A DNA stretch of 64,000 nt from Epibacterium ulvae. GTDB taxonomy: Bacteria > Pseudomonadota > Alphaproteobacteria > Rhodobacterales > Rhodobacteraceae. This document shows positions 1-64,000 of the stretch, piece after piece (position 1 is the stretch's first letter; every line of letters begins with the position of its first letter). The stretch is from positions 62,001 through 126,000 of the forward strand of contig NZ_JAHHIR010000022.1 of assembly GCF_018678075.1 (NCBI RefSeq), written 5' to 3'. The translations under genes and the position numbers were made by a program. A model generated the notes under the pieces. The model worked only from the letters and a program-made list of their open reading frames with translations, did no database searches and was not told where the DNA came from.

Positions 1-551
1 CCCGCGCTTTTTTCCGGCAATGTATACAGCCGCCCCGCGGGATCGATTGCCAAAGCTTCCAGCGCTTTGTTTTCCTGCAACGCGGCAAAGGCCTGGATTC
101 GGGGCAGATCTTCGGCCTGTCCGTCGATCTCTGCGTAGCGCGACACCCGTGCCTTGCCCTCAAAAGAGACAAACAGCGCGCCGTCTTGACCAATCGCAAT
201 CCCTTCGCTGTCGATTGAATCGCGGTCGTGGCGCATGATCTGCCCATCGGCGTTGCGCAGATGTACATGGGTGTCAAACGTCACACGGTCGATCTTGTTC
301 GCCGTGCGTTTGACAAAACCTCCAACCAGATGCGAGCGATCCGTCAGCACGACAACCCGTTGGCCGGTCTCATCGAGGGCGAGTGCGGAAAACCCGCCGA
401 ACCAGCTCGGCTTGGCGGTCAGCACATAGCTGCTGAGAAAACGCGCAGGGCCCATGCCATCGCCTGATCGCCCCGCAGCATAGGCCGCAACCGCAAGGCC
501 GCCGCCCAGCATCATAGAAAAAATCAGTTTGATTGCAAAACGGCGGCGCAT
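1..551 (-). CDS. esterase-like activity of phytase family protein (3' part outside window)
   Basis: The visible 183 residues start with a basic, then hydrophobic segment (MRRRFAIKLIFSMMLGGG) that looks like a signal peptide or membrane anchor, so the protein is probably exported. The following stretch (SALALDE, VVVLTDRSHLVGG, IDSEGIAI, LFVSFEGKARVSRY) resembles the phytase-like beta-propeller family often annotated as esterase-like activity of phytase. The ATG at 551 lies 28 bases inside the end of mepA, so this is the third gene of a coupled minus-strand operon (MFS, mepA, this gene). The C-terminal part is cut by the window edge. Family assignment is by recognition of partial sequence; the substrate is unknown. 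Confidence 0.7.
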   Translation of the reverse strand, partial: MRRRFAIKLIFSMMLGGGLAVAAYAAGRSGDGMGPARFLSSYVLTAKPSWFGGFSALALDETGQRVVVLTDRSHLVGGFVKRTANKIDRVTFDTHVHLRNADGQIMRHDRDSIDSEGIAIGQDGALFVSFEGKARVSRYAEIDGQAEDLPRIQAFAALQENKALEALAIDPAGRLYTLPEKSA

Positions 552-1393
552 TGTTGGGGAAGATCCGAAAGAGTGTAGTCGCGCCTTGGTGTAGGCTTTG
601 GTGCATTGGGGTCAACTGGTTTTGGCGGCGGCGGGTTCAGAATGTCATTGACCCAGCGTTGCGCGTCCGCGCAGCCGTCGCCCTTGGGTGGGGCGGCTTG
701 GTCGACACAGCCGCGTGCGCCCCGTGGGCAGGCCAGTCGAACGTGGAAATGATAATGATGTCCCCACCAGGGACGAATTTTACGCAGCCAACGCCGGTCC
801 CCTTTGGCGTCCTTGCACATCTGGACCTTGGCACCGGGAAAGACAAAAATGCGCGCCACGCGCTTGTCTTTGGCGGCGGCGCGCAGAATTTCATGGTGTT
901 GACGGGTCCAGCTGCTGTTCACAAAGGCACCGTTCGAACGCCGCATCGAGATCGAAGAGATGTTCTCGCGCGCATTTTGTGACAGGTTCAACCGGTCCGC
1001 CGGGCGCATCCAGATGTCGATATCCAAACCAATCTGGTGACTGCGGTGACCCGACAGCATCGGCCCGCCACGCGGCTGGCTGATGTCACCGATGTACAAG
1101 CCATCCCACCCTTGTTGGCGCGCTGCAAATCGGCTTAGGTCCTGAACGAAATCAACCGCCTCGGGATGACCCCAATTGCGGTTGCGCGACAGGCGCATTG
1201 CCTGCCAGGTCGGTCCGGTTTCCGGCAGTTCAACGGCGCCCGCAACACAGCCTTTGGCGTAGGATCCAAACGGGTCCGGGGGTTGTTCGGATCCGTCGGC
1301 CTTGGCCCCGAACAGCTGTTTCGCGGGTGTCTGCGCCAGTGCCGGGCTGATCAATCCGATGAGAATGATTAAAGAGGCAAGTAGTGTTTTCAA
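524..1393 (-). CDS. mepA: penicillin-insensitive murein endopeptidase MepA
   Basis: A 289-residue periplasmic LAS-type zinc peptidase that cleaves D-Ala-meso-DAP cross-links in peptidoglycan. A signal peptide (LASLIILIGLISPALAQ) is followed by the family zinc motifs: HRSHQIGLDIDIW in the middle and GHHYHFHVRLACP near the C-terminus, plus conserved cysteines. I choose a TTG start at 1393 rather than the upstream GTG (1420): an AAGGAG box sits seven bases before it, and the TTG overlaps the stop of the preceding MFS gene as TTGA. This implies translational coupling. Length and motifs are normal for the family. Gene identity is confident; the start is inference from the ribosome-binding site. 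Confidence 0.92.
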   Translation of the reverse strand: MKTLLASLIILIGLISPALAQTPAKQLFGAKADGSEQPPDPFGSYAKGCVAGAVELPETGPTWQAMRLSRNRNWGHPEAVDFVQDLSRFAARQQGWDGLYIGDISQPRGGPMLSGHRSHQIGLDIDIWMRPADRLNLSQNARENISSISMRRSNGAFVNSSWTRQHHEILRAAAKDKRVARIFVFPGAKVQMCKDAKGDRRWLRKIRPWWGHHYHFHVRLACPRGARGCVDQAAPPKGDGCADAQRWVNDILNPPPPKPVDPNAPKPTPRRDYTLSDLPQQCAAVLQSN

Positions 1394-2754
1394 ACCTGAT
1401 CTCCTTCTGCTCGGACCCACCGTAGCAGAAGAAGTCCCAACACAAAGAGTACAATTACCGGCGCAATACCAAGTCGCGCGCTTTCGCTGATTGCGGTGGC
1501 AATACCGATCAAAAGCGGGGCCAAAAACGCCGTGGCACGTCCCGACAACCCATACAGACCAAAGCTCTCGGTCGCGTTTTCCAGCGCCGTGTGGCGCACC
1601 ATCAGGGTGCGGCTGGCGGCCTGCAGGATGCCGCCAAACCCACCGATCAAGACGCCGCAGATGAAAAACACGGTGTCGGGCAGGGTGGCCCCCTCGGCAA
1701 GTGCGATGCCGAAAATTTGGTCACGCGACATGCCGACCACCACGGTGCAAACCGCCATCAGAACCAAAATCGCCAGAATAATCACAGGTTTCGGCCCAAA
1801 CCGGCGATCCGCGAGACCGCCAAGCCAGCTAAAGGCGGCGGCAGAAATCGCGGCAACAATGCCAAAAATGCCGATCTGCGTGATCTCCCACTCCAGAACC
1901 AGCCGCGCATAGACCCCACCAAAAGCATAAAGCCCGTTCAGCCCGTCCCGGTACAGCATTGAGCCGCCCAAAAACGCCGCCAGACTTTTGCGGTGGCGCA
2001 GCGATTGCAGCGAGCGGACAACCTTGGCCACCGCTTCGCGCGGACCCACACGCGGCCCGCTTTGTGGCTTGTCACGCACCCAAAGGGCATAAGGCAGCAT
2101 AAAAACTGCAAACCAAAGGGCGACTACGGGACCAACAGCGCGGGTGCCTTCGCGGGCTGTCGCATCCAGCCCCAGAATCGGATCCAGGCCAATCAGTGTC
2201 TTTCCATTTGCCTGTTCCACAAACAGCAGCAGCATGATGAACAACGACAGCACGCCGCCAAGGTAGCCAAAGGCAAAGCCTGACCCGGAAATCGCGCCAA
2301 CGTCTGACCGGCTGCCCAATGACGGCAGCTGCGCATTGACAAAGATCGCCGCGAATTCGGCGCCGATGAAGCCGATCCCAAAGCTCAACACCATAAGGTA
2401 AAGATTGCTGCCAGCCGGATCCATAAACCACAGCCCCGCCGCGCCAATCACGTACAAGACCGAGAACGCGAAAATCCACGGCAGCTTGCGCCCCGACCCA
2501 TCCGCCATGGCCCCCACAAAGGGCGCACACAGCCCAACCGTCAGCCCGGTTATTGTCATACAGGCCGACCACAAAGTCTGCGCCTGCGCTTTGGCCGCCT
2601 CACTTTCCGTGCCGAGAGTCACAAAGTAGTCGGCAGCGACAGCAGCAAAAAACGGGCTGAACACAAAGGTGACCAACAGCGTGTGATAGGGCTGGCTGGC
2701 CCAGTCAAAAAACCACCAACCCCAAATACGCTTACGCGCCGAAATCTCACTCAT
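1390..2754 (-). CDS. MFS transporter, UMF1/Atg22-like family
   Basis: A 454-residue inner-membrane protein with about twelve hydrophobic helices. Its N-terminus (WGWWFFDWASQPYHTLL, then FVFSPFFAAVAADYF) is the signature of the UMF1 (Atg22-like) branch of the major facilitator superfamily, which in yeast exports amino acids from the vacuole. Bacterial substrates are not established. The ATG at 2754 is preceded by AAGGGG. It is the first gene of the minus-strand operon with mepA (4-base overlap) and the phytase-like gene. An efflux role for cell-wall breakdown products would fit the neighbour but is only a guess. Confidence 0.85.
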   Translation of the reverse strand: MSEISARKRIWGWWFFDWASQPYHTLLVTFVFSPFFAAVAADYFVTLGTESEAAKAQAQTLWSACMTITGLTVGLCAPFVGAMADGSGRKLPWIFAFSVLYVIGAAGLWFMDPAGSNLYLMVLSFGIGFIGAEFAAIFVNAQLPSLGSRSDVGAISGSGFAFGYLGGVLSLFIMLLLFVEQANGKTLIGLDPILGLDATAREGTRAVGPVVALWFAVFMLPYALWVRDKPQSGPRVGPREAVAKVVRSLQSLRHRKSLAAFLGGSMLYRDGLNGLYAFGGVYARLVLEWEITQIGIFGIVAAISAAAFSWLGGLADRRFGPKPVIILAILVLMAVCTVVVGMSRDQIFGIALAEGATLPDTVFFICGVLIGGFGGILQAASRTLMVRHTALENATESFGLYGLSGRATAFLAPLLIGIATAISESARLGIAPVIVLFVLGLLLLRWVRAEGDQV

Positions 2755-2972
2755 CGCACTGCCCCTTGGTTGGTCTCAAGGCAGTTATGAGGTCCGCCCA
2801 GTCCGCTTGCAACCCTGACACGGGGCCACTGCCGTGATGGGCCGAGGGGGGCCGGCCAACCTGTGCCTGTGATGCCATGGGTTTACCGCTCATCAACCGC
2901 GACCTTGCGCAGCCCTTGCGCATCCCGCCAGACGTGCCTACCTATGACCGCGTTGCAACAAAGGGAAAAGAC

Positions 2973-3260
2973 ATGCAGTCGTTGTTTCAAATCCTGATGC
3001 TGATCCTGGACATCGTCTGGTTCTTCATCATCGCCCATGTAATCATGAGCTGGTTGATCAACTTCCAGGTCTTGAACGTGAACCAACAGTTTGTTGGTCA
3101 AGTTTGGTACATGTTGAACCGCATTCTCGACCCGATCTATAGCCGCGTGCGGAGCATTCTTCCGAGCATGTCCGGGATAGATTTGGCGCCATTGGTGGTG
3201 CTGGTTGGCGTCTATGCCTGCCGCATTATCCTGCAGAACAATATCTCTGCCTTTTACTGA
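2973..3260 (+). CDS. YggT family integral membrane protein
   Basis: A 95-residue protein with two hydrophobic segments (LILDIVWFFIIAHVIMSWLI and LAPLVVLVGVYACRIIL) separated by NRILDPIYSRVRSILPSMSGIDLAP, the typical YggT/YlmG linker with its conserved proline and aspartate. Family members influence division-site or membrane organisation; the biochemical role is unknown. The reading frame is open from an ATG at 2877, but the ATG at 2973 has an AAGGGA box at good distance and gives the usual family length. It stands alone, 110 bases before recQ on the same strand. Confidence 0.85.
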   Translation: MQSLFQILMLILDIVWFFIIAHVIMSWLINFQVLNVNQQFVGQVWYMLNRILDPIYSRVRSILPSMSGIDLAPLVVLVGVYACRIILQNNISAFY

Positions 3261-3369
3261 CGTCCCGTCGTAAAACTTTTGCCAGTATCGCGGCGGCCTC
3301 TTGCCGCCCGATTCGCCATGTGAGATTGTGCCCCAAACTCGAGCAGCACTCACAGAGCAAGAGGCCCGC

Positions 3370-5418
3370 ATGTCCGGCCCAACAGGCGCCACACCGCTTT
3401 TGCGGGATATATTTGGATTCGATGGTTTCCGACCCGGGCAGGGCGAAATCGTAGAGGCCGTGGCCAATGGTGAAAACGTGTTGGCCATCATGCCCACGGG
3501 TGGCGGTAAATCCCTGTGTTTTCAACTGCCTGCCTTGATGCGGGGCGGTATCACCGTTGTCATTTCACCGCTGATCGCCCTGATGCGTGACCAGGTGCGC
3601 GCTCTGCAAGAGGCCGGCGTGTCTGCCGGCGCGCTGACCTCGGGCAATACCGAAGAAGAGACCGAGGCCGTCTGGGACGCCATCGAACAGGGGCAGTTGA
3701 AACTCCTCTATATGGCGCCAGAACGTTTGGCGGCGGGCTCAGCCATGGGCATGTTGCGTCGTATTGGCGTCAGCCTCATTGCCGTGGACGAGGCCCATTG
3801 CGTCAGCCAATGGGGCCATGACTTCCGCCCGGACTACCTGCGCATTGGCGAGTTGCGCCGCGCGCTGGGTGTGCCACTGGCGGCCTTTACCGCAACGGCC
3901 GACCAGGAAACCCGGGACGAGATTGTCCAGAAGCTATTTGACGGCGAAGCCCCGCGCAGCTTCTTGCGCGGCTTTGATCGTCCCAATATCCACCTTGCCT
4001 TTGCGGCCAAAGACAACCCGCGCCGTCAGATCCTGGATTTCGCGGACGCGCGTAAAGGTCAGTCGGGCATTGTCTATTGCGGCACCCGCGCCAAGACCGA
4101 GGGGCTGGCCCATGCCCTGCGCGAAGCTGGTCACGTGGCCTGTCATTACCATGGCGGGATGGAGGCCGAAGACCGCCGTATCGTCGAGACTCGTTTTGCC
4201 CGTGAGGATGGGTTGATCGTGGTGGCAACCGTGGCCTTTGGCATGGGGATCGACAAACCCGACATCCGCTGGGTGGCCCATGCGGATCTGCCGAAATCCA
4301 TCGAAAGTTATTATCAGGAAATCGGCCGCGCAGGTCGGGATGGCGCGCCAGCTGAGACGCTGACGCTCTATGGTTCCGATGACATTCGCCTGCGTCGGTC
4401 GCAAATCGACGAAGGGCTGGCCCCGGCCGAACGCCGCTCGGCCGATCACGCCCGCCTGAATGCATTGCTTGGACTGGCAGAGGCGTTGAAATGTCGCCGT
4501 CAAAATCTGCTGGCCTATTTTGATGAGGTCGCAGAACCCTGTGGTCGCTGCGACCTTTGCGACACGCCGGTTGATGTCTTTGATGGGACCGTAGCCGTGC
4601 GCAAGGCGCTGTCGGCGATTTTGCGCACCGAAGAGACCTATGGCAGCGGTCATTTGATCGATATCCTGACTGGGCAGCAAACCGACCGGATCCGCGACCG
4701 ACGCCATGATCAGCTGTCGGTCTATGCCTGCGGGACGGAATACAAGAAACGCGAATGGCAGGCCGTGTTCCGCCAGATGATGGGGCACGATCTGGTACGC
4801 CCGGACCCTGAACGCCATGGCGCTTTGCGCATGACCGAGGCCGCTTTGCCCATTCTAAAAGGCCAAGACAGGATTGACCTACGGCGCGACACCATTGCCA
4901 AGGCCAGCCGACGCCCGGCGGTGAAAACCTTGGTTTCTGAAGAAGATGCCCCGCTGATGTCCGCGCTCAAAGCCAAACGTCGCGGACTGGCCGAAGCCCA
5001 AAAAGTGCCGGCCTATGTAATCTTTCCGGATCGCACCCTGATCGAGATGGCGGAAAAACGGCCGCAGTCCTTGGATGAAATGGCCCGGATCAGCGGCGTT
5101 GGTGCCAAAAAGCTGGACCGGTATGGCGATGCATTCCTGACCGTGATCACGGGCGAGGCGGAACAGATGCACCCGGCGCGGCGCAAACTGGCCAGTGCGG
5201 GGGCGGGCGAGGTTTACGATGCTTTGCTGGAAGCCCAGGCCAAATTGGCACGTGGTGAGACGGGGCTGGACAAACCGCTGAGCTGTTCGGCGGCGATGTT
5301 GGCCAAGATCGCGCAACTGCGTCCCGAGGATGAATTCGGCGTAAACAAACTGCTGGGAGAGCGCCGCGCGCAACGTTTCGCTGCGGCGTTTCTGGACGTC
5401 CTGCGCGGCGCGGGATAG
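3370..5418 (+). CDS. recQ: ATP-dependent DNA helicase RecQ
   Basis: A 682-residue 3'-5' helicase for recombination and stalled forks. Motifs appear in order: Q/FRPGQ near the start, Walker A (MPTGGGKS), DEAH (DEAHCVSQWGHDFRPDY), motif VI (QEIGRAGRDG), a zinc-binding RQC segment (CRRQ...EPCGRCDLC) and a C-terminal HRDC region (LDEMARISGVGAKKLDRYGD). The frame is open from 3301, but ATG 3370 has an AAGAGG box five bases upstream and starts close to the conserved helicase core. yaaA follows after 32 bases on the same strand, so the two are probably co-transcribed. No SOS box is visible upstream. Full length and catalytically intact by motif. Confidence 0.96.
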   Translation: MSGPTGATPLLRDIFGFDGFRPGQGEIVEAVANGENVLAIMPTGGGKSLCFQLPALMRGGITVVISPLIALMRDQVRALQEAGVSAGALTSGNTEEETEAVWDAIEQGQLKLLYMAPERLAAGSAMGMLRRIGVSLIAVDEAHCVSQWGHDFRPDYLRIGELRRALGVPLAAFTATADQETRDEIVQKLFDGEAPRSFLRGFDRPNIHLAFAAKDNPRRQILDFADARKGQSGIVYCGTRAKTEGLAHALREAGHVACHYHGGMEAEDRRIVETRFAREDGLIVVATVAFGMGIDKPDIRWVAHADLPKSIESYYQEIGRAGRDGAPAETLTLYGSDDIRLRRSQIDEGLAPAERRSADHARLNALLGLAEALKCRRQNLLAYFDEVAEPCGRCDLCDTPVDVFDGTVAVRKALSAILRTEETYGSGHLIDILTGQQTDRIRDRRHDQLSVYACGTEYKKREWQAVFRQMMGHDLVRPDPERHGALRMTEAALPILKGQDRIDLRRDTIAKASRRPAVKTLVSEEDAPLMSALKAKRRGLAEAQKVPAYVIFPDRTLIEMAEKRPQSLDEMARISGVGAKKLDRYGDAFLTVITGEAEQMHPARRKLASAGAGEVYDALLEAQAKLARGETGLDKPLSCSAAMLAKIAQLRPEDEFGVNKLLGERRAQRFAAAFLDVLRGAG

Positions 5419-5450
5419 ACCAGCCTCCAGGATCAAGGGAACAAGACGAT

Positions 5451-6217
5451 ATGTTGGTTGTAGTATCACCTGCGAAAAAGCTGGATTGGGCGGACCGTGC
5501 CGGCGAGATGAGCACGCCTGCCTTTCAGGACGCCGCGATTGAGCTGGCGGAAGTGGCGCGTGGCCTGAGCGTCGCCGATCTGCAAAAGCTGATGCACATC
5601 AGCGAAAACCTTGCACAGCTGAACCACGATCGTTTCCGCAGTTTTGCACCGGTGCCGGATGAAACGGATCTGCGCCACGCGGTCTTTGCCTTTGCGGGCG
5701 ATACCTATCAGGGCTTGGAAGCCGCGTCCTTGGATCAGGATGAACTGGACTGGGCCCAGCGTCATTTCCGCATTCTGTCTGGCCTTTACGGCGTCCTGCG
5801 CCCCTTGGACGGGATGCAGCCCTACAGGTTGGAAATGGGTTCGCGGCTCAAGACGGCCAAGGGCAAGAACCTGTATGAGTTTTGGGGCGACCGCGTGTCG
5901 GAGGCGCTGAATGCGCAGGCCGTTGAGACCGGCAGCACCACATTGATCAATTGCGCCAGCCAGGAATATTTTGGTGCGGTTGATCTGGACGCGTTGAACC
6001 TACGCGTGGTGACGCCGACGTTTATGGAAGACAAAGCGGGCACGCCAAAGATCGTCAGCTTTTACGCCAAACGCGCCCGGGGTGCGATGGCGCGCTACAT
6101 CATTCAAAACCGCCTGACGGATCCGCAAAGCCTGCTGGCCTTTGATCTTGGCGGCTATGCCTATTCCGTCGAACTGTCAGAACCCAACAAGCCCGTTTTC
6201 CTGCGTCGCGCTGAGGG

Positions 6218-6221
<4 letters not shown>
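5451..6221 (+). CDS. yaaA: peroxide stress protein YaaA (DUF328/UPF0246)
   Basis: A 256-residue cytosolic protein of the YaaA family, which in Escherichia coli lowers free iron during hydrogen peroxide stress and binds DNA. The hallmark N-terminus (MLVVVSPAKKLDW) is present, with FRILSGLYGVLRPLDGMQPYRLEMG and LYEFWGDRV in the middle and VSFYAKRARGAMARYI near the end. Length is typical. It follows recQ by 32 bases. Its TAA stop shares a TTAA tetranucleotide (6218-6221) with the stop of the convergent histidine kinase, leaving no room for a terminator between them. Confidence 0.95.
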
Positions 6222-8440
<2,219 letters not shown>

Positions 8441-8582
8441 CCCTGCCGTACTCCAAAACTTTGCCGAACCGGCGAAAAAAACCAATGAGTGCAAAGCAAA
8501 ATCCTGCTCTGACACCTCACCAGTTACGGTGGAAATACTTGCAATGGCGTTAAATTGACGGGCGTTTGCGGCCTAAAAGGCG

Positions 8583-8626
8583 CGTCAATCTAAAGTTGCC
8601 CAATCGGGTGCAACTCTAGATTGACG
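8583..8626. repeat. 17-bp inverted repeat between the kinase and the MoxR-type operon
   Basis: The arms CGTCAATCTAAAGTTGC (8583-8599) and GCAACTCTAGATTGACG (8610-8626) match at 16 of 17 positions around a 10-base spacer. A further ATTGACG half-site in the same orientation as the right arm lies at 8554-8560. There is no T-run after the hairpin on either strand, so it is not a classic intrinsic terminator. It lies between the end of the upstream operon (8640) and the kinase start, so it may be an operator or an RNA processing hairpin. Structure seen directly; function is inference. Confidence 0.6.
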
Positions 8627-8639
8627 TGACGTCATGCAA

Positions 8640-10685
8640 TCAGCCGCGCCGCCCCTCGCGCAGCCAGGCAGCCAGAATCAGCAGGCCGCTGATGAGCAAC
8701 AAAAACCACCCCGGCAGCAGCGGGTTTTGTCGCACCGCCAGCGTTTCATAGGCGTTGCGTGGGGTCAGGCCGATCCAACCACGTCCACTTGCCGGGCGAC
8801 CGGCGCGCACATCGCGCAGACGCGGCAGCCCATCCTCAACCGCGAGATCTGCGGCTTGCCAGCTGTTCAGCACCGGCGCAAGGATCGCACCCGTGGCAAT
8901 GGTTTCCTCAAATTCGCGCGGCGCAGCAGGTCCCAGACCAATCACCGCCTTCTGATCGCCTTCTTGCAAGCGATAAAGGCCGATCTCAGGCCCGGTGAAC
9001 TGTGTTTCCCAATGTCCGGGCGCGGTTTCATCCATGGGCAGGACAGTCTGGGTGCCATCAGGCGCGGTGATCTGAACATCGCCAACCGCGCCGTCAAGGC
9101 TGCGACGCAGGATCCGCATTGTTTGACCGTTGGCTTCGGCCCACAGCATATCCTCTTCCAGATCGGGTTCTTTCATCATCCAATGGGCCAGCCGCCGCAG
9201 CAGCTCCAATTGCGGCCCGCCACCCTCATAGCCGCGGCTCCACAGCCAGGCGTGGTCCGAGGCCAGCAGCGCCACCCGTCCCTCATCGACCCGGTTCAGG
9301 ATCAACAGCGGGCGCTCATCAACACCGCGCATCAGGACATCCCCTTCGGGCGCGTTCAATTCAATCTGCCGCAACCAACGCCCCCAAGTCTCGGTGCCTT
9401 GCAGATCGGCGGTCACCGGATGGCGGGTCCCCAGATCCGAGATGGCCGGGCGGAAATGTTCCTCGATCACCCGCGCGGTGGGCTGGGCCGGCAGGATCTG
9501 CGACAGCGGAGAGCGGTAGATACTGTCCGCACTGGCGAAATCTGGCCCCGCCGCCACCAGAACCGCGCCCCCATTGCGCACATAGTCCGCAACGTTATCC
9601 AAATAGACCGACGGCAAAATCCCGCGCCGTTTGTAGCGGTCAAAGATGATCAGGTCGAAATCCTCGATCTTTTCCAAGAACAGCTCACGGGTGGGAAAGG
9701 CGATCAGCGACAGTTCTTCCACTGGCACACCGTCTTGTTTTTCCGGCGGGCGCAGAATGGTGAAATGGACCAGATCCACCGCGCTGTCGGATTTCAGCAG
9801 GTTGCGCCAGGTGCGTCCGCCCGGATGGGGCTCACCGGACACCAACAAAACCCGCAGCCGGTCGCGCACACCGTTGATCTGCACCAGCGCGGTGTTGTTG
9901 CGATCCGTCAGCTCACCTTCGGCGGTGGGCACTGTGAACTGGATGACATTACGCCCGCCGTGGGGCAGGGACAGGGGCAGCTCAAAATCAACCCCAACCG
10001 GCAGGGTAAACTGCTGCGGGTCTGCGCCGTCGATTGAGATACCCAGCCGCGCGACACCGCCGGTTTCTGGCGCGGCCCCTTGGTCTTCGATGCGCAGTGT
10101 CAGGGTGACAGGTTCGCCGATAATCCCAAAACTGGGCGCTTTTTGAACCACCAGACGGCGGTCCCAATCGGTTGCATGGCCCGTGCGCAGCAGATGCAGC
10201 GGCGCGGGCAGGTCGGGGGCTGCGTCCATGTCATGCACTTGCCCGTCAGAAATGGCGATAATGCCGGCCACGCGCCCGCTTGGCTCATTGGCAAGCGCTT
10301 CGCTGATCGCCGTCATCAATTCGGTGCCCGCGTCGTCAACTCCGTCACTCAATGTGACTTCACGCAATTCGGTGTTTGCGCGATTGGCGACTTGGGCTCG
10401 GATATGCTCCAACGCATCGCTGCTTTGGGCGGCGCGGTCGGCCAAAACCTGGCTGGCGCTCTCGTCATGGACCACAATCACAATGTCATCCAGCGGCGCG
10501 CGGTCTTCGGTCTGGGACACCGGCCCCGCAAGCGCCAGCGCCAGAACCGCCGCCGCCAACCCGCGCAAGGCCCAGCCGGACAGGTGCTTCCAGGCCGCGA
10601 CCACCATCACAGCCACGCTGACAGCGATCAGCACCCAGATAAAAGGCCAGGGCAGCAGGGGATCAAACAGAATATTGTGGCTCAT
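8640..10685 (-). CDS. membrane protein with VWA-like and glutamine-amidotransferase-like regions (end of MoxR operon)
   Basis: A 681-residue protein with hydrophobic segments at the N-terminus (PWPFIWVLIAVSVAVMVV, LRGLAAAVLALALAGP) and one at the C-terminus (LPGWFLLLISGLLILAAWL), leaving a large soluble part probably in the periplasm. Residues about 65-170 (DDIVIVVHDESASQ ... IIAISDGQ) look like a von Willebrand A fold. The middle (RVLLVSGEPHPGGRTWRNLL, FDLIIFDRY, NGGAVLVAAGP) resembles a class I amidotransferase-like fold without an obvious catalytic cysteine. It starts eight bases after the DUF4159 gene and ends the four-gene operon. The role is unknown; a scaffold or sensor partner of the MoxR ATPase is the likely type of function. 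Confidence 0.75.
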   Translation of the reverse strand: MSHNILFDPLLPWPFIWVLIAVSVAVMVVAAWKHLSGWALRGLAAAVLALALAGPVSQTEDRAPLDDIVIVVHDESASQVLADRAAQSSDALEHIRAQVANRANTELREVTLSDGVDDAGTELMTAISEALANEPSGRVAGIIAISDGQVHDMDAAPDLPAPLHLLRTGHATDWDRRLVVQKAPSFGIIGEPVTLTLRIEDQGAAPETGGVARLGISIDGADPQQFTLPVGVDFELPLSLPHGGRNVIQFTVPTAEGELTDRNNTALVQINGVRDRLRVLLVSGEPHPGGRTWRNLLKSDSAVDLVHFTILRPPEKQDGVPVEELSLIAFPTRELFLEKIEDFDLIIFDRYKRRGILPSVYLDNVADYVRNGGAVLVAAGPDFASADSIYRSPLSQILPAQPTARVIEEHFRPAISDLGTRHPVTADLQGTETWGRWLRQIELNAPEGDVLMRGVDERPLLILNRVDEGRVALLASDHAWLWSRGYEGGGPQLELLRRLAHWMMKEPDLEEDMLWAEANGQTMRILRRSLDGAVGDVQITAPDGTQTVLPMDETAPGHWETQFTGPEIGLYRLQEGDQKAVIGLGPAAPREFEETIATGAILAPVLNSWQAADLAVEDGLPRLRDVRAGRPASGRGWIGLTPRNAYETLAVRQNPLLPGWFLLLISGLLILAAWLREGRRG

Positions 10686-10693
10686 ATCAGGTC

Positions 10694-13453
10694 TTATTGC
10701 CCCAATCGATCCAACAAGGCCGGCACGTGGACCTGATCGGATTTATAGTTTCCTGTCAGCACATGCATGATCAGGTTGACGCCAAAGCGATAGGCCAGTT
10801 CGCGCTGGCGTTCGCCTGCAAATCCACGTCCCACCGGCAGGCGCGCGCGCCCATTGTCATCCACCGCCCAGGCCGAGGCCCAGTCGTTGCCGCCAATCAC
10901 AACCGGGCTGACCCCGTCGTTGAGATTTCGAAACGGCAGGCCTTCGACCTGTTCGGCATCCGCAGGCGCGGCTTCAACCCAGACAGGTGCACCGCGTTGA
11001 CGGCCGGGAAAGTCCTGCAACAGGTAAAACGCCCGCGTCAGCACGTGATCGTCGGGAACTGGCTCCAACGGCGGAATGTCCAACGGCCGTGCAAGTCGTT
11101 GCAAGTGCCGTGCGTTGTCGCTGGTCGCCCCCACCCGCGACAGATCGGCATCGCGGGTATCAAACAGGATCATGCCACCCGATTGCAGATAGGCGTTCAG
11201 TTTCTCATAGGCTCCCGGCGACGGCAGGGGCTGACCGGTTGAAATCGGCCAGTAGAGCAGTGGGTAAAATGCCAGCTCATCCGCCTCGATATCCACGCCA
11301 GCGGGGTTTGCCGGCTCGATCGAGGTTCTGAAATAGAGCACATCGCTCAACCCCCGCAAACCATCGCGCGCCAAGCCGTCCAGGCGCGCGTTGCCGGTCA
11401 GAACATAGCCCAGCGTCACCTCAGAGGCGAGGGCGGTTGGATTGTCGGTCTCTTGGGCCTGTCCGGGATCGGCGGCAATCGTCACCGCTGCAGCCAGTAT
11501 CACTGCGGCGACGCGCCCGACACGCAGCAGGCCGGATACCGCCAGCGTTGCGATGGCGTCCAGCGCCAGGGCGAGCAAAGCGGCGGCCAGGAACATCCCG
11601 CCCAAAACCCGCTCTTGCGATTGTTCAAACCCGCGCAACGTGACCGAGGACGGCCAGACCGGCGCGGCCAACACTTGATCCGCGTTCAACACATTTCGGG
11701 CCAGGCTGCGCCCGTTGCTGGAATAGACGCCGGGCTGCAAATCCTGCCCCAAGGGCGCGGTGATCAGGTCGGGCCCGTCAACACCGGGCAATGTGCCGCC
11801 ATCCTGGATTTGTCCAAACCCGTCCAGCACTTGCACCGGTTGCCATGTGGTGCCCTCCAGCTCGGCCCCGTCAAGGCTGCGGTTGGCACTGGACACCGCC
11901 AGCCGCTCCAACATCTCCACAAACAGGCCAGACAAGGGCAGGCTGCTCCATTCTGCATTGGCGGTGACGTGGAACAAAACGACTTGTCCCTGTCCCAGCG
12001 TTTTGCGGGTCACCAGCGGCGTGCCATCGCCCAGCTCGGCAATCACCCGTTCTGCCAGATCGGGATCCGGCTGCGCCACCACTTGCGAGGTGACCGAAAC
12101 CTCATCCGGTATGTTCAACCCGTAAAAGGGCGAGTTCTCGGCAAAGGGCGCCAATGTCTTGGGCGCACCCCAGCTCATGGCACCGCCAAGGCTGCGCCCT
12201 CCCACCCGCAGCCGCACCGGCATCAGCGGATGAATATCCCCGCGTGCGGTATCGCTGGCCGCCAGTCGGGGACCGGCAAATCGCAGCAGCAATCCACCCT
12301 CTTCGACCCATGCGATCAAAGCGGCCTCTTGGCTTTGAGGAAGCTGCGCGACATCGGCCAGAACCACAACATCGGGATTGGCTGGCAGCAGATCGCCTAG
12401 GTTGCCTTCCAACAGATCGGTCGTGTCGACTAGCGCCTTGCGCAGGTAATGCAGCGGCGACAACAGGGCGAGGCCTTCATTGCCGCTCGCCGCCCCGATC
12501 AAGGCAACCTCGCGACGGCGCAAAGAATCATCGCTCAAGGCAATCGCACCGGCCGAACGCCGCCCCTGCAGAGCAAACCATTGCAACCGCCCACGCAGTT
12601 CCGATGGCAAGGACAGCCGCGCCATACCGTCCACCGCGCCTGCTTCCATATCAATGGTTGCCGTGGCCAATGTGCGCAAAGTCCCGCTGGGATCCTTACC
12701 CTGGGCCACAACTGGCAAGGTCTGCGCAGCACTGCTGTCCACGCGGGTGGCCCGCAGTTCAATCGCCCCATCGGCAAAGACCGGCGGGCGCAGGCCAACA
12801 ACAGGCGCGGGCGGGGCAACAACAGTCACATCCCCCCGGCTTTCTAATGTGTCGAGCAGGTCTGATTGCTGGTCAAACGCCAACCCATCACTGTACCAAA
12901 ACGTGTCGAAATTCGCAGGCGCTGCCGCCAGATATTCCAGGCTTTGGGCAATGCTTGCATCATTTGGGCCCCAGGCCTCGGGCTGCAGGCCGGGCACTTG
13001 CTGCGCCCAGACATCCGCCGCCTGAAAAGTCAGCGACCCTGGCTGCGTCAACCGCAATACGGCGACAGGGCGTCCGGCACGTCCTGCCTCGGCCAAATCC
13101 GTTTCCAACTGGCGTTCCAGCGCTCTCCAATGGCTGGCCCCGGCCCAGCTGGCATCCAGAACCATCAACACAGGCCCGGATCCGCCGGAGCGTTCCTGCG
13201 GGTTCAAAACCGGCCCCGCAAGGCCAATGATCACCGCAGCCACCGCCAGCATACGCAACAGCAACAGCCACCAGGGCGTGCGGTCGGTCTGGCTGTCGTC
13301 ATCGCGCAACCCCACCAAAAGGGTCACCGCAGGAAACAGTCGTTTGATCGGCGCGGGCGGCACGGCGCGCAGCAACAGCCACAGAACGGGCAACACCAGA
13401 AGGCCCAGTAACAACCAAGGCGCGGTAAAGCCGATGCCTGCAATCACACTCAT
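10694..13453 (-). CDS. BatA-type N-terminal domain and DUF4159 domain protein
   Basis: A 919-residue inner-membrane protein. The N-terminus (FTAPWLLLGLLVLPVLWLLL, then the basic-aromatic linker and a second helix) is the BatA/aerotolerance N-terminal domain. A VWA-like part follows (PVLMVLDASWAGAS). Near residues 660-710 there are two more hydrophobic segments, then the C-terminal DUF4159 domain (VTLGYVLTGNARLDGLARDG ... ILFDTRD). ATG 13453 has AAAGGAG upstream and overlaps the DUF58 stop as ATGA; the longer upstream frame is shadow. Such genes travel with MoxR ATPases and DUF58 proteins across alphaproteobacteria. No enzymatic residues are recognised and the function is unknown. Confidence 0.85.
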   Translation of the reverse strand: MSVIAGIGFTAPWLLLGLLVLPVLWLLLRAVPPAPIKRLFPAVTLLVGLRDDDSQTDRTPWWLLLLRMLAVAAVIIGLAGPVLNPQERSGGSGPVLMVLDASWAGASHWRALERQLETDLAEAGRAGRPVAVLRLTQPGSLTFQAADVWAQQVPGLQPEAWGPNDASIAQSLEYLAAAPANFDTFWYSDGLAFDQQSDLLDTLESRGDVTVVAPPAPVVGLRPPVFADGAIELRATRVDSSAAQTLPVVAQGKDPSGTLRTLATATIDMEAGAVDGMARLSLPSELRGRLQWFALQGRRSAGAIALSDDSLRRREVALIGAASGNEGLALLSPLHYLRKALVDTTDLLEGNLGDLLPANPDVVVLADVAQLPQSQEAALIAWVEEGGLLLRFAGPRLAASDTARGDIHPLMPVRLRVGGRSLGGAMSWGAPKTLAPFAENSPFYGLNIPDEVSVTSQVVAQPDPDLAERVIAELGDGTPLVTRKTLGQGQVVLFHVTANAEWSSLPLSGLFVEMLERLAVSSANRSLDGAELEGTTWQPVQVLDGFGQIQDGGTLPGVDGPDLITAPLGQDLQPGVYSSNGRSLARNVLNADQVLAAPVWPSSVTLRGFEQSQERVLGGMFLAAALLALALDAIATLAVSGLLRVGRVAAVILAAAVTIAADPGQAQETDNPTALASEVTLGYVLTGNARLDGLARDGLRGLSDVLYFRTSIEPANPAGVDIEADELAFYPLLYWPISTGQPLPSPGAYEKLNAYLQSGGMILFDTRDADLSRVGATSDNARHLQRLARPLDIPPLEPVPDDHVLTRAFYLLQDFPGRQRGAPVWVEAAPADAEQVEGLPFRNLNDGVSPVVIGGNDWASAWAVDDNGRARLPVGRGFAGERQRELAYRFGVNLIMHVLTGNYKSDQVHVPALLDRLGQ

Positions 13454-14337
13454 GCCGGGCTCCTTTGCAGGGCGTGATAGATCCACATCAGACCCGTTTG
13501 CGCGCTTTCGCCGGTGTGATGCACACCCATGCGCCAGCCGGCATCGCGACACAGCCGATCCAACAGATCACGCCGCTCGGCCAGCCGCTCCATGTACCGG
13601 TCGCGCAAGGCGGATGCTTTCAGCGTTTCATGTTCCAACGCGCCAGAAGCGCTGTGAAACCGGGTGCGCCCGACAAAAGGAAAGCTCTCTTCCGCCGGAT
13701 CCAGCACTTGCAGCACAACGCCCTGTACACCGCGATCTGCGGCTTTGGTCAGCGCCAATTGCAGCTCATCAAACGGCCCAAGGAAATCAGAGACAAACAA
13801 GGCCCGGGCATGGGGCACCATGGCCCGGTGTTCCGGCGGGCTGTAATCTGTTTCGTGGTCGCGGTTCAGCATTTCGGTCAACCGCAGGATCTGCGCATTG
13901 CCGCGTCTGGGGGGCAGCAAGCCTCCGGTCAGACCAACACGCTCCCCAGCCCGGATCATCAAAATCGCCGATGCCAGGGTTAAAACCCGCGCCCGCTCGA
14001 TCTTTTGCGGATGTTGGTCATTGGACCCAAACCGCATCGAGGCCCCCAGATCGCACCACAAATGCACCGTCTGGGCGATCTGCCACTCGCGCTCGCGCAC
14101 AAATTGCTGATCGCCTTTGGCAGAGCGACGATGGTCGATCATCCGGCGGCTGTCACCCTGTTGCAGCGGGCGGTATTGCCAGAAATCATCGCCCACACCA
14201 GAGCGTCTGCGCCCGTGATCCCCCAACAGGATCGACCCCGCCAGCTGTTCCGCCTGCACCAACAGCGGCGGCAGAGCGCTCGCTTCTTCTTCGGCGCGTT
14301 GGCGTAAAACGCCTGTCGGGGCGGGGGTGAGACTCAC
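13450..14337 (-). CDS. DUF58 domain-containing protein
   Basis: A 295-residue soluble protein of the DUF58 family. The signature DFWQYRPLQQGDSRRMIDHR corresponds to the family's conserved Y-x-P-G-D-x-x-R-x-I-D motif (one variant position: Q for the usual G context), followed by a VWA-like core (HLWCDLGASMRFGS). It starts with GTG at 14337, overlapping the moxR stop as GTGA, and its stop overlaps the next start as ATGA, so the three genes are translationally coupled. DUF58 proteins are regular partners of MoxR AAA+ ATPases, probably as adaptor or substrate. The exact role is unknown. Confidence 0.9.
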   Translation of the reverse strand: MSLTPAPTGVLRQRAEEEASALPPLLVQAEQLAGSILLGDHGRRRSGVGDDFWQYRPLQQGDSRRMIDHRRSAKGDQQFVREREWQIAQTVHLWCDLGASMRFGSNDQHPQKIERARVLTLASAILMIRAGERVGLTGGLLPPRRGNAQILRLTEMLNRDHETDYSPPEHRAMVPHARALFVSDFLGPFDELQLALTKAADRGVQGVVLQVLDPAEESFPFVGRTRFHSASGALEHETLKASALRDRYMERLAERRDLLDRLCRDAGWRMGVHHTGESAQTGLMWIYHALQRSPA

Positions 14338-15350
14338 GCGGCCGCACCTGCCCGCGGCTGGGCTTGCAGATCGGCGGCAACGGTTTCAATCAACTCGGTC
14401 AGACTGTCTCCTCGGGCCCGCGCAGCAAAGGTCAGCTGCATCCGGTGGCTCAGCACGGGCAAGGCCATGTCGATCACATCATCGGCGCTGGGGGCCAGTC
14501 GACCCTGCAACATCGCCCGCGCCCGCACCGCCAGCATCAAGGCCTGCGCCGCACGGGGGCCAGGACCCCAGGACACGGTATCGCGCACCTTGTCGGCCAC
14601 ATCTGGCCCATTGGGACGGAAGGCACGGACCAGATCCAGGATCAGCTCAACCACCGACTCGCCCACGGGCATCCGGCGCAACAGTACCTGCGCCGCCATC
14701 AGCTCATCACCCGAGAACACCTCATGGGCCTCGGCATCTTCGACGCCGGTTGTCGCCAACAGGATATCGCGTTCGGTGTCGCGGTTTGGATAGGGCACAT
14801 CAATCTGGAACAGGAACCGGTCCAATTGCGCCTCGGGCAGGGGATAGGTGCCCTCTTGTTCAATCGGGTTCTGGGTGGCCAAAACATGAAAGGGCGTGCC
14901 CAGGGCACGGGTCTCGCCCGCCACGGTCACTTCGCGTTCCTGCATCGCCTGCAACAAAGCGGATTGGGTGCGCGGGCTGGCGCGGTTGATCTCATCCGCC
15001 ATCAGAAGCTGGCAGAAAATCGGCCCCTGAATAAAGCGAAACGCCCGTGTGCCGTCGGCGTCGGTGTCCAGAACCTCGGACCCCAGGATATCGGCCGGCA
15101 TCAGATCGGGTGTAAACTGGATACGGTTGCCGTTCAGCCCCATCACGGTTGAGACGGTCTCAACCAGACGTGTCTTGCCCAATCCCGGCAGGCCAATCAG
15201 CAATCCATGTCCGCCGCACAACAGCGTTGCCAATGTCAGATCGACGACTCGCTCCTGCCCGATGAACCGCCGCGTGATAGAGGCGCGTGCCTCCTGCAGC
15301 TTTGCCTCCAAAGTCTCGATTTCCGTCAATAATTCGTCGGGTTCTGACAT
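14334..15350 (-). CDS. MoxR family AAA+ ATPase
   Basis: A 338-residue AAA+ ATPase of the MoxR/RavA clade, thought to act as a chaperone that matures VWA-domain protein complexes. Walker A is GLPGLGKTRL, Walker B is LLMADEINRASPRTQSALL, sensor 1 is VLATQNPIEQEGTYPLPEAQ, and the arginine-containing sensor 2 region follows. The annotated ATG (15350) has AAAGGG ten bases upstream; the frame stays open to 15542 but without a good start. It heads the four-gene minus-strand operon. The 64 bases to the divergent DUF1285 gene must hold both promoters. Confidence 0.93.
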   Translation of the reverse strand: MSEPDELLTEIETLEAKLQEARASITRRFIGQERVVDLTLATLLCGGHGLLIGLPGLGKTRLVETVSTVMGLNGNRIQFTPDLMPADILGSEVLDTDADGTRAFRFIQGPIFCQLLMADEINRASPRTQSALLQAMQEREVTVAGETRALGTPFHVLATQNPIEQEGTYPLPEAQLDRFLFQIDVPYPNRDTERDILLATTGVEDAEAHEVFSGDELMAAQVLLRRMPVGESVVELILDLVRAFRPNGPDVADKVRDTVSWGPGPRAAQALMLAVRARAMLQGRLAPSADDVIDMALPVLSHRMQLTFAARARGDSLTELIETVAADLQAQPRAGAAA

Positions 15351-15414
15351 AGCATTCCCTTTACGTCGCCTATACACTGATACTCTACCGCGCTTCTTAG
15401 AAATGGCAAAAGCA

Positions 15415-15993
15415 ATGAGTGGACAAAAAGCCGTGACGCCGTCAGCAGACGGGCTTGCAGCCGCAGCAAAAGCGGCATCCACAGGCAAAAGCCTGCCGCC
15501 TGTGCATCTGTGGAATCCACCCTTTTGTGGCGATTTGGACATGCGAATTGCCCGTGACGGGACCTGGTTCTACCTTGGGACGCCCATCGGGCGGTTTGAA
15601 CTGGTCAAACTGTTCTCCTCGATTTTGAAGCGCGAAGACGGTCGTTATTTTTTGGTCACACCGGTGGAAAAAGTCGGTATCACCGTCGATGATGCCCCTT
15701 TTGTGGCCGTGGATTTCGAAATTTCCGGCCAGGGTGAGTCGCAAATCATCACCTTTGCGACTCATGTCGGGGATACGGCTGTGGCCGGTGCGGAGCATCC
15801 CATTCGGGTGGAACGTGACCCACAAACCGGTGAGCCTGCACCCTATATCCTGATCCGCGCGGATCTTGAGGCGTTGATTGACCGCAAAAGCTTTTATCGC
15901 CTTGTGGATCTGGGCCGTCACAAGGACGGCTGGTTTGGCCTTTGGTCAGGTGGCGAATTCTTCCCGATCATTCCGTCAGATCAGCTGGATTAA
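15415..15993 (+). CDS. DUF1285 domain-containing protein
   Basis: A 192-residue protein with the family core PPVHLWNPPFCGDLDMRIAR, DGTWFYLGTPIGR and YFLVTPVEKVGI. DUF1285 proteins are widespread small alpha- and gammaproteobacterial proteins with a two-domain beta fold and no known activity. ATG 15415 (MSGQKAV) matches the usual N-terminus of relatives as I remember them. ATG 15403, four codons upstream, is an alternative, and neither has a strong ribosome-binding site. It is divergent from the MoxR operon, a neighbourhood that may reflect a shared envelope function, though this is speculation. Confidence 0.88.
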   Translation: MSGQKAVTPSADGLAAAAKAASTGKSLPPVHLWNPPFCGDLDMRIARDGTWFYLGTPIGRFELVKLFSSILKREDGRYFLVTPVEKVGITVDDAPFVAVDFEISGQGESQIITFATHVGDTAVAGAEHPIRVERDPQTGEPAPYILIRADLEALIDRKSFYRLVDLGRHKDGWFGLWSGGEFFPIIPSDQLD

Positions 15994-16049
15994 AGGCGCT
16001 TCCGCTGCGGCACTTTGCGGCGTGGTTGATTGAAAACGCATCCTCATAT

Positions 16050-16062
16050 TGCAACAGTTGCA
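16050..16062. promoter_or_regulatory. candidate operator (13-bp perfect palindrome)
   Basis: TGCAAC-A-GTTGCA is a perfect interrupted palindrome 50 bases before the GTG start of the SDR gene, inside the only gap that can carry its promoter. The size and form suit a LacI-, GntR- or similar type regulator. No regulator gene is adjacent, so the assignment is inference. Confidence 0.35.
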
Positions 16063-16111
16063 CATCGCGCCACGGCGGGATCGCTGCAGGTCGCATATGG
16101 GAGGATGAGAC

Positions 16112-16864
16112 GTGACACAAAAGCTGGCACTCGTAACCGGAGCCGCACGCGGCATTGGACTGGCCACCACCAAATTGTTTCTGGAGCAAGGCTGGCAAGT
16201 CGCAATGGTGGACCGCGACGGCGCGGAATTGACCGCCGCCTGCACCGGGCTGACGGAGGCCAAACCCTTTCTATATGATGTCTCACACCCGGAACAGGTG
16301 GCTGAAATGGTTGCCGATATTCTCGCCAGTTTTGGTCGGGTGGACGCGCTGGTCAACAATGCAGGTGTCGCCGATTTCGGCCCCATCGAAGAGCACAGCT
16401 TTGCCATGTGGCGCCGGGTGATGGAAACCAATCTGGACGGTGTGTTCCTGGTCAGTCAAGCGGTGATACCGGCGCTCAAGGAAACCCAAGGCGCCATCGT
16501 CAATATCGCCTCAATCTCGGGCCTGCGCGCCAGTACGCTGCGCCTGGCCTATGGCACCTCCAAGGCGGCGGTGATCCAATTCACCAAGCAACAAGCGGCG
16601 GAGCTGGGTGAATACGGCATCCGCGCCAATTGCGTCTGTCCGGGGCCGGTGCGCACCAAATTGGCTATGGCGGTGCATTCACAAGCCATCATCGACGCCT
16701 ATCACGGCGCCATCCCGCTCAACCGTTATGGTAGCGAACAGGAAATCGGTGAGGTCATCTGCTTCCTGTGCTCCGACAAAGCCAGCTATGTCACGGGCCA
16801 AGTGATTGCCTCGGACGGCGGCTTTGAAAGCACGGGTGTTGGGTTGCCGGATTTACGCACATAG
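16112..16864 (+). CDS. SDR family NAD(P)-dependent oxidoreductase
   Basis: A 250-residue classical short-chain dehydrogenase. It has the nucleotide-binding TGAARGIG motif, NNAGV, catalytic Ser (IASISG), and YGTSK (Tyr and Lys), followed by the PGPVRTKL loop and a YVTGQVIASDGG C-terminus. Asp at VDRDG after beta-2 suggests NAD preference. It starts with GTG at 16112 behind a good GGGAGG box. A hydroxypyruvate-isomerase-type gene follows in the same direction after 137 bases. The pair suggests oxidation and isomerisation of a small sugar acid, but the substrate cannot be read from sequence. Confidence 0.9.
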   Translation: MTQKLALVTGAARGIGLATTKLFLEQGWQVAMVDRDGAELTAACTGLTEAKPFLYDVSHPEQVAEMVADILASFGRVDALVNNAGVADFGPIEEHSFAMWRRVMETNLDGVFLVSQAVIPALKETQGAIVNIASISGLRASTLRLAYGTSKAAVIQFTKQQAAELGEYGIRANCVCPGPVRTKLAMAVHSQAIIDAYHGAIPLNRYGSEQEIGEVICFLCSDKASYVTGQVIASDGGFESTGVGLPDLRT

Positions 16865-16900
16865 GTCTGGGACCGGCGGCATCGGCGGCCTGCCGCCATC

Positions 16901-16932
16901 GCGAAAATTTGCACCAAATGCAGGGTTTTCGC
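16901..16932. promoter_or_regulatory. nested inverted repeat upstream of the isomerase gene
   Basis: GCGAAAA (16901-16907) and TTTTCGC (16926-16932) form a 7-bp inverted repeat that encloses a second one, ATTTG-CAC-CAAAT (16907-16919). It lies in the 137-base gap before the isomerase gene. It may be an operator or the 3' hairpin of the SDR transcript. There is no T-run typical of an intrinsic terminator. Confidence 0.3.
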
Positions 16933-17001
16933 TGGCTTGGCGCTGCCATAGGCTGCCGCTAGACCCAAAGCCGACTTTTGGGACAGACACGCAGGACCTC
17001 G

Positions 17002-17760
17002 ATGCCACGCTTCGCCGCCAACCTCTCGATGCTCTTTACAGAGCTGCCCTATCTGGATCGTTTCTCCGCCGCCGCCGACGCGGGATTTGAAGCGGTGGAG
17101 GTGCTCTTTCCCTATGAGATCGCCGCCAAGGAAACCCAACGTGCGTTGTTGGCCAATGGGTTAGAGCTGCTGTTGATCAACGCGCCACCGCCCAATTACA
17201 CCGGCGGCCGGCCAGGCTATGCCGCGATGCCCGAGATGGAAGAGCGGTTCACGCGCGATATCCGCCGTGTGATACGCTACGCCGATGTACTGCGCCCCAA
17301 GATGATCCACATCATGGCCGGGTACACAAAAGGGGCCGAGGCGCGGGCTTGTTTCATCCGAAACCTGCAACTGGCCGCAGATCAGGCACCAGCTCAACAA
17401 TTTACCATCGAACCCTTGAATGCAGCCGACCAGCCCGGCTATTTCCTGAACGATTATGCGCACGCGGTTGAGATCCTGGCAGAGGTCGATCGCCCCAACG
17501 TCGGGCTGCAATATGATGCCTACCACGCCCAAATGATCCACGGCGATGCTCGGGCCGTCTGGGATGAATTTAGCGCCCATGCGGTCCATGTCCAATTCGG
17601 TGCGGCCCCAGGGCGGTGTGAACCGGGCACCGGACCTGTCGATTTCGAACAGCTTTTTGCTGCTATGGATGACAGCGGCTATGATGGTTGGGCCAGCGCA
17701 GAATACACACCCTCGACTCTGCGTACCGAGGATTCGCTTGGCTGGTTGGCCGAACCGTGA
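17002..17760 (+). CDS. hydroxypyruvate isomerase family protein (Hyi/OtnI-like TIM barrel)
   Basis: A 252-residue xylose-isomerase-like TIM barrel protein. Family motifs are the N-terminus MPRFAANLSMLF-TELPYLDRF, DAGFEAVEVLFPYE, HIMAGY, FTIEPLNAAD, LQYDAYHAQ, HVQFGAAPGRCEPGTG and GWASAEYTP. The two glutamates (in TIEPLN and SAEYTP) match the metal-binding and catalytic acids of hydroxypyruvate isomerase and of 2-oxo-tetronate isomerase OtnI, and sequence alone does not separate the two. ATG 17002 gives the family N-terminus. The upstream SDR dehydrogenase is a plausible pathway partner. Confidence 0.88.
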   Translation: MPRFAANLSMLFTELPYLDRFSAAADAGFEAVEVLFPYEIAAKETQRALLANGLELLLINAPPPNYTGGRPGYAAMPEMEERFTRDIRRVIRYADVLRPKMIHIMAGYTKGAEARACFIRNLQLAADQAPAQQFTIEPLNAADQPGYFLNDYAHAVEILAEVDRPNVGLQYDAYHAQMIHGDARAVWDEFSAHAVHVQFGAAPGRCEPGTGPVDFEQLFAAMDDSGYDGWASAEYTPSTLRTEDSLGWLAEP

Positions 17761-17842
17761 CCTGAAAAAAAACGCGCGTCCGCCCCATTGCTTTTGCGAA
17801 GGCGGTGGTTATCTAAGGGGCAGATTTAAGCCCGGAGTTCCT

Positions 17843-18082
17843 ATGATCCCAGCGCGTTACGCCCCGATCCTGTTTGGTTTCTTGTTGTCAGGCATTATGT
17901 CCTGTCTCGTAACGTTTATTGCGAGCGTCAAAAATGTGGGTTTCGGCGCGCAAACCATAAGCGCCTGGCTGGGCGCTTGGGCGTTTGCATGGCCGGTTGC
18001 CTTTACTATCGTGCTGGTCGTCGCACCCTTTGTAAGCCGTGTGGTGGCCAAGCTGGTCCGAGATGCAGAGAGCGATCTGTAA
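17843..18082 (+). CDS. DUF2798-type small membrane protein
   Basis: A 79-residue protein with two transmembrane segments: YAPILFGFLLSGIMSCLVTF and AWAFAWPVAFTIVLVVAPFV, the latter followed by a basic tail (RVVAKLVRDAE). This two-helix layout with the ATG behind CGGAG matches DUF2798 proteins, which have no assigned function. Copy A1 of the dispersed two-hairpin element begins 18 bases after its stop codon in the same orientation. Confidence 0.75.
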   Translation: MIPARYAPILFGFLLSGIMSCLVTFIASVKNVGFGAQTISAWLGAWAFAWPVAFTIVLVVAPFVSRVVAKLVRDAESDL

Positions 18083-18099
18083 GACATTACCCAAGCGAT

Positions 18100-18170
18100 A
18101 CTCCCGCCCGTCACGGATCCATTGAAATAGATCCGCTCCCGTTGGGCCAAACGCCGGGCTGTGCCCGGCG
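18100..18170 (+). repeat. two-hairpin dispersed element, copy A1
   Basis: ACTCCCGCCCGTC (18100-18112) is followed by hairpin 1 (CGGATC 18114-18119 / GATCCG 18130-18135), the box CTCCCGTTGGGC (18136-18147), and hairpin 2 (CGCCGGGC 18152-18159 / GCCCGGCG 18163-18170). It starts 18 bases after the stop of the DUF2798 gene, in sense. It is a member of the family also seen at 18236-18317, 39174-39253, 41834-41897, 48948-49020 and 49061-49138. Confidence 0.8.
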
Positions 18171-18235
18171 CGGGTCACGCGTGGGGCACCGGATTAGGAC
18201 ATTCTTGCGGTAAACAGCAACATACCTAATAACGC

Positions 18236-18317
18236 GCGTAGCACCGCGCATCGCGCGGTGCTACGCCCAACTGCACAGCGTCGCTCCGTCAGGAGGGATG
18301 CGGTGTAGGCGGGAGCC
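18236..18317 (-). repeat. two-hairpin dispersed element, copy A2 (inverted partner of A1)
   Basis: Read on the minus strand it starts with GGCTCCCGCC (18317-18308), 43 bases after the polA stop. Hairpin 1 follows (CTCC/GGAG around TGAC, 18284-18295), then GTTGGGC (18271-18265) and a perfect 14-bp hairpin 2 (18236-18249 / 18253-18266). Copies A1 and A2 face each other with their hairpin-2 ends, so each flanking gene has its own copy in sense orientation. Confidence 0.75.
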
Positions 18318-18359
18318 TTTGCTGCACGGACCCCTTCGTCAACAATCCGCGCGACGGTA

Positions 18360-21161
18360 TCAGTGGGCTTCGGCCCAGTTCCGCCCTTGGCCCGCTTCCA
18401 CAACCAGTTTCACGTTTAGATGCACCGCCGGATCTGCTGCCGTCTCCATCACCTTTTTTGCCACCGAGATGGTTTCCTCGACGGCGGCCTCGGGCACTTC
18501 GAACAACAATTCATCGTGCACCTGCAACAGCATCCGCGCAGGCAGATGGGAGATGGCTTCTGGCATACGCACCATGGCGCGGCGGATCACATCGGCGGCC
18601 GTGCCTTGGATCGGCGCGTTGATCGCGGCGCGTTTGGCAAAGCCCGCCTTTGGCCCTTTGGCGGCAATCTCGGGCGTGTGGATCTTGCGGCCAAACAGGG
18701 TCTGCACATAGCCGTGCTCCTTGGCAAACTCCACCGTGCTGTCCATATAGGCGCGAATACCGGGGAACCGTTCAAAGTAGCGATCGATAAAACCCTGCGC
18801 CTCTTTGCGCGGGATGCGCAGATTGCGCGCCAGACCAAAGCCGGAAATGCCGTAAATCACACCAAAGTTGATCGCCTTGGCCTGTCGGCGAATGTCTGGC
18901 GTCATCTCATCCAGCGGCACGTCAAACATCTCGCTTGCGGTCATGGCGTGAATGTCTTGCCCCGCATCAAAGGCCGCCTTCAGCGCATCAATCCCCGCCA
19001 CATGCGCCAGAATGCGCAATTCGATCTGGGAATAGTCAAGCGACAACAGTACATTTCCGGGTTCCGCCACAAAGGCCTCGCGGATGCGGCGTCCTTCTTC
19101 GCTGCGCACGGGGATGTTTTGCAGGTTCGGATCGCTGGACGCCATCCGGCCGGTGTTGGCCCCGGTCTGCAAATAAGAGGTATGCACCCGGCCGGTATCG
19201 GAATTGATATGATCCTGCAGCGCGTCCGTATAGGTCGACTTCAGCTTGGACAGCTGCCGCCAATCCAGCACCCGACCGGGCATGTCGTGTTCGGTTGCCA
19301 GATCTTCCAGAATATCCGCGCCGGTGGAATATTTACCGTTCTTGCCGCGTTTGCCACCCGGCAGCGCCATCTTGTCAAACAGGATCTCGCCCAGCTGCGC
19401 CGGGGAGCCCACATTAAACGTCTCCCCCGCCAGCTCGTGAATTTCCGCCTCAAGCCCGGCCATCTTTTGGGCAAAAGAATTGGACATCCGGCTCAAGGTT
19501 TCGCGGTCGACCTTGATACCGTGCATCTCCATCTGCGCCAGCACCGGGATCAGCGGGCGTTCCAGCGTTTCATAGACTGTTGTGACCTGACGCTGGTGCA
19601 GTTTTGGTTTGAACTGCTGCCACAATCGCAGGGTGATATCAGCGTCTTCGGCGGCATAGGCCGTGGCCTCATCAATCGCAACCTTGTCAAATGTGATCGC
19701 GGATTTGCCCACGCCCAACAGGGGTTTGATCGGGATTGGCGTATGGTCCAAGTAACGTTCAGACAAAGTATCCATGCCGTGCCCGTGCTCACCACCATGC
19801 AGCGCATAGGACATCAGCATGGTGTCATCCACAGGTCCGACCGCGACGCCGTAGCGAGTAAAAATCTTGGCGTCATACTTCATGTTCTGGCCGATTTTCA
19901 GGATCGCCGGATCCTCGAGCACAAGTTTCAGCAACGCCAGTGCGTCCTCCAGTGGCATCTGCCCGTCGGCCAGACCTTCGCCGCCAAACAGATCATCGCC
20001 GCCGGTCTTGTGGGTTAGCGGGATGTAGCAGGCGCTGCCGGCCTCAACACACAGCGATATGCCCACCAGATCCACGACCATCTCATCCAGGCCGGTGGTT
20101 TCGGTGTCCACAGCAACCCAGCCGCGCGTATAGATCTGGTCGATCCATTTTTGCAGCGCCGCGCCGTCACGCACGCATTCGTATTTTTCAGCGTCAAACG
20201 GCACAGCCTCTGGCGCTGCGGCGGCGGCTTCTGGGGCCGCGACGCTTGCAATCACCGGAGCTTCCAGACCCAGCTGGTTTGCCATCCGTTTTGTCAGGGT
20301 GGTGAATTCCATTTCGGCCAGGAATTGCAACAGCACCTCCGGTTCCGGATCTTTCACCTCAAGATCGGCGATGGTGAAATCCAGATCCATGTCGCAATCC
20401 AGCTGCACCAGCTTCTTGGACATTTCAATCTGGTCGCGTTTTTCGATCAAAGTCTGGCGGCGTTTGGGTTGCTTGATCTCTTCGGCGCGATCCAACAGCT
20501 CTTCGAGCGAACCGAAGTCATTGATCAACAGCGCCGCCGTCTTGATCCCAATCCCGGGCGCGCCGGGGACGTTATCCACGCTATCGCCAGCCAGCGCCTG
20601 CACATCAACAACACGCTCGGGGCCGACGCCGAATTTTTCGTGCACGCCGTCGCGGTCGATGCGTTTGTTTTTCATCGCATCCAGCATCTCAACCCCGTCG
20701 CCGACCAGCTGCATCAGGTCTTTGTCCGAGCTGATGATGGTACAACGCCCACCGGCGTCACGGGCCTGACAGGCGAGCGTGGCGATAATATCGTCGGCCT
20801 CGAACCCTTCGACTTCCTTGCAGGCGATGTTGAAGGCGCGGGTGGCATCGCGGGTCAGCGGGAACTGCGGGCGCAGATCTTCGGGCGCCGGCGGGCGGTT
20901 GGCCTTGTAGAGATCATACATCTCGTTACGGAATGTCTTGCCGGAGTGGTCAAAGATCACAGCTACGTGCGTAGGGGCGTCTGGGCCCGTGTTACTCTCG
21001 ACATAGCGCTGCAGCATATTGCAGAATCCAGAAACCGCACCAATCGGCAGCCCATCAGATTTCCGCGTCAAGGGGGGGAGCGCATGATAAGCCCTGAAAA
21101 TGAATGCAGAACCGTCGATAAGATGCAGATGACAGCCCTTGCCGAATTCAGTATTGCTCAT
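18360..21161 (-). CDS. polA: DNA polymerase I
   Basis: A 933-residue polymerase for Okazaki fragment maturation and repair, with all three domains. The 5'-nuclease is at the N-terminus (LIDGSAFIFRAYHALPP, GDSVDNVPG helix-hairpin motif). The 3'-5' exonuclease is in the middle with its acidic residues intact (VAVDTETTGLDE, AYAAEDADITLRLW). The polymerase carries motifs A (LLSLDYSQIELRILAH), B (RRQAKAINFGVIYGIS) and C (LLQVHDELLFE). ATG 21161 has GGAG nine bases upstream and gives the normal N-terminus; the longer open frame to 21290 runs into the divergent gene. Only 37 bases separate the two divergent starts. Confidence 0.97.
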   Translation of the reverse strand: MSNTEFGKGCHLHLIDGSAFIFRAYHALPPLTRKSDGLPIGAVSGFCNMLQRYVESNTGPDAPTHVAVIFDHSGKTFRNEMYDLYKANRPPAPEDLRPQFPLTRDATRAFNIACKEVEGFEADDIIATLACQARDAGGRCTIISSDKDLMQLVGDGVEMLDAMKNKRIDRDGVHEKFGVGPERVVDVQALAGDSVDNVPGAPGIGIKTAALLINDFGSLEELLDRAEEIKQPKRRQTLIEKRDQIEMSKKLVQLDCDMDLDFTIADLEVKDPEPEVLLQFLAEMEFTTLTKRMANQLGLEAPVIASVAAPEAAAAAPEAVPFDAEKYECVRDGAALQKWIDQIYTRGWVAVDTETTGLDEMVVDLVGISLCVEAGSACYIPLTHKTGGDDLFGGEGLADGQMPLEDALALLKLVLEDPAILKIGQNMKYDAKIFTRYGVAVGPVDDTMLMSYALHGGEHGHGMDTLSERYLDHTPIPIKPLLGVGKSAITFDKVAIDEATAYAAEDADITLRLWQQFKPKLHQRQVTTVYETLERPLIPVLAQMEMHGIKVDRETLSRMSNSFAQKMAGLEAEIHELAGETFNVGSPAQLGEILFDKMALPGGKRGKNGKYSTGADILEDLATEHDMPGRVLDWRQLSKLKSTYTDALQDHINSDTGRVHTSYLQTGANTGRMASSDPNLQNIPVRSEEGRRIREAFVAEPGNVLLSLDYSQIELRILAHVAGIDALKAAFDAGQDIHAMTASEMFDVPLDEMTPDIRRQAKAINFGVIYGISGFGLARNLRIPRKEAQGFIDRYFERFPGIRAYMDSTVEFAKEHGYVQTLFGRKIHTPEIAAKGPKAGFAKRAAINAPIQGTAADVIRRAMVRMPEAISHLPARMLLQVHDELLFEVPEAAVEETISVAKKVMETAADPAVHLNVKLVVEAGQGRNWAEAH

Positions 21162-21198
21162 GACATTCTTCTCCAAGCTTCGTTGAGTGTTTACTGAC

Positions 21199-21753
21199 AT
21201 GTTCCGCTTTGTTCTTCCAGTCGCTCTTTTGCTCCTGACCGTTTCTATGGGCACTGCCGCCCGCACAGAGGCATCGACGACCTCTGCCATTCAGGGCCAA
21301 ACCACCCCGTCCGACCTGCAAGCCGCGCAACCCCCATGCCCGCGTTCAAAGGGTGAAAAGCGGGCCTGCATGCGGGTTTTGGCCTGTATCGGCGACAAAG
21401 GCGTGTTTTTTGACGGGCAGGCTCGCGGCGATGGGGTTGGCATCATTCTGGGTCACACCAGCGAAGGCGTGCAATGTTCCGGCCATTGGAGCGATGTTGA
21501 CGGAACAGACATCCGTGGCGAGGGACGCGCGCGTCTCAAATGCACCGACGGGTCCCGGTTTCATCTGGTCTACGACGGGCGCGACACCCGCGACGGAACG
21601 CAAATCGGCGTCGGCAAAGACAGCCAAGGCCGCATGATTCGTGCCTGGACCGGCGACGATGTCGTGCATTTTTTCGAAGATAAGGACCACAAATCCACGT
21701 TGAAATGTGGCGATCGGATGGTGCCGTTAGGCGAGACGGCGTCAATCGATTGA
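21199..21753 (+). CDS. secreted protein of unknown function
   Basis: A 184-residue protein with a clear signal peptide (MFRFVLPVALLLLTVSMGTAA), then a low-complexity Thr/Ser/Pro/Gln linker and a domain with five cysteines (CPRSKGEKRACMRVLAC, VQCSGHW, LKCTDGSRF, LKCGDRM). These are probably disulphide-bonded in the periplasm or outside the cell. Glycine- and aspartate-rich repeats (GDGVGIILGHTSEG, YDGRDTRDGTQIGVG) suggest a small beta-sheet fold. I do not recognise the family. GTG 21187 is an alternative start. Because polA starts 37 bases away on the other strand, the promoters must overlap. Confidence 0.75.
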   Translation: MFRFVLPVALLLLTVSMGTAARTEASTTSAIQGQTTPSDLQAAQPPCPRSKGEKRACMRVLACIGDKGVFFDGQARGDGVGIILGHTSEGVQCSGHWSDVDGTDIRGEGRARLKCTDGSRFHLVYDGRDTRDGTQIGVGKDSQGRMIRAWTGDDVVHFFEDKDHKSTLKCGDRMVPLGETASID

Positions 21754-21859
21754 TTTCTGTGCGGTCTGCAAACTGGCCTGATGCGTTTTCTTGTAACAAC
21801 CGGCGCGAACAAGGCCCGGTTCAATTGAACATCCAGCTCACAATAACACGCCCAAAACA

Positions 21860-21888
21860 AAACGCGCCCACATCGCTGGGGCGCGTTT
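21860..21888. terminator. bidirectional Rho-independent terminator
   Basis: A 10-bp stem (AAACGCGCCC 21860-21869 / GGGCGCGTTT 21879-21888) with a 9-base loop lies between two convergent genes. On the minus strand it is followed by TTTTGTTTTG, a good intrinsic terminator for the zinc-finger gene. On the plus strand the stem ends in TTT only, so it is weaker there. Confidence 0.75.
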
Positions 21889-21909
21889 CAAACGGTTAAA
21901 CGGTAGGTT

Positions 21910-22092
21910 TTACGCCGCTTTGTCTGCGTGATCCTTGTGGATGTATTTGCAGTCGCAATAAGGGCATTCCACAAATCCCGCGTCCGTGGGGATTTGCAGG
22001 TAGACGCGCGGATGGCCTAATGCGCCTTCGCTGCCGTCGCATGAGATGCGGTAGCTATCTACGATCTTGGTTTCAGGCGCTTCGATGCTCAT
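21910..22092 (-). CDS. zinc-finger domain protein (zf-CHCC, NDUFS6-like)
   Basis: A 60-residue protein with the CHCC zinc-finger pattern: SCDG, LGHPRVYLQI with the ligand histidine, and VECPYCDCKYIHK with paired cysteines. This is the bacterial relative of the mitochondrial complex I accessory subunit NDUFS6 and is widespread in alphaproteobacteria as a free-standing gene. ATG 22092 is the only sensible start. It is monocistronic, with a terminator just downstream. Confidence 0.9.
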   Translation of the reverse strand: MSIEAPETKIVDSYRISCDGSEGALGHPRVYLQIPTDAGFVECPYCDCKYIHKDHADKAA

Positions 22093-22163
22093 CGCTGGCG
22101 GTCCTCTTGATTTTCATATACGCGCATTTATGAGCCAAGGCAAAACCGGGGGCAAGGGCTGGG

Positions 22164-23096
22164 ATGAGCGAAGATGCAATCCGTCTGGAAGCAGTGCGGA
22201 AAACCTACAACGGGCGCAAAGGTCAGCCCGAGAAACACGCGTTACAGGGCATCGATCTGTCCATTCCGCGCGGGTCGGTCTTTGGTCTGTTGGGGCCCAA
22301 CGGTGCCGGGAAATCCACCTTGATCAATATCTTGGCCGGACTGGTTCTGAAAACCAGCGGCAAAGTGTCGATCTGGGGTTTTGATCAGGACGCAAGCCCG
22401 CGCCAGTCTCGTGCCGCCATTGGCGTCATGCCCCAAGAGCTGAACCTCGATCCCTTCTTCACCCCACGCGGCGCATTGGAAGTGCAGGCAGGCCTGTATG
22501 GCGTGCCCAAATCCGACCGCCGCAGTGATGAGATTCTGCGGATGATCGGCCTGGAAGACAAAGCCGAAGCCTATGCCCGGACCCTCTCTGGCGGTATGCG
22601 GCGGCGTCTGCTGTTGGGCAAGGCGCTGGTGCATCGGCCCAATATTTTGGTGTTGGATGAACCCACGGCCGGCGTCGATATCGAACTGCGCCAGATGCTG
22701 TGGGACAATATTCGCAAGCTGAATGCGCAAGGCATGACCATCATCCTCACCACACATTACTTGGAAGAGGCCGAGGAAATGTGCGACGAGATTGCGATCA
22801 TCAATCAGGGATCGGTTGTGGCACGCGACACCACCAGCAATCTGCTTGGCCGTCTGGATGGGCGCGCGATGGTGGTTCACCCTGCCACTCCGGTCACCAC
22901 CTTACCCCAAGGCGACGGGATCGAGGCTGAGTTGCGCGGTGACGGCGCCGTTGTCCTGCGCTACCGCAGCCAGGCCACCACCGCCGAAGCCGTCCTGGAA
23001 GCGGTGCGGGCCGCCGGTATTTCGATCCGCGACGTCAAAACCGAAGAAGCAGATCTTGAGGATGTCTTCCTCTCTCTGACCTCCTCGGCGGCTTAG
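22164..23096 (+). CDS. ABC-2 type transporter ATP-binding protein
   Basis: A 310-residue ABC ATPase: Walker A GPNGAGKST, Q-loop VMPQELNLDP, signature LSGGMRRRLLLGKAL, Walker B ILVLDEPTAGVD and H-loop ILTTHYLEE. The C-terminal extension (VKTEEADLEDVFLSLT) is characteristic of ATPases paired with ABC-2 type permeases (YadG/CcmA/DrrA-like). No permease gene is next to it; an unrelated FAD oxidase follows after a 228-base gap. The transported substrate is unknown. ATG 22164 has AAGGG five bases upstream. Confidence 0.88.
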   Translation: MSEDAIRLEAVRKTYNGRKGQPEKHALQGIDLSIPRGSVFGLLGPNGAGKSTLINILAGLVLKTSGKVSIWGFDQDASPRQSRAAIGVMPQELNLDPFFTPRGALEVQAGLYGVPKSDRRSDEILRMIGLEDKAEAYARTLSGGMRRRLLLGKALVHRPNILVLDEPTAGVDIELRQMLWDNIRKLNAQGMTIILTTHYLEEAEEMCDEIAIINQGSVVARDTTSNLLGRLDGRAMVVHPATPVTTLPQGDGIEAELRGDGAVVLRYRSQATTAEAVLEAVRAAGISIRDVKTEEADLEDVFLSLTSSAA

Positions 23097-23153
23097 GCGT
23101 TGCAGTAGCTGCGCACGCCGCGGTATTAATATTTTAGCATATTAAACAATAAG

Positions 23154-23176
23154 ATAGGTTTCTCTGCGAAACCTAT
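23154..23176. promoter_or_regulatory. 9-bp perfect inverted repeat in an AT-rich gap
   Basis: ATAGGTTTC (23154-23162) and GAAACCTAT (23168-23176) flank a 5-base loop in the unusually AT-rich gap between the ABC gene and the FAD oxidase gene. It could be the 3' hairpin of the ABC transcript, though no T-run follows, or an operator for the oxidase. No other gene is visible in this gap. Confidence 0.35.
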
Positions 23177-23324
23177 GTGGGCCGTCCTGTGGTGCGAAAT
23201 TGAGCATTTTGGCGGCCTGCACTCTGGACCGTGGTGCAAAAACGTCCTGATATTCAGAAAACGTATTTCCAGTGCTGTCACACTGTGCCTAACTGGCCGG
23301 TGACGATATTTGGATCGCTTCACT

Positions 23325-24599
23325 ATGGCTTTTGAACACACTGAAAACCTCTGGCGGTCGACGCGCAGCGAAACCTGCGACAGTGCACAGTTGACGGGTG
23401 AGGTGGCGGCAGATCTGGTGATCATCGGCGGCGGCTTTACCGGATGCGCCGCCGCACTCGAGGCCGCAGGCCAGGACGCATCCGTGGTGCTGCTTGAGGC
23501 GCAGACGATCGGCCACGGTGGGTCGGGTCGCAATGTCGGTCTGGTCAACGCAGGTCTCTGGTTGCCCCCGGACGCGGTGATCGCCGCGCTTGGCGACGGT
23601 CCGGGCCGCCACCTGATCGAGGTTCTGTCTGAGGCCCCATCGCAGGTGTTCGACCTGATCGCGCGCCACGATATCTCATGCGAGGCCACCCGGAACGGCA
23701 CTCTACATCTGGCGCACGCGGCCTCCGGTCTGCGCGACCTGCAAAATCGACACCGCCAAGGCAATCAATTCGGCGCACCTCTCCAGCTGTTGGACACGGC
23801 AGAGACCGCGCGCCGGACCGGATCCGACATTTATCACGGCGCGCTGTTTGATCCGCGCGCAGGAACGGTTCAGCCCTTGTCCTATTGCACCGGACTGGCA
23901 CGCGCCGCGCAACAGGCCGGCGCGCAGATTTACACCGGATCAGCGGTCACCCGGCTTTCGCGGGATAGCGGTCAATGGCGGGTTCAAACCGCCCAAGGTA
24001 GTGTCGCGGCCAAAGCGGTCCTGCTGGCGACAAATGCCTATTTCGACGGGTTCAACAGCCCCTACGCACCCGCCTTTGTACCCGTCTCCTACAGCCAATT
24101 CGCCACCCACCCTCTGCCGCTTGCGCAGCGTGAACGGATTTTGACAGGCGGCGAAGGATGTTGGGACACCGCCCTTGTCATGTCGTCCCTCCGGCTGGAT
24201 CAATCTGGCCGCCTGATCGTCGGCGGTATCGGCAATGCCAGGGGCCCGACGGGCTCTGTTCACAAGCAATGGGCCACACGAAAACTGGCGCAGATCTTTC
24301 CGGACCTGGCGAATCTGTCGTTTGAACATCGCTGGCGTGGTCAGATCGCGATGACCGGAGACCATATCCCCAAGATCGTAGAATTCGGCCCGGATGCCTT
24401 TGCGGTGTTTGGCTATTCGGGACGCGGCATTGGGCCGGGTACGGTCTTTGGAACTTGTGCGGCCAAGGCATTGCTTGCAGGCGATAAAGCCGCCTTGCCC
24501 ATCGCCGCGCAACAGGACCATTGTGAAGCTTTCACAGGGCTACGTGGCGCCTATTACGAGGCCGGATCGACGTTGGCGCATCTGGTTTCTGCGCGGTAA
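23325..24599 (+). CDS. FAD-dependent oxidoreductase, gamma-glutamylputrescine oxidase-like (DAO family)
   Basis: A 424-residue flavoenzyme. The dinucleotide-binding motif is ADLVIIGGGFTGCAAALEAA, then LLEAQTIGHGGSGRNVGLVNAG, which is typical of the glycine/D-amino-acid oxidase (DAO) family and especially of PuuB-like amine oxidases. C-terminal FGYSGRGIGPGTVFG completes the FAD site. It probably oxidises an amine or amino acid; the exact substrate is not readable. ATG 23325 is chosen over the TTG at 23310. It lies directly before dnaE2 (59-base gap) but has no functional link to it. Confidence 0.87.
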   Translation: MAFEHTENLWRSTRSETCDSAQLTGEVAADLVIIGGGFTGCAAALEAAGQDASVVLLEAQTIGHGGSGRNVGLVNAGLWLPPDAVIAALGDGPGRHLIEVLSEAPSQVFDLIARHDISCEATRNGTLHLAHAASGLRDLQNRHRQGNQFGAPLQLLDTAETARRTGSDIYHGALFDPRAGTVQPLSYCTGLARAAQQAGAQIYTGSAVTRLSRDSGQWRVQTAQGSVAAKAVLLATNAYFDGFNSPYAPAFVPVSYSQFATHPLPLAQRERILTGGEGCWDTALVMSSLRLDQSGRLIVGGIGNARGPTGSVHKQWATRKLAQIFPDLANLSFEHRWRGQIAMTGDHIPKIVEFGPDAFAVFGYSGRGIGPGTVFGTCAAKALLAGDKAALPIAAQQDHCEAFTGLRGAYYEAGSTLAHLVSAR

Positions 24600-24629
24600 T
24601 TCCCCCGTTTCACAGCGGACTCGCAATGG

Positions 24630-24644
24630 GAACAAAAGGGGAAT
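24630..24644. promoter_or_regulatory. SOS (LexA) box-like site before dnaE2
   Basis: GAAC-AAAAGGG-GAAT matches the alphaproteobacterial LexA site GAAC-N7-GAAC with one mismatch in the second half. It sits 14 bases upstream of the dnaE2 ATG, where LexA would block transcription. A perfect version with a similar A-rich spacer is in front of imuB (51460-51474). Confidence 0.6.
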
Positions 24645-24658
24645 ATCATATCTCTGCC

Positions 24659-27586
24659 ATGCCCATGTTCGCCGAATTCGCCTGTCTGTCCAATTTCACC
24701 TTTCTCACCGGAGCCGCGCATCCGGAGGAGTATATCACCCGTGCGCTAACCATCGGCGTGGCGGCATTGGCGATTGCGGATGTGAACTCGGTCGCGGGGA
24801 TCGTGCGGGCCCATGCTGAAGCGGCGGATATTGCCCGCCGGGTGCGGGAACGTCAGGCCTGGGATCAAGCCAACACGCCGATTGGCCCGCCATGTCCGGC
24901 TGATCTGCCACGCAGCGGCAACAGTTTCCCGGTCTATGATGTGCCACGCTTGATCCCGGCGGCGCGGCTGGAGTTTGTGGACGCGCCGCCGGTCATTGCC
25001 CTGCCGCAGACCCGACATGGTTGGAGCAATCTGACCCGGCTTCTGTCTGCGGGGCGGCTGCGGGCGCAAAAAGGCAGCTGTACCCTCCACCTGGCGGATC
25101 TGATGGAGTTTGCACAAGATCTCCACCTGATCCTGGTGCCACAGGCGGAAGGCATGCCCGGCGGCGCGGGCGGGTGGGGGCCGCATATGGACGGGTTGAC
25201 GCGCCGCTTTGGTGGGCGGATGCATCTGATGATGGCGCCGCATTATGATGGGGCGGATCCGGCGCGGTTTGCTGCATTGACCGACATGGCGGCGCAATTG
25301 GGGCTGCCCACATTGGCCGGCGCTGCGCCGCGCATGCATCATGGGCGGCGGCGGCGGTTGGCGGATGTTTTATCGGCCATACGCCTGGGGCGCCGGGTGG
25401 ACAAGCTGGGCCGTGCCGCGTTGGCCAATGGCGAACAGCGCCTGCGGTCTGCGGCTGAAATGCTACGTCTGTTCAAAGGGTTCGAGGATGCGGTCCATCG
25501 CACCGCGGATCTGGCCGCTGCGCTGAATTTTTCCCTCAATGAGCTGCGCTATGATTATCCAAGCGAGGCCGAGGGCGAGACCCCGACCGAGCGGTTGCGC
25601 CGTCTTGCCGAAGAAGGCCTGCGCTGGCGTTACCCGGCAGGGGCCACGAAAAAGGTGCGCGCCATGTTGGAACATGAACTCGCCCTGATCAAAAAGCTGA
25701 ACTATGAGCCCTATTTCCTGACGGTGCGCGATATCGTCCATTTTGCCCGTTCCCGCGATATTCTGTGTCAGGGGCGGGGGTCTGCGGCCAATTCGGTGGT
25801 GTGTTTCTGTCTGGGCGTCACCTCGGTCAGTCCCGAGATGGGCACGATGGTGTTTGAACGTTTTGTCAGCGAGGCACGCGACGAACCCCCTGATATTGAT
25901 GTAGATTTTGAACATGAACGCCGTGAGGAAGTGATCCAGTGGATCTACCAACGCTATGGGCGCGAACGGGCGGGCCTGTGTGCGACGGTGATCCATTATC
26001 GCGGCAAACGCGCCATCCGCGAAGTGGGGCGCGCGATGGGGTTGAGCGAGGATACGATCGCGGCCATGTCATCCCAGCTCTGGGGGTTTTACGCCAGCTC
26101 TGCCGTGACTGAGGAGCGGTTGCGCGAAATCGGACTGGATCCCAATGACCGCCGTCTGCGCCAGACCCTGGCTCTGGTCGAGGAGCTGATCGGCTTTCCC
26201 CGCCACCTGTCCCAGCATGTGGGCGGTTTTATCATCACACAAGGCAGGCTGGACGAACTGGTGCCGCTTGAAAACGCCACGATGGAGGGGCGCACGGTCA
26301 TCTGCTGGGATAAGGATGACATCGAAACCCTGGGCATCCTCAAGGTCGACGTGCTGTCGCTGGGCATGCTGACCTGCATCCGCAAGGCCTTTGATTTGAT
26401 GCGACAGCATCACCAGCTGGATTATACGTTGGCGACGCTGCCGCCCGAGGATCCGGCGGTTTATGATATGTTGTGCAAGGCCGACAGTATTGGCGTGTTT
26501 CAGGTGGAGAGCCGGGCGCAGATGAATTTTCTGCCCCGGATGCGCCCGCGCCATTTCTATGATCTGGTGATTGAGGTGGCGATTATCCGGCCCGGCCCGA
26601 TCCAGGGCGATATGGTCCACCCCTATATTCGCCGTCGCAACGGTGAGGAGCCGGTTGATTTCCCGTCCGATGCCCTGGGTGAGGTTCTGGGCAAGACGCT
26701 GGGCGTGCCTCTGTTTCAGGAACAGGCGATGCAGATTGCCATGGTGGGCGCGGGCTTTACGCCGGAACAGGCGGACCGGCTGCGCCGCTCGCTTGCGACG
26801 TTCAAAAAACACGGCAATGTCAGTGAGTTCCGCAGTCTGTTCCTGCGGGGGATGGCGCAGAACGGTTATGATGCGGCGTTCTCGGAGCGGTGTTTTTCCC
26901 AGATCGAGGGGTTCGGCTCATATGGGTTTCCCGAAAGCCATGCGGCGAGTTTTGCGCTGCTGGTCTATGCCTCGGCCTGGATCAAATGCCACCACCCGGG
27001 CATTTTTGCCTGTGCGTTGTTGAATGCGCAGCCGATGGGGTTTTATGCGCCGGCCCAGATCGTTCGCGATGCCCGTGAACACGGGGTCGAGGTGCGGCCC
27101 ATCTGTGTGAACCAGTCTTATTGGGACAATGTGATGGAGCCGGACGGGCGCGGCGGGCTGGCGCTGCGTCTTGGATTTCGCCAGATCAAAGGCCTGTCGG
27201 ATGAAGATGCCAGCTGGCTGACGGCTGCGCGCGGCAATGGCTATCACGAGGTGGCGGATGTCTGGCGCAAGGCGGGGCTGTTGCCGCCGGTGATTGCACG
27301 GCTGGCCGAGGCGGATGCATTTGCCTCCTTGGGGATGACCCGGCGCGAGGCCCTGTGGGCGGCCAAGGCGATCACCGCCAAACGTCCTTTGCCGTTGTTT
27401 GAACGGGAGCTGGAGGGGGAGCTGATCCAGGAACCGGCCGCAGATCTGCCGCGTATGACATTGGGGGAGGAGGTGGTCGAGGATTACGTGGCCATGCGGC
27501 TGAGCCTCAAGGCGCATCCGGTGGCGTTGCTGCGTCCCCTGCTGACCCCGCCCCAGGGAGGGAGCTTGGATAAAAAAGACCCATGA
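24659..27586 (+). CDS. dnaE2: error-prone DNA polymerase DnaE2, C-terminally short
   Basis: A 975-residue C-family polymerase for translesion synthesis, normally acting with ImuA and ImuB. The PHP-like N-terminus (FAEFACLSNFTFLTGAAHPEE) and polymerase core are present, including the catalytic acids in PPDIDVDFEHERREEV and in ILKVDVLSLGML, and LCQGRGSAANSVVC. The protein stops after LKAHPVALLRPLLTPP plus a short unrelated tail (QGGSLDKKDP). Relatives continue from this point for roughly another hundred residues with an OB-fold-like region, which is not found in any frame before gpmI. ATG 24659 is chosen; ATG 24626 and 24665 are alternatives. It may be functional or decaying. Confidence 0.9.
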   Translation: MPMFAEFACLSNFTFLTGAAHPEEYITRALTIGVAALAIADVNSVAGIVRAHAEAADIARRVRERQAWDQANTPIGPPCPADLPRSGNSFPVYDVPRLIPAARLEFVDAPPVIALPQTRHGWSNLTRLLSAGRLRAQKGSCTLHLADLMEFAQDLHLILVPQAEGMPGGAGGWGPHMDGLTRRFGGRMHLMMAPHYDGADPARFAALTDMAAQLGLPTLAGAAPRMHHGRRRRLADVLSAIRLGRRVDKLGRAALANGEQRLRSAAEMLRLFKGFEDAVHRTADLAAALNFSLNELRYDYPSEAEGETPTERLRRLAEEGLRWRYPAGATKKVRAMLEHELALIKKLNYEPYFLTVRDIVHFARSRDILCQGRGSAANSVVCFCLGVTSVSPEMGTMVFERFVSEARDEPPDIDVDFEHERREEVIQWIYQRYGRERAGLCATVIHYRGKRAIREVGRAMGLSEDTIAAMSSQLWGFYASSAVTEERLREIGLDPNDRRLRQTLALVEELIGFPRHLSQHVGGFIITQGRLDELVPLENATMEGRTVICWDKDDIETLGILKVDVLSLGMLTCIRKAFDLMRQHHQLDYTLATLPPEDPAVYDMLCKADSIGVFQVESRAQMNFLPRMRPRHFYDLVIEVAIIRPGPIQGDMVHPYIRRRNGEEPVDFPSDALGEVLGKTLGVPLFQEQAMQIAMVGAGFTPEQADRLRRSLATFKKHGNVSEFRSLFLRGMAQNGYDAAFSERCFSQIEGFGSYGFPESHAASFALLVYASAWIKCHHPGIFACALLNAQPMGFYAPAQIVRDAREHGVEVRPICVNQSYWDNVMEPDGRGGLALRLGFRQIKGLSDEDASWLTAARGNGYHEVADVWRKAGLLPPVIARLAEADAFASLGMTRREALWAAKAITAKRPLPLFERELEGELIQEPAADLPRMTLGEEVVEDYVAMRLSLKAHPVALLRPLLTPPQGGSLDKKDP

Positions 27587-27728
27587 GGCCGCGCTATACG
27601 CAAAAGTTGAACGCAGGCATCGCTGTGCGGCCGCGAAGGTGGTTTGCCAAAGGCGTGCAAGTCTGTAGAAGGCATATGACCGAAGAAATAAGCCCTTTTT
27701 GGGGGCAAGGCAGCGCCGGAGCGAATTG

Positions 27729-29249
27729 ATGAGTACACCCAAACCTGTTGTTCTTTGCATTCTGGATGGTTGGGGCAGCGCCACGCCCGGTGACGCCAAT
27801 GCACCCTATCTGGCGCAGACCCCGACGTTAGATGTGATCGCCAAAACCTGCCCGATGGCCGAGTTGATCACCCATGGTCCCGACGTGGGCCTGCCAACCG
27901 GGCAGATGGGCAATTCCGAAGTTGGACACACCAATATTGGGGCCGGCCGGGTGGTGGCGATGGATCTGGGTCAGATTGATCTGGCGGTCGAGGATGGCTC
28001 GTTCTTTGACAACGCGGCTTTGCAGGCGTTCATCGCCACGCTGAAAGAGACCGGCGGTGCCGCGCATCTGATGGGGCTGGTCTCGGACGGGGGCGTGCAT
28101 GGTCATGTGACCCATATCCTGGCCGCGATCAAAGCCATTCGTGACGCAGGCGTGCCGGTCTATCTGCATGCGGTGACCGATGGTCGCGATGTTGCGCCAA
28201 AATCCGCGCTGGGCTATGTCGCTGCATTGGAAGAGAAAATGGCCGAGGGTGCCAAGATCGCCACGGTGACGGGTCGCTATTTCGCCATGGACCGTGACAA
28301 CCGCTGGGAGCGGGTGAGCCAAGCCTATGACGCGATGATCAATGGCAAAGGTCAGCAGACCGAAGCCACAGCCACCGCAGCGGTTGAGGCCTCTTATGGG
28401 CGCGACGAGCTGGATGAATTTGTCAAAGCCACCGTGGTTGGTGACTATGCGGGTGTGCAGGACGGGGATGGTTTCTTTTGCCTGAATTTCCGCGCCGACC
28501 GCGCCCGTGAGATCCTGCGCGCCATTGGTGAGGCGGATTTTGCCGAGTTTGACACTGGCCTGCGGCCCAAATTTGCAGGTCTCTTGGGCATGGTCGAATA
28601 TTCCGACGGCCATAACGCCTATATGACCACGACCTATCCCAAGCGGAAGATTGTCAACACGCTGGGGGCTTGGGTCTCCAAACAGGGCAAGCGTCAGTTC
28701 CGTCTGGCCGAGACTGAGAAATACCCGCATGTGACCTTCTTCCTGAATGGCGGGGTCGAGACGCCTTATGAGGGCGAAGATCGGTTCATGCCGAAATCGC
28801 CCAAGGTTGCGACCTATGACCTGCAGCCCGAGATGTCGGCACCGGAAGTCACTGAAAAATTAGTCGAAGCGATCGCGACGGGGTATGATCTGATTGTCAC
28901 CAACTACGCCAATCCCGATATGGTCGGCCACACCGGTGATCTGCAGGCCGCGATCAAGGCATGCGAGGCCGTCGATCAAGGGCTTGCACAGGTTGTGGCC
29001 GCGCTTGAGGCTGCGGGTGGTGCGATGATTGTCACCGCTGACCACGGCAATTGCGAACAGATGCTGGATCCGGAAACCGGTGGCGTTCACACCGCCCATA
29101 CCACCAATCTGGTGCCGGTGGCGCTGGTGGGGGGACCGGAAGGGGCGACATTGAAAAACGGACGGCTCGCCGATCTGGCGCCTACGCTTTTGGATCTGAT
29201 GGGGCTGGAACAACCGGCTGAGATGACCGGGGAGAGCCTGCTGAAATGA
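27729..29249 (+). CDS. gpmI: 2,3-bisphosphoglycerate-independent phosphoglycerate mutase
   Basis: A 506-residue manganese-dependent enzyme interconverting 3- and 2-phosphoglycerate in glycolysis and gluconeogenesis. The alkaline phosphatase-like metal site begins at CILDGWG (Asp13) and the phospho-serine lies in GQMGNSEVGH (Ser63). Further motifs are VSDGGVHGH, AVTDGRDVAP, NFRADRAREI, NYANPDMVGHTG and VTADHGNCE. GGAG precedes ATG 27729 by eight bases. Its stop overlaps the envC start as ATGA, forming gpmI-envC-ctpA, an arrangement partly shared with the gpmM-envC region of enterobacteria. Confidence 0.97.
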   Translation: MSTPKPVVLCILDGWGSATPGDANAPYLAQTPTLDVIAKTCPMAELITHGPDVGLPTGQMGNSEVGHTNIGAGRVVAMDLGQIDLAVEDGSFFDNAALQAFIATLKETGGAAHLMGLVSDGGVHGHVTHILAAIKAIRDAGVPVYLHAVTDGRDVAPKSALGYVAALEEKMAEGAKIATVTGRYFAMDRDNRWERVSQAYDAMINGKGQQTEATATAAVEASYGRDELDEFVKATVVGDYAGVQDGDGFFCLNFRADRAREILRAIGEADFAEFDTGLRPKFAGLLGMVEYSDGHNAYMTTTYPKRKIVNTLGAWVSKQGKRQFRLAETEKYPHVTFFLNGGVETPYEGEDRFMPKSPKVATYDLQPEMSAPEVTEKLVEAIATGYDLIVTNYANPDMVGHTGDLQAAIKACEAVDQGLAQVVAALEAAGGAMIVTADHGNCEQMLDPETGGVHTAHTTNLVPVALVGGPEGATLKNGRLADLAPTLLDLMGLEQPAEMTGESLLK

Positions 29250-30388
29250 TCCGGCGCGTCGCGCGATCTACTGTTTTGGGGCTGGCCTTGTTGGGGGCGT
29301 CGCCTCTTGCTGCGCAGGAACCTGCGTCGGCCGCACAGGCGGCTGCTGCGCGGCTGGAGGCTGCGGGCACCCAGATGCGCGATGCAGCGGGCGCGCGCGA
29401 TCGGGTCAAGGCGTTGACGGAAACGGTTCAGGCCTATGAGGACGGGTTGGCGGCGATGCGCGATGGTCTGCGCCGGGTGGCCCGTCGCGAAACCGCGCTG
29501 AGCGCACAGCTGAAGGCGCGCGAAGGCGAAGTGGCGGATCTGCTGGGAATTTTGCAGACGATTGAGACCTCGGAACCGCCGGTGTTGATGTTGCATCCCG
29601 CAGGCCCGTTGGGGGCGGCGCGGTCAGCGATGATGCTGGCCGAGGTTACGCCCGGTCTGCAGGCGCGGGTCAATGCGCTGAAAAACGATCTGAACGAGGT
29701 GCAGACCCTGCGCATCCTACAACAAAGCGCGCTGGGCACCCTGCAAGAGGGCTTGCAAGGGGTGCAGACAGCCCGCAGCGCCTTGTCGGCGGCCATTGCG
29801 GATCGCACCGATTTGCCAAAACGGTTCACCGAAGATCCGGTGCGCACCGCGATCTTGATCTCATCGACGGAAACACTGACAGGATTTGCCAGCGGATTGG
29901 CCGAGATTGCGGGTGGAGAGATTGCTGCGGATACCAGTGATATCAGCGATCGCCGTGGTGAATTGGACATGCCGGTGCAGGGCTTGCTGCTGCGCGGTTA
30001 TGGGCAGCGGGACGCGGCGGGCATTGCACGTCCCGGTATGTTGGTGGCCACCCGTCCTCGCGCATTGGTCGAATCGCCGACTGCCGCCACCATCCGGTAT
30101 CGCGGCCCGTTGCTGGATCTGGGCAATGTGGTGATCCTGGAACCGCAGCCCGATACGCTGTTTGTGTTTTCCGGCCTGGCCGAAGTGTTTGGCGAGACCG
30201 GGCAGGTGATCCCAGAGGGCACGCCCGTTGGTTTGATGGGCGGTCAAACGCCGCAGGCGGATGCTATTTTGTCACTAAGCGGTGAAGGGGCTGGAACTGA
30301 TCGTTCAGAAACGCTCTATATAGAAGTGAGAATGGACAATAGCCCGGTGGACCCCGAAACCTGGTTCGAAACCGGCAAGAATGGATGA
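29246..30388 (+). CDS. envC: murein hydrolase activator EnvC family protein
   Basis: A 380-residue periplasmic protein. It has a signal peptide (VLGLALLGASPLAAQ), a long coiled-coil part (about 25-200, rich in Ala/Leu/Arg/Glu) and a C-terminal LytM-like domain. The LytM domain lacks the zinc histidines: the equivalent of the HxH motif reads LYIEVRMD, as in enterobacterial EnvC (LYFEIR). It is therefore expected to activate cell-division amidases rather than cut murein itself. ATGA overlap with gpmI and overlap with ctpA indicate one coupled transcript. Confidence 0.9.
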   Translation: MIRRVARSTVLGLALLGASPLAAQEPASAAQAAAARLEAAGTQMRDAAGARDRVKALTETVQAYEDGLAAMRDGLRRVARRETALSAQLKAREGEVADLLGILQTIETSEPPVLMLHPAGPLGAARSAMMLAEVTPGLQARVNALKNDLNEVQTLRILQQSALGTLQEGLQGVQTARSALSAAIADRTDLPKRFTEDPVRTAILISSTETLTGFASGLAEIAGGEIAADTSDISDRRGELDMPVQGLLLRGYGQRDAAGIARPGMLVATRPRALVESPTAATIRYRGPLLDLGNVVILEPQPDTLFVFSGLAEVFGETGQVIPEGTPVGLMGGQTPQADAILSLSGEGAGTDRSETLYIEVRMDNSPVDPETWFETGKNG

Positions 30389-31728
30389 CGTTCATGAAGA
30401 AAATCGCGATGGCCGCAATTGGCGGCACGCTGGCAGGTATTGTGGCAACCGGATATGTAACGGGGCCGCTGCTGGCACAGGAGGGCGCGCGCGAAACAAG
30501 CGTCTATGAGCAGCTGGATCTTTTTGGTGACATTTTTGAGCGCATTCGCGTGCAATATGTTGAAGAGGTCGAAGACAAGGAACTGATCGAGGCTGCCATT
30601 TCCGGCATGCTGCAGTCGTTGGACCCGCATTCGTCTTATCTGTCGCCCGATGATGCGGCGGCGATGCGGGTGCAGACCCGTGGCGAATTTGGCGGTCTGG
30701 GGATCGAAGTCACTCAGGAAGAGGGCTTTGTCAAAGTTGTCTCTCCGATTGACGGCACCCCTGCTGAGGAAGCCGGCATTGAGGCGGGTGATTTCATCAC
30801 CCATGTGGACAACGAAAGCGTTCTGGGCCTGTCGCTGGACGAGGCGGTGGGTCTGATGCGCGGCCCGGTTGGCTCCGAGATCGTGATCACCGTGGTGCGT
30901 GAAGGGGCGGATGAACCCTTTGACGTGTCGATCATTCGCGACACCATCACGTTGACCGCAGTGCGTGCCCGCACCGAAGGCAAGACCGCGGTTCTGCGCG
31001 TCACCACGTTTAACGACCAGACCTATGACAATCTGGCGGCTGGCCTTGAAAAGCAGATCGACGAAGCAGGCGGTGTTGAAAACATCGAAGGCATCGTGCT
31101 GGATCTGCGCAACAACCCCGGTGGTCTGTTGAACCAGGCGATCAAAGTGTCGGATGCCTTCCTCGACAAAGGTGAGATCGTGTCGACCCGTGGTCGCAAC
31201 CCGGAAGACGGCGAACGGTTCAACGCAACACCCGGTGATCTGGCGAAGGATCTGCCGATGGTGGTTTTGATCAACGGTGGTTCTGCGTCCGCGTCCGAGA
31301 TTGTGGCCGGCGCGCTGCAAGATCATCACCGCGCGATTGTTGTAGGCACCAAATCCTTTGGTAAGGGGTCGGTTCAGACCGTGATGCCTTTGCGTGGTAG
31401 CGGCGCGATGCGTCTGACCACTGCGCGTTATTACACGCCGTCGGGTCGTTCGATCCAGGCGCTGGGTGTGAGCCCGGACATCATTGTCGAACAGCCCCGC
31501 CGCGATCCCAACGCCGAGGAAGAGGAGGAGACAACAAACCGTTTCCAACGTTCCGAGGCCGATCTGCGTGGCAGCTTGAACAATGACAGCCTAAGCGAGG
31601 ATGAAATCCGCCAGATCGAAGAAGATCGCGCCAAGGCCGAAGCCGCAGCCGAGCTGCGCGAGCAGGACTACCAGCTGGCCTATGCCATCGACATCCTGAA
31701 AGGCCTGTCGAAACTGGCTCCGAACTGA
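30385..31728 (+). CDS. ctpA: C-terminal processing peptidase (S41 family)
   Basis: A 447-residue exported serine protease. An N-terminal signal or anchor (IAMAAIGGTLAGIVATGYVTG) is followed by a PDZ domain (GIEVTQEEGFVKVVSPIDGT ... GDFITHVDNESV) and the S41 catalytic core. The nucleophile is in NGGSASASEIVAGAL and the general-base lysine in GTKSFGKGSVQTVMPL. The C-terminal tail is acidic and coiled (NAEEEEET ... EEDRAKAEAAAEL). It degrades or trims envelope proteins, and neighbouring envC suggests control of murein hydrolases. ATG 30385 overlaps the envC stop; ATG 30394 is a possible start. Confidence 0.94.
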   Translation: MTFMKKIAMAAIGGTLAGIVATGYVTGPLLAQEGARETSVYEQLDLFGDIFERIRVQYVEEVEDKELIEAAISGMLQSLDPHSSYLSPDDAAAMRVQTRGEFGGLGIEVTQEEGFVKVVSPIDGTPAEEAGIEAGDFITHVDNESVLGLSLDEAVGLMRGPVGSEIVITVVREGADEPFDVSIIRDTITLTAVRARTEGKTAVLRVTTFNDQTYDNLAAGLEKQIDEAGGVENIEGIVLDLRNNPGGLLNQAIKVSDAFLDKGEIVSTRGRNPEDGERFNATPGDLAKDLPMVVLINGGSASASEIVAGALQDHHRAIVVGTKSFGKGSVQTVMPLRGSGAMRLTTARYYTPSGRSIQALGVSPDIIVEQPRRDPNAEEEEETTNRFQRSEADLRGSLNNDSLSEDEIRQIEEDRAKAEAAAELREQDYQLAYAIDILKGLSKLAPN

Positions 31729-31753
31729 TTTCAGGTTCTAAATAAATGCCAAG

Positions 31754-31778
31754 GCCGTCCCTTTTGGGGCGGCTTTTT
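31754..31778 (+). terminator. Rho-independent terminator after ctpA
   Basis: An 8-bp stem (GCCGTCCC 31754-31761 / GGGGCGGC 31766-31773, one G-T pair) with a TTTT loop is followed directly by TTTTT. It ends the gpmI-envC-ctpA transcript. Confidence 0.88.
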
Positions 31779-31847
31779 GTGTGGGCTTCCAAATTACTTG
31801 CCCGAATTGCGGCGTCACCTGCCACGGCAATGGAGTAGGGTGAGGCC

Positions 31848-32912
31848 ATGATGTTTGAGCTTCCTGATTCCAAAACACTGTACCGGGCCTTGTTGGACCG
31901 CGATGACAGCTACGAGGGGCGCGCCTGGGTTGGGGTGACCTCAACCGGGATATTTTGCCGCCTGTCCTGCACGGCGAAAAAGCCCAAGTTTGAAAATTGC
32001 CGCTTCTACCCGTCGGTTGGGGCCTGTATCGACGCGGGCTTTCGCGCCTGCAAACGCTGCCGCCCGCTGCACCAGGCGGCGGGAGATGATCCGATTGTGA
32101 CGCCCCTGCTGGCGGCGCTGGACCGCGAACCCACGCGGCGATGGCGCGAGGGGGATATTGTGGCGATGGGGTTTGATCCGTCAAACGTGCGCCGGGTGTT
32201 CAAGCGCCAGTTTGCGGTGACGTTCCTGGAAATGGCCCGTCAACGGCGTCTGCGCGAAGGGTTCACCACGCTCAAAGAGGGCGAGTCGGTGATTGCGGCC
32301 CAGATCGATGCCGGGTTTGACAGCGCCAGCGCCTTTCGCGCGGGTTTTGGGCGACGGATCGGGCTGGCGCCGGGGCAGTTCCGCAGCGGTGCCTTGATGC
32401 GGGCGGATTGGATCGACACGCCTTTGGGGACGATGGTGGCGATTGCCTGCGCGCACCGCTTGCATCTGTTGGAGTTCTTTGATCGCAAGGCGCTGCCAAC
32501 CGAGGTGAAGCGCCTGCAGGAGCGCCAACCGGGTGGGCTGGGCTTTGGCCGCACAGCCGTGACAGAGCAGCTGAAAAGCGAGCTGGATCAATATTTTGCG
32601 GGACAGCGGTCGCGGTTTGAAACGCCCTGCGCCCTGCATGGGACTGCGTTTGAACAAGAGGTCTGGCAAGCCCTGCGTGAGGTTCCGGCCGGCCAGACTC
32701 GCAGCTATGGCGATCTGGCGCAGGAAATGAACCGACCAAGCGCCACCCGTGCTGTCGCGCGGGCCAATGGCAAAAATCAGATTGCGATTCTGATCCCCTG
32801 CCACCGGGTGATTGGGGCTGACGGCAATTTGACTGGTTATGGCGGTGGGATCTGGCGTAAACGTCGTCTGATTGAAGTGGAAGCAAATTATAGTGAAAGA
32901 TTATCCGCATGA
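31848..32912 (+). CDS. ada: bifunctional transcriptional activator/DNA repair protein Ada
   Basis: A 354-residue full-length Ada. The N-terminal zinc domain has the four cysteines (Cys37 and Cys41 in GIFCRLSC, Cys68 and Cys71 in RACKRCRP), of which the first accepts methyl groups from phosphotriesters. An AraC-type helix-turn-helix follows (DPSNVRRVFKRQFAVTFLEMAR), then the O6-methylguanine methyltransferase domain with active-site PCHRVIG. On methylation it should induce its own operon. The next gene overlaps as ATGA. ATG 31851 is an alternative start. No AlkB or AlkA gene is adjacent. Confidence 0.95.
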   Translation: MMFELPDSKTLYRALLDRDDSYEGRAWVGVTSTGIFCRLSCTAKKPKFENCRFYPSVGACIDAGFRACKRCRPLHQAAGDDPIVTPLLAALDREPTRRWREGDIVAMGFDPSNVRRVFKRQFAVTFLEMARQRRLREGFTTLKEGESVIAAQIDAGFDSASAFRAGFGRRIGLAPGQFRSGALMRADWIDTPLGTMVAIACAHRLHLLEFFDRKALPTEVKRLQERQPGGLGFGRTAVTEQLKSELDQYFAGQRSRFETPCALHGTAFEQEVWQALREVPAGQTRSYGDLAQEMNRPSATRAVARANGKNQIAILIPCHRVIGADGNLTGYGGGIWRKRRLIEVEANYSERLSA

Positions 32913-33652
32913 CCTATGAGACCCGTGCCAAAAGCTTTGCCGCATTGCATCAACCGGGCGATCCGGTGGTGCTGTATAACATTTGGGATGCGGGCAGCGC
33001 GCGCGCCATTGCCGCTGCCGGGGCCAAGGCGATTGCCACCGGTAGCCATCCGTTGGCCACGTCGCAAGGGTATGAAGACGGTGAGACCATTCCCCTGGAT
33101 CGCCTGCTGGAAACCGCGACGCAGATTGTCAGTGCAACCGAGCTGCCGGTGACCATCGATTTCGAGGGCGGCTATGTGCGCGAACCCGAGCAGTTGACCA
33201 AAAACGTGACGCGACTGGCCGCGACCGGCGCCATTGGACTGAATTTCGAGGATCAGGTCGTAGGCACGGCGCAGCTCTACTCCGTGGCCGAACAGGCCAG
33301 TCGGGTGACGGCCGTGCGGGCGGCCAATGCGCATATCTTTGTCAATGCGCGCACCGATCTGTTTCTAAAGGAAAAAGACGCCAGCAGACACGCCGCCCTG
33401 ATGCCTGAGGCGCTGGAGCGCGCGGCGGCCTATGCCGAGGCGGGCGGCAGCGGTTTCTTTGTGCCGGGTCTGCGGGATCTGGATCTGTTGGCGCGGATCT
33501 GTTCTGAAAGCCCGCTGCCGGTGAACGCGTTTATGCGCGGCATCACGGTTGAGGACGCCCGCCAGGTAGGTGCCGCGCGTGCCAGTTTCGGCCCGATCCC
33601 GTATGCGCTGTTGATGCAGGCGCTGGCGGAACAGTTTCAGGCGCTGAAGTAA
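32909..33652 (+). CDS. isocitrate lyase/phosphoenolpyruvate mutase family protein
   Basis: A 247-residue TIM barrel protein of the PEP mutase/isocitrate lyase superfamily: VLYNIWDAGSARAIAAAGA, IATGSHPLATSQGYEDG, VTIDFEGGYV, GLNFEDQ and FVNARTDLFL provide the magnesium-binding acids. The isocitrate lyase KKCGH signature is absent, so it is one of the small superfamily members of undefined C-C or C-P lyase activity. It overlaps ada by four bases (ATGA), a coupling that would make it methylation-damage inducible. The reason for this link is unclear. Confidence 0.85.
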   Translation: MTYETRAKSFAALHQPGDPVVLYNIWDAGSARAIAAAGAKAIATGSHPLATSQGYEDGETIPLDRLLETATQIVSATELPVTIDFEGGYVREPEQLTKNVTRLAATGAIGLNFEDQVVGTAQLYSVAEQASRVTAVRAANAHIFVNARTDLFLKEKDASRHAALMPEALERAAAYAEAGGSGFFVPGLRDLDLLARICSESPLPVNAFMRGITVEDARQVGAARASFGPIPYALLMQALAEQFQALK

Positions 33653-33658
33653 CCCGCC

Positions 33659-34036
33659 TTAGGCGGTGTCGCGGCAGTGACGGCGGAAGGCACGTTTTAA
33701 CATGTCGAGTTCTGCACGCAGCAGCTCGATCTCGGCGCGGATGTCGTCGCTGGCGGGATCGCCGCCGATCAGGGTGAATTCACCCAGTTTGACCTCGTCC
33801 ATCGTGTCAAAGATCACAAAGGTCTGCACCCCTTCGCACACCGCATGGACGGGGACCCGGATGGAGAGGTTCCAGACGTTGGCGCGCTCCCCTTCGGTCA
33901 GGGAGATGTCTTCGAGCACCGTGTCGAACAAGCGGACCTCAACCATAGGGCGGCCGCCATAGGTGGGTTTGCCTTCGATGCGACCTTCCCACAGGCCATT
34001 GCGGAACCGGGTTTTGCTGAGCGTCAGATCTGTCAT
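33659..34036 (-). CDS. conserved Rhodobacterales protein of unknown function
   Basis: A 125-residue soluble protein. The first 100 residues look like a beta-rich domain (FRNGLWEGRIEG, PMVEVRLFDTVLEDI, WNLSIRVPVHAVCEGVQTFVIFD), followed by an amphipathic helix (DDIRAEIELLRAELDMLKRAF) likely to form a coiled coil. ATG 34036 (MTDLTLSK) has GGAGAG upstream; the frame is open ten codons further. I do not recognise a named domain. It lies 26 bases downstream of the DUF6478-like gene, probably in one operon with it. Confidence 0.75.
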   Translation of the reverse strand: MTDLTLSKTRFRNGLWEGRIEGKPTYGGRPMVEVRLFDTVLEDISLTEGERANVWNLSIRVPVHAVCEGVQTFVIFDTMDEVKLGEFTLIGGDPASDDIRAEIELLRAELDMLKRAFRRHCRDTA

Positions 34037-34062
34037 CGGGTCTCTCTCCGTCTCAGAGTGCA

Positions 34063-34824
34063 TCACAGGGCGGCGCGGGGCAGGCGCAGGAACGTCAGAT
34101 CGCGCAGGATCACCTGGTTCAGGTCGGGCGCTTCAAAGATCAGATCCAGCCACAGCTTTTCGATGCGTTTTTCATTCAGGTGGGAATAGGCGAGGTCAAA
34201 TTCGACCATCTGGTCTTTTTGATCGGAGGACAGTTCACGCACCAATTGTTCTGTGTTTGGCCCGTGTTGAATGTTCAGGCGGGCAAAGATTTCAATAGGT
34301 TGCTCGCTCTCAATCAGGCCGTTGACGCGGATCAGATGTTGTTTGGCCAAACCGTGTGCGGCGGCGGCGGGCAGTTCCACAACCAGACTGAGGAAGGAGC
34401 CGTCGAATTTGAACACATCCATCCGCAGCCCAAAAGGGGCCAGATCGGATTCGCGGCTGTTGCGCAGTTGGCGCAGCGTGATCTCGGACGAGGCGCAGTC
34501 GTGAAACATCTGCACCTCAGAACCCAGACGCGCCTTGGTCTGAACCGAGGACAGGCCGGGGGTGGCCAGCGGACCACGCCAAAGCTCGGGACGCCAGGAC
34601 CAGTCGGTGCCATGGGGTTTGGGAAAGGCAGAGGAGCCGATTTGCGGCAGGGCAAGCCGACCTTCGCCAATATGGACCACCCGGTCCAGATGCTGGCGCA
34701 GACGGCGGGCCTGGTTCAATTGGCCACGCAAGGTTCCCAGCGGTGTTTTTGGTGCGTTCTTTGCGGCTTTGCGCCAGAACTGCCACGCCCGACGGTGGAG
34801 CACCCGGTCTAACAACTGACCCAT
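34063..34824 (-). CDS. probable DUF6478 family protein
   Basis: A 253-residue protein without signal peptide or membrane segment. The stretches LPQIGSSAFPKPHGTDWSW, GLRMDVFKFDGSFLSLVVEL, NIQHGPNTEQLVREL and VEFDLAYSHLNEKRIEKLW agree with what I remember of a family confined to Rhodobacterales (DUF6478). The function is unknown. Its position between a lipoprotein gene and the small beta-domain gene suggests a conserved three-gene unit. Family naming is from memory and should be treated as tentative. Confidence 0.7.
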   Translation of the reverse strand: MGQLLDRVLHRRAWQFWRKAAKNAPKTPLGTLRGQLNQARRLRQHLDRVVHIGEGRLALPQIGSSAFPKPHGTDWSWRPELWRGPLATPGLSSVQTKARLGSEVQMFHDCASSEITLRQLRNSRESDLAPFGLRMDVFKFDGSFLSLVVELPAAAAHGLAKQHLIRVNGLIESEQPIEIFARLNIQHGPNTEQLVRELSSDQKDQMVEFDLAYSHLNEKRIEKLWLDLIFEAPDLNQVILRDLTFLRLPRAAL

Positions 34825-34894
34825 TTAACCCTCGATATGCCTATTACTATCTGACTTTTGCCAGAGCTTTGGACTGCAATCTATTCAAACAGGA

Positions 34895-35731
34895 TCATTT
34901 AAACAAATCGCCAATGCGCCAGCGCCGTGAAACTTTTTCCGGGCGCGGAGCCTGGGCAATGGTTACAGGCGCGGGCGTGCCGGGGCGCAGACGGGGCCGC
35001 AGGGGGCCGTATGGCACCTCTGTCGCGGCGACAGCGACCGGCGTGGGACGTGCGGTGGGGCGTAGTGCGGCGGTTGGCGTGGCCAGTGGCAGCGCATCGC
35101 GGGAACGGATGTCAGAGCGGCGCGCCATATCCCGCAATAGCTGCGCCCCAGAAGGGCCAAGCAGCTCACTCCCGTCAGGGGCATAAAGCGACAGAGCGAT
35201 CACCCGATTGCCAAGCGCCATCGCGCCGCGCCACTGGGTGGTGCTGGTGCCCGGAACGCCCGGCGTTGTCGCCTGCATCCGCACCATGGGCATCAAGGAA
35301 TCGGGATGTTCGGCAAAGACCCGCACCGGAGAGGAGGCGTTGATCAACGCACCCACGCTTGGGGTCTGGGCGGCCACCAGCGGGCCGGAAATCACGGCCG
35401 AAATTACCGCAGGATCCAGATGATTTTCACGGCCAAAGGGCAGTCGGTGGCGGGTCAAGGGGCGCACGTTCTCGCAACGCGCCAGCAGGGCAAAGCCGCC
35501 GTCGTCGCTGCGTTCCAGCGTTTGCTGGTCGAAACAGAAGCCTTCGGGTGCGGCGATGATGACCGGGTCTTCGCCCATGCGGATTTCGGTCAATCCACGC
35601 GGCAGGCTGCGGCCCAGGTCCGCAGAACGAGAAGCAAAGGAGAACACGCCAGAATCACTGCACCCCGCCAAAGCAGCGGAGAGAACAACAAGGGCCAGTA
35701 GGCGGCGACCGAAAGATTTTGGCGTCGTCAC
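34895..35731 (-). CDS. putative lipoprotein of unknown function
   Basis: A 278-residue protein with a lipoprotein signal (RRLLALVVLSAALAGC, lipobox LAGC), so probably membrane-anchored in the periplasm. The body contains ITEIRMGEDPVII-like and FCFDQQTLERSDDGGFALLARC segments with two cysteines. The C-terminal 70 residues are a proline/arginine/threonine-rich linker (RPTARPTPVAVAATEVPYG). GTG 35731 is chosen: it has AAAGGAC upstream and places the signal peptide at the N-terminus, while the upstream ATG (35770) would put charged residues before it. No named domain is recognised. Confidence 0.72.
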   Translation of the reverse strand: MTTPKSFGRRLLALVVLSAALAGCSDSGVFSFASRSADLGRSLPRGLTEIRMGEDPVIIAAPEGFCFDQQTLERSDDGGFALLARCENVRPLTRHRLPFGRENHLDPAVISAVISGPLVAAQTPSVGALINASSPVRVFAEHPDSLMPMVRMQATTPGVPGTSTTQWRGAMALGNRVIALSLYAPDGSELLGPSGAQLLRDMARRSDIRSRDALPLATPTAALRPTARPTPVAVAATEVPYGPLRPRLRPGTPAPVTIAQAPRPEKVSRRWRIGDLFK

Positions 35732-35904
35732 GACCCGCGTCCTTTCTTTTAGGCGTTTGGAGTCCCACATGGGATAGACGGGCCGATAAAATGGATCAAG
35801 CGCCGGTTTTCACCTTATTTTAACCCTCTCGGCGGGGATGCAGTTGCGTCACAGTTGATTGGCAGATGATTTGGCATGTTGCAGGAAATTCGGGCAGATT
35901 TTTG

Positions 35905-36804
35905 ATGAAACACCTCATGTATATTCTGGCTCCGCGATACGGCGCGCATGAAGGTCTGGTGGCCCCCGCCCGCCCGCATGCTGCGATCTGGCGGATTGTG
36001 GCCGGGCTGGTGTTGGTTGCTGTCGTCAGCCTGGCTGGGACAAAGCTGTTTATTGATCTGGTGGCGGCAATGTCACCCGGTTTGTCCGCCCCCCACGAAG
36101 GAAAAACGCCGGGTGCAATGCTGGTCTTGCTGTTCAGCTTTGTCTTTGTCAGCATCGGCGTGGTTCTGGCCGCGCGGCTGTTTCATCACCGCTCAGAACT
36201 GAGCCTGTTTGGCCCTTTGCCGCTGTTTTTCCGCCAGTTTCGCCGCACGTTGGCGGGGTTGTTTCTGTTGTGGGTAGTGATCACCCTGTCGCCGCCATAC
36301 GGGGTGAGCGTGCCGTTGGAACCCAATTTGGACATGGGGCACTGGGTCCGGTTGCTGCCGCTGGCGCTGCTGGGCGTTTTTGCGCAGGTCGAAGCCGAAG
36401 AGCTGTTGTTTCGCGGCTATATCCAACAGGCGCTGGCAGCGCGGTTTTCCACGCCCTGGGTGTGGATGGTGCTGCCCTCGGCGGTCTTTGCGCTGGGGCA
36501 TTATCTGCCAGCGGAGGCCGGGGACAATGCGCTGTTGATCGCGATCTGGGCTGGGCTGTTTGGCGTGTTGATGGCGGATCTGACCGCGCGGGCCGGCAGT
36601 CTGGGGCCTGCGGTGGCGGTGCATCTGGTGAACAATGTGGTGGCTTTGCTGATTGTCGGCTCTCCCAGCAGCCTAAACGGGTTGGCGCTGCATCTTGTGC
36701 CCTTTGAGTTGAGCGACAGCGCGCAGATCCGCCCCTGGCTGTGGGTGGATTTCGCAATGATGGTGGTTTCCTGGCTTGTTGCGCGGCTTGCGATCAGGGC
36801 TTGA
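35905..36804 (+). CDS. CPBP family intramembrane glutamic endopeptidase
   Basis: About 299 residues with eight or so hydrophobic segments. The CAAX-protease/bacteriocin-processing (ABI) motifs are present: EAEELLFRGYIQQAL (the catalytic glutamate pair with Arg), FALGHYLP (His), and AVAVHLVNNVVALLI (His/Asn). Relatives process prenylated proteins or confer self-immunity; the target here is unknown. ATG 35905 (MKHLMYIL) or ATG 35866 could be the start; neither has a strong ribosome-binding site. Confidence 0.85.
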   Translation: MKHLMYILAPRYGAHEGLVAPARPHAAIWRIVAGLVLVAVVSLAGTKLFIDLVAAMSPGLSAPHEGKTPGAMLVLLFSFVFVSIGVVLAARLFHHRSELSLFGPLPLFFRQFRRTLAGLFLLWVVITLSPPYGVSVPLEPNLDMGHWVRLLPLALLGVFAQVEAEELLFRGYIQQALAARFSTPWVWMVLPSAVFALGHYLPAEAGDNALLIAIWAGLFGVLMADLTARAGSLGPAVAVHLVNNVVALLIVGSPSSLNGLALHLVPFELSDSAQIRPWLWVDFAMMVVSWLVARLAIRA

Positions 36805-36865
36805 TTGCAATTGCTGCAAACTGGCCTTATCTGATGGGCCAAACCGCCCCATGTGAAGGCATGAC

Positions 36866-37828
36866 ATGAACTGGATCACCAACTACGTCCGGCCGCGGAT
36901 CAATTCGATCTTTTCGCGCCGTGAAGTCCCTGAGAACCTTTGGCATAAATGCAGCGAATGCGGCACTATGCTGTTTCACCGCGAGCTGAGCGACAATCAG
37001 AACGTCTGCACCCAGTGTGGGCACCATATGCACATCACCCCGCGCGACCGGTTTCTTGCGCTGTTTGATGGCGGTGTCTTTACCGAGGTCGACGTGCCGG
37101 AACCGGTGGCTGATCCGCTGAAATTTCGCGACCAGAAGCGTTACCCAGATCGCATGAAGGCGGCGCAAAAGAAAACGGATGAGTCCGAGGCGATGCTGGT
37201 GGCCTGTGGTGAAATCGGGCGCACGCCGATTGTGGCTGCGGCGCAGGATTTCTCGTTCATGGGCGGATCCATGGGCATGTATGTGGGCAACGCGATCATT
37301 GCCGCCGCCGAAGAAGCCGTCAAACTGGGCCGTCCGCTGGTGCTGTTTTCCGCAGCTGGCGGCGCGCGCATGCAAGAGGGGATCTTGTCCCTGATGCAGA
37401 TGCCGCGCACCACGGTTGCGGTGCAGATGCTCAAAGAAGCAGGCCTGCCTTATATCGTTGTGCTGACCCATCCCACCACCGGTGGTGTGACCGCGTCCTA
37501 TGCGATGCTGGGGGATGTGCATATTTCGGAACCCAATGCCTTGATCTGTTTTGCGGGTCCCCGTGTGATCGAACAGACCATTCGTGAAAAACTGCCCGAA
37601 GGCTTCCAGCGCGCGGAATATCTGCTGGATCACGGCATGCTGGATCGGGTGACACCACGGACCGAGATGCGGTCGGAACTGATCACCATCGTGCGCATGT
37701 TGATGAAAGAACCGCCGCAAGTGGTTGGCGATCTGCCAGCCCCATCCGAAGACAATGCGCCAACCGCAGAAGCCGAGGCCGAAACGGCACCGGAAACTGC
37801 CGCAGATGAGACAGCCAAAAGCGATTGA
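36866..37828 (+). CDS. accD: acetyl-CoA carboxylase carboxyltransferase subunit beta
   Basis: A 320-residue beta subunit of the carboxyltransferase that transfers CO2 from carboxybiotin to acetyl-CoA in fatty acid synthesis. A four-cysteine zinc ribbon is near the N-terminus ([10 protein letters not shown] ... VCTQCGHHM). Core motifs are [43 protein letters not shown] and [11 protein letters not shown]. The C-terminal 40 residues are an acidic Ala/Glu/Pro/Thr tail. It is followed by an intrinsic terminator and then folC, the usual accD-folC order. Confidence 0.97.
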
Positions 37829-37855
37829 ATCCGATATCGTAGTCGGTGACGAAAG

Positions 37856-37882
37856 GCCCGCCCTGGAACGGCGGGCTTTTTT
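37856..37882 (+). terminator. Rho-independent terminator between accD and folC
   Basis: GCCCGCC (37856-37862) and GGCGGGC (37870-37876) form a 7-bp stem with a 7-base loop followed by TTTTTT. It lies in the 73-base gap between accD and folC and may act as an attenuating partial terminator within the accD-folC unit. Confidence 0.85.
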
Positions 37883-37901
37883 GTAAGAAAGCGTGAAAGC
37901 C

Positions 37902-39170
37902 ATGACCCAAAGCTCTGATGACATTCTGGCGCAGATGATGGCGCTGCATCCCAAGATCATTGATCTGACGTTGGACCGTGTCTGGCGTCTGCTGGCGGCG
38001 CTGGACAATCCACAAGAAGACCTGCCGCCGGTGATCCATATTGCGGGCACCAATGGCAAAGGGTCGACCCAGTCGATGATCCGCGCAGGCCTGGAAGGCT
38101 GGGGTAAATCGGTGCACGCCTATACCTCACCCCATCTGGCGCGGTTTCATGAACGCATCCGTCTGGCGGGCGATCTGATCTCAGAAGCACATCTGATCGA
38201 CATTCTGGGTGAGTGCTACGCCAAGAACGAAGGTGAGAACATCACCTATTTTGAGATCACAACGGTGGCCGGCCTGTTGGCCTTTGCCCGGGCAGAGGCG
38301 GATTACACCCTGTTGGAGGTCGGTCTTGGTGGGCGGTTGGATGCCACCAATGTGGTCACGCCCGAGATCTCGGTGATCACCCCGGTGTCAATCGATCATG
38401 AACAGTTTCTGGGCAATACGCTGACCAAGATCGCGACCGAGAAAGCAGGCATCATCAAACGCGGCGTGCCCGTGGTTGTTGGCCCGCAATCCGAGGAGGC
38501 GATGGAGGTGATCGAAGACGTCGCCCTGCGTCTTGGCGCGCCAGTGATTGCGCAGGGTCAGCATTGGCATGTCTGGGAAGAACGCGGGCGGCTGGTGTTT
38601 CAGGATGAACGCGGGTTGTTGGACCTGCCGCTGCCCGCGCTGCTTGGTGCGCATCAGATCGACAATGCCGGGGCCGCGCTGGCAGTGTTGCGGCATCTGG
38701 GGGCAGATGAAGCTGCCTGTGAGGCGGCGATGACCGATGCGGTCTGGCCTGCGCGGATGCAGCGTCTTGCGACGGGCCCCTTGGTTGAGGTCGCAGGTCG
38801 GGCTGAGCTGTGGCTGGATGGCGGGCATAACGCGGCAGCGGGTGCGGCGCTGGGTGCGGTACTGGCGGGCTTACCAAAACGGTCGACCCACCTGATTTGC
38901 GGCATGCTGAACACCAAAGATATCGCGGGTTATATGCGCCCGCTTGCAACTGTGGCTGATAGTCTGACGGGTGTTTCGATCCCCGGAGAGATGAACACGC
39001 TGAGCGCTGAGCACACGCGCGACGCAGCCGCAGCCGTCGGGATGGCGGCGCAGGTCGCCGGTTCCGTCGAAGAGGCCCTGGCGGAGATCGTGGCGCAAGA
39101 CCCCGACGCAAGGGTGCTGATTTGCGGATCGCTCTACCTGGCGGGGCATATCCTGCGCGAAAACGGATGA
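37902..39170 (+). CDS. folC: bifunctional folylpolyglutamate synthase/dihydrofolate synthase
   Basis: A 422-residue Mur-ligase-type enzyme that joins glutamate to dihydropteroate and to folates. ATP site HIAGTNGKGST, then YTSPHLARFHERI, YFEITTVAGLLAF, LLEVGLGGRLDATN, VITPVSIDHEQFLG, KAGIIKRG and LDGGHNAAA in canonical order. ATG 37902 is chosen over GTG 37893. The two-hairpin element (copy B) begins 20 bases after the stop codon in sense. Confidence 0.95.
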   Translation: MTQSSDDILAQMMALHPKIIDLTLDRVWRLLAALDNPQEDLPPVIHIAGTNGKGSTQSMIRAGLEGWGKSVHAYTSPHLARFHERIRLAGDLISEAHLIDILGECYAKNEGENITYFEITTVAGLLAFARAEADYTLLEVGLGGRLDATNVVTPEISVITPVSIDHEQFLGNTLTKIATEKAGIIKRGVPVVVGPQSEEAMEVIEDVALRLGAPVIAQGQHWHVWEERGRLVFQDERGLLDLPLPALLGAHQIDNAGAALAVLRHLGADEAACEAAMTDAVWPARMQRLATGPLVEVAGRAELWLDGGHNAAAGAALGAVLAGLPKRSTHLICGMLNTKDIAGYMRPLATVADSLTGVSIPGEMNTLSAEHTRDAAAAVGMAAQVAGSVEEALAEIVAQDPDARVLICGSLYLAGHILRENG

Positions 39171-39173
39171 TCC

Positions 39174-39253
39174 GCCCGGCCCAACGGGATGCTCCCGCCC
39201 GTCTTTGGTCTGACGACCGCATCCCGTTGGGCCGGGCGCCGCTGACGCGGCGC
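39174..39253 (+). repeat. two-hairpin dispersed element, copy B, with a 19-bp inverted repeat
   Basis: GCTCCCGCCCGTC (39191-39203), hairpin 1 (GGTC-TGAC-GACC, 39207-39218), ATCCCGTTGGGC (39221-39232) and hairpin 2 (GCGCCGC-TGAC-GCGGCGC, 39236-39253). An inverted half copy precedes it, so that GCCCGGCCCAACGGGATGC (39174-39192) pairs perfectly with 39219-39237. The rest of the gap to zapE holds AATACTTCGGGG-type sequence and a short AGGGGC/GCCCCT hairpin (39324-39338) at the zapE stop. Confidence 0.8.
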
Positions 39254-39337
39254 AGGGGCTTCCAGACGCAAGGTCTTTCATCTTTTTGAAAATACTTCGG
39301 GGTGAATTGGCCGTCAGGGCAAGAGGGGCAGAGCCCC

Positions 39338-40405
39338 TTAGATCTGTCCCCAGTCCTTGTCCTGCATTTCCCGCAGGCGGCTGGCAGTGCGTTCAAATTC
39401 AAACACGCCTTCACCCTCGACATAAAGAAATTCAGGCTCAGCAGCTGCGGAACAGATCAACCGCACGCGCGCCTCATAGAGCGCATCAATCAGGGTCACA
39501 AACCGTTTTGCTTCGTTAAAGTTGCTGCGCCCGAGGCTGGGGATATCCTCAAGGATCAGTACTTTGACTTCCTCGGCAATGGCGAGGTAGTCGCCAGGGC
39601 CCAGCATCTTGCCACAGAGGTCAAAAAACCGCGCGCGGGCCACACCGTTGCGGAAGGCGGGCAGTTCGACCAGTCGCCCTTTGACTTCCAGTTGCAGTGG
39701 CTCGGCCGCTCCACCCGCCAGATCGTCCCAGATGACCTGGATCTGCGCACGGGCATCTGCGTTGTTCGGAGAAAAATAGACCTGCGATCCGGTCAGGCGG
39801 TCCTGGCGGTAATCGGTGGGAGAGACCATCTCCCAAACCTCCATCTTGTCCTTGATGAGGTCGATGAACGGCAGGAACAGCTGGCGGTTCAACCCATCCT
39901 TATAGAGGTCATCGGGCACTCGGTTGGAGGTTGTGACCACGGTAACACCGGCCTCAAACAGCGCCTCAAACAGGCGGCCAACGATCATCGCGTCGGTGAT
40001 GTCGGTGATCTGCATCTCGTCAAAGGCCAGGAGGCGCACGGATTGCGCCACATCGCGGGCCACTGGCGCTAGCGCATCGGCGGTGTTTTTCTGGCGCGCG
40101 ACATGCATCTTGGCGTGAATTTCCTGCATGAAGGCGTGGAAATGCACTCGACGGCTGGGAATATCGCCAATGCTTTCGACAAAGAGATCCATCAACATGG
40201 ATTTGCCCCGACCGACGCCGCCCCAGAGGTAAAGGCCCTTTACTGCCTGCGGTCGCGCTTTGCGGAACAGGCCCCGTTTCACCGGCGCGGCCTGCAGCCC
40301 TTCGCCGATACGGTCGAATTCGGGAATAACGGCGGTTTGTGCGGAATCCGGACGGAGTTCGTCGGCGGCGACTTTGGCGTGGTAAAATGCGTGTAACGAG
40401 GTCAT
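39338..40405 (-). CDS. zapE: cell division protein ZapE (AFG1-like ATPase)
   Basis: A 355-residue P-loop ATPase of the ZapE/LACE1/AFG1 family, which in Escherichia coli acts at the division ring under stress and low oxygen. Motifs are GLYLWGGVGRGKSMLMDLF (Walker A), RVHFHAFMQEIH, LLAFDEMQITDITDAMIV (Walker B), TTSNRVPDDLYKDGLNRQLFLPFI and the C-terminal RFFDLC and ICSAAAEPE regions. Length is normal. ATG 40405 lies in a 158-base divergent gap shared with an MFS gene. Confidence 0.95.
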   Translation of the reverse strand: MTSLHAFYHAKVAADELRPDSAQTAVIPEFDRIGEGLQAAPVKRGLFRKARPQAVKGLYLWGGVGRGKSMLMDLFVESIGDIPSRRVHFHAFMQEIHAKMHVARQKNTADALAPVARDVAQSVRLLAFDEMQITDITDAMIVGRLFEALFEAGVTVVTTSNRVPDDLYKDGLNRQLFLPFIDLIKDKMEVWEMVSPTDYRQDRLTGSQVYFSPNNADARAQIQVIWDDLAGGAAEPLQLEVKGRLVELPAFRNGVARARFFDLCGKMLGPGDYLAIAEEVKVLILEDIPSLGRSNFNEAKRFVTLIDALYEARVRLICSAAAEPEFLYVEGEGVFEFERTASRLREMQDKDWGQI

Positions 40406-40563
40406 GGCAGAAGCCTTAACGCCTGTTTGATGATGAGAAAAGCATCGCTAGGCCTCCTAAAGCCAAGTTGCATCAAAATTAGTGAACATGTTGCGCATTT
40501 TTCATGATTTGACCGCATTGCAGCGCTCAGTAAGGTTCGTCTGCCCTCCAGAAAGGAAACCCT

Positions 40564-41820
40564 ATGTCCCAGCCCGCCACCCGGCCTGCCTCGGCGTCTT
40601 TGTTCACCCCGGTCCTGATTGTTGGCTGTGTCATCATTATGGTGAGCTTTGCGGTGCGCGCGTCCTTTGGCGTCTTTCAGATCCCGATTGCGGATGAATT
40701 TGGCTGGGCGCGGGCTGAGTTCTCGCTTGCGATTGCCATCCAGAACCTGGCCTGGGGCATTGGACAGCCGATTTTTGGCGCGGTTGCCGAACGGGTGGGC
40801 GATCGCAAGGCGATTGTGATTGGGGCTGTTATCTATGCCATCGGCCTGGTGCTGAGCGCGGGCGCAACCTCTGCAGAGGCGATGCAGGCCTATGAATGGT
40901 TGGTGGGCTTTGGCATCGCCGGAACCGGGTTTGGTGTGGTCCTGGCTGTTGTCGGTCGGGCCAGTTCGGATGAGAACCGCTCTATGTCGTTGGCGATTGT
41001 GACGGCGGCAGGTTCCGCCGGGCAGATCATCGGCGCGCCCACGGCGGAATGGCTGTTGTCCTTCCTGAGCTGGCAAATGGTGTTTGTGATCTTTGCCTGC
41101 ACCGTTTTGGCGTTGATCCTGACCTTGCCGCTGATGCGGGTGCCGCCGACCGCCAACAAAGCAGAGCTGGAGGAAACCTTGGGCGGCATCCTGCGCAAGG
41201 CCATGAAAGATCCCAGTTACACGCTGATTTTCCTCGGTTTTTTCAGCTGTGGCTATCAACTGGCCTTTATCACCGCACATTTCCCGGCCTTTGTGACTGA
41301 GATGTGCGGCCCCATCTTGCCCGGCAGCCTGCTGCACGGGATTGGGGTGACAACAACCTCCGCTCTGGGCGCGGTGTCCATCGCGCTGATCGGGGCAGCC
41401 AATGTGGGCGGCACGCTGATGGCCGGCTGGGCCGGCAAACGGTTCTCCAAGAAATACCTGTTGGCGGGCATCTATCTGGCCCGAACTGTGGTGGCGGCGA
41501 CCTTTATCCTGCTGCCGATAACGCCAATGACGGTGATCGTCTTCTCGGTGGTCATGGGCTCACTGTGGCTGGCAACCGTGCCTCTGACCTCGGGGCTGAT
41601 CGCGCATATCTATGGTCTGCGCTACATGGGCACGCTCTATGGGATCGTGTTCTTCAGCCACCAGCTGGGCGGTTTCCTCGGCGTTTGGCTGGGGGGGCGG
41701 ATGTATGACACCTATGGGGATTACACGGTTGTCTGGTGGATCGGTGTCGCGGTGGGGGCCTTTAGCGCCATTGTGCACCTGCCTGTGCGGGAACGCCCCC
41801 TGCTGGCCGCTGCGGCCTGA
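40564..41820 (+). CDS. MFS transporter (monocarboxylate/oxalate-type)
   Basis: A 418-residue, twelve-helix major facilitator. The N-terminal FAVRASFGVFQIPIADEFGW-like segment and the loop AERVGDRKAIVIGAVIYAIG resemble the monocarboxylate/oxalate:formate antiporter branch. The C-terminal half carries GGTLMAGWAGKRFSKKYLL and GLRYMGTLYGIVFFSHQLGGFLG. The substrate is probably an organic acid; this is inference from the subfamily. AGAAAGGAAA precedes ATG 40564. A weak TTGACC-N16-TAAGGT promoter-like pair is at 40509-40536. Element copy C lies immediately downstream. Confidence 0.88.
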   Translation: MSQPATRPASASLFTPVLIVGCVIIMVSFAVRASFGVFQIPIADEFGWARAEFSLAIAIQNLAWGIGQPIFGAVAERVGDRKAIVIGAVIYAIGLVLSAGATSAEAMQAYEWLVGFGIAGTGFGVVLAVVGRASSDENRSMSLAIVTAAGSAGQIIGAPTAEWLLSFLSWQMVFVIFACTVLALILTLPLMRVPPTANKAELEETLGGILRKAMKDPSYTLIFLGFFSCGYQLAFITAHFPAFVTEMCGPILPGSLLHGIGVTTTSALGAVSIALIGAANVGGTLMAGWAGKRFSKKYLLAGIYLARTVVAATFILLPITPMTVIVFSVVMGSLWLATVPLTSGLIAHIYGLRYMGTLYGIVFFSHQLGGFLGVWLGGRMYDTYGDYTVVWWIGVAVGAFSAIVHLPVRERPLLAAAA

Positions 41821-41833
41821 TCATCGCGCCACC

Positions 41834-41897
41834 CGCGCCGCGTCAGCGGCGCGCGGCCCAACGGGATGAGACCTTCAGGTCGAAGACGGGCGGGAGC
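41834..41897 (-). repeat. two-hairpin dispersed element, copy C
   Basis: Read on the minus strand: GCTCCCGCCCGTC (41897-41885), hairpin 1 (GACCT/AGGTC, 41870-41881), ATCCCGTTGGGCC (41867-41855) and hairpin 2 (CGCGCCGC-TGAC-GCGGCGCG, 41834-41853). It begins 19 bases after the stop of the ornithine cyclodeaminase family gene, in sense. It fills the 95-base gap between two convergent genes. Confidence 0.8.
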
Positions 41898-41915
41898 ACA
41901 CGCCCCTTGTTGGGA

Positions 41916-42839
41916 TTAACTGCCGTTCTGGGCCTGCCACAGGGACAGGATATGGCGGGCGGTCATCAGATCCAGATGAGCACCGCCGCCGTTTTTGAAC
42001 AGGGTGATCTCGGTCGGATCAAAGGCCGGGAAGGCCGCGATGTCATAGAAATCTGCCAGAACATCTGAACGCTGCAACACACCCTCGGACAGCGGGATTT
42101 TGAACTCGCCGATATGATTCAGCGTGGTGTCAAAACTGTCGGTGAAAATCCGCGCCCGTTTCAGCGCCGTATCATCCGCTTCGCGCATGTCGGGGCGATA
42201 GGCACCGATCATGTTCAGATGCTGTCCGGGGCGCAGCCAGTTGCCTTGGATCACAGGGGTCGAAGACATGGTGCAGGTCAGGATAATATCCGCTGCGCGC
42301 ACCGCAGGCTCCAACGCATCAGCCACAACCACACCGGGGTATTGCGCACAAAGCGCTGTGGCCTTGGCCGGAGTGCGGTTCCAGACGCGGATCTGGGCAT
42401 TTGGGTAGCAGCTAGAGAAAGCCTCGATCAGGGAGCCAGCTACCGTGCCTGCACCCACAATCAAGATCTCCTCAGCCGCCGGATTGGCCAAACGCCGCGC
42501 GCCCAGTAGGCTGTCGCCAGCGGTTTTCCACTTGGTCACCAGATGGAAATCCACCAGCGCCTCCGGCACCCCGGTTTGATCGGCATACAGCATCACTGCG
42601 CCATTGATCATTGGCACGCCTCGGGCGGAATTGCCGGGAAAGATATTGGCGGTTTTGACAGTCATGCCCAGGCCATCAATCCAGGCGGCGCGGCTGAGCA
42701 ATGTGTCGTCCTTGCGATACAGGAATGTGTCGCCAATCTCAGCCTTGGGCAGGTTATGCCCAACGACAAGCGCCTCGGTAAAGGCGCGCCAGTCCAGCAG
42801 TGCCTCTCCCTGTTCGAACGTGATACTTGGCAGGCTCAT
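41916..42839 (-). CDS. ornithine cyclodeaminase/mu-crystallin family protein
   Basis: A 307-residue NAD(P)-binding protein of the OCD/mu-crystallin family. The nucleotide site is EILIVGAGTVAGSLIEAF; substrate-side motifs are VKTANIFPGNSARG (lysine), NMIGAYRPDMREAD and LFKNGGGAHLDL. The family includes ornithine cyclodeaminase, ketimine reductases and pyrroline-2-carboxylate reductase, and the exact reaction cannot be told. The start overlaps the HAD gene stop as ATGA, so DMT, HAD and this gene form one minus-strand operon. Confidence 0.88.
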   Translation of the reverse strand: MSLPSITFEQGEALLDWRAFTEALVVGHNLPKAEIGDTFLYRKDDTLLSRAAWIDGLGMTVKTANIFPGNSARGVPMINGAVMLYADQTGVPEALVDFHLVTKWKTAGDSLLGARRLANPAAEEILIVGAGTVAGSLIEAFSSCYPNAQIRVWNRTPAKATALCAQYPGVVVADALEPAVRAADIILTCTMSSTPVIQGNWLRPGQHLNMIGAYRPDMREADDTALKRARIFTDSFDTTLNHIGEFKIPLSEGVLQRSDVLADFYDIAAFPAFDPTEITLFKNGGGAHLDLMTARHILSLWQAQNGS

Positions 42840-43468
42840 TGCGCTTCGTCCTGTGTCAAAAGCCCTTCTGCGACCAGACGTTCGGCCCAGCCATCGGGTG
42901 TTGTAAACAGATGTGTCTGCCAGCCGCGATTGGCGGCGGCCTCGATGTTTTCCGGGCGATCATCAGCAAAGAGCAACGCGCGCCCCGACCATCCGCTGCC
43001 GTCTTCGAGATGTTGATAGATCTCCGCATCCGGTTTGATGCATTTCAACTGACCCGAGACATAGGCCTGATCAAATTCGGACAGGAAATCATATTCGCCC
43101 ATGGCGATCTCAAACGTCTCGGCTCCAAAATTGGTGAGGGCCAGAACCGGAATGCCCTTGGCCTTGAGCGCGCGCAGAAGTCGTTCGGAATAGGGGATCA
43201 GGGGGGAGGCCATCTCTAACCAGCGGTCATGCCACCAGCGGATTTCTTGGCTCCAGTCGGGGTAGTCTGCGGCCAGGGCGTAGATGGTCTCCTTGAACGG
43301 ATATCCGCGATCCACATTCAGGTTGGTCTCATGAATGGGCACACTGGCAAAGAATTCCTTGCGCCGTATCTCGCCAATTTGCGCGTCATAAAACGCCTCC
43401 GGCTCCCAGTTGATCAACACGCGGCCAAGGTCAAACACCACGGCTTTGATGTCACTATCAGTTGTCAT
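42836..43468 (-). CDS. HAD family hydrolase (haloacid dehalogenase-like)
   Basis: A 210-residue HAD phosphatase-type protein. The nucleophile motif is VVFDLGRVLINW, in which the second aspartate is replaced by Gly-Arg as in the epoxide-hydrolase N-terminal/YihX subgroup. Motif II is VLALTNFG, the lysine lies in KPDAEIYQ, and motif IV is ALLFADDRPENIEAA. Likely a small-molecule phosphatase related to YihX. It overlaps the downstream OCD gene by four bases and follows the DMT transporter after 24 bases. Confidence 0.88.
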   Translation of the reverse strand: MTTDSDIKAVVFDLGRVLINWEPEAFYDAQIGEIRRKEFFASVPIHETNLNVDRGYPFKETIYALAADYPDWSQEIRWWHDRWLEMASPLIPYSERLLRALKAKGIPVLALTNFGAETFEIAMGEYDFLSEFDQAYVSGQLKCIKPDAEIYQHLEDGSGWSGRALLFADDRPENIEAAANRGWQTHLFTTPDGWAERLVAEGLLTQDEAQ

Positions 43469-43492
43469 GAGATGTTCCTTAAATTCGGTATT

Positions 43493-44455
43493 CTAAATAT
43501 TGCGCGGTCTGGGGCGGCTGGGTGGTTTTTGCAGCCGTGTCTCACGCCACAGCGAAACAAGCCCGGCCCCGATGATCAAGAGGGAACCGAGCCAGACGTG
43601 AAATTCGGGCCATTCCTGAAACACCAAGATGCCCCAAACCGTGGCAAGGGGCAGGGCGATGTATTCAAACGGCGCCACCAGCCCGGCTTCGGCTGTTTTA
43701 TAGGCATGGCTGATGAGGAACCCGCCCACGGACCCCGCCACTCCCGCGCCGATAAACAGGGGCAATTCGGCCGCAGTTGGCCAGGACCAGGGGCGCAGCA
43801 GGAAGTCACCCAATTGGGAGCCGGATCCGGCCCATTTCCCGTCGCCAAACCAGAGCCCCGCCGCCAGGCTGACGATCAAGAACCCACACAAAGGGTAAAA
43901 GGACAGCGCAACCGTCGCGTCGTGTTTTCCGATATGGCGCGACATCACATGCATGCCCGCATATCCGCAGGCCCCGGCCAACGGCAAAAGCGCGGCCCAT
44001 TGGAAGCTGTCACTGCCGGGGCGCAGGATGATCAAAACACCGACAAAGCCGATGCCAACCGCGCTCCACCGCCAGGGGCCGACATGTTCGCCCAAAACCA
44101 CCACCGACAGGATCGTGACCACAAGCGGGGCCGCAAAGCTGATGGCGACAGCATCAGCCAAGGGCAGCACGGCAAGGCCCGAGAAAAACGTGATATTGGC
44201 CCCCAGAACCAGCAGGCAGCGCAGGGCATGCAGACGTGGTACCTGGGTGCGCAGGGTGCGATACCCGCCCGCCAGCGGCGTCAGTACCAGCAACAGCAGC
44301 GCCAGGGCGATGGTTGTGCGGATGAACACCACCTCGTACAGCGGATAGCCCGACGACAAGAATTTGAACAGCATATCGATAATGGAAAAACAGGCCGCGC
44401 CGCCAACGGCCGCCAGTATTCCGAGGATCTTTGCCGAGTTTGAAATAGTGTGCAT
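43493..44455 (-). CDS. DMT family transporter (EamA)
   Basis: A 320-residue inner-membrane protein with ten hydrophobic helices in two EamA repeats (first about 8-140: GAACFSIIDMLFKFLSSGYP ... EHVGPWRWSAVGIGFVGVL; second about 155-305: GFLISHAYKTAEAGLVAPFE ... GSLLIIGAGLVSLW). It probably exports amino acids or other metabolites. ATG 44455 has AAGGAG upstream; the frame is open further to 44524 but without a good start. It is the first gene of the operon with the HAD hydrolase and OCD-family enzyme. Confidence 0.9.
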   Translation of the reverse strand: MHTISNSAKILGILAAVGGAACFSIIDMLFKFLSSGYPLYEVVFIRTTIALALLLLVLTPLAGGYRTLRTQVPRLHALRCLLVLGANITFFSGLAVLPLADAVAISFAAPLVVTILSVVVLGEHVGPWRWSAVGIGFVGVLIILRPGSDSFQWAALLPLAGACGYAGMHVMSRHIGKHDATVALSFYPLCGFLIVSLAAGLWFGDGKWAGSGSQLGDFLLRPWSWPTAAELPLFIGAGVAGSVGGFLISHAYKTAEAGLVAPFEYIALPLATVWGILVFQEWPEFHVWLGSLLIIGAGLVSLWRETRLQKPPSRPRPRNI

Positions 44456-44665
44456 CGACGCTCTCCTTGGGTGTTTGTGGCGTGGGGATGTGTGGGACGC
44501 AAACCTATTCTGCGGTGGGTACAATTATCGGGTGTATCAAGTTTTTGCACCTGCCAGACAGCATCACAAAACACGAATTGTGGCCCCACAGCACGTAATT
44601 TTTCAGCGGGTTTTGGGGTGGTTAGGTTTGGACGAAATTCAGTGCCTGATCAAAAGAATGCATCC

Positions 44666-44960
44666 ATGATAACCTGTTATATCACCTATGAAATCGACCC
44701 CGATAAAATTGCTGAGTTCGAGATTTACGCCCGCGTCTGGATCCCGCTGGTGAACCGGTTGGGTGGGACGCATCTTGGTACTTCCTACCCCATGAACGCG
44801 CCAATGATCTGGCGGTGGCCTTGTTCAGCTTCCCGTCCCTTGCCGCCTATGAAGATTACCGGGGCACAAGCCTGGAGGACGCGGAATGTCAGGCGCGTTT
44901 GCCTATGCCACCCGTCACCAGATGATCCGCAGATATGACCGGCAGTTTATGCGCCCGGTG
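44666..44960 (+). pseudogene. NIPSNAP family protein, frameshifted remnant
   Basis: The ATG at 44666 opens a NIPSNAP-like frame (MITCYITYEIDPDKIAEFE, WIPLVNRLGGTHL). At about 44773-44779 the homology jumps to another frame (YFLPHERANDLAVALFSF, YEDYRG), and at about 44892-44895 it jumps again (AFAYATRHQMIRRYDRQF, MRPV). Both shifts fit loss of a single base. No stop codon follows the usual C-terminus; the last frame runs on antisense to the DUF188 gene. The intact family member would be about 100 residues. The 210 bases before it, back to the divergent DMT gene, contain no other feature I can support. Confidence 0.8.
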
Positions 44961-45001
44961 ACCCATGGGGATCTGGCACCGCTGATGGCCCTAATGGCGG
45001 A

Positions 45002-45454
45002 TCAGGCCCGAGCGGCGCGCAATTCGCGTTCCAGCGCATCCAGAAACCGCGAGCGGTCGGCCTTGGTGAAGCCTTTGCCGCCGCCCTGCATGCCCAATGG
45101 GTTGGCGGCGCGCAGATCGGCCATCAGGTCGCGCATGGCCAGTTGCTGGCCGATATTGGCCTGGGTGAAACGTTCACCGTTATGGCGCAGCACCTGGGCG
45201 CCGGCCTCGATACATTTGGCGGCCAGTGGGATATCACCGGTGACCACAACATCGCCCGGACCGCAGCGTTCAGCAATCCATTTGTCGGCCTCGTCCGCGC
45301 CGGCAGAGACGATGACGTTCTCCACCAAAGGGTTGGCAGAGGGGCGCAGCCCGCCGTTTGAGACGACGAACATGCGCAATTTGTGGCGGGTTGCAACGCG
45401 CTCTGCCTCGGCCTTGACCGGGCAGGCGTCGGCATCAATGTAAAGCGCGTTCAC
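45002..45454 (-). CDS. YaiI/YqxD family protein (DUF188)
   Basis: A 150-residue member of UPF0178/DUF188, a PIN-like fold of unknown activity. Motifs are [20 protein letters not shown] (acidic N-terminus), [54 protein letters not shown] and the glycine-rich [21 protein letters not shown]. It starts with GTG at 45454, overlapping the sthA stop as GTGA, so it is coupled to sthA at the end of the fghA-sthA-DUF188 operon. Confidence 0.92.
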
Positions 45455-46956
45455 TCAGCTGCCTTTTGGGCGCCGGCGTCGCGCTTTTCATCGCTTTTGG
45501 CGGCGGTTTTCTTGGTCGCGGCCTTCTTAGGTTTGCTGGCCGTGGGGACCTTGTATTCGTCGGGAATGGGCATGCGGTTGAACGCATCCAGGCCGGCGAT
45601 TTTATAGGCCTCGGCCAGGGTCGGATAGTTGAAGGTGTTCTGGACAAAATAGTCCACGGTGCCTTGCAGGTTCAAAACCGCCTGGGCGATGTGGATCAGC
45701 TCGGTCGCGCCTTCACCGACGATCTGTACCCCCAGAACCCGGCGGGTTTTAAGGGAGAACAGCATTTTCAACATGCCATGTTCCAGACCCATGATGTGCC
45801 CGCGCGAGGTCTCGCGGAAGCGGGCAATACCGACCTCATAGGGAACATTGCGTTCCTTCAGCTCTTCCTCGGACATGCCACAGGTGGACATTTCCGGCAC
45901 CGAATAGATGCCATAAGGGTACCAGGGGCTTTCGGGCACGGTGGGGGTGTCCAGCGCGTGACAGGCGGCCACCCGTCCCTGCTGCAGCGAGGTTGACGCC
46001 AGCGACGGGTGGCCGATCACGTCGCCGGTGGCGTAGATATGGCCGACCTTGGTCTGATAGGTCTTGCGGTCCACATCGATGCGTCCGCGATGGTCGGTTT
46101 CCAGCCCCACCTCGGATAGGTTCAGACGATCGGTGTTGCCCATACGGCCCGCGGCAAACAGCAGCATTTCGCCGCGAATATGACGGCCATTTTCCAGCGT
46201 GACCTCGATATGGTCGCCTTCGTCTTCGATCGATTTGATGGCAGAACCCAAACGCAGATCAAGGCCGTTTTCGCGGATCTGATGGGTGAATTCCTGGATC
46301 AGGGTGCGGTCGATGAAATCAAGGAAGGTGTCGCGCGGCTCGATCAAGGTGACGCGCACGTCAAGAGCGGCAAACATGGTGGCATATTCCACCCCGATGA
46401 CCCCGGCGCCAACCACGATCAAGGAACGCGGGATTTCCGCCATCTCAAGGAATTCATCACCGTCGACAACGGTTTTGCCGTTAAAGGGCACATATTCGGG
46501 GCGATAGGTGCGGGTGCCGGTTGCAATCAGGAATTTTTCACCGTTGACGCGGGTGGTGTCGCCCGCCTCGATCTCAACCTCGACCTCATTTGGACCAACG
46601 AAATGCGCCATGCCGCTGAGGGTGTCGACATGGTTGCGGTTAAACTGGTGTTCCAGCACGTCAACCTCGTAATCCAAAGTCATATGCAAGCGCGCTTTGA
46701 GGTCGTCGGCCTTGATCTGGTCTTTTACCCGATAAGAGCGGCCATAAAAGCTGCGCTCGCGCCAGCCAGAAAGGTTCAGCACGGTTTCGCGCAGGGTCTT
46801 TGACGGGATCGTGCCGGTGTGGACAGACACGCCGCCCAGCCGGTCCTTGCGGTCGATCACCAGGACGCGGCGTTTCAGTTTTGCGGCTTGGATGGCGGCG
46901 GTGCGTCCCGAGGGACCGGAGCCGATGACAATCAGGTCGTAGTCAAATTCGCTCAT
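45451..46956 (-). CDS. sthA: Si-specific NAD(P)(+) transhydrogenase (soluble) with basic C-terminal tail
   Basis: A 501-residue flavoprotein that equilibrates NADH and NADPH. FAD motif [22 protein letters not shown] motif [21 protein letters not shown], and [16 protein letters not shown]. As expected for SthA rather than a disulphide reductase, the redox cysteine pair is absent ([17 protein letters not shown]). About 30 residues longer than enterobacterial SthA because of a lysine/alanine-rich tail ([18 protein letters not shown]). GAGG lies nine bases before ATG 46956. It follows fghA by 14 bases and overlaps the DUF188 gene by four. Confidence 0.94.
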
Positions 46957-46970
46957 ATCAGGGATCCTCG

Positions 46971-47804
46971 TTAGCTGTTGTACAGCGCGTCAGCGTGGAA
47001 GGCGACGTGCTCTTCGATAAAGGTGGAGACAAAGTAATAGCTGTGGTCATAGCCGGGCTGCAGACGCAGGGTAGCCTGTTGACGTTTGGCATGGACCGCT
47101 TCGGCCAGGGCTTCGGGTTTCAACAGATCCAGGAACTGATCCTCGGTGCCGGTGTCGATCAGCATCGGACCTTTGAACCCTGTCTCGCGCATCATCAAAG
47201 TGGCGTCATGTTTGGCCCAGGCGGAGGTGTCATTGCCCAGATAGGCACCCAGTTGTTTGCGGCCCCAATCGCTGGCGCTGGGGTTTGAGATCGGCGCAAA
47301 GGCTGAGACCGATTTGAACCGACCCGGCAGGCCCATCGCCAGTGTGAGCGCGCCGTGACCGCCCATCGAATGCCCTGTGATCGACTGGCGCTCCAGATCG
47401 ATCGCGAAATTCTCTCCCAGAAACGCGGGCAGCTCTTCGGCAATGTAGCTCCACATTTTGAAATGCGGCGCCCAGGGGTCTTGGGTTGCGTCGACATAGA
47501 AACCGGCGCCTTGGCCCAGGTCGTAGGCGTCGTCATCAGCAACACCTTCGCCGCGTGGGGAGGTGTCGGGGAAGACAATCGCGATCCCTTGCTCGGCGCA
47601 CCAGGCCTGCGCGCCGGCTTTGGTCATGGCGTTTTCATGGGTGCAGGTGAGGCCGGACAGATACCACAGGATCGGAACCGGACCGCTTTCAGCCTCTTCC
47701 GGTAGGAACAGACCAAAGGTCATATCGCAGCCTGTGCTGCTGCTTTTGTGGGAATAAACGCCTTGGGTGCCGCCAAAGCATTTGTTCTCAGATACGGTTT
47801 CCAT
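46971..47804 (-). CDS. fghA: S-formylglutathione hydrolase
   Basis: A 277-residue serine hydrolase of the esterase D family that splits S-formylglutathione to formate and glutathione in formaldehyde oxidation. Motifs are FLPEEAESGPVPILWYLSGL, CTHENAMTKAGAQ, FPDTSPRGEGV, nucleophile GHSMGGHGALTLA and the C-terminal YDHSYYFVSTFIEEH with the catalytic His. ATG 47804 follows an AGGAAGAGG box; the open frame upstream to 48119 is shadow of the AEC gene. No glutathione-dependent formaldehyde dehydrogenase gene is in the window. It heads an operon with sthA. Confidence 0.94.
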   Translation of the reverse strand: METVSENKCFGGTQGVYSHKSSSTGCDMTFGLFLPEEAESGPVPILWYLSGLTCTHENAMTKAGAQAWCAEQGIAIVFPDTSPRGEGVADDDAYDLGQGAGFYVDATQDPWAPHFKMWSYIAEELPAFLGENFAIDLERQSITGHSMGGHGALTLAMGLPGRFKSVSAFAPISNPSASDWGRKQLGAYLGNDTSAWAKHDATLMMRETGFKGPMLIDTGTEDQFLDLLKPEALAEAVHAKRQQATLRLQPGYDHSYYFVSTFIEEHVAFHADALYNS

Positions 47805-47923
47805 GAATCGCCTCTTCCTGTTTTGACTTAGGGCTAAAGGGCCAAGGCTGACCCGTCCAGCGCAGGGACGCCACCGAAAGCTGTTTTCGCGCCATTTGCT
47901 TTCTTTTATCTGAAACTTCCGCG

Positions 47924-48853
47924 TTAAAATGTGGAAACCCAGGCAATGACCGCAGGCAGGGTGAGGATTGAGGCAACGGTGGACAGGAAAATCGCAGCAG
48001 AGGCCCGTTGCGCGGCCACGCCGTAATGTTGCGCCAGCATATAGACGTTGCCCGCAACTGGCAGCGCGGCGGCCGCGATCACAATCTGGGTCGGGTAAGG
48101 TGCGACCGGGAACAGCCACAAAGCGCAGACTGCAACACAGGCGGGATGCAGTACCAATTTGCCAAAGCCGAGCCAGGCGGCAACCTGCAGGCGTTCCGAC
48201 GATTTGATGGCCAGCGAGGCGCCAATTGCAAACAGCGCGCCAGGTGTGGCCGCGCCGGACAGGATCATCAGGAAATCATTCATCGGCTGCGGAATTGGCA
48301 TCTGGGATGCAGACCACAACAAGCCGGCGGTGATCGCCAGGATCATCGGATTGGCAACAAGCCCTTTGAGGACCAGCCAGAGCGTTGCGGCGGTTTGCCC
48401 TGTGCTTTTGCTCAGGTTGATCAGTATGACGATCAGCGATGAAAACACCACAAGGTCGATGGTCAGGATCAACATCATCGGGCCGACAGAGGCTTCGCCA
48501 AACAGAATTGTCATCATCGGCAGGCCCATAAAACCGATGTTGCCGATCACGACACATTGCGCTTCAACCGCTGAGGTGGGCGTGTCTTGGTTGCGCCAGA
48601 GCGCGACCGCGGTGGCCAGTAGGTAGGCGACAACTGATCCTGTCAGGTAGGCCCAGAGCAGGTTTGGGTCAAAAATTTGCTCAAGCGTGAGGTTGGCCGC
48701 AAACCGGAAGATCATTGCCGACAGGGGAAAGAAGAACACAAACCGTGTCAGCGCAGCAGTGGCGGATGGCGATAAAAACCCAGTGCGGCCCGCGCCAAAG
48801 CCAAGGCCGATGATTGCAAAGAAGGGCAGGGTTCGCAGGAATATTTCAATCAT
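47924..48853 (-). CDS. AEC family transporter (auxin efflux carrier type)
   Basis: A 309-residue protein with about ten transmembrane helices: MIEIFLRTLPFFAIIGLGFG at the N-terminus, then GNIGFMGLPMMTILFG at the first crossing region, and AATPGALFAIGASLA and AAALPVAGNVYMLAQHYG in the second half. These are the hallmark proline- and asparagine-containing kinks of the auxin efflux carrier family, which exports organic acids or amino acids in bacteria. ATG 48853 is the correct start; the frame runs open to 49513 only as antisense shadow. The 94 bases upstream show nothing else before element copy D1. Confidence 0.9.
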   Translation of the reverse strand: MIEIFLRTLPFFAIIGLGFGAGRTGFLSPSATAALTRFVFFFPLSAMIFRFAANLTLEQIFDPNLLWAYLTGSVVAYLLATAVALWRNQDTPTSAVEAQCVVIGNIGFMGLPMMTILFGEASVGPMMLILTIDLVVFSSLIVILINLSKSTGQTAATLWLVLKGLVANPMILAITAGLLWSASQMPIPQPMNDFLMILSGAATPGALFAIGASLAIKSSERLQVAAWLGFGKLVLHPACVAVCALWLFPVAPYPTQIVIAAAALPVAGNVYMLAQHYGVAAQRASAAIFLSTVASILTLPAVIAWVSTF

Positions 48854-48947
48854 TGCGCGTAGAGGTAACGGGTTATGAACGCTACTCAAAGCGGAAAAAC
48901 AACAGGTTGTAAGTTTTTGCCATTGTTGCGGATCCGCTACCCCAAAC

Positions 48948-49020
48948 ACTCCCGCCCGTCGCAAGATCACCAGGGTGATCTGCTCCCGTTGGGCGTGGCC
49001 CTGCCCGCAGGCGGGCAGGG
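48948..49020 (+). repeat. two-hairpin dispersed element, copy D1
   Basis: ACTCCCGCCCGTC (48948-48960), hairpin 1 (AGATCACC 48964-48971 / GGTGATCT 48974-48981), CTCCCGTTGGGC (48983-48994) and hairpin 2 (CCCTGCCCGC 48999-49008 / GCGGGCAGGG 49011-49020). This is the only copy without a gene ending just before it in sense; it is the inverted partner of D2. The two fill the 305-base gap between the AEC transporter start and the mbfA stop. Confidence 0.8.
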
Positions 49021-49060
49021 TGGTTGCGTCAAGGTCAAACCGGTTCAAGGATGCGGGACC

Positions 49061-49138
49061 GCGCCGCGCCTTTCGCGCGGCGCTTGGCCCAACAGTGGAG
49101 GGGCAGTCTGTGACTGTTCCCGGAATTGGCGGGAGCAC
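49061..49138 (-). repeat. two-hairpin dispersed element, copy D2 (inverted partner of D1)
   Basis: Read on the minus strand it starts with GTGCTCCCGCC (49138-49128), 21 bases after the mbfA stop, in sense. It continues with hairpin 1 (CAGTC/GACTG, 49104-49116), GTTGGGCC (49093-49086) and hairpin 2 (GCGCCGCGC/GCGCGGCGC, 49061-49083). Its boxes are more diverged from the consensus than in the other copies. Confidence 0.75.
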
Positions 49139-49158
49139 ACGCGAGTCGGAGGGACGTG

Positions 49159-50133
49159 TTATCCGCTGCCGATCAGTGCGCCGGCGCCGAGCACCAGCGC
49201 GCCGCCGAGGACGACCTGCAATGTCGCGCGCCAGAACGGGGTTTGCATATACCGGTTCTGGATCCAGGCGATGGCCCATAGCTCTACAAACACAACCAAA
49301 AGGGCGAGCACAGTTGCGGTCCAGAAGTCGGGGATCAGATAGGGCAGCGCATGTCCCAACCCTCCGACCGTCGTCATCACCCCAGACGCTAATCCCCGTT
49401 TCAAGGGCGAGCCACGGCCGGACAAGGCACCGTCGTCCGATGCGGCCTCGGTAAAGCCCATGGATATCCCCGCCCCGACCGAAGCGGCGATCCCGACCAG
49501 GAATGTGGTCCACGTGTCCTGTGTCGCAAATGCGGTGGCAAAAATGGGCGCGAGGGTTGAGACGGAGCCATCCATCAACCCCGCCAGTCCCGGTTGGACC
49601 CAGGTCAGGATGAATTGCTTGTGCTGGGTGGCCGCCTCGTCCTGCGCTATATCCACGGGCAGGTGTGTCGTGGTCAATGCATCAGCGTGCTGGGCGTGAT
49701 CGGCCTCCGCTGCGGCCAGATCTCCCAACAGGCGCCTGGTTTCGGCATCTTGCGCCCGTGCGGCGGCGGCGTTGTAAAACCGTTCCGCGTCTTGTTCCAT
49801 TTTTCGAGTTTGTGCGCGCATCTGCTCTGGGCTGAGGGTCTTGTTCAACCAGATCGGCGCGCGGGTGTAAAACCCGGCCACATGTTCGCGTCGGATCAGG
49901 GGAATAACCTCACCAAAGCGTTTTTGATGTAGTGCGATCAGCTGATTGCGGTGGGTGTCTTCCTCAGCAGCCATGTCGCGAAACAGGGCGGCCGATGCGG
50001 GGAAATCATCCTGCACCTCGGCGGCAAAGCTTCGATAAATGCGTGCGTCGTCTTCCTCGGCAGAAATGGCCAGTGCCAGAATTTCTTGCTCATCCAATGT
50101 GGAAAATCGTTTGCGGGAGGCCCAATGATGCAT
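49159..50133 (-). CDS. mbfA: membrane-bound ferritin/VIT1-type iron exporter MbfA
   Basis: A 324-residue fusion. Residues about 1-150 form a ferritin-like (rubrerythrin-type) four-helix domain with E-x-x-H di-iron motifs (ISAEEDDARIYRSF, MAAEEDTHRNQL, ERFYNAAAARAQ, AAEADHAQHADAL). Residues about 165-320 are a VIT1/CCC1-like membrane domain (GLAGLMDGSVSTLAPIFATA, GISMGFTEAASDDG, GGLGHALPYLI). In Rhizobiales MbfA exports iron and protects against iron and peroxide stress. The iron control box just upstream supports regulation by Irr. Length and domain order match the family. Confidence 0.92.
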   Translation of the reverse strand: MHHWASRKRFSTLDEQEILALAISAEEDDARIYRSFAAEVQDDFPASAALFRDMAAEEDTHRNQLIALHQKRFGEVIPLIRREHVAGFYTRAPIWLNKTLSPEQMRAQTRKMEQDAERFYNAAAARAQDAETRRLLGDLAAAEADHAQHADALTTTHLPVDIAQDEAATQHKQFILTWVQPGLAGLMDGSVSTLAPIFATAFATQDTWTTFLVGIAASVGAGISMGFTEAASDDGALSGRGSPLKRGLASGVMTTVGGLGHALPYLIPDFWTATVLALLVVFVELWAIAWIQNRYMQTPFWRATLQVVLGGALVLGAGALIGSG

Positions 50134-50148
50134 CTGCGATACCTAATA

Positions 50149-50165
50149 TTTAGAACGATTCTAAT
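50149..50165. promoter_or_regulatory. iron control element (Irr box) before mbfA
   Basis: TTTAGAA-CGA-TTCTAAT is a near-perfect match to the alphaproteobacterial iron control element TTTAGAA-N3-TTCTAAA bound by Irr. It ends 16 bases upstream of the mbfA ATG on the minus strand, so Irr would repress mbfA when iron is low. It also lies in the divergent gap to the TetR gene. Confidence 0.85.
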
Positions 50166-50267
50166 TTAGTGAAGGTGGCGGCATTTACAAGTTATTTTGA
50201 TCGCGGTTGTTCTGCCCCCATCCGGTGACATAGATTGGTCAGGCTTTAGACGATGATGGGAGAGGCT

Positions 50268-50921
50268 ATGACCTCGGACACTAGCCAGGCCAATTTGGAC
50301 CAACAGGCCGCGACAATCCAACGGACCGGGCGCAAGTTCGACCAAGTTCTGGAAGGCGCGCGAAAACTGTTTATGTCCAAGGGCTTTGAACGTGCCAGCG
50401 TGGATGATATCGCGCGCGAGGCTGCGGTCTCCAAAGCCACGCTCTATAGCTATTTCCCAGACAAACGCCTGTTGTTCAGTGAGGTGGTGCGGACCGAGTG
50501 TCAGCGCCAGTCCGATCTAGCCGGAGAGCCCTTGTCGCCGGGGTGTGCGCCGGAAAAGGCGCTTTATACCATCGCGCGTCAGGTGATGGCGTCTTTTACC
50601 TCGGAAATTTCACAGCAAATGTTCCGCGTCTGTGTGTCCGAGGCCAAACGGTTTCCGGAGTTGGGTGAGCTGTTTTACCAAAGCGGCCCGATGGCTGTGC
50701 GCAATGAGGTGCGTGCCTATCTGGTGTCCGCGACCGAGGCCGGACAGCTGCGCGTGGAAGATTTCGACACGGCGGCAGATCAATTTGTGGAACTGTGCAA
50801 AGCCAACCTGTTGCTGCGGGCCGTCTTCTTGAACGAAAGGGATTTTCCCGAGGCAGACTACCACCGGATTGCGTCCGCAGCGGTAGAGATGTTCATGGCG
50901 CGGTTTGCGGTGGCCGAGTAG
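50268..50921 (+). CDS. TetR/AcrR family transcriptional regulator
   Basis: A 217-residue regulator. The N-terminal helix-turn-helix reads ASVDDIAREAAVSKATLYSYFPDKRLLF, and the C-terminal part (about 80-215) is a helical ligand-binding domain of the AcrR-C-like kind (MFRVCVSEAKRFPELGELFY). The ATG at 50268 has GGGAGAGG close upstream; ATG 50253 is an alternative. It is divergent from mbfA (134-base gap) and followed convergently by the cytochrome gene. The ligand and targets are unknown; control of mbfA is possible but unproven. Confidence 0.88.
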   Translation: MTSDTSQANLDQQAATIQRTGRKFDQVLEGARKLFMSKGFERASVDDIAREAAVSKATLYSYFPDKRLLFSEVVRTECQRQSDLAGEPLSPGCAPEKALYTIARQVMASFTSEISQQMFRVCVSEAKRFPELGELFYQSGPMAVRNEVRAYLVSATEAGQLRVEDFDTAADQFVELCKANLLLRAVFLNERDFPEADYHRIASAAVEMFMARFAVAE

Positions 50922-50969
50922 TCCCTCGGCCAGTCTGATCTCCGGTGCTGTCGTTGGGCGACGGCAGGG

Positions 50970-51476
50970 TCAGTGAGTCGTAAACTCGTGACCGGGTTCT
51001 TTATATTCATCATGACAGGCTGTGCAGGATTGGATCAGGGCAGGCAGACTGCGCCTTAGATCCACAAGCGTGCGTGTGTTCAACCCATTTGCGGCCGCAT
51101 TGGCACGTTCTGCATGGCGTGTGAAGTCATCCCAATTGTGCCAGACCGCCGGTTTTGCCAGGCTATGAGGGTCGCGGTGCGGGCGTCGAAACCGTTTCGG
51201 GATCTTTTCCGTGGTGCCTTTTAACGTTTTGCGGGCAGCACGCGCCTGGTCGCGGTTAAACGGGCGTCGGGTTGATGCCATTTCCGTCAACACAGCAAGC
51301 GCGGCCTTTTGTGCGACCATCAGATCCACGCGGGCCTGAACCTTGTGGTTGGAAATCCCATGGTTCGCGCTCAACCCGCCGGCCAGCGCCATGATCAATA
51401 CCGCAGCCGCTGCAAAAACGCTGGGCCAAAAGCGCCGTATTGACCGAATCGCCAAATGAGAACAAAAATAGAACAT
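50970..51476 (-). CDS. cytochrome c' (class II) family protein
   Basis: About 168 residues with an arginine-containing signal peptide (FWPSVFAAAAVLIMALAGGLSA), a helical body and a C-terminal haem site CTACHDEYK. The single haem-binding CxxCH near the C-terminus of a four-helix protein is the layout of cytochrome c', which binds NO and CO in the periplasm. The start is uncertain: ATG 51476 overlaps the SOS box, and no clear ribosome-binding site is present. The fifth-ligand context (His in CxxCH) is intact. Confidence 0.78.
   Translation of the reverse strand: MFYFCSHLAIRSIRRFWPSVFAAAAVLIMALAGGLSANHGISNHKVQARVDLMVAQKAALAVLTEMASTRRPFNRDQARAARKTLKGTTEKIPKRFRRPHRDPHSLAKPAVWHNWDDFTRHAERANAAANGLNTRTLVDLRRSLPALIQSCTACHDEYKEPGHEFTTH
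51460..51474. promoter_or_regulatory. SOS (LexA) box before imuB
   Basis: GAAC-AAAAATA-GAAC is a perfect match to the alphaproteobacterial LexA site GAAC-N7-GAAC. It is 70 bases upstream of the imuB ATG, in the narrow divergent gap to the cytochrome gene, whose likely start it overlaps. Confidence 0.88.
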
Positions 51477-51544
51477 ATGCAGATCTGCCCCTGCTGTTGC
51501 CAATAAACGTCCGCCCATCACCGACCCAAAAGACCGCCCATGCT

Positions 51545-53260
51545 ATGCCGCATCGCCGTATCCTTTCGCTGTGGTTCCCCAGATTGGGAGCCGATCGCAT
51601 TCTGCGCCAGGAACGGGGTGGGGTGACGGGTCCTTTGGTGGTGACGGATGAAGTCTCCAACATGCAGGTTATTTCGTCGTTAAATTGGGCGGCAGAAAAT
51701 GAAGGTCTTTGTGTTGGTCAAAGTCTGCGCGATGCCCATGCCCTGTGTGCCCATCTTGTGACCCGCAGCCGTAACCCTGCGTCTGAACAGGCGTTTCTGG
51801 CTACGTTGCAACGGTGGGCCGGACAATTCAGCCCTTGGGTGGCCCCAGAGGGAGAGGATGCGCTGGTGCTGGATTTGACGGGGTGTGCGCATCTGTTTGG
51901 CGGTGAAACCGCGCTGGCCACCCGGATTGAGGCGGATTGCACGGCCATGGGGGTGTCTGTGTCGTTGGGGCTGGCGGATACACGTGGTGCAGCCTGGGCC
52001 CTGGCGCGGTTTGCAACCGCGGATGTGGGCAGTGACCGGTCCGGCGATGCAATCCAGCAGGAGGCGCGCGCCACACGGGCGCGGGCGCAGCCAAATCGTA
52101 CTGGCCAGGGTGCAACCCAGCGTTCAGGCGAGGGGGCAGGTCATCCCAGGGATCATGCCAAACGCCGCCATTGGACGCGGGGCGGCGCGGCACCGCAAGG
52201 GGTCCTGCCGACAGAACGGCTTACCCGGATTGCGCAGCCTGGCCATGCCTATGGGGCGCTTGCCCCGTTGCCGATTGCGGCCCTGCGGTTGGACCCTGCG
52301 ATGGTCGCACAGCTCAACCGATTGGGCATGCGCCGTATCGAGGATCTGCTGGGGCAACCCCGCGCGGCGTTGGCGCGCCGGTTTGGGCGGGGCTTGGTCT
52401 TGAGGCTCGACCAAGCGATGGGGAGCGCGCCGGAACCCGTCTCTCCGGCGCGGATGCCGGATCACTTTGCGGTACGGCTGACTTTGCCGGAGCCGATCGG
52501 TTTGATGGAGGATTTTCTGGCCGCTGTGGATCGCATGTTGCCGCATCTATGCACGCGGCTTGAGACGCGAGGCAAAGGCGCGCGGGTTCTGCGGCTTGAG
52601 GCGCATCGCACAGATCAGGAGGCCGAGCGTGTTGTTGTGACACTGGCGCGGCCCAGTCGTACGCCGGACAGGATCCGCCCGTTGCTGGCGATGAAGCTGG
52701 AGGGGATCGACGCAGGCTTTGGCATTGATATGTTGCGGCTTGAGGTTTTACAGGCCGAGCCGCTGCATGCGCGCAGCCAGGTCGGCCACCAAGAGGCCGG
52801 TGCAAGGGCGCGGGTGCCAGATCATTGCATGGAAGACCTGTTGGGACGGCTGGGCGCGCGCGTTGGTATGGAGGCCTTGACGCGATATCACCCGGTTGAA
52901 ACCCATGTGCCGGAAAAAACCGCACAGATACAGGCCGCCGCCTGGTCCGAGGCAACGCCCAATTGGCCCGCGCCGACACGACCCCGACCGGTGCTTCTTT
53001 GGCCACCCGAAGTTGTGATGGCACCAGAGGTGCCGCATTTGTCGACCGGGTTTCGCTGGCGGGGGCGGGATTGGCAGCCGGTCCGTTGCGACGGGCCAGA
53101 GCGGCTTGCGCCGGAATGGTGGCTGGATGATCCGAACTGGCGCAGTGGGGTGCGGGATTACTGGGTGGTGGTGACCGCCTGTGGGCAGCGTCTTTGGTTG
53201 TATTATGCGCATGGAGGCGCTGCGTCACGGGGGTGGTTCTGCCAGGGGGCATTTGCGTGA
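51545..53260 (+). CDS. imuB: ImuB-type non-catalytic Y-family DNA polymerase
   Basis: A 571-residue adaptor of mutagenic translesion synthesis that links the beta clamp with DnaE2. It begins RRILSLWFPRLGADRILRQ, where Y-family polymerases have their first catalytic aspartate, so it is inactive as a polymerase. LDLTGCAHLFGGE, ALARFATAD, RLGMRRIEDLLGQPRAALARRFG (helix-hairpin-helix) and ARPSRTPDRIRPLLAMKLE follow. About 24 hydrophilic residues around 180-205 (RTGQGATQRSGEGAGHPRDH) look like an insertion relative to relatives. It has its own SOS box, but imuA, which usually precedes it, is absent. Confidence 0.93.
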   Translation: MPHRRILSLWFPRLGADRILRQERGGVTGPLVVTDEVSNMQVISSLNWAAENEGLCVGQSLRDAHALCAHLVTRSRNPASEQAFLATLQRWAGQFSPWVAPEGEDALVLDLTGCAHLFGGETALATRIEADCTAMGVSVSLGLADTRGAAWALARFATADVGSDRSGDAIQQEARATRARAQPNRTGQGATQRSGEGAGHPRDHAKRRHWTRGGAAPQGVLPTERLTRIAQPGHAYGALAPLPIAALRLDPAMVAQLNRLGMRRIEDLLGQPRAALARRFGRGLVLRLDQAMGSAPEPVSPARMPDHFAVRLTLPEPIGLMEDFLAAVDRMLPHLCTRLETRGKGARVLRLEAHRTDQEAERVVVTLARPSRTPDRIRPLLAMKLEGIDAGFGIDMLRLEVLQAEPLHARSQVGHQEAGARARVPDHCMEDLLGRLGARVGMEALTRYHPVETHVPEKTAQIQAAAWSEATPNWPAPTRPRPVLLWPPEVVMAPEVPHLSTGFRWRGRDWQPVRCDGPERLAPEWWLDDPNWRSGVRDYWVVVTACGQRLWLYYAHGGAASRGWFCQGAFA

Positions 53261-53388
53261 CACAAGGGCGCGCGCATCAGCAAAACGCCGCCAGAGAATC
53301 AGACACGCGGCGTCACAGAGTGGCGAGGATCGTCATTTCAGCAGGAAACAAGCTTGATTTGATCATTAAATGACCGCAGGCTGTAGAC

Positions 53389-53730
53389 ATGAGCTTTCAG
53401 CAAATTGGGCCAGCAATGCGCCCCCACGACACGCAAGTGGCCTTTGATAAGCGTGAACTGCAGACCATCCTGTCGCTTTATGGCCGGATGGTGGCCGCCG
53501 GAGAATGGCGGGACTATGGCATATCCAACCTACGGGAACTGGCGGTTTTTTCGGTGTTTGAACGGACCGCAGAAAACCCGCTGTACCGGATCGAAAAACG
53601 TCCCAAGCTGCGCAATCGGCAGGGGCAGTATTCGGTGGTGGGCATGGATGGGCAGATCCTGAAACGCGGTCAGGATCTGCGCGCCGTATTGCAGGTTCTG
53701 GAGCGCAAGTTGATCCGGGCCGTCAAGTAA
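53389..53730 (+). CDS. DUF2794 domain-containing protein
   Basis: A 113-residue soluble protein conserved in alphaproteobacteria. Motifs are VAFDKRELQTILSLYGRMVAAGEW, RDYGISNLRELAVFSVFERTAE, PLYRIEKRPKLRNRQGQYSV and a C-terminal GQDLRAVLQVLERKLIRA. No function is established. The 128-base gap from imuB contains no terminator I can see, so read-through from imuB is possible, but the gene is probably independent. Confidence 0.92.
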   Translation: MSFQQIGPAMRPHDTQVAFDKRELQTILSLYGRMVAAGEWRDYGISNLRELAVFSVFERTAENPLYRIEKRPKLRNRQGQYSVVGMDGQILKRGQDLRAVLQVLERKLIRAVK

Positions 53731-53761
53731 TCGCGCACCCGCCCCCAAGTTGGCGAGATGC

Positions 53762-54601
53762 CTATGGCGCGGGGCGACGGTGTGCGGTGACTGGGCCATC
53801 GCCCTGTTCGGCGATGCGGGCAATGGCTGCATCAATCTCTTCAAAGGCGACCGCCATGTGATGCACATTGGCGTGGATCAATCGGTCCGCGTCGACGACC
53901 AGTGCCACGTGCCCTTTCCAGAACAGCAGATCTCCGCGGCGATAGCCATCATTTGGCAGATAAGCCTGCCGGACCTCGGCCTCCTGCTGGTCGCTGTCAC
54001 CGGGGCAGGGTCGCCCGCAGGCGAGATAAGCGGCCTGAACCAGCCCGGAACAATCAATCCCCCAGCGAGAGTTTCCGCCCCACAGGTAAGGCGTGCCCAG
54101 AAACTGCTGCGCCACATCCACGGGATCCGAAGCCAGGTCATCCAGGCGGCGTAGATGTTGCATGGGGATAAAGCCGAGGTTGGTCTTGGCAAAGCGACCT
54201 GCAATCTCCTGCACCGTTACCCGACTGCCAAAGCTCAACGCGAGGCAATCGGGGGATTTGAAATTGGCCTCCTGATAGGCATGGCTGGCAGGTGCGTTGA
54301 CCCAATGGGTTGCGGTGTCCGGCACTTGGGCGATCTGCGTCGCGGACAGGTAGCCGACATAGCCATCCTTGTCTGCTTGAACAAAGCACCAGCCCGCCCT
54401 GGTTTCATAAAGCGTGACGGTATCGCCCAGCAGCAATTGACGGTCCCTTGGCCCATTGGGGCGGCGCAGTAGATCCGCAACCGGAACGCTGACCTGTGCA
54501 GGGGTCCCCGTCACCAGCGGGCGATCCTGTGCGTGATCCGCCAGATGCTCGGCGGCAACGCGGCCATTCATCGGTGTGCGTCGGGCGTCAAAAGTGGTCA
54601 T
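53762..54601 (-). CDS. NlpC/P60 family cell-wall endopeptidase
   Basis: A 279-residue cysteine peptidase. Two SH3-like regions (about 35-160: ADLLRRPNGPRDRQLLLGD, GWCFVQADKDGYVGYL) precede the NlpC/P60 catalytic domain (about 155-275): GTPYLWGGNSRWGIDCSGLVQ with the nucleophile Cys, FWKGHVALVVD with His, and a third polar residue at LIHANVHH. It probably cleaves gamma-D-Glu-DAP bonds in muropeptides. No signal peptide is visible, so it may act in the cytosol on recycled peptides. It overlaps the upstream M17 peptidase gene by four bases. Confidence 0.9.
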   Translation of the reverse strand: MTTFDARRTPMNGRVAAEHLADHAQDRPLVTGTPAQVSVPVADLLRRPNGPRDRQLLLGDTVTLYETRAGWCFVQADKDGYVGYLSATQIAQVPDTATHWVNAPASHAYQEANFKSPDCLALSFGSRVTVQEIAGRFAKTNLGFIPMQHLRRLDDLASDPVDVAQQFLGTPYLWGGNSRWGIDCSGLVQAAYLACGRPCPGDSDQQEAEVRQAYLPNDGYRRGDLLFWKGHVALVVDADRLIHANVHHMAVAFEEIDAAIARIAEQGDGPVTAHRRPAP

Positions 54602-55986
54602 GATTCCAACGACAACATATCGGGAAGGCTTGCAAATAGGGCGCGAACACCCTGGCTTACCCCACCTTTGGACAGGCCTGCTTTGGCGCTGGGCGACCAG
54701 CCGTAGATGTCAAAATGCATGTACCGCGTGTCGCCTGCAAACCTGCGCAGGAACAAGGCCGCGGTGATGGAACCCGCAAAACCGCCCGCAGGGGCATTGT
54801 CCAAATCAGCAATCTGCGGCTCGATCATCGTCTCATACGGGGTGTGAAAGGGCATCCGCCAAACCGGGTCTGCCTGGCTGGGGGCCGCTGCCGCAAGGGC
54901 CTGCGCATCGGCGTCATGATCCGTGTAAAAGGGGGCCAGATCCGGACCCACCGCCACCCGCGCCGCGCCGGTCAGTGTCGCCATTGAGATCAGCAGATCG
55001 GGAGCGTCTTCCTGCGCCCAGGCCAAGGCATCGGCCAGAACCAGACGCCCTTCGGCATCGGTATTGTTGATTTCGACGGTTTTGCCATCGCGCGCGGTCA
55101 GAACGTCGCCAGGACGGAAGGCCCCGCCCGAAACCGCATTTTCCACGGCTGGGATCAAAACCCGCAGCTGAATCGGAAGATCCGCGTCCAAGATCAGTTG
55201 GGTCAGCCCCAGCACGTTGGCAGAGCCGCCCATGTCCTTTTTCATCAACCCCATGCTGGCGCCGGGTTTGAGGTTCAGACCGCCGGTGTCAAAACAGACC
55301 CCTTTGCCAACCAGTGTCAGTTTGGGGCCAGTGGTGCCTTTGCGCAGTTCAATCAGGCGCGGGGCGCTGGCGGCGGCGCGCCCGACCGCGTGGATCATCG
55401 GGAAGTTCTGCGTCAGAAGGTCGTCGCCGGTGATGACAGAGACCGCGCCGCCGTGGCGGGCCGCCAAATCACGGGTGGCATCCTCCAGCTCTTGGGGTCC
55501 CATGTCGGCGGCGGGCGTGTTGATCAGATCGCGGGTCAGCTGCTCTGCCTGCGCCAGTGCCTGGACCGCGCTTGCGTCCACATTGGCAGGTGCCACCAGG
55601 CGGGCTGTGTTGCCCGAGGTGGCTTTGTACGTGTCAAAGGCATAGCCCGTTAATAGCCAGCCAAGCGCCTCACGTGCGGCGCTGTCATCGGGCAGGCCTT
55701 CGACAATACGGTAGTCGCCTTTGGGCAGTTTGGCTGCAGCTTCGGCCAATGGGAAGCGTTTGCGCGCGCGTTTTGCGACGCTGCCATAGCCTAGCAGCGC
55801 CCGTTCCGGCGTACCATCGGCAGCGGGCACCAACAGAGCCTGGCCCAATGCGCCGGAAAACCCATTGGACCGCGCCCAGTTTTGAACCGGGGCGGCTTGC
55901 TGTTCGAGCCAGCTGTCACAAATGTCCTGATCAACCACAAAAAGAGGAACGGCTGAAGGCGAGTCCTCGACAAAGGCGAGTGTCAT
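54598..55986 (-). CDS. leucyl aminopeptidase family protein (M17)
   Basis: A 462-residue di-zinc aminopeptidase. The M17 signature NTDAEGRLVLADAL is present with the metal-site lysine and aspartates (LVGKGVCFDTGGLNLKP, MKKDMGGSA), plus GATLTGAAR-type MATLTGAARVAVG and a C-terminal HFDIYGW. The N-terminal domain is shorter and more divergent than in PepA, as in the PepB-like branch. It is coupled (ATGA) to the NlpC/P60 gene, suggesting joint peptide turnover or murein peptide recycling. Confidence 0.93.
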   Translation of the reverse strand: MTLAFVEDSPSAVPLFVVDQDICDSWLEQQAAPVQNWARSNGFSGALGQALLVPAADGTPERALLGYGSVAKRARKRFPLAEAAAKLPKGDYRIVEGLPDDSAAREALGWLLTGYAFDTYKATSGNTARLVAPANVDASAVQALAQAEQLTRDLINTPAADMGPQELEDATRDLAARHGGAVSVITGDDLLTQNFPMIHAVGRAAASAPRLIELRKGTTGPKLTLVGKGVCFDTGGLNLKPGASMGLMKKDMGGSANVLGLTQLILDADLPIQLRVLIPAVENAVSGGAFRPGDVLTARDGKTVEINNTDAEGRLVLADALAWAQEDAPDLLISMATLTGAARVAVGPDLAPFYTDHDADAQALAAAAPSQADPVWRMPFHTPYETMIEPQIADLDNAPAGGFAGSITAALFLRRFAGDTRYMHFDIYGWSPSAKAGLSKGGVSQGVRALFASLPDMLSLES

Positions 55987-56111
55987 ATATTGGCTCCGGT
56001 CTGGGCGAAATTTATCAGGTCAGAGTAACCTGACTGTTTCGCACCGCAAGTGCCCCCTGTGACAAATTGCGGTTTCCGGTTGCCTGCATGCCTTGTGTTT
56101 GCGGCGTGATC

Positions 56112-56492
56112 CTAGATGCTTAGATCATGTTGGTCCCAGATCGCAGTGAGTGAACGTTCGCCTACGCGGATCAGACGGAACAGCGTTGCCGCAACCGCTG
56201 GCTGGTCTTCGGCATCAATCGCCAAAGTCACGTCGCGTGCGATATTGGACATCGCAGTCATGCCAATCTGATCTGAGATCGCAATCAAGGACCGCGCGCT
56301 TTTTCGTAAATTTGTCACATCCTTATGACGCCAAAGACGCTCGCAATGCGTCAGACGCACCGCCAGTTCTTCGATTGCTCGGCAAACGACGTCTTCTGCG
56401 CCACGCTCCCCGAGTTCTGTGTAAAGGTCCGACAACTTGTCGGGATCTAGGCGCACCGTTTCTGTGTGCACAACAGTGAGAATATTAGCCAC
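56112..56492 (-). CDS. small helical protein, Hpt-like without phospho-acceptor histidine (hypothetical)
   Basis: About 126 residues, almost entirely helical. The second half (LTHCERLWRHKDVTNLRKSARSL, IAISDQIGMTAMSNIARDVTLAI) resembles a histidine phosphotransfer domain in spacing, but the expected phospho-acceptor position in the H-x-L-K-G motif has arginine (SARSLIAIS). Start is uncertain: GTG 56492 or 56495 behind GGGGTAAAA are likely, and the frame stays open to 56558. The assignment to Hpt is a pattern impression only. Confidence 0.5.
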   Translation of the reverse strand: MANILTVVHTETVRLDPDKLSDLYTELGERGAEDVVCRAIEELAVRLTHCERLWRHKDVTNLRKSARSLIAISDQIGMTAMSNIARDVTLAIDAEDQPAVAATLFRLIRVGERSLTAIWDQHDLSI

Positions 56493-56646
56493 CACTTTTA
56501 CCCCAAAAATATGTGCCCCCACGGCACACAGGACAATTTGGGCCTTAACGGTTTTCAAAAGGTTTCTTTAGCGGATCGAAATATCTCGAATTTGCTAACA
56601 AATCAGGCTATCACGCTCGGCAGTCATCATCACAGGGACCGCGCAC

Positions 56647-57297
56647 ATGCAATTTGCCAAACCTCTCCCGAGCTATCTGGTCACGCGTTATCATGGTTGG
56701 AAAGCAACAACATATGATGCAAACCAAGGTTGGTATCGTCGGCTGGCCACCGAAGGTCAGCGTCCGCGCGCCATGGTAATATCCTGCTGTGACAGTCGCG
56801 TGCATGTGACGTCCATTTTCGGCGCCGATCAGGGCGAATTCTTCATACATCGCAATATTGCCAATCTGGTGCCGCCTTTTGCGCCGGATGGGGATCACCA
56901 TGGTACCTCGGCTGCAGTGGAATATGCGGTGACCGCGCTGAAGGTGTCGCATCTGATTGTATTGGGTCATTCCCAATGCGGCGGGGTGCAGGGCTGTATC
57001 GACATGTGCAAGGGCAACGCCCCGCATCTGGAAGAGAAGACCAGCTTTGTCGGGCGTTGGATGGATATCCTGAAGCCAAAGTTTGAAGGTGTCGCCGATA
57101 TCGAGGACGCCGATGAACAGGCCCGCCAGTTCGAGCGTCAGGCCGTTGTCGCCTCGCTCGAGAACCTGATGACCTTTCCGTTTGTGCAGAGCGCGGTCAA
57201 TGCGGGTGAGCTGAGCCTGCACGGTTTGTGGACCGATATCGGGGCAGGCGGGTTGGAAAGCTACGATCCGAACGCGAACGGCTTTGGCCCAGTTTGA
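56647..57297 (+). CDS. beta-class carbonic anhydrase
   Basis: A 216-residue zinc enzyme that interconverts CO2 and bicarbonate. The zinc ligands are present: Cys47 in VISCCDSRVH and His/Cys in VLGHSQCGGV, with Asp49 and Arg51 of the catalytic dyad. Other family motifs are FFIHRNIANLVPP, HHGTSAAVEYAV and LSLHGLWTDIGAGGLESY. AGGGA lies at good distance before ATG 56647. Bicarbonate supply for carboxylases such as acetyl-CoA carboxylase is the general role. It is transcribed divergently from the Hpt-like gene. Confidence 0.96.
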   Translation: MQFAKPLPSYLVTRYHGWKATTYDANQGWYRRLATEGQRPRAMVISCCDSRVHVTSIFGADQGEFFIHRNIANLVPPFAPDGDHHGTSAAVEYAVTALKVSHLIVLGHSQCGGVQGCIDMCKGNAPHLEEKTSFVGRWMDILKPKFEGVADIEDADEQARQFERQAVVASLENLMTFPFVQSAVNAGELSLHGLWTDIGAGGLESYDPNANGFGPV

Positions 57298-57341
57298 TCC
57301 CGAATTTCGTCATAGGGCGCGCGCGTCTGGTGCGGGCTGCG

Positions 57342-58481
57342 TTACGACAGGGTTCGCGCCGCCTCGGTATATCCGCCAGCAGCGCCATCGACAAAATGGA
57401 TGTGATCATCGCTAAAGGCTGATGGCACGATACAGGTCAGCACGGCCTCTTCCTGTTCATGCCAGCCAAACCGGATCAACCCATCTGTGCGGGCCGCTTT
57501 GAGCCGTTCCAACAGACGATCACGAATGTCTGGACTGCAATCGAGCGTCATTTTCAGCCCGTCGTCGAATTTCCGATAATCCGCGTTGCGCGACAGGATG
57601 CGTCTGTAGTGTTCGGGATCAAACCCGCGCACCTTGAGCCGGAAGTTAAAGATCACCCAGGCCATCACCGTGCGCAGCGCCAGGGCACACGAGGCAACCA
57701 GCGTCGGGGTCTCGCGTCTCAGCAGGCGGGCTTCGGCGCGAAATCCTGCGGTTGGGAAACCCAGATCCGGCCCTGTTTCGGGCACCGGATGCCCATTGCG
57801 CGCCAGCTCACCCGACATCGCAAGCACTTCATCGGCGATCATGGCGAAATCCTGATGGCGGGTGTGATCGCGGGGCAGGATCAACAACGACAAGATCACG
57901 CCGTTTCTGGATTTCATATTGTTCCAGCGACACGACAGCCCCGTTAGATCCGGCGGCTCGGCTTCCACGGCGGCGGGTACTTCAAATCCGCCCTGTTTCA
58001 TCTGCTGTTCCGCCCAGGCCAGGCCGCCGCCGTTGAACATAGCGTAATCCGCATCGGGGCCCACCGCATAACGGGCGACCGAGACGTCAAACCCTTCGTC
58101 GCGGATCCATTTGACCGGCAGCATTGCGGCCCTGAGGGTGATGGAAAACTCTCGGTCGACCCAGGCGCGCAGCCGGGCCAGCGTCGCGCGGGCCTCCTGT
58201 TCAAAGGCGCGCGGCACCGCAAATGACGCGCCATCACCGGCAAACACATAGGGAAAGGCCTGTTGCGACAGCGTGTTGATCATGGCCGTGATCACCGCCG
58301 CGCTGACCATGTTCACCGTACGATATTGTCCTTCCGCGATCAGACCGCTGCTGTCGACAATATCGGTACATCCCACCACCCAGTCCTCGGGCAAAGACAC
58401 AAAACATTCGGGCCGCGCAAGCAAATCAAAGTCATTCACACGGGGCAGCTCTTCATAAAAACGACTGTCGGGTTGCGCCAT
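57342..58481 (-). CDS. DUF3095 domain-containing protein (class III cyclase-like)
   Basis: A 379-residue soluble protein of the DUF3095 family. The N-terminal half holds a motif set reminiscent of class III nucleotidyl cyclases or GGDEF proteins: VVGCTDIVDSSGLI (metal-binding aspartates in the DIVxSS position) and YVFAGDGASFAVP (the GDG turn). The C-terminal half has FNFRLKVRGFDPEHYRRILSRNADYRKFDDGLKM and TCIVPSAFSDDHIHFVDG. No cyclase activity is established for the family. It is monocistronic and convergent with the carbonic anhydrase gene. Confidence 0.88.
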   Translation of the reverse strand: MAQPDSRFYEELPRVNDFDLLARPECFVSLPEDWVVGCTDIVDSSGLIAEGQYRTVNMVSAAVITAMINTLSQQAFPYVFAGDGASFAVPRAFEQEARATLARLRAWVDREFSITLRAAMLPVKWIRDEGFDVSVARYAVGPDADYAMFNGGGLAWAEQQMKQGGFEVPAAVEAEPPDLTGLSCRWNNMKSRNGVILSLLILPRDHTRHQDFAMIADEVLAMSGELARNGHPVPETGPDLGFPTAGFRAEARLLRRETPTLVASCALALRTVMAWVIFNFRLKVRGFDPEHYRRILSRNADYRKFDDGLKMTLDCSPDIRDRLLERLKAARTDGLIRFGWHEQEEAVLTCIVPSAFSDDHIHFVDGAAGGYTEAARTLS

Positions 58482-58633
58482 GATTTGGGGGACCCTTTTT
58501 CAATTACATACCTACAGACTTAGCCCTGCTGGAGGACAAGGCCAATGGTTGCTTTTGTCACGCACGGAAGATGGCTTGTTATTGCAGGAATCGCACTATT
58601 TGCGCGGATGGAAATCCAGCGGCACCTTTCGCC

Positions 58634-58681
58634 ATATTGTTTGGTACGATTTGCGAAATTCGGTACAATATTGTGTCATCT
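58634..58681. promoter_or_regulatory. AT-rich inverted repeat in the asd upstream region
   Basis: ATATTGT (58634-58640) and ACAATAT (58675-58681) flank a 34-base interval with two GGTAC sequences. It lies 98 bases upstream of asd in the 297-base gap between DUF3095 and asd, which carries no supported gene. It may be a regulator site for asd. A poor TTGACC-like -35 is just downstream (58691). Confidence 0.3.
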
Positions 58682-58778
58682 TTGACCTAGCGAACAGGTT
58701 GCTGCTCTTTAATTGTTCCGGTTTTCCCTTTAAGACAGCGGCGCCGGCCATGGGGCCGCATATATCTGGAGAAACAAA

Positions 58779-59801
58779 ATGGGTTATCGCGTCGTTATCG
58801 TTGGCGCCACAGGCAATGTGGGCCGCGAAATGTTGAACATTCTGGCAGAGCGCCAGTTCCCGGTGGATGAGATTGCAGTTCTGGCGAGCCGTAAGTCTTT
58901 GGGCACCGAAGTCACATTTGGCGAGACGACCCTGAAGACCCAGGATCTGGCGATCTTTGATTTCGCGGGCTGGGACATGGCGCTGTTTGCTGTGGGCTCT
59001 GCCGCAACCAAAGATTTCGCGCCCAAAGCGGCTGCGGCCGGTTGCGTTGTTATCGATAACTCGTCGCTGTACCGCTACGATCCCGCGATCCCGCTGATCG
59101 TGCCGGAAGTGAACCCCGAGGCGATCCACGACTATAAGAACAAGAACATCATCGCCAACCCGAACTGCTCAACCGCGCAGATGGTTGTGGCGCTGAAGCC
59201 GATCCATGACCGCGCCAAGATCAAACGCGTTGTTGTCTCCACCTACCAATCCGTATCCGGTGGCGGCAAAGACGCGATGGAAGAGCTGTGGGAGCAGACC
59301 AAAGCGGTCTACAACCCGACCAAAGACGTGCCGCCGACCAAATTCACCAAAGAGATCGCGTTCAACGTGATCCCGCATATCGATGTGTTCCTGGACGATG
59401 GCTCCACCAAGGAAGAGTGGAAAATGGTCGCCGAGACCAAGAAGATCATCGACAAATCGATCAAAGTCACCGCGACCTGCGTGCGCGTGCCGGTGTTTGT
59501 TGGCCACTCTGAATCAGTGAACATCGAGACCGAGGATTTCCTGGACGAAGACGAAGCCCGCGACATCCTGCGCGAAGCGCCCGGTCTGATGGTGATCGAT
59601 AAGCGCGAAGACGGTGGCTATGTCACACCCAAGGAATGTGTGGGCGATTTTGCGACCTTTATCAGCCGCCTGCGTCAGGACCCAACGGTTGAAAACGGCC
59701 TGAACCTGTGGTGCGTCAGCGACAACTTGCGCAAAGGTGCGGCGCTGAATGCGGTACAAATCGCTGAACTGCTGGGACGCGAAGTTCTGAAAAAAGGCTG
59801 A
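58779..59801 (+). CDS. asd: aspartate-semialdehyde dehydrogenase
   Basis: A 340-residue NADPH-dependent enzyme that reduces aspartyl phosphate to aspartate semialdehyde, the branch to lysine/diaminopimelate, threonine and methionine. Motifs are VVIVGATGNVGREML, FAVGSAATKDFAPKAAAAG, the active-site cysteine in NPNCSTAQMV, YQSVSGGGKDAM, FNVIPHIDVF and RVPVFVGHSESVNIE. GGAG precedes ATG 58779. A strong terminator follows. Length and motifs are complete. Confidence 0.97.
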   Translation: MGYRVVIVGATGNVGREMLNILAERQFPVDEIAVLASRKSLGTEVTFGETTLKTQDLAIFDFAGWDMALFAVGSAATKDFAPKAAAAGCVVIDNSSLYRYDPAIPLIVPEVNPEAIHDYKNKNIIANPNCSTAQMVVALKPIHDRAKIKRVVVSTYQSVSGGGKDAMEELWEQTKAVYNPTKDVPPTKFTKEIAFNVIPHIDVFLDDGSTKEEWKMVAETKKIIDKSIKVTATCVRVPVFVGHSESVNIETEDFLDEDEARDILREAPGLMVIDKREDGGYVTPKECVGDFATFISRLRQDPTVENGLNLWCVSDNLRKGAALNAVQIAELLGREVLKKG

Positions 59802-59841
59802 TCGCCCTAATAGGGCCAGCACATCCGACCAAAAGAATAGG

Positions 59842-59867
59842 GGGTGCTTCGAAAGAGGCGCCCTTTT
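59842..59867 (+). terminator. Rho-independent terminator after asd
   Basis: A 9-bp stem (GGGTGCTTC 59842-59850 / GAGGCGCCC 59855-59863, two G-T pairs) is capped by a GAAA tetraloop and followed by TTTTGTCTTTT. It lies 41 bases after the asd stop. Confidence 0.9.
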
Positions 59868-59952
59868 GTCTTTTGCGAGACTGTGCGCGGGCGACGGTTT
59901 CTTCCACTTTGGATCACAAGTTTACAGTGGTTCAATTTAAAGGAAGAAATTC

Positions 59953-60309
59953 ATGCTCAGCGCTCATGCAGATGTCACAGATGTTCTCGCGATACCGGAA
60001 CCAATGATGCAAAGCGCGTGGGCCAGTGCCCGGACGAGCAAGCGCCTTGATACTGAGTTGGCGATGCAGTTGCGGATCATCCTGGGCGGAGAATTCCGCC
60101 GCGCAAAGAACTGGAACGCCCTGCGTCGCGCCCTCAGAGGCAAGGGTTTCAGTCTTAAGGTAGAGCAGGGTCAGCTGCGGTTGATTGACAGCATAAGTCG
60201 CGTTGATATCTGCTCTACCGGTTTTCTGGGCTTCCCGCTGAGCCAGCTGGAACAGGATTTTGGCGCGCCCGTGGACAGTGTGAAATGGCACAATTGGTTG
60301 ATCGGTTAG
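59953..60309 (+). CDS. conserved hypothetical protein
   Basis: A 118-residue soluble protein with an AAGGAAG box before ATG 59953. The middle (RRAKNWNALRRALRGKGFSL, VEQGQLRLIDSISRVDICS, TGFLGFPLSQLEQDFG) resembles the small C-terminal module of some mobilisation relaxases and helicases, in which a W-x-x-L-x-x-x-L-x-x-x-G motif precedes a beta strand. No relaxase or mobile-element gene is nearby, so this is only a fold impression. It is convergent with livM. Confidence 0.65.
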   Translation: MLSAHADVTDVLAIPEPMMQSAWASARTSKRLDTELAMQLRIILGGEFRRAKNWNALRRALRGKGFSLKVEQGQLRLIDSISRVDICSTGFLGFPLSQLEQDFGAPVDSVKWHNWLIG

Positions 60310-60337
60310 GGGATCAGCAAGCGTCGGGTCAATTGGT

Positions 60338-61420
60338 TTAGTGGGGCACGGTTTTTCCGCGCCGCAATCGGCCCACCACCCCTTTGGGGAAGAAATAGAC
60401 GCTGATCACAAACAGCAGACCCAACCACAACAGCCAGCGATCGGCCGTCAGGAAATTGGGCATTACCGGGATACCTTCGACAAGGCTTGCCGCGCTTTCC
60501 ATAAAGGTCTGCAGATAGTTTTGCGCCAGCACAAAGACCGCAGCGCCAATGATCGCGCCGTAAAGCGTTCCCATGCCGCCAATGACCACCATCAACAGTA
60601 CGTTCAGCATGATTTCCATCGATAGGGTTGTGTCGGGCCCGACATAGCGCAGCCAGACAGCATAAAGCGCCCCGGCGAACGCGGCTGCAATCGCCGACAT
60701 GCAAGAGGCCGCAACCCGGTAATAGATGACCGGAAATCCAATGGCTTCGGCGCGGAACTCGTTTTCCCGAATGGCGTTCAGCACTCTGCCAAAGGGGGAG
60801 TTTACAAAGCGCAGCAGGGCGAGAAACAGGAGCACGCAACAGAAGAAGACCAGGTAATAGGCCAGCAGTTTTCCGTTCAACCGGACGCCAAACAGCCGCC
60901 CATCCAACGTCTCGGTCCCGAACTTGAACGCAGGTCCAAGCGAGCGGGGCAGTTTGAACGTCAGCCCGTCTTCCCCCCCTGTGATCGAAGAGAGTTGGCT
61001 GAACAATACGGCTACGGCAGAGGCCACCGCCAAGGTGATCATGGCAAAGAATATCGCCCGCACCCGCAGGGAAAACAGACCCACAAGCAGCGCGACAACC
61101 GCCGCAGCCAACGCACCGCCCAATGTCCCCAAACCCATCGCAAGATAGCTGCGATCGATATGGATCAGCCCAAAGGCAAGCCCATATGCGCCAAGCCCAA
61201 AGAACATCGTATGGGCAAAGCTGACAATCCCGGTGTAGCCGATCAACAGATCATAGCTCGCCACCAGAACCACAAAGATGCAGATGCGTGCGGCCGTATC
61301 CACCGTGCGCACGCCCGGAAACAGAAACGGCGCCAGGGCCAGGCACAGAACGATCCCAATCAACAGCACTGTCAAAGCGCGGGATCGGGGCAGGTCATCA
61401 GATAGGAGGGTGCGGATCAT
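60338..61420 (-). CDS. livM: branched-chain amino acid ABC transporter permease LivM
   Basis: A 360-residue permease with about ten helices. LivM-type motifs: SYDLLIGYTGIVSFAHTMFFGLGAY, the EAA-like cytoplasmic loop NSPFGRVLNAIRENEFRAEAIGF, and LLMVVIGGMGTLYGAIIGAAVFV. It pairs with LivH to form the membrane channel. ATG 61420 overlaps the livH stop as ATGA. It is the last gene visible of the livG-livF-livH-livM operon. The substrate-binding protein livK is not in the window. Confidence 0.94.
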   Translation of the reverse strand: MIRTLLSDDLPRSRALTVLLIGIVLCLALAPFLFPGVRTVDTAARICIFVVLVASYDLLIGYTGIVSFAHTMFFGLGAYGLAFGLIHIDRSYLAMGLGTLGGALAAAVVALLVGLFSLRVRAIFFAMITLAVASAVAVLFSQLSSITGGEDGLTFKLPRSLGPAFKFGTETLDGRLFGVRLNGKLLAYYLVFFCCVLLFLALLRFVNSPFGRVLNAIRENEFRAEAIGFPVIYYRVAASCMSAIAAAFAGALYAVWLRYVGPDTTLSMEIMLNVLLMVVIGGMGTLYGAIIGAAVFVLAQNYLQTFMESAASLVEGIPVMPNFLTADRWLLWLGLLFVISVYFFPKGVVGRLRRGKTVPH

Positions 61421-62448
61421 TTGGCTTTTACCACCGGGATCATGCCCATCGGGCGCCACATCAGAATCGCGACCATCAGCCCGATATTGGACAACAGCGC
61501 GAATTTAGGGGCCAAAAAGGCGACGTAGTTCTGCATCAAACCCACAAGAAGCGCGCCGATAAAGCAGCCTTCGACCGAGCCGAGCCCGCCGATGATCACC
61601 ACGATAAAGATCAAGATCAGGGCCTGGTTGCCCATATGGGCGGTGATCACCTCTTGGTACATGCCCCAGACCGCGCCGCCAAATCCAGCAAGTGCGCTGC
61701 CTGCGACGAAAACGCCAACAAAAACAAGGCGTAGACGATAGCCAAGCGCCATCACCATTTCGCGGTCTTCAACCCCTGCGCGCACGATCAACCCGATCTT
61801 GGTCCGGCGCAAAACCCAACGCATCAGCGCAAATACCGCAAGTCCCAATGAGACGACAAGCACGCGGAATTTTTCAACCGTCGCCCCCAGAATCTCGGTC
61901 GATCCTTTTAGCATTTCAGGGCGCGAAAAATAGATCTCCTCAGGGCCCCAAAAGACGATGATCAGCTGTTCCGCAACGATCAGCCCGCCCATGGTCACCA
62001 GGATTTGGTTCAGGTGGCTGCCATAGACCGGACGCACGATGAGCCGTTCAAACCCCCATCCCACCGCAGCACAGACCGCCATCGCCGCACATATGGACAA
62101 CAGCACGGCGGCAATGTTTTGCCACAACACCGGGCTTTCGGAAAAGGCACCCAGTTGCAGCAGCACCGTCACCCCGACAAAGGCACCCAGCGACACAAAG
62201 GCACCATGCCCAAAGTTGATCACGTCCATCAGGCCAAAGACCAGTGTCAGCCCCGTGGACATGATAAAATACATCATCCCCATGGCGAGGCCCGACAGGG
62301 TCAGCGTCATCCAGCTGGAGGGGATACCAATCGCCAGATAACCGGCGCAAATCAAAAAGATCACCATGCAGAGCGGGGTGAAGGGGACAATCAGCTCTGA
62401 CACCGTGCGGCGCACCATCGTTGGGGTATGTTCGGGGGCAGCGGTCAT
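61417..62448 (-). CDS. livH: branched-chain amino acid ABC transporter permease LivH
   Basis: A 343-residue permease. LivH-type motifs: MSTGLTLVFGLMDVINFGHGAFVSLGAFV, RLIVRPVYGSHLNQILVTMG, RTKIGLIVRAGVEDREMVMALG (loop contacting the ATPase), and FIVVIIGGLGSVEGCFIGALLVG. It has an N-terminal cytosolic extension of about 20 residues before the first helix. It follows livF by 33 bases and overlaps livM by four. Confidence 0.94.
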   Translation of the reverse strand: MTAAPEHTPTMVRRTVSELIVPFTPLCMVIFLICAGYLAIGIPSSWMTLTLSGLAMGMMYFIMSTGLTLVFGLMDVINFGHGAFVSLGAFVGVTVLLQLGAFSESPVLWQNIAAVLLSICAAMAVCAAVGWGFERLIVRPVYGSHLNQILVTMGGLIVAEQLIIVFWGPEEIYFSRPEMLKGSTEILGATVEKFRVLVVSLGLAVFALMRWVLRRTKIGLIVRAGVEDREMVMALGYRLRLVFVGVFVAGSALAGFGGAVWGMYQEVITAHMGNQALILIFIVVIIGGLGSVEGCFIGALLVGLMQNYVAFLAPKFALLSNIGLMVAILMWRPMGMIPVVKAK

Positions 62449-62481
62449 CGGCGCGCGCTTTCTGGTGTCAGGCGGGGCAGT

Positions 62482-63207
62482 TCAATTTCCAGCAAGACTC
62501 AATCCCATCAGTTTTTGTTGCAGCTCATCGCTTTCGGACAGGCGCGACATGGCGCCGGACCAAATGACGTGGCCGTCGTCCATCACATCGGCAAAATCAC
62601 CCAGCGCCTTGGCCACGGCAAAGTTCTGTTCCACCAGAAAAATAGCCGCGCCTTGACGTTTCAGGTCAGCCAAAGCCCGCGCCATGGTGGAGACGATGGC
62701 GGGCGCCAGCCCTTTGGTGGGTTCATCGATCAGGTAAAGCTTGCGCTCTTCGATCATCGCGCGCGCAATCGACAACATCTGTTTCTGGCCTCCGGAGAGG
62801 TTTCCGGCCGGGGCGAACCAAAAGGTCTTGAGCGCGGGAAAGACCGAAAAAATCCAATCCAGCCGCGCACTGTTGATGGGGCCGGACACTGCCGCAAGGC
62901 GCATGTTTTCTTCGACGGTGAGGTCCGCAAAAACCCCCATCTGTTCCGGAACATAGCCAATTCCGGCGCGGGCAATCTCGGCCGTGGGCATCCGGGTGAT
63001 GTCCATCCCGTCGTAGCGGATGAACCCTTCCCGCGCGCGCCAATGTCCTATGATGGACCGCAAGGTTGTCGTTTTTCCCACGCCGTTGCGCCCCAACAAC
63101 ATGGTCACGGTGCTGCGTGGCACGTGCAGGTCAACGCCGCGTAGAATGTGATATTGGCCGATGTCGGTATAGACACCATCCAGTTCCAGAATCGGTTCAG
63201 ACTGCAT
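62482..63207 (-). CDS. livF: branched-chain amino acid ABC transporter ATP-binding protein LivF
   Basis: A 241-residue ATPase: Walker A LLGRNGVGKTTTLRSI, Q-loop YVPEQMGVF, signature LSGGQKQMLSIARAM, Walker B LYLIDEPTKGLAP and H-loop switch region LVEQNFAVAKALG. The DEPTKGLAP and VEQN motifs are typical of LivF. The start (ATG 63207) overlaps the end of livG by 11 bases, coupling the two ATPases. Confidence 0.94.
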   Translation of the reverse strand: MQSEPILELDGVYTDIGQYHILRGVDLHVPRSTVTMLLGRNGVGKTTTLRSIIGHWRAREGFIRYDGMDITRMPTAEIARAGIGYVPEQMGVFADLTVEENMRLAAVSGPINSARLDWIFSVFPALKTFWFAPAGNLSGGQKQMLSIARAMIEERKLYLIDEPTKGLAPAIVSTMARALADLKRQGAAIFLVEQNFAVAKALGDFADVMDDGHVIWSGAMSRLSESDELQQKLMGLSLAGN

Positions 63208-63973
63208 CCAACACCCCTTCCAATCCGCGCCCGATATAGGCTTCTTGGACGATGTCAGAGTTCATCACGTCCTCTGGTGCGCCATCCGCAGCCAACGCCC
63301 CGTTGTGCAAAACGATGATCCGATCCGCCAGGGCGCGGATCACCTCCATCTTGTGTTCGACCAGTAATATCGTGCGGTCCGTGCGCTGTTTAAGCTGGGC
63401 GATCAGCTCAAGCACAACCGGCGCTTCGTCCATGCTCATCCCCGCTGTGGGTTCGTCGAACATGTAGACCAGCGGGTCCAACGTCATCAGCATCGCAACT
63501 TCAAGCTTGCGCTGATCCCCATGCGACAATTCCGAGACGGTCTGCTTGCGCTGGTCGGCCAGTTGAACCTGCTCCAACGCGCGTTCAGCGATGGCAATCA
63601 ACCCTTTGTGGCGGCTGGCCATGGACCAGATGCAGGCTGGGCGCGCAGATTTGGACTGCGCAACAAGGCGCAGATTTTCCATGACCGTCAGATCGGGAAA
63701 CAGGTTCGTCAGCTGAAACGCACGCCCAATGCCCGCGCGGGTGCGGGAGGCCACCGACATACGGCTGATATCGTGACCGTCCAGATAAACCCGTCCGGTG
63801 CTTGCGTTGACCTGACCTGAAATCAGGTCGAAATAGGTGGTCTTGCCCGCGCCGTTTGGCCCAATAATTGCCGTCAGGGACCCGGCTTGAAACGCGCAGC
63901 TAACAGCGTTGACTGCCACATGACCGCCAAAGCGGGCCGTCAGATCCTGTGTTTTGAGCAAAGCTGATGACAT
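63197..63973 (-). CDS. livG: branched-chain amino acid ABC transporter ATP-binding protein LivG
   Basis: A 258-residue ATPase: Walker A IIGPNGAGKTTYFDLISG, then GIGRAFQLTNLFPDLTVMENL, signature ELSHGDQRKLEVAMLM (SHG-D instead of LSGGQ, as usual in LivG), Walker B VYMFDEPTAGM and LLVEHKMEVI. An AGGAG box lies upstream of two candidate ATGs: 63982 is too close to it (two bases), so 63973 is chosen. The operon probably continues beyond the right edge. LivF/G pairs serve high-affinity uptake of leucine, isoleucine and valine or related polar amides; the exact ligand is unknown. Confidence 0.93.
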   Translation of the reverse strand: MSSALLKTQDLTARFGGHVAVNAVSCAFQAGSLTAIIGPNGAGKTTYFDLISGQVNASTGRVYLDGHDISRMSVASRTRAGIGRAFQLTNLFPDLTVMENLRLVAQSKSARPACIWSMASRHKGLIAIAERALEQVQLADQRKQTVSELSHGDQRKLEVAMLMTLDPLVYMFDEPTAGMSMDEAPVVLELIAQLKQRTDRTILLVEHKMEVIRALADRIIVLHNGALAADGAPEDVMNSDIVQEAYIGRGLEGVLDAV

Positions 63974-64000
63974 GAGGTCCATATCTCCTGAGCATAGTTC

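Follow-up and report, generated by a model that had tools for sequence, protein, structure and literature searches.

A dispersed two-hairpin element at gene ends in Epibacterium ulvae and related Rhodobacterales

Introduction

What keeps two convergent genes apart when neither is followed by a run of U residues? To our knowledge, the separation of convergent transcription units without U-tracts is poorly known in high-GC alphaproteobacteria. The question is raised here by a stretch of 64,000 nucleotides from Epibacterium ulvae (contig NZ_JAHHIR010000022.1, positions 62,001 to 126,000; the window), in which a pair of short boxes, each followed by a variable hairpin, recurs at the ends of genes. 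The original prediction, made from the letters of the window, was an RNA element in six copies, five of which follow a stop codon and run in the same sense as that gene. The element itself proved solid. The strand on which it folds is another matter, and this affects what the element might do.

Copies in the window

The box pair, searched on both strands as CTCCCGCCN{15,45}GTTGGGC, occurs six times in the window compared with 0.01 expected by chance, and 0/100 shuffles contain six. All six copies that had been proposed are recovered by this pattern at their sites (Table 1), and their arms are indeed different from copy to copy yet self-complementary. The pattern spans the unit of the first hairpin (hp1), and by eye a second hairpin (hp2) adjoins every one of the six. 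Spacings of 18, 43, 20, 19 and 21 bases from stop codon to element had been given for five copies, and the distances measured to box 1 bear them out (Table 1). No same-strand gene was called behind copy 5 (48949, +). Its site lies within the called 5' end of a Mem_trans gene on the minus strand (47924-49048), a gene start that was probably called too far upstream. Two relatives, G002 and G017, keep copy 4, which shows compensatory change in the latter. In minimum-energy folds that include the flanks, hp1 is rearranged in copies 3, 4 and 6.

Table 1. Element copies in the window and the genes whose stop codons precede them. Strands of hp1 units are those proposed to fold.
Feature	Positions	Strand	Remarks
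hp1 unit, copy 1	18101..18147	-	GCCCAAC..GGCGGGAG; boxes CTCCCGCC/GTTGGGC on plus
hp2 of copy 1	18153..18169		GCCGGGC-TGT-GCCCGGC, by eye
hp1 unit, copy 2	18265..18315	+	boxes on minus
hp2 of copy 2	18238..18264		GTAGCACCGCGC-ATC-GCGCGGTGCTAC, arms perfectly palindromic, by eye
hp1 unit, copy 3	39192..39232	-	41-nt short form; boxes on plus
hp2 of copy 3	39236..39253		by eye
hp1 unit, copy 4	41856..41896	+	41-nt short form; boxes on minus
hp2 of copy 4	41835..41852		by eye
hp1 unit, copy 5	48949..48994	-	boxes on plus
hp2 of copy 5	48999..49020		by eye
hp1 unit, copy 6	49087..49135	+	boxes on minus
hp2 of copy 6	49061..49083		by eye
DUF2798 gene	17843..18082	+	stop 18 nt ahead of copy 1
DNA polymerase I gene	18360..21176	-	stop 44 nt ahead of copy 2
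Mur ligase-like gene	37893..39170	+	stop 21 nt ahead of copy 3
OCD/mu-crystallin family gene	41916..42839	-	stop 19 nt ahead of copy 4
rubrerythrin/VIT1 gene	49159..50133	-	stop 23 nt ahead of copy 6

Number and spread

A search for further copies in the genome, proposed as a check on the element, was passed. Subtype 1 is present in 55 copies, compared with 1 for a reversed-pattern control. A second subtype, CTCCCGCG..CTTGGGC, adds 24 (control 2), bringing the two together to 79 copies in one genome. A model built from subtype 1 (R1) gives 56 matches up to E=1, mostly copies already matched by the pattern. The 55 subtype 1 copies have their boxes in common and not their arms, apart from short preferences adjoining the boxes; in every set collected by pattern, the search itself makes the boxes invariant. 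Several copies of subtype 2 do have common arms. Called genes contain 3/55 of the own-genome copies, probably as a result of over-long gene calls, and 1/145 of the elements from other genera.

Each of 16 near-complete genomes of the genus carries 14-97 copies of subtype 1. Across Rhodobacterales the family is patchy (41/196 genomes), with copy numbers from 0 to 97 across genera. A stricter pattern covering one arm class had no match in the viral_contigs set. At orthologues of the OCD gene, the strict pattern finds the element kept in 3 of the 14 loci examined, own locus included; where it is missing, gene order mostly differs. Local copying or conversion is suggested by a pair of elements in G017 that lie 2.9 kb from each other and match exactly across 41 nt. 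No description of the element was found in searches of the open-access literature, judged by title or abstract start.

Covariation of the arms

Compensatory change had been suggested by the six window copies, and it holds in the larger sets. The covariation score is reached by 0/500 column shuffles. Alignment cells changed on both sides number 341 in alignment A4 (99.9 in shuffles) and 203 in the own-genome alignment A5 (87.1). Two other measures do not exceed shuffles: the number of pairs with change on both sides (value reached by 95/500 and 181/500 shuffles in A4 and A5) and further pair types in A5 (211/500). Since the pattern that collected the other-genus loci included CGTC..CCC, it partly determines the arm statistics of that set and of A4, a bias that does not touch the own-genome and G017 sets. 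Between E. ulvae (G000) and G017, 32 syntenic element pairs hold 22 double Watson-Crick replacements, in a sample (32/74 own elements matched) that favours similar pairs because the G017 regions were chosen for listed arms resembling those of the own copies.

Position relative to genes

The predicted tie to gene ends is confirmed genome-wide: 43/71 elements start no more than 45 nt past a same-strand stop, compared with 10.4% for random placement. Genes were called with our own dicodon script and not with a published annotator, and for these own-genome distances genes covering an element were left out. Elements without a neighbour were also left out, which kept 71/74 own elements and 143/145 from other genera (one was dropped inside a called gene). 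In the five large own contigs, gaps of 100-420 nt contain an element in 11/25 convergent, 4/187 tandem and 0/108 divergent cases. A facing partner lies on the hp2 side of 101/214 elements. In 34 of these 101 the gap measures 27-31 nt, about one hp2 length, and facing pairs can have hp2 in common. Orientation in tandem gene contexts shows only a mild bias, with 45 elements on the CTCCC strand and 32 on the other (24 and 12 for single elements). At tandem single elements on the CTCCC strand, the folded strand would be antisense RNA.

Which strand folds

The element had been described as running in the sense direction of the preceding gene. This stands for its position, but probably not for the folded strand. 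In 202/219 elements (68/74 own, 134/145 other-genus) the GGGAG strand (GCCCAA-stem-GCGGGAG) gives the more stable hp1, with a mean difference of 4 kcal/mol, which argues against an RNA structure in the sense 3'-UTR of the preceding gene. The preference persists with 7 columns trimmed per side (56/74 own, 111/145 others). G-U pairs in the inner stem number 51 on the GGGAG strand vs 9 on the CTCCC strand in the own set, and 90 vs 15 in the others. A further clue comes from tandem mismatches in the own and G017 sets, where the arms lie outside the search pattern. On the GGGAG strand 32/74 of these are 5'-GA/5'-GA (18/50 in the 74 own elements, 14/24 in the 43 G017 elements) and 0/74 have the order AG/AG. 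Among the 55 own copies, T.C (21) and C.T (17) make up most mismatches at positions 11 and 12, and C.C is absent.

One column pair favours the GGGAG strand: columns 15-92 of A5 form a standard pair in 56/57 cases on this strand vs 45/57 on the other. Counted by cell, the two strands are nearly equal, with 628 vs 610 of 839 standard pairs in A5 and 1411 vs 1367 of 2009 in A4, although both alignments are fitted to the GGGAG-strand model. A model of the CTCCC strand (A2) pairs 71.0% of cells and has a covariation score of 0.326 vs 0.096 shuffled. Because the two strand models covary almost alike, covariation does not decide the strand, and the claim is based on stability, G-U counts and GA/GA order. 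Hairpin 1 probably folds on the opposite strand from that of the original prediction.

What if the CTCCC strand is the functional RNA after all? Lying in the 3'-UTR of the preceding gene, it would then stabilise the 3' end or terminate transcription, and might do so by presenting Rho with a weakly paired, C-rich stretch (CUCCCGCC..UCCCG) right as translation ends. This reading is doubtful. It would account for the close spacing past same-strand stops and the mild preference in tandem contexts, covariation is about equally strong for it, and both arms are C-rich on that strand (C 0.41 and 0.48, to some extent an effect of the search pattern). A C-rich, G-poor constraint would also predict many A.C, C.C and C.U mismatches. 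However, such a constraint does not yield a fixed GA/GA order, which is kept on the other strand, and C.C is the very mismatch missing beside T.C and C.T at positions 11 and 12. hp1 is also the weaker fold on the CTCCC strand in nearly all elements. As for Rho, G makes up 0.41-0.51 of the 10 nt ahead of the box, a G-rich and not a C-rich, G-poor stretch.

DNA-level alternatives

Perhaps the element acts as DNA. On one strand between convergent genes, a hairpin or cruciform could serve as the binding site of a recombinase, a topoisomerase or a nucleoid protein, much as in BIMEs or attC sites. This is unlikely, but several observations suit it: the enrichment between convergent genes, the facing pairs around a palindrome and the strand-asymmetric folding, since attC sites also fold strand-asymmetrically. 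Folded-strand loops in other genera include GCAA, GCA, GTCA and GCCA, and such loops suit DNA hairpins too. On the other hand, frequent G-U type pairs and the spacing from gene ends fit RNA, elements stay at syntenic sites (the 32 pairs) and the enzymes expected of such systems are mostly missing, as follows.

The ends of attC sites have the consensus GTTRRRY and the complementary RYYYAAC. The element likewise sits past a stop codon, the GTTGGGC end of subtype 1 fits GTTRRRY and the bottom strand folds better. However, its other end is CTCCCGC and not RYYYAAC, subtype 2 ends in CTTGGGC, and the element is dispersed, for example past DNA polymerase I. Integron attC sites were rejected because the integron integrase (TIGR02249) is over the cut-off in 0/15 genomes; sub-cut-off matches turn up in each of the 15 and likewise in all 14 control genomes.

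Short palindromic units of the REP/BIME kind number tens to hundreds in enterobacteria. They lie at 3' ends, in facing pairs and frequently between convergent genes, and are associated with RAYT transposases. The element shares the many short palindromic units, the extragenic position at 3' ends, the convergent genes and the facing pairs. It differs in that its arms vary by site and covary, the boxes being the common part. The RAYT domain Y1_Tnp (PF01797) was not found in E. ulvae itself. Among the 16 genomes of the genus, own included, it occurs in G010 and G014, and its absence from the other 14 led to rejection of a RAYT-type REP, in line with the original prediction.

Terminators and named RNA families

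That the copies are ordinary intrinsic terminators, with sequence common by descent or chance, is slightly less probable again. Its best support is hp2, a strong GC-rich hairpin at gene ends (median MFE -22.3 kcal/mol, median z -2.1, z<-2 in 52%, n=218). A bidirectional intrinsic terminator likewise places one palindromic stem between convergent genes at their ends. However, a U-tract was found neither after hp2 (T 0.15-0.19) nor past hp1 on the other strand (A, read as T there, is 0.22-0.23 over the 10 nt ahead of box 1). Moreover, hp1 with its conserved internal loops (tandem G.A) and the invariant CTCCCGC/TTGGGC boxes are foreign to such terminators, and ordinary U-tract terminators are present in the same genome.

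Do these ordinary terminators give way to the element? Convergent gaps hold a U-tract terminator on either strand in 6/21 cases with an element vs 19/28 without (p=0.0096), in a sample partly picked for contigs with elements. The difference is not significant in other genera (19/60 vs 10/25, p=0.46) or in the five large own contigs (4/11 vs 8/14, p=0.43); a first, cruder count gave 10/33 vs 62/129. Significant in 1/3 comparisons, the depletion was rejected as proof of termination. Of 69 convergent gaps with a single element, 12 have a U-tract on one strand and 11 on the other, equally low numbers, and for this reason the data do not tell which gene is served. A role in termination, processing or stability is possible.

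Invariant boxes with a covarying stem are also typical of many curated Rfam motifs. However, at gathering thresholds Rfam release 15 yields no hit across the window, and 14 loci have none at E<=0.1. At 18050-18360 matches lie far below threshold (best frnS, 24.3 bits vs 60). Rfam families were rejected on this basis, and to that extent the earlier statement that no named family matches holds. Structured 3'-UTR or sRNA ends bound by ProQ or Hfq resemble the element in placing hairpins at mRNA 3' ends, but the element lacks their U-rich tail. Recognition by ProQ/FinO was rejected since the ProQ domain is in 0/17 element-bearing genomes tested (and in 1/20 genomes without a pattern match).

A REP-like selfish repeat that spread and settled in 3' flanks by happenstance would explain the patchy copy numbers between genera and the identical pair in G017, but it is disfavoured and very improbable given subtype 1 arms that lack a family sequence beyond the boxes and their short adjoining preferences, the general absence of Y1_Tnp from the genus, synteny with compensatory change and the rarity of elements inside called genes.

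A possible border element

The tentatively preferred reading, held at somewhat less than even confidence, is a 3'-border RNA element whose structure forms in RNA antisense to the gene whose stop precedes it. Unlike the element itself, this border function is something we infer. The functional RNA would be 5'-hp2-NNNNN-GCCCAA-(C-G; G.G; G-C; often tandem G.A/A.G; stem-loop)-GCGGGAG-3', and would typically end about 20-30 nt short of the gene's 3' end. For a convergent pair, this structure would form the 3' end of the neighbour's transcript. A candidate reader, whether a protein, RNA polymerase or an RNase, might recognise the G.A loops together with the invariant boxes. The result would be that transcription ends, or RNA is trimmed, at the element, so that the gene ahead is not invaded, and facing pairs would do the same in both directions.

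A bolder version, rather unlikely as it stands, is a dedicated border system almost confined to one bacterial lineage. Here an antisense-strand motif and a putative factor would stop or trim transcripts entering a gene from its 3' side, insulating convergent genes without U-tracts.

Whatever its role, this is a defined sequence with 79 copies in one genome, an unusual strand polarity and no match in Rfam. Should it be a border element, it would be a compact bidirectional insulator and would point to an undescribed RNA-binding factor or mode of termination.

Copies of the element and their distribution

On the CTCCC strand, the strand of the original prediction, the element reads purine-rich 7 nt-CTCCCGC[C/G]-stem-loop-[G/C]TTGGGC-NNRGC-hp2, the stem-loop between box 1 and box 2 being hairpin hp1. 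The closing GC of the linker is 98% conserved. For the second hairpin, hp2, the median MFE is -22 kcal/mol, and the z-score is < -2 in 52% of 218 cases. A T-run 3' of hp2 was looked for in the element set, and none was found. All six predicted window copies are present: the pattern gives six matches against 0.01 expected, and the predicted coordinates, whose span includes hp2, agree with the sequence. Further copies exist, with 55 pattern matches in the own 4.09-Mb genome (G000) against 1 for a reversed-pattern control.

Subtype 2 (CTCCCGCG..CTTGGGC) has 24 copies in this genome (control 2). Between subtypes 1 and 2, base 8 and the first base of box 2 switch jointly from C-G to G-C. Several subtype 2 copies with common extended arms (CTCCCGCGCCCGCAGGTGCC..CCTTGGCGGCCTTGGGC) are more alike than subtype 1 copies and may represent a group that is younger or has been homogenised by conversion.

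Sixteen other genomes of the genus, at least 94% complete, have 14-97 pattern matches each (controls 0-4), and a seventeenth, 67% complete, has 5. Seven genomes from other genera of the family were searched too: two gave 45 and 58 matches, the other five 0-3. A covariance model of subtype 1 (R1), run over 1.46 Mb up to E=1, gave 56 matches, most of which the pattern also finds. At E<=0.01 it matched 41/196 genomes sampled from the order (18/87 genera), counts that are lower bounds because at most 30 candidates were scored per genome; every matching row, like every row shown, belongs to the own family. A stricter pattern matched at least 118 stretches of named genomes. Among the 80 matches listed, 78 carry names that we take to be Rhodobacterales (Leisingera, Phaeobacter, Ruegeria, Tropicibacter, Tropicimonas, Tritonibacter and others); the other two come from an Oscillospiraceae MAG (L043) and Roseospirillum parvum (L107). 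The viral contigs searched with this pattern gave no match. An annotated Leisingera plasmid carries one copy, flanked by a peptidase-G2-domain gene and, convergent to it, a mannose-1-phosphate guanylyltransferase gene.

Locations of element copies and of associated sequences (G000, own genome; G017, same-genus relative; L231 and L057, stretches of named genomes)
Feature	Location	Remark
Copies 1 and 2	window 18101, 18265	lower coordinate of the box pair
Copy 3	window 39192	lower coordinate of the box pair
Copy 4	window 41856	lower coordinate of the box pair
Copies 5 and 6	window 48949, 49087	lower coordinate of the box pair
GCCCAACGGGATG	window 39171-39191	directly ahead of copy 3
Region ahead of copy 5	window 48850-48949	copy 5 stands in front of a minus-strand Mem_trans gene
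Second repeat CTTTCATCTTTTTGAAAATACTTC	window 39253-39340; L231; L057; G000:C29:102877	
Subtype 2, extended arms	G000:C74:10876-10928; C68:33124-33177; C57:58098-58151; C45:16050-16104	
Back-to-back pair	G000:C29:123195-123289	kept in G017
Inverted pair	G017:C34:219554 and 222426	2.9 kb apart

Position behind stop codons

Five window copies were proposed to follow stop codons closely, and they lie 18, 44, 21, 19 and 23 nt downstream. Copy 5 follows no called gene on its own strand and stands in front of a minus-strand Mem_trans gene. Among own elements, box 1 is at most 45 nt from a same-strand stop in 43/71 (random placement, 10.4%). In other genera a same-strand gene stands behind box 1 in 113/143 cases, at a median distance of 26 nt. 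Only 1/145 other-genus elements and 3/55 own copies fall inside called genes, the latter being taken for artefacts of over-long gene calls.

Among the gaps of 100-420 nt in five large contigs (0.99 Mb), the element occupies 11/25 convergent, 4/187 tandem and 0/108 divergent ones; a wider, partly element-selected sample gives 21/49, 13/286 and 1/156. Gene context in both sets (n=214) is convergent for 127, tandem on the CTCCC strand for 45, tandem on the GGGAG strand (the reverse complement) for 32 and divergent for 10. A facing partner accompanies 101/214 elements, and 34/101 of the gaps between partners measure 27-31 nt, about one hp2. Read along either strand, such a unit runs from a weak hp1 through hp2 to a strong hp1 a short way ahead of the opposing gene. 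As at copy 5, an opposite-strand gene stands on the box-1 side in 42/214 elements, so there may be small RNAs or overlooked short genes at such sites.

Several sites have features of their own. GCCCAACGGGATG is the exact complement of copy 3's own CATCCCGTTGGGC, making a competing hairpin possible at that copy; no such complement was seen at the other five window copies. The boxes of the back-to-back pair form a 16-nt perfect palindrome, GGCGGGAGCTCCCGCC. Another intergenic repeat, CTTTCATCTTTTTGAAAATACTTC(GGGGTGAATTGGCC..GGCCAAGAGGGGCAGAGCCCC), occurs whole or in part in several 3' flanks, another genus included, and its strict core twice in a 1.48-Mb sample.

Covariation and the folding strand

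The compensatory changes first noticed by eye are borne out. In A5, 57 own-genome matches aligned to a GGGAG-strand model, the covariation score is 0.389 against 0.113 in shuffles and is reached by no shuffle; slid controls give at most 0.087. Both-side changes occupy 203 cells against 87.1 in shuffles, and 341 against 99.9 in A4 (133 matches, other genera). The count of pairs with any both-side change is not above shuffles in A4 or A5. By flanking genes, 32 element pairs are syntenic between G000 and G017, 27/32 on both flanks, the G017 regions having been chosen for arms resembling own copies. In their paired columns, 321 pairs are unchanged and 22 are double Watson-Crick replacements; 50 changed between canonical and non-canonical and 9 between non-canonical pairs. 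The inverted G017 pair is identical over 41 nt where the G000 counterparts differ, which suggests local gene conversion. Folded singly with their flanks, copies 3, 4 and 6 favour other pairings; the structure is therefore argued from comparison rather than from single folds.

The original choice of strand is probably wrong: hp1 folds better as its reverse complement in 202/219 elements (68/74 own, 134/145 other). The gain is about 4 kcal/mol and persists when the conserved base is trimmed. Covariation is silent on this, since any hairpin covaries equally when viewed from its other strand (CTCCC-strand alignment A2, 0.326 against 0.096 in shuffles). Counting against the GGGAG strand, standard cells overall differ little between GGGAG and CTCCC strands (A5, 628 vs 610 of 839; A4, 1411 vs 1367 of 2009). 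A5 columns 15-92 (G-C 29, C-G 15, G-U 11, A-U 1, other 1) form a standard pair in 56/57 on the GGGAG strand against 45/57 on the CTCCC strand. Isolated non-canonical columns on the GGGAG strand are G-U 81, A-G 41 and G-G 20, against A-C 11, over both sets together. A requirement for C-richness on the CTCCC strand might account in part for these mismatch classes. However, it leaves unexplained the fixed order of double-mismatch runs, which are 5'-GA/5'-GA in 18/50 own and 14/24 G017 cases and AG/AG in none. The GA/GA order is that of sheared tandem G.A pairs in RNA.

Known kinds and possible function

REP/BIME, intrinsic terminators, attC sites, Rfam families and ProQ targets were each tested as the element's identity, and each fails in at least one defining feature. 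No published description was found in the open-access literature. PMC4809877 reports 99 sRNAs in Ruegeria pomeroyi, 69 of them antisense to genes.

The window's flanking genes (DUF2798, DNA polymerase I, a Mur ligase-like protein, OCD family, rubrerythrin/VIT1) are mutually unrelated, which makes a general role likelier than a regulon. U-tract terminators are rarer in gaps with the element in the own-genome sample (6/21 against 19/28 without); the test fails in other genera (19/60 against 10/25) and in the five large contigs (4/11 against 8/14). In single-element convergent gaps, U-tracts are equally scarce on either strand (12/69 and 11/69). The element is therefore read as a border element able to serve both directions. 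Its position and strand asymmetry are direct observations. Hp1 would act in RNA running towards a gene from behind that gene's stop codon, and we infer that it does so by terminating, trimming or binding a factor.
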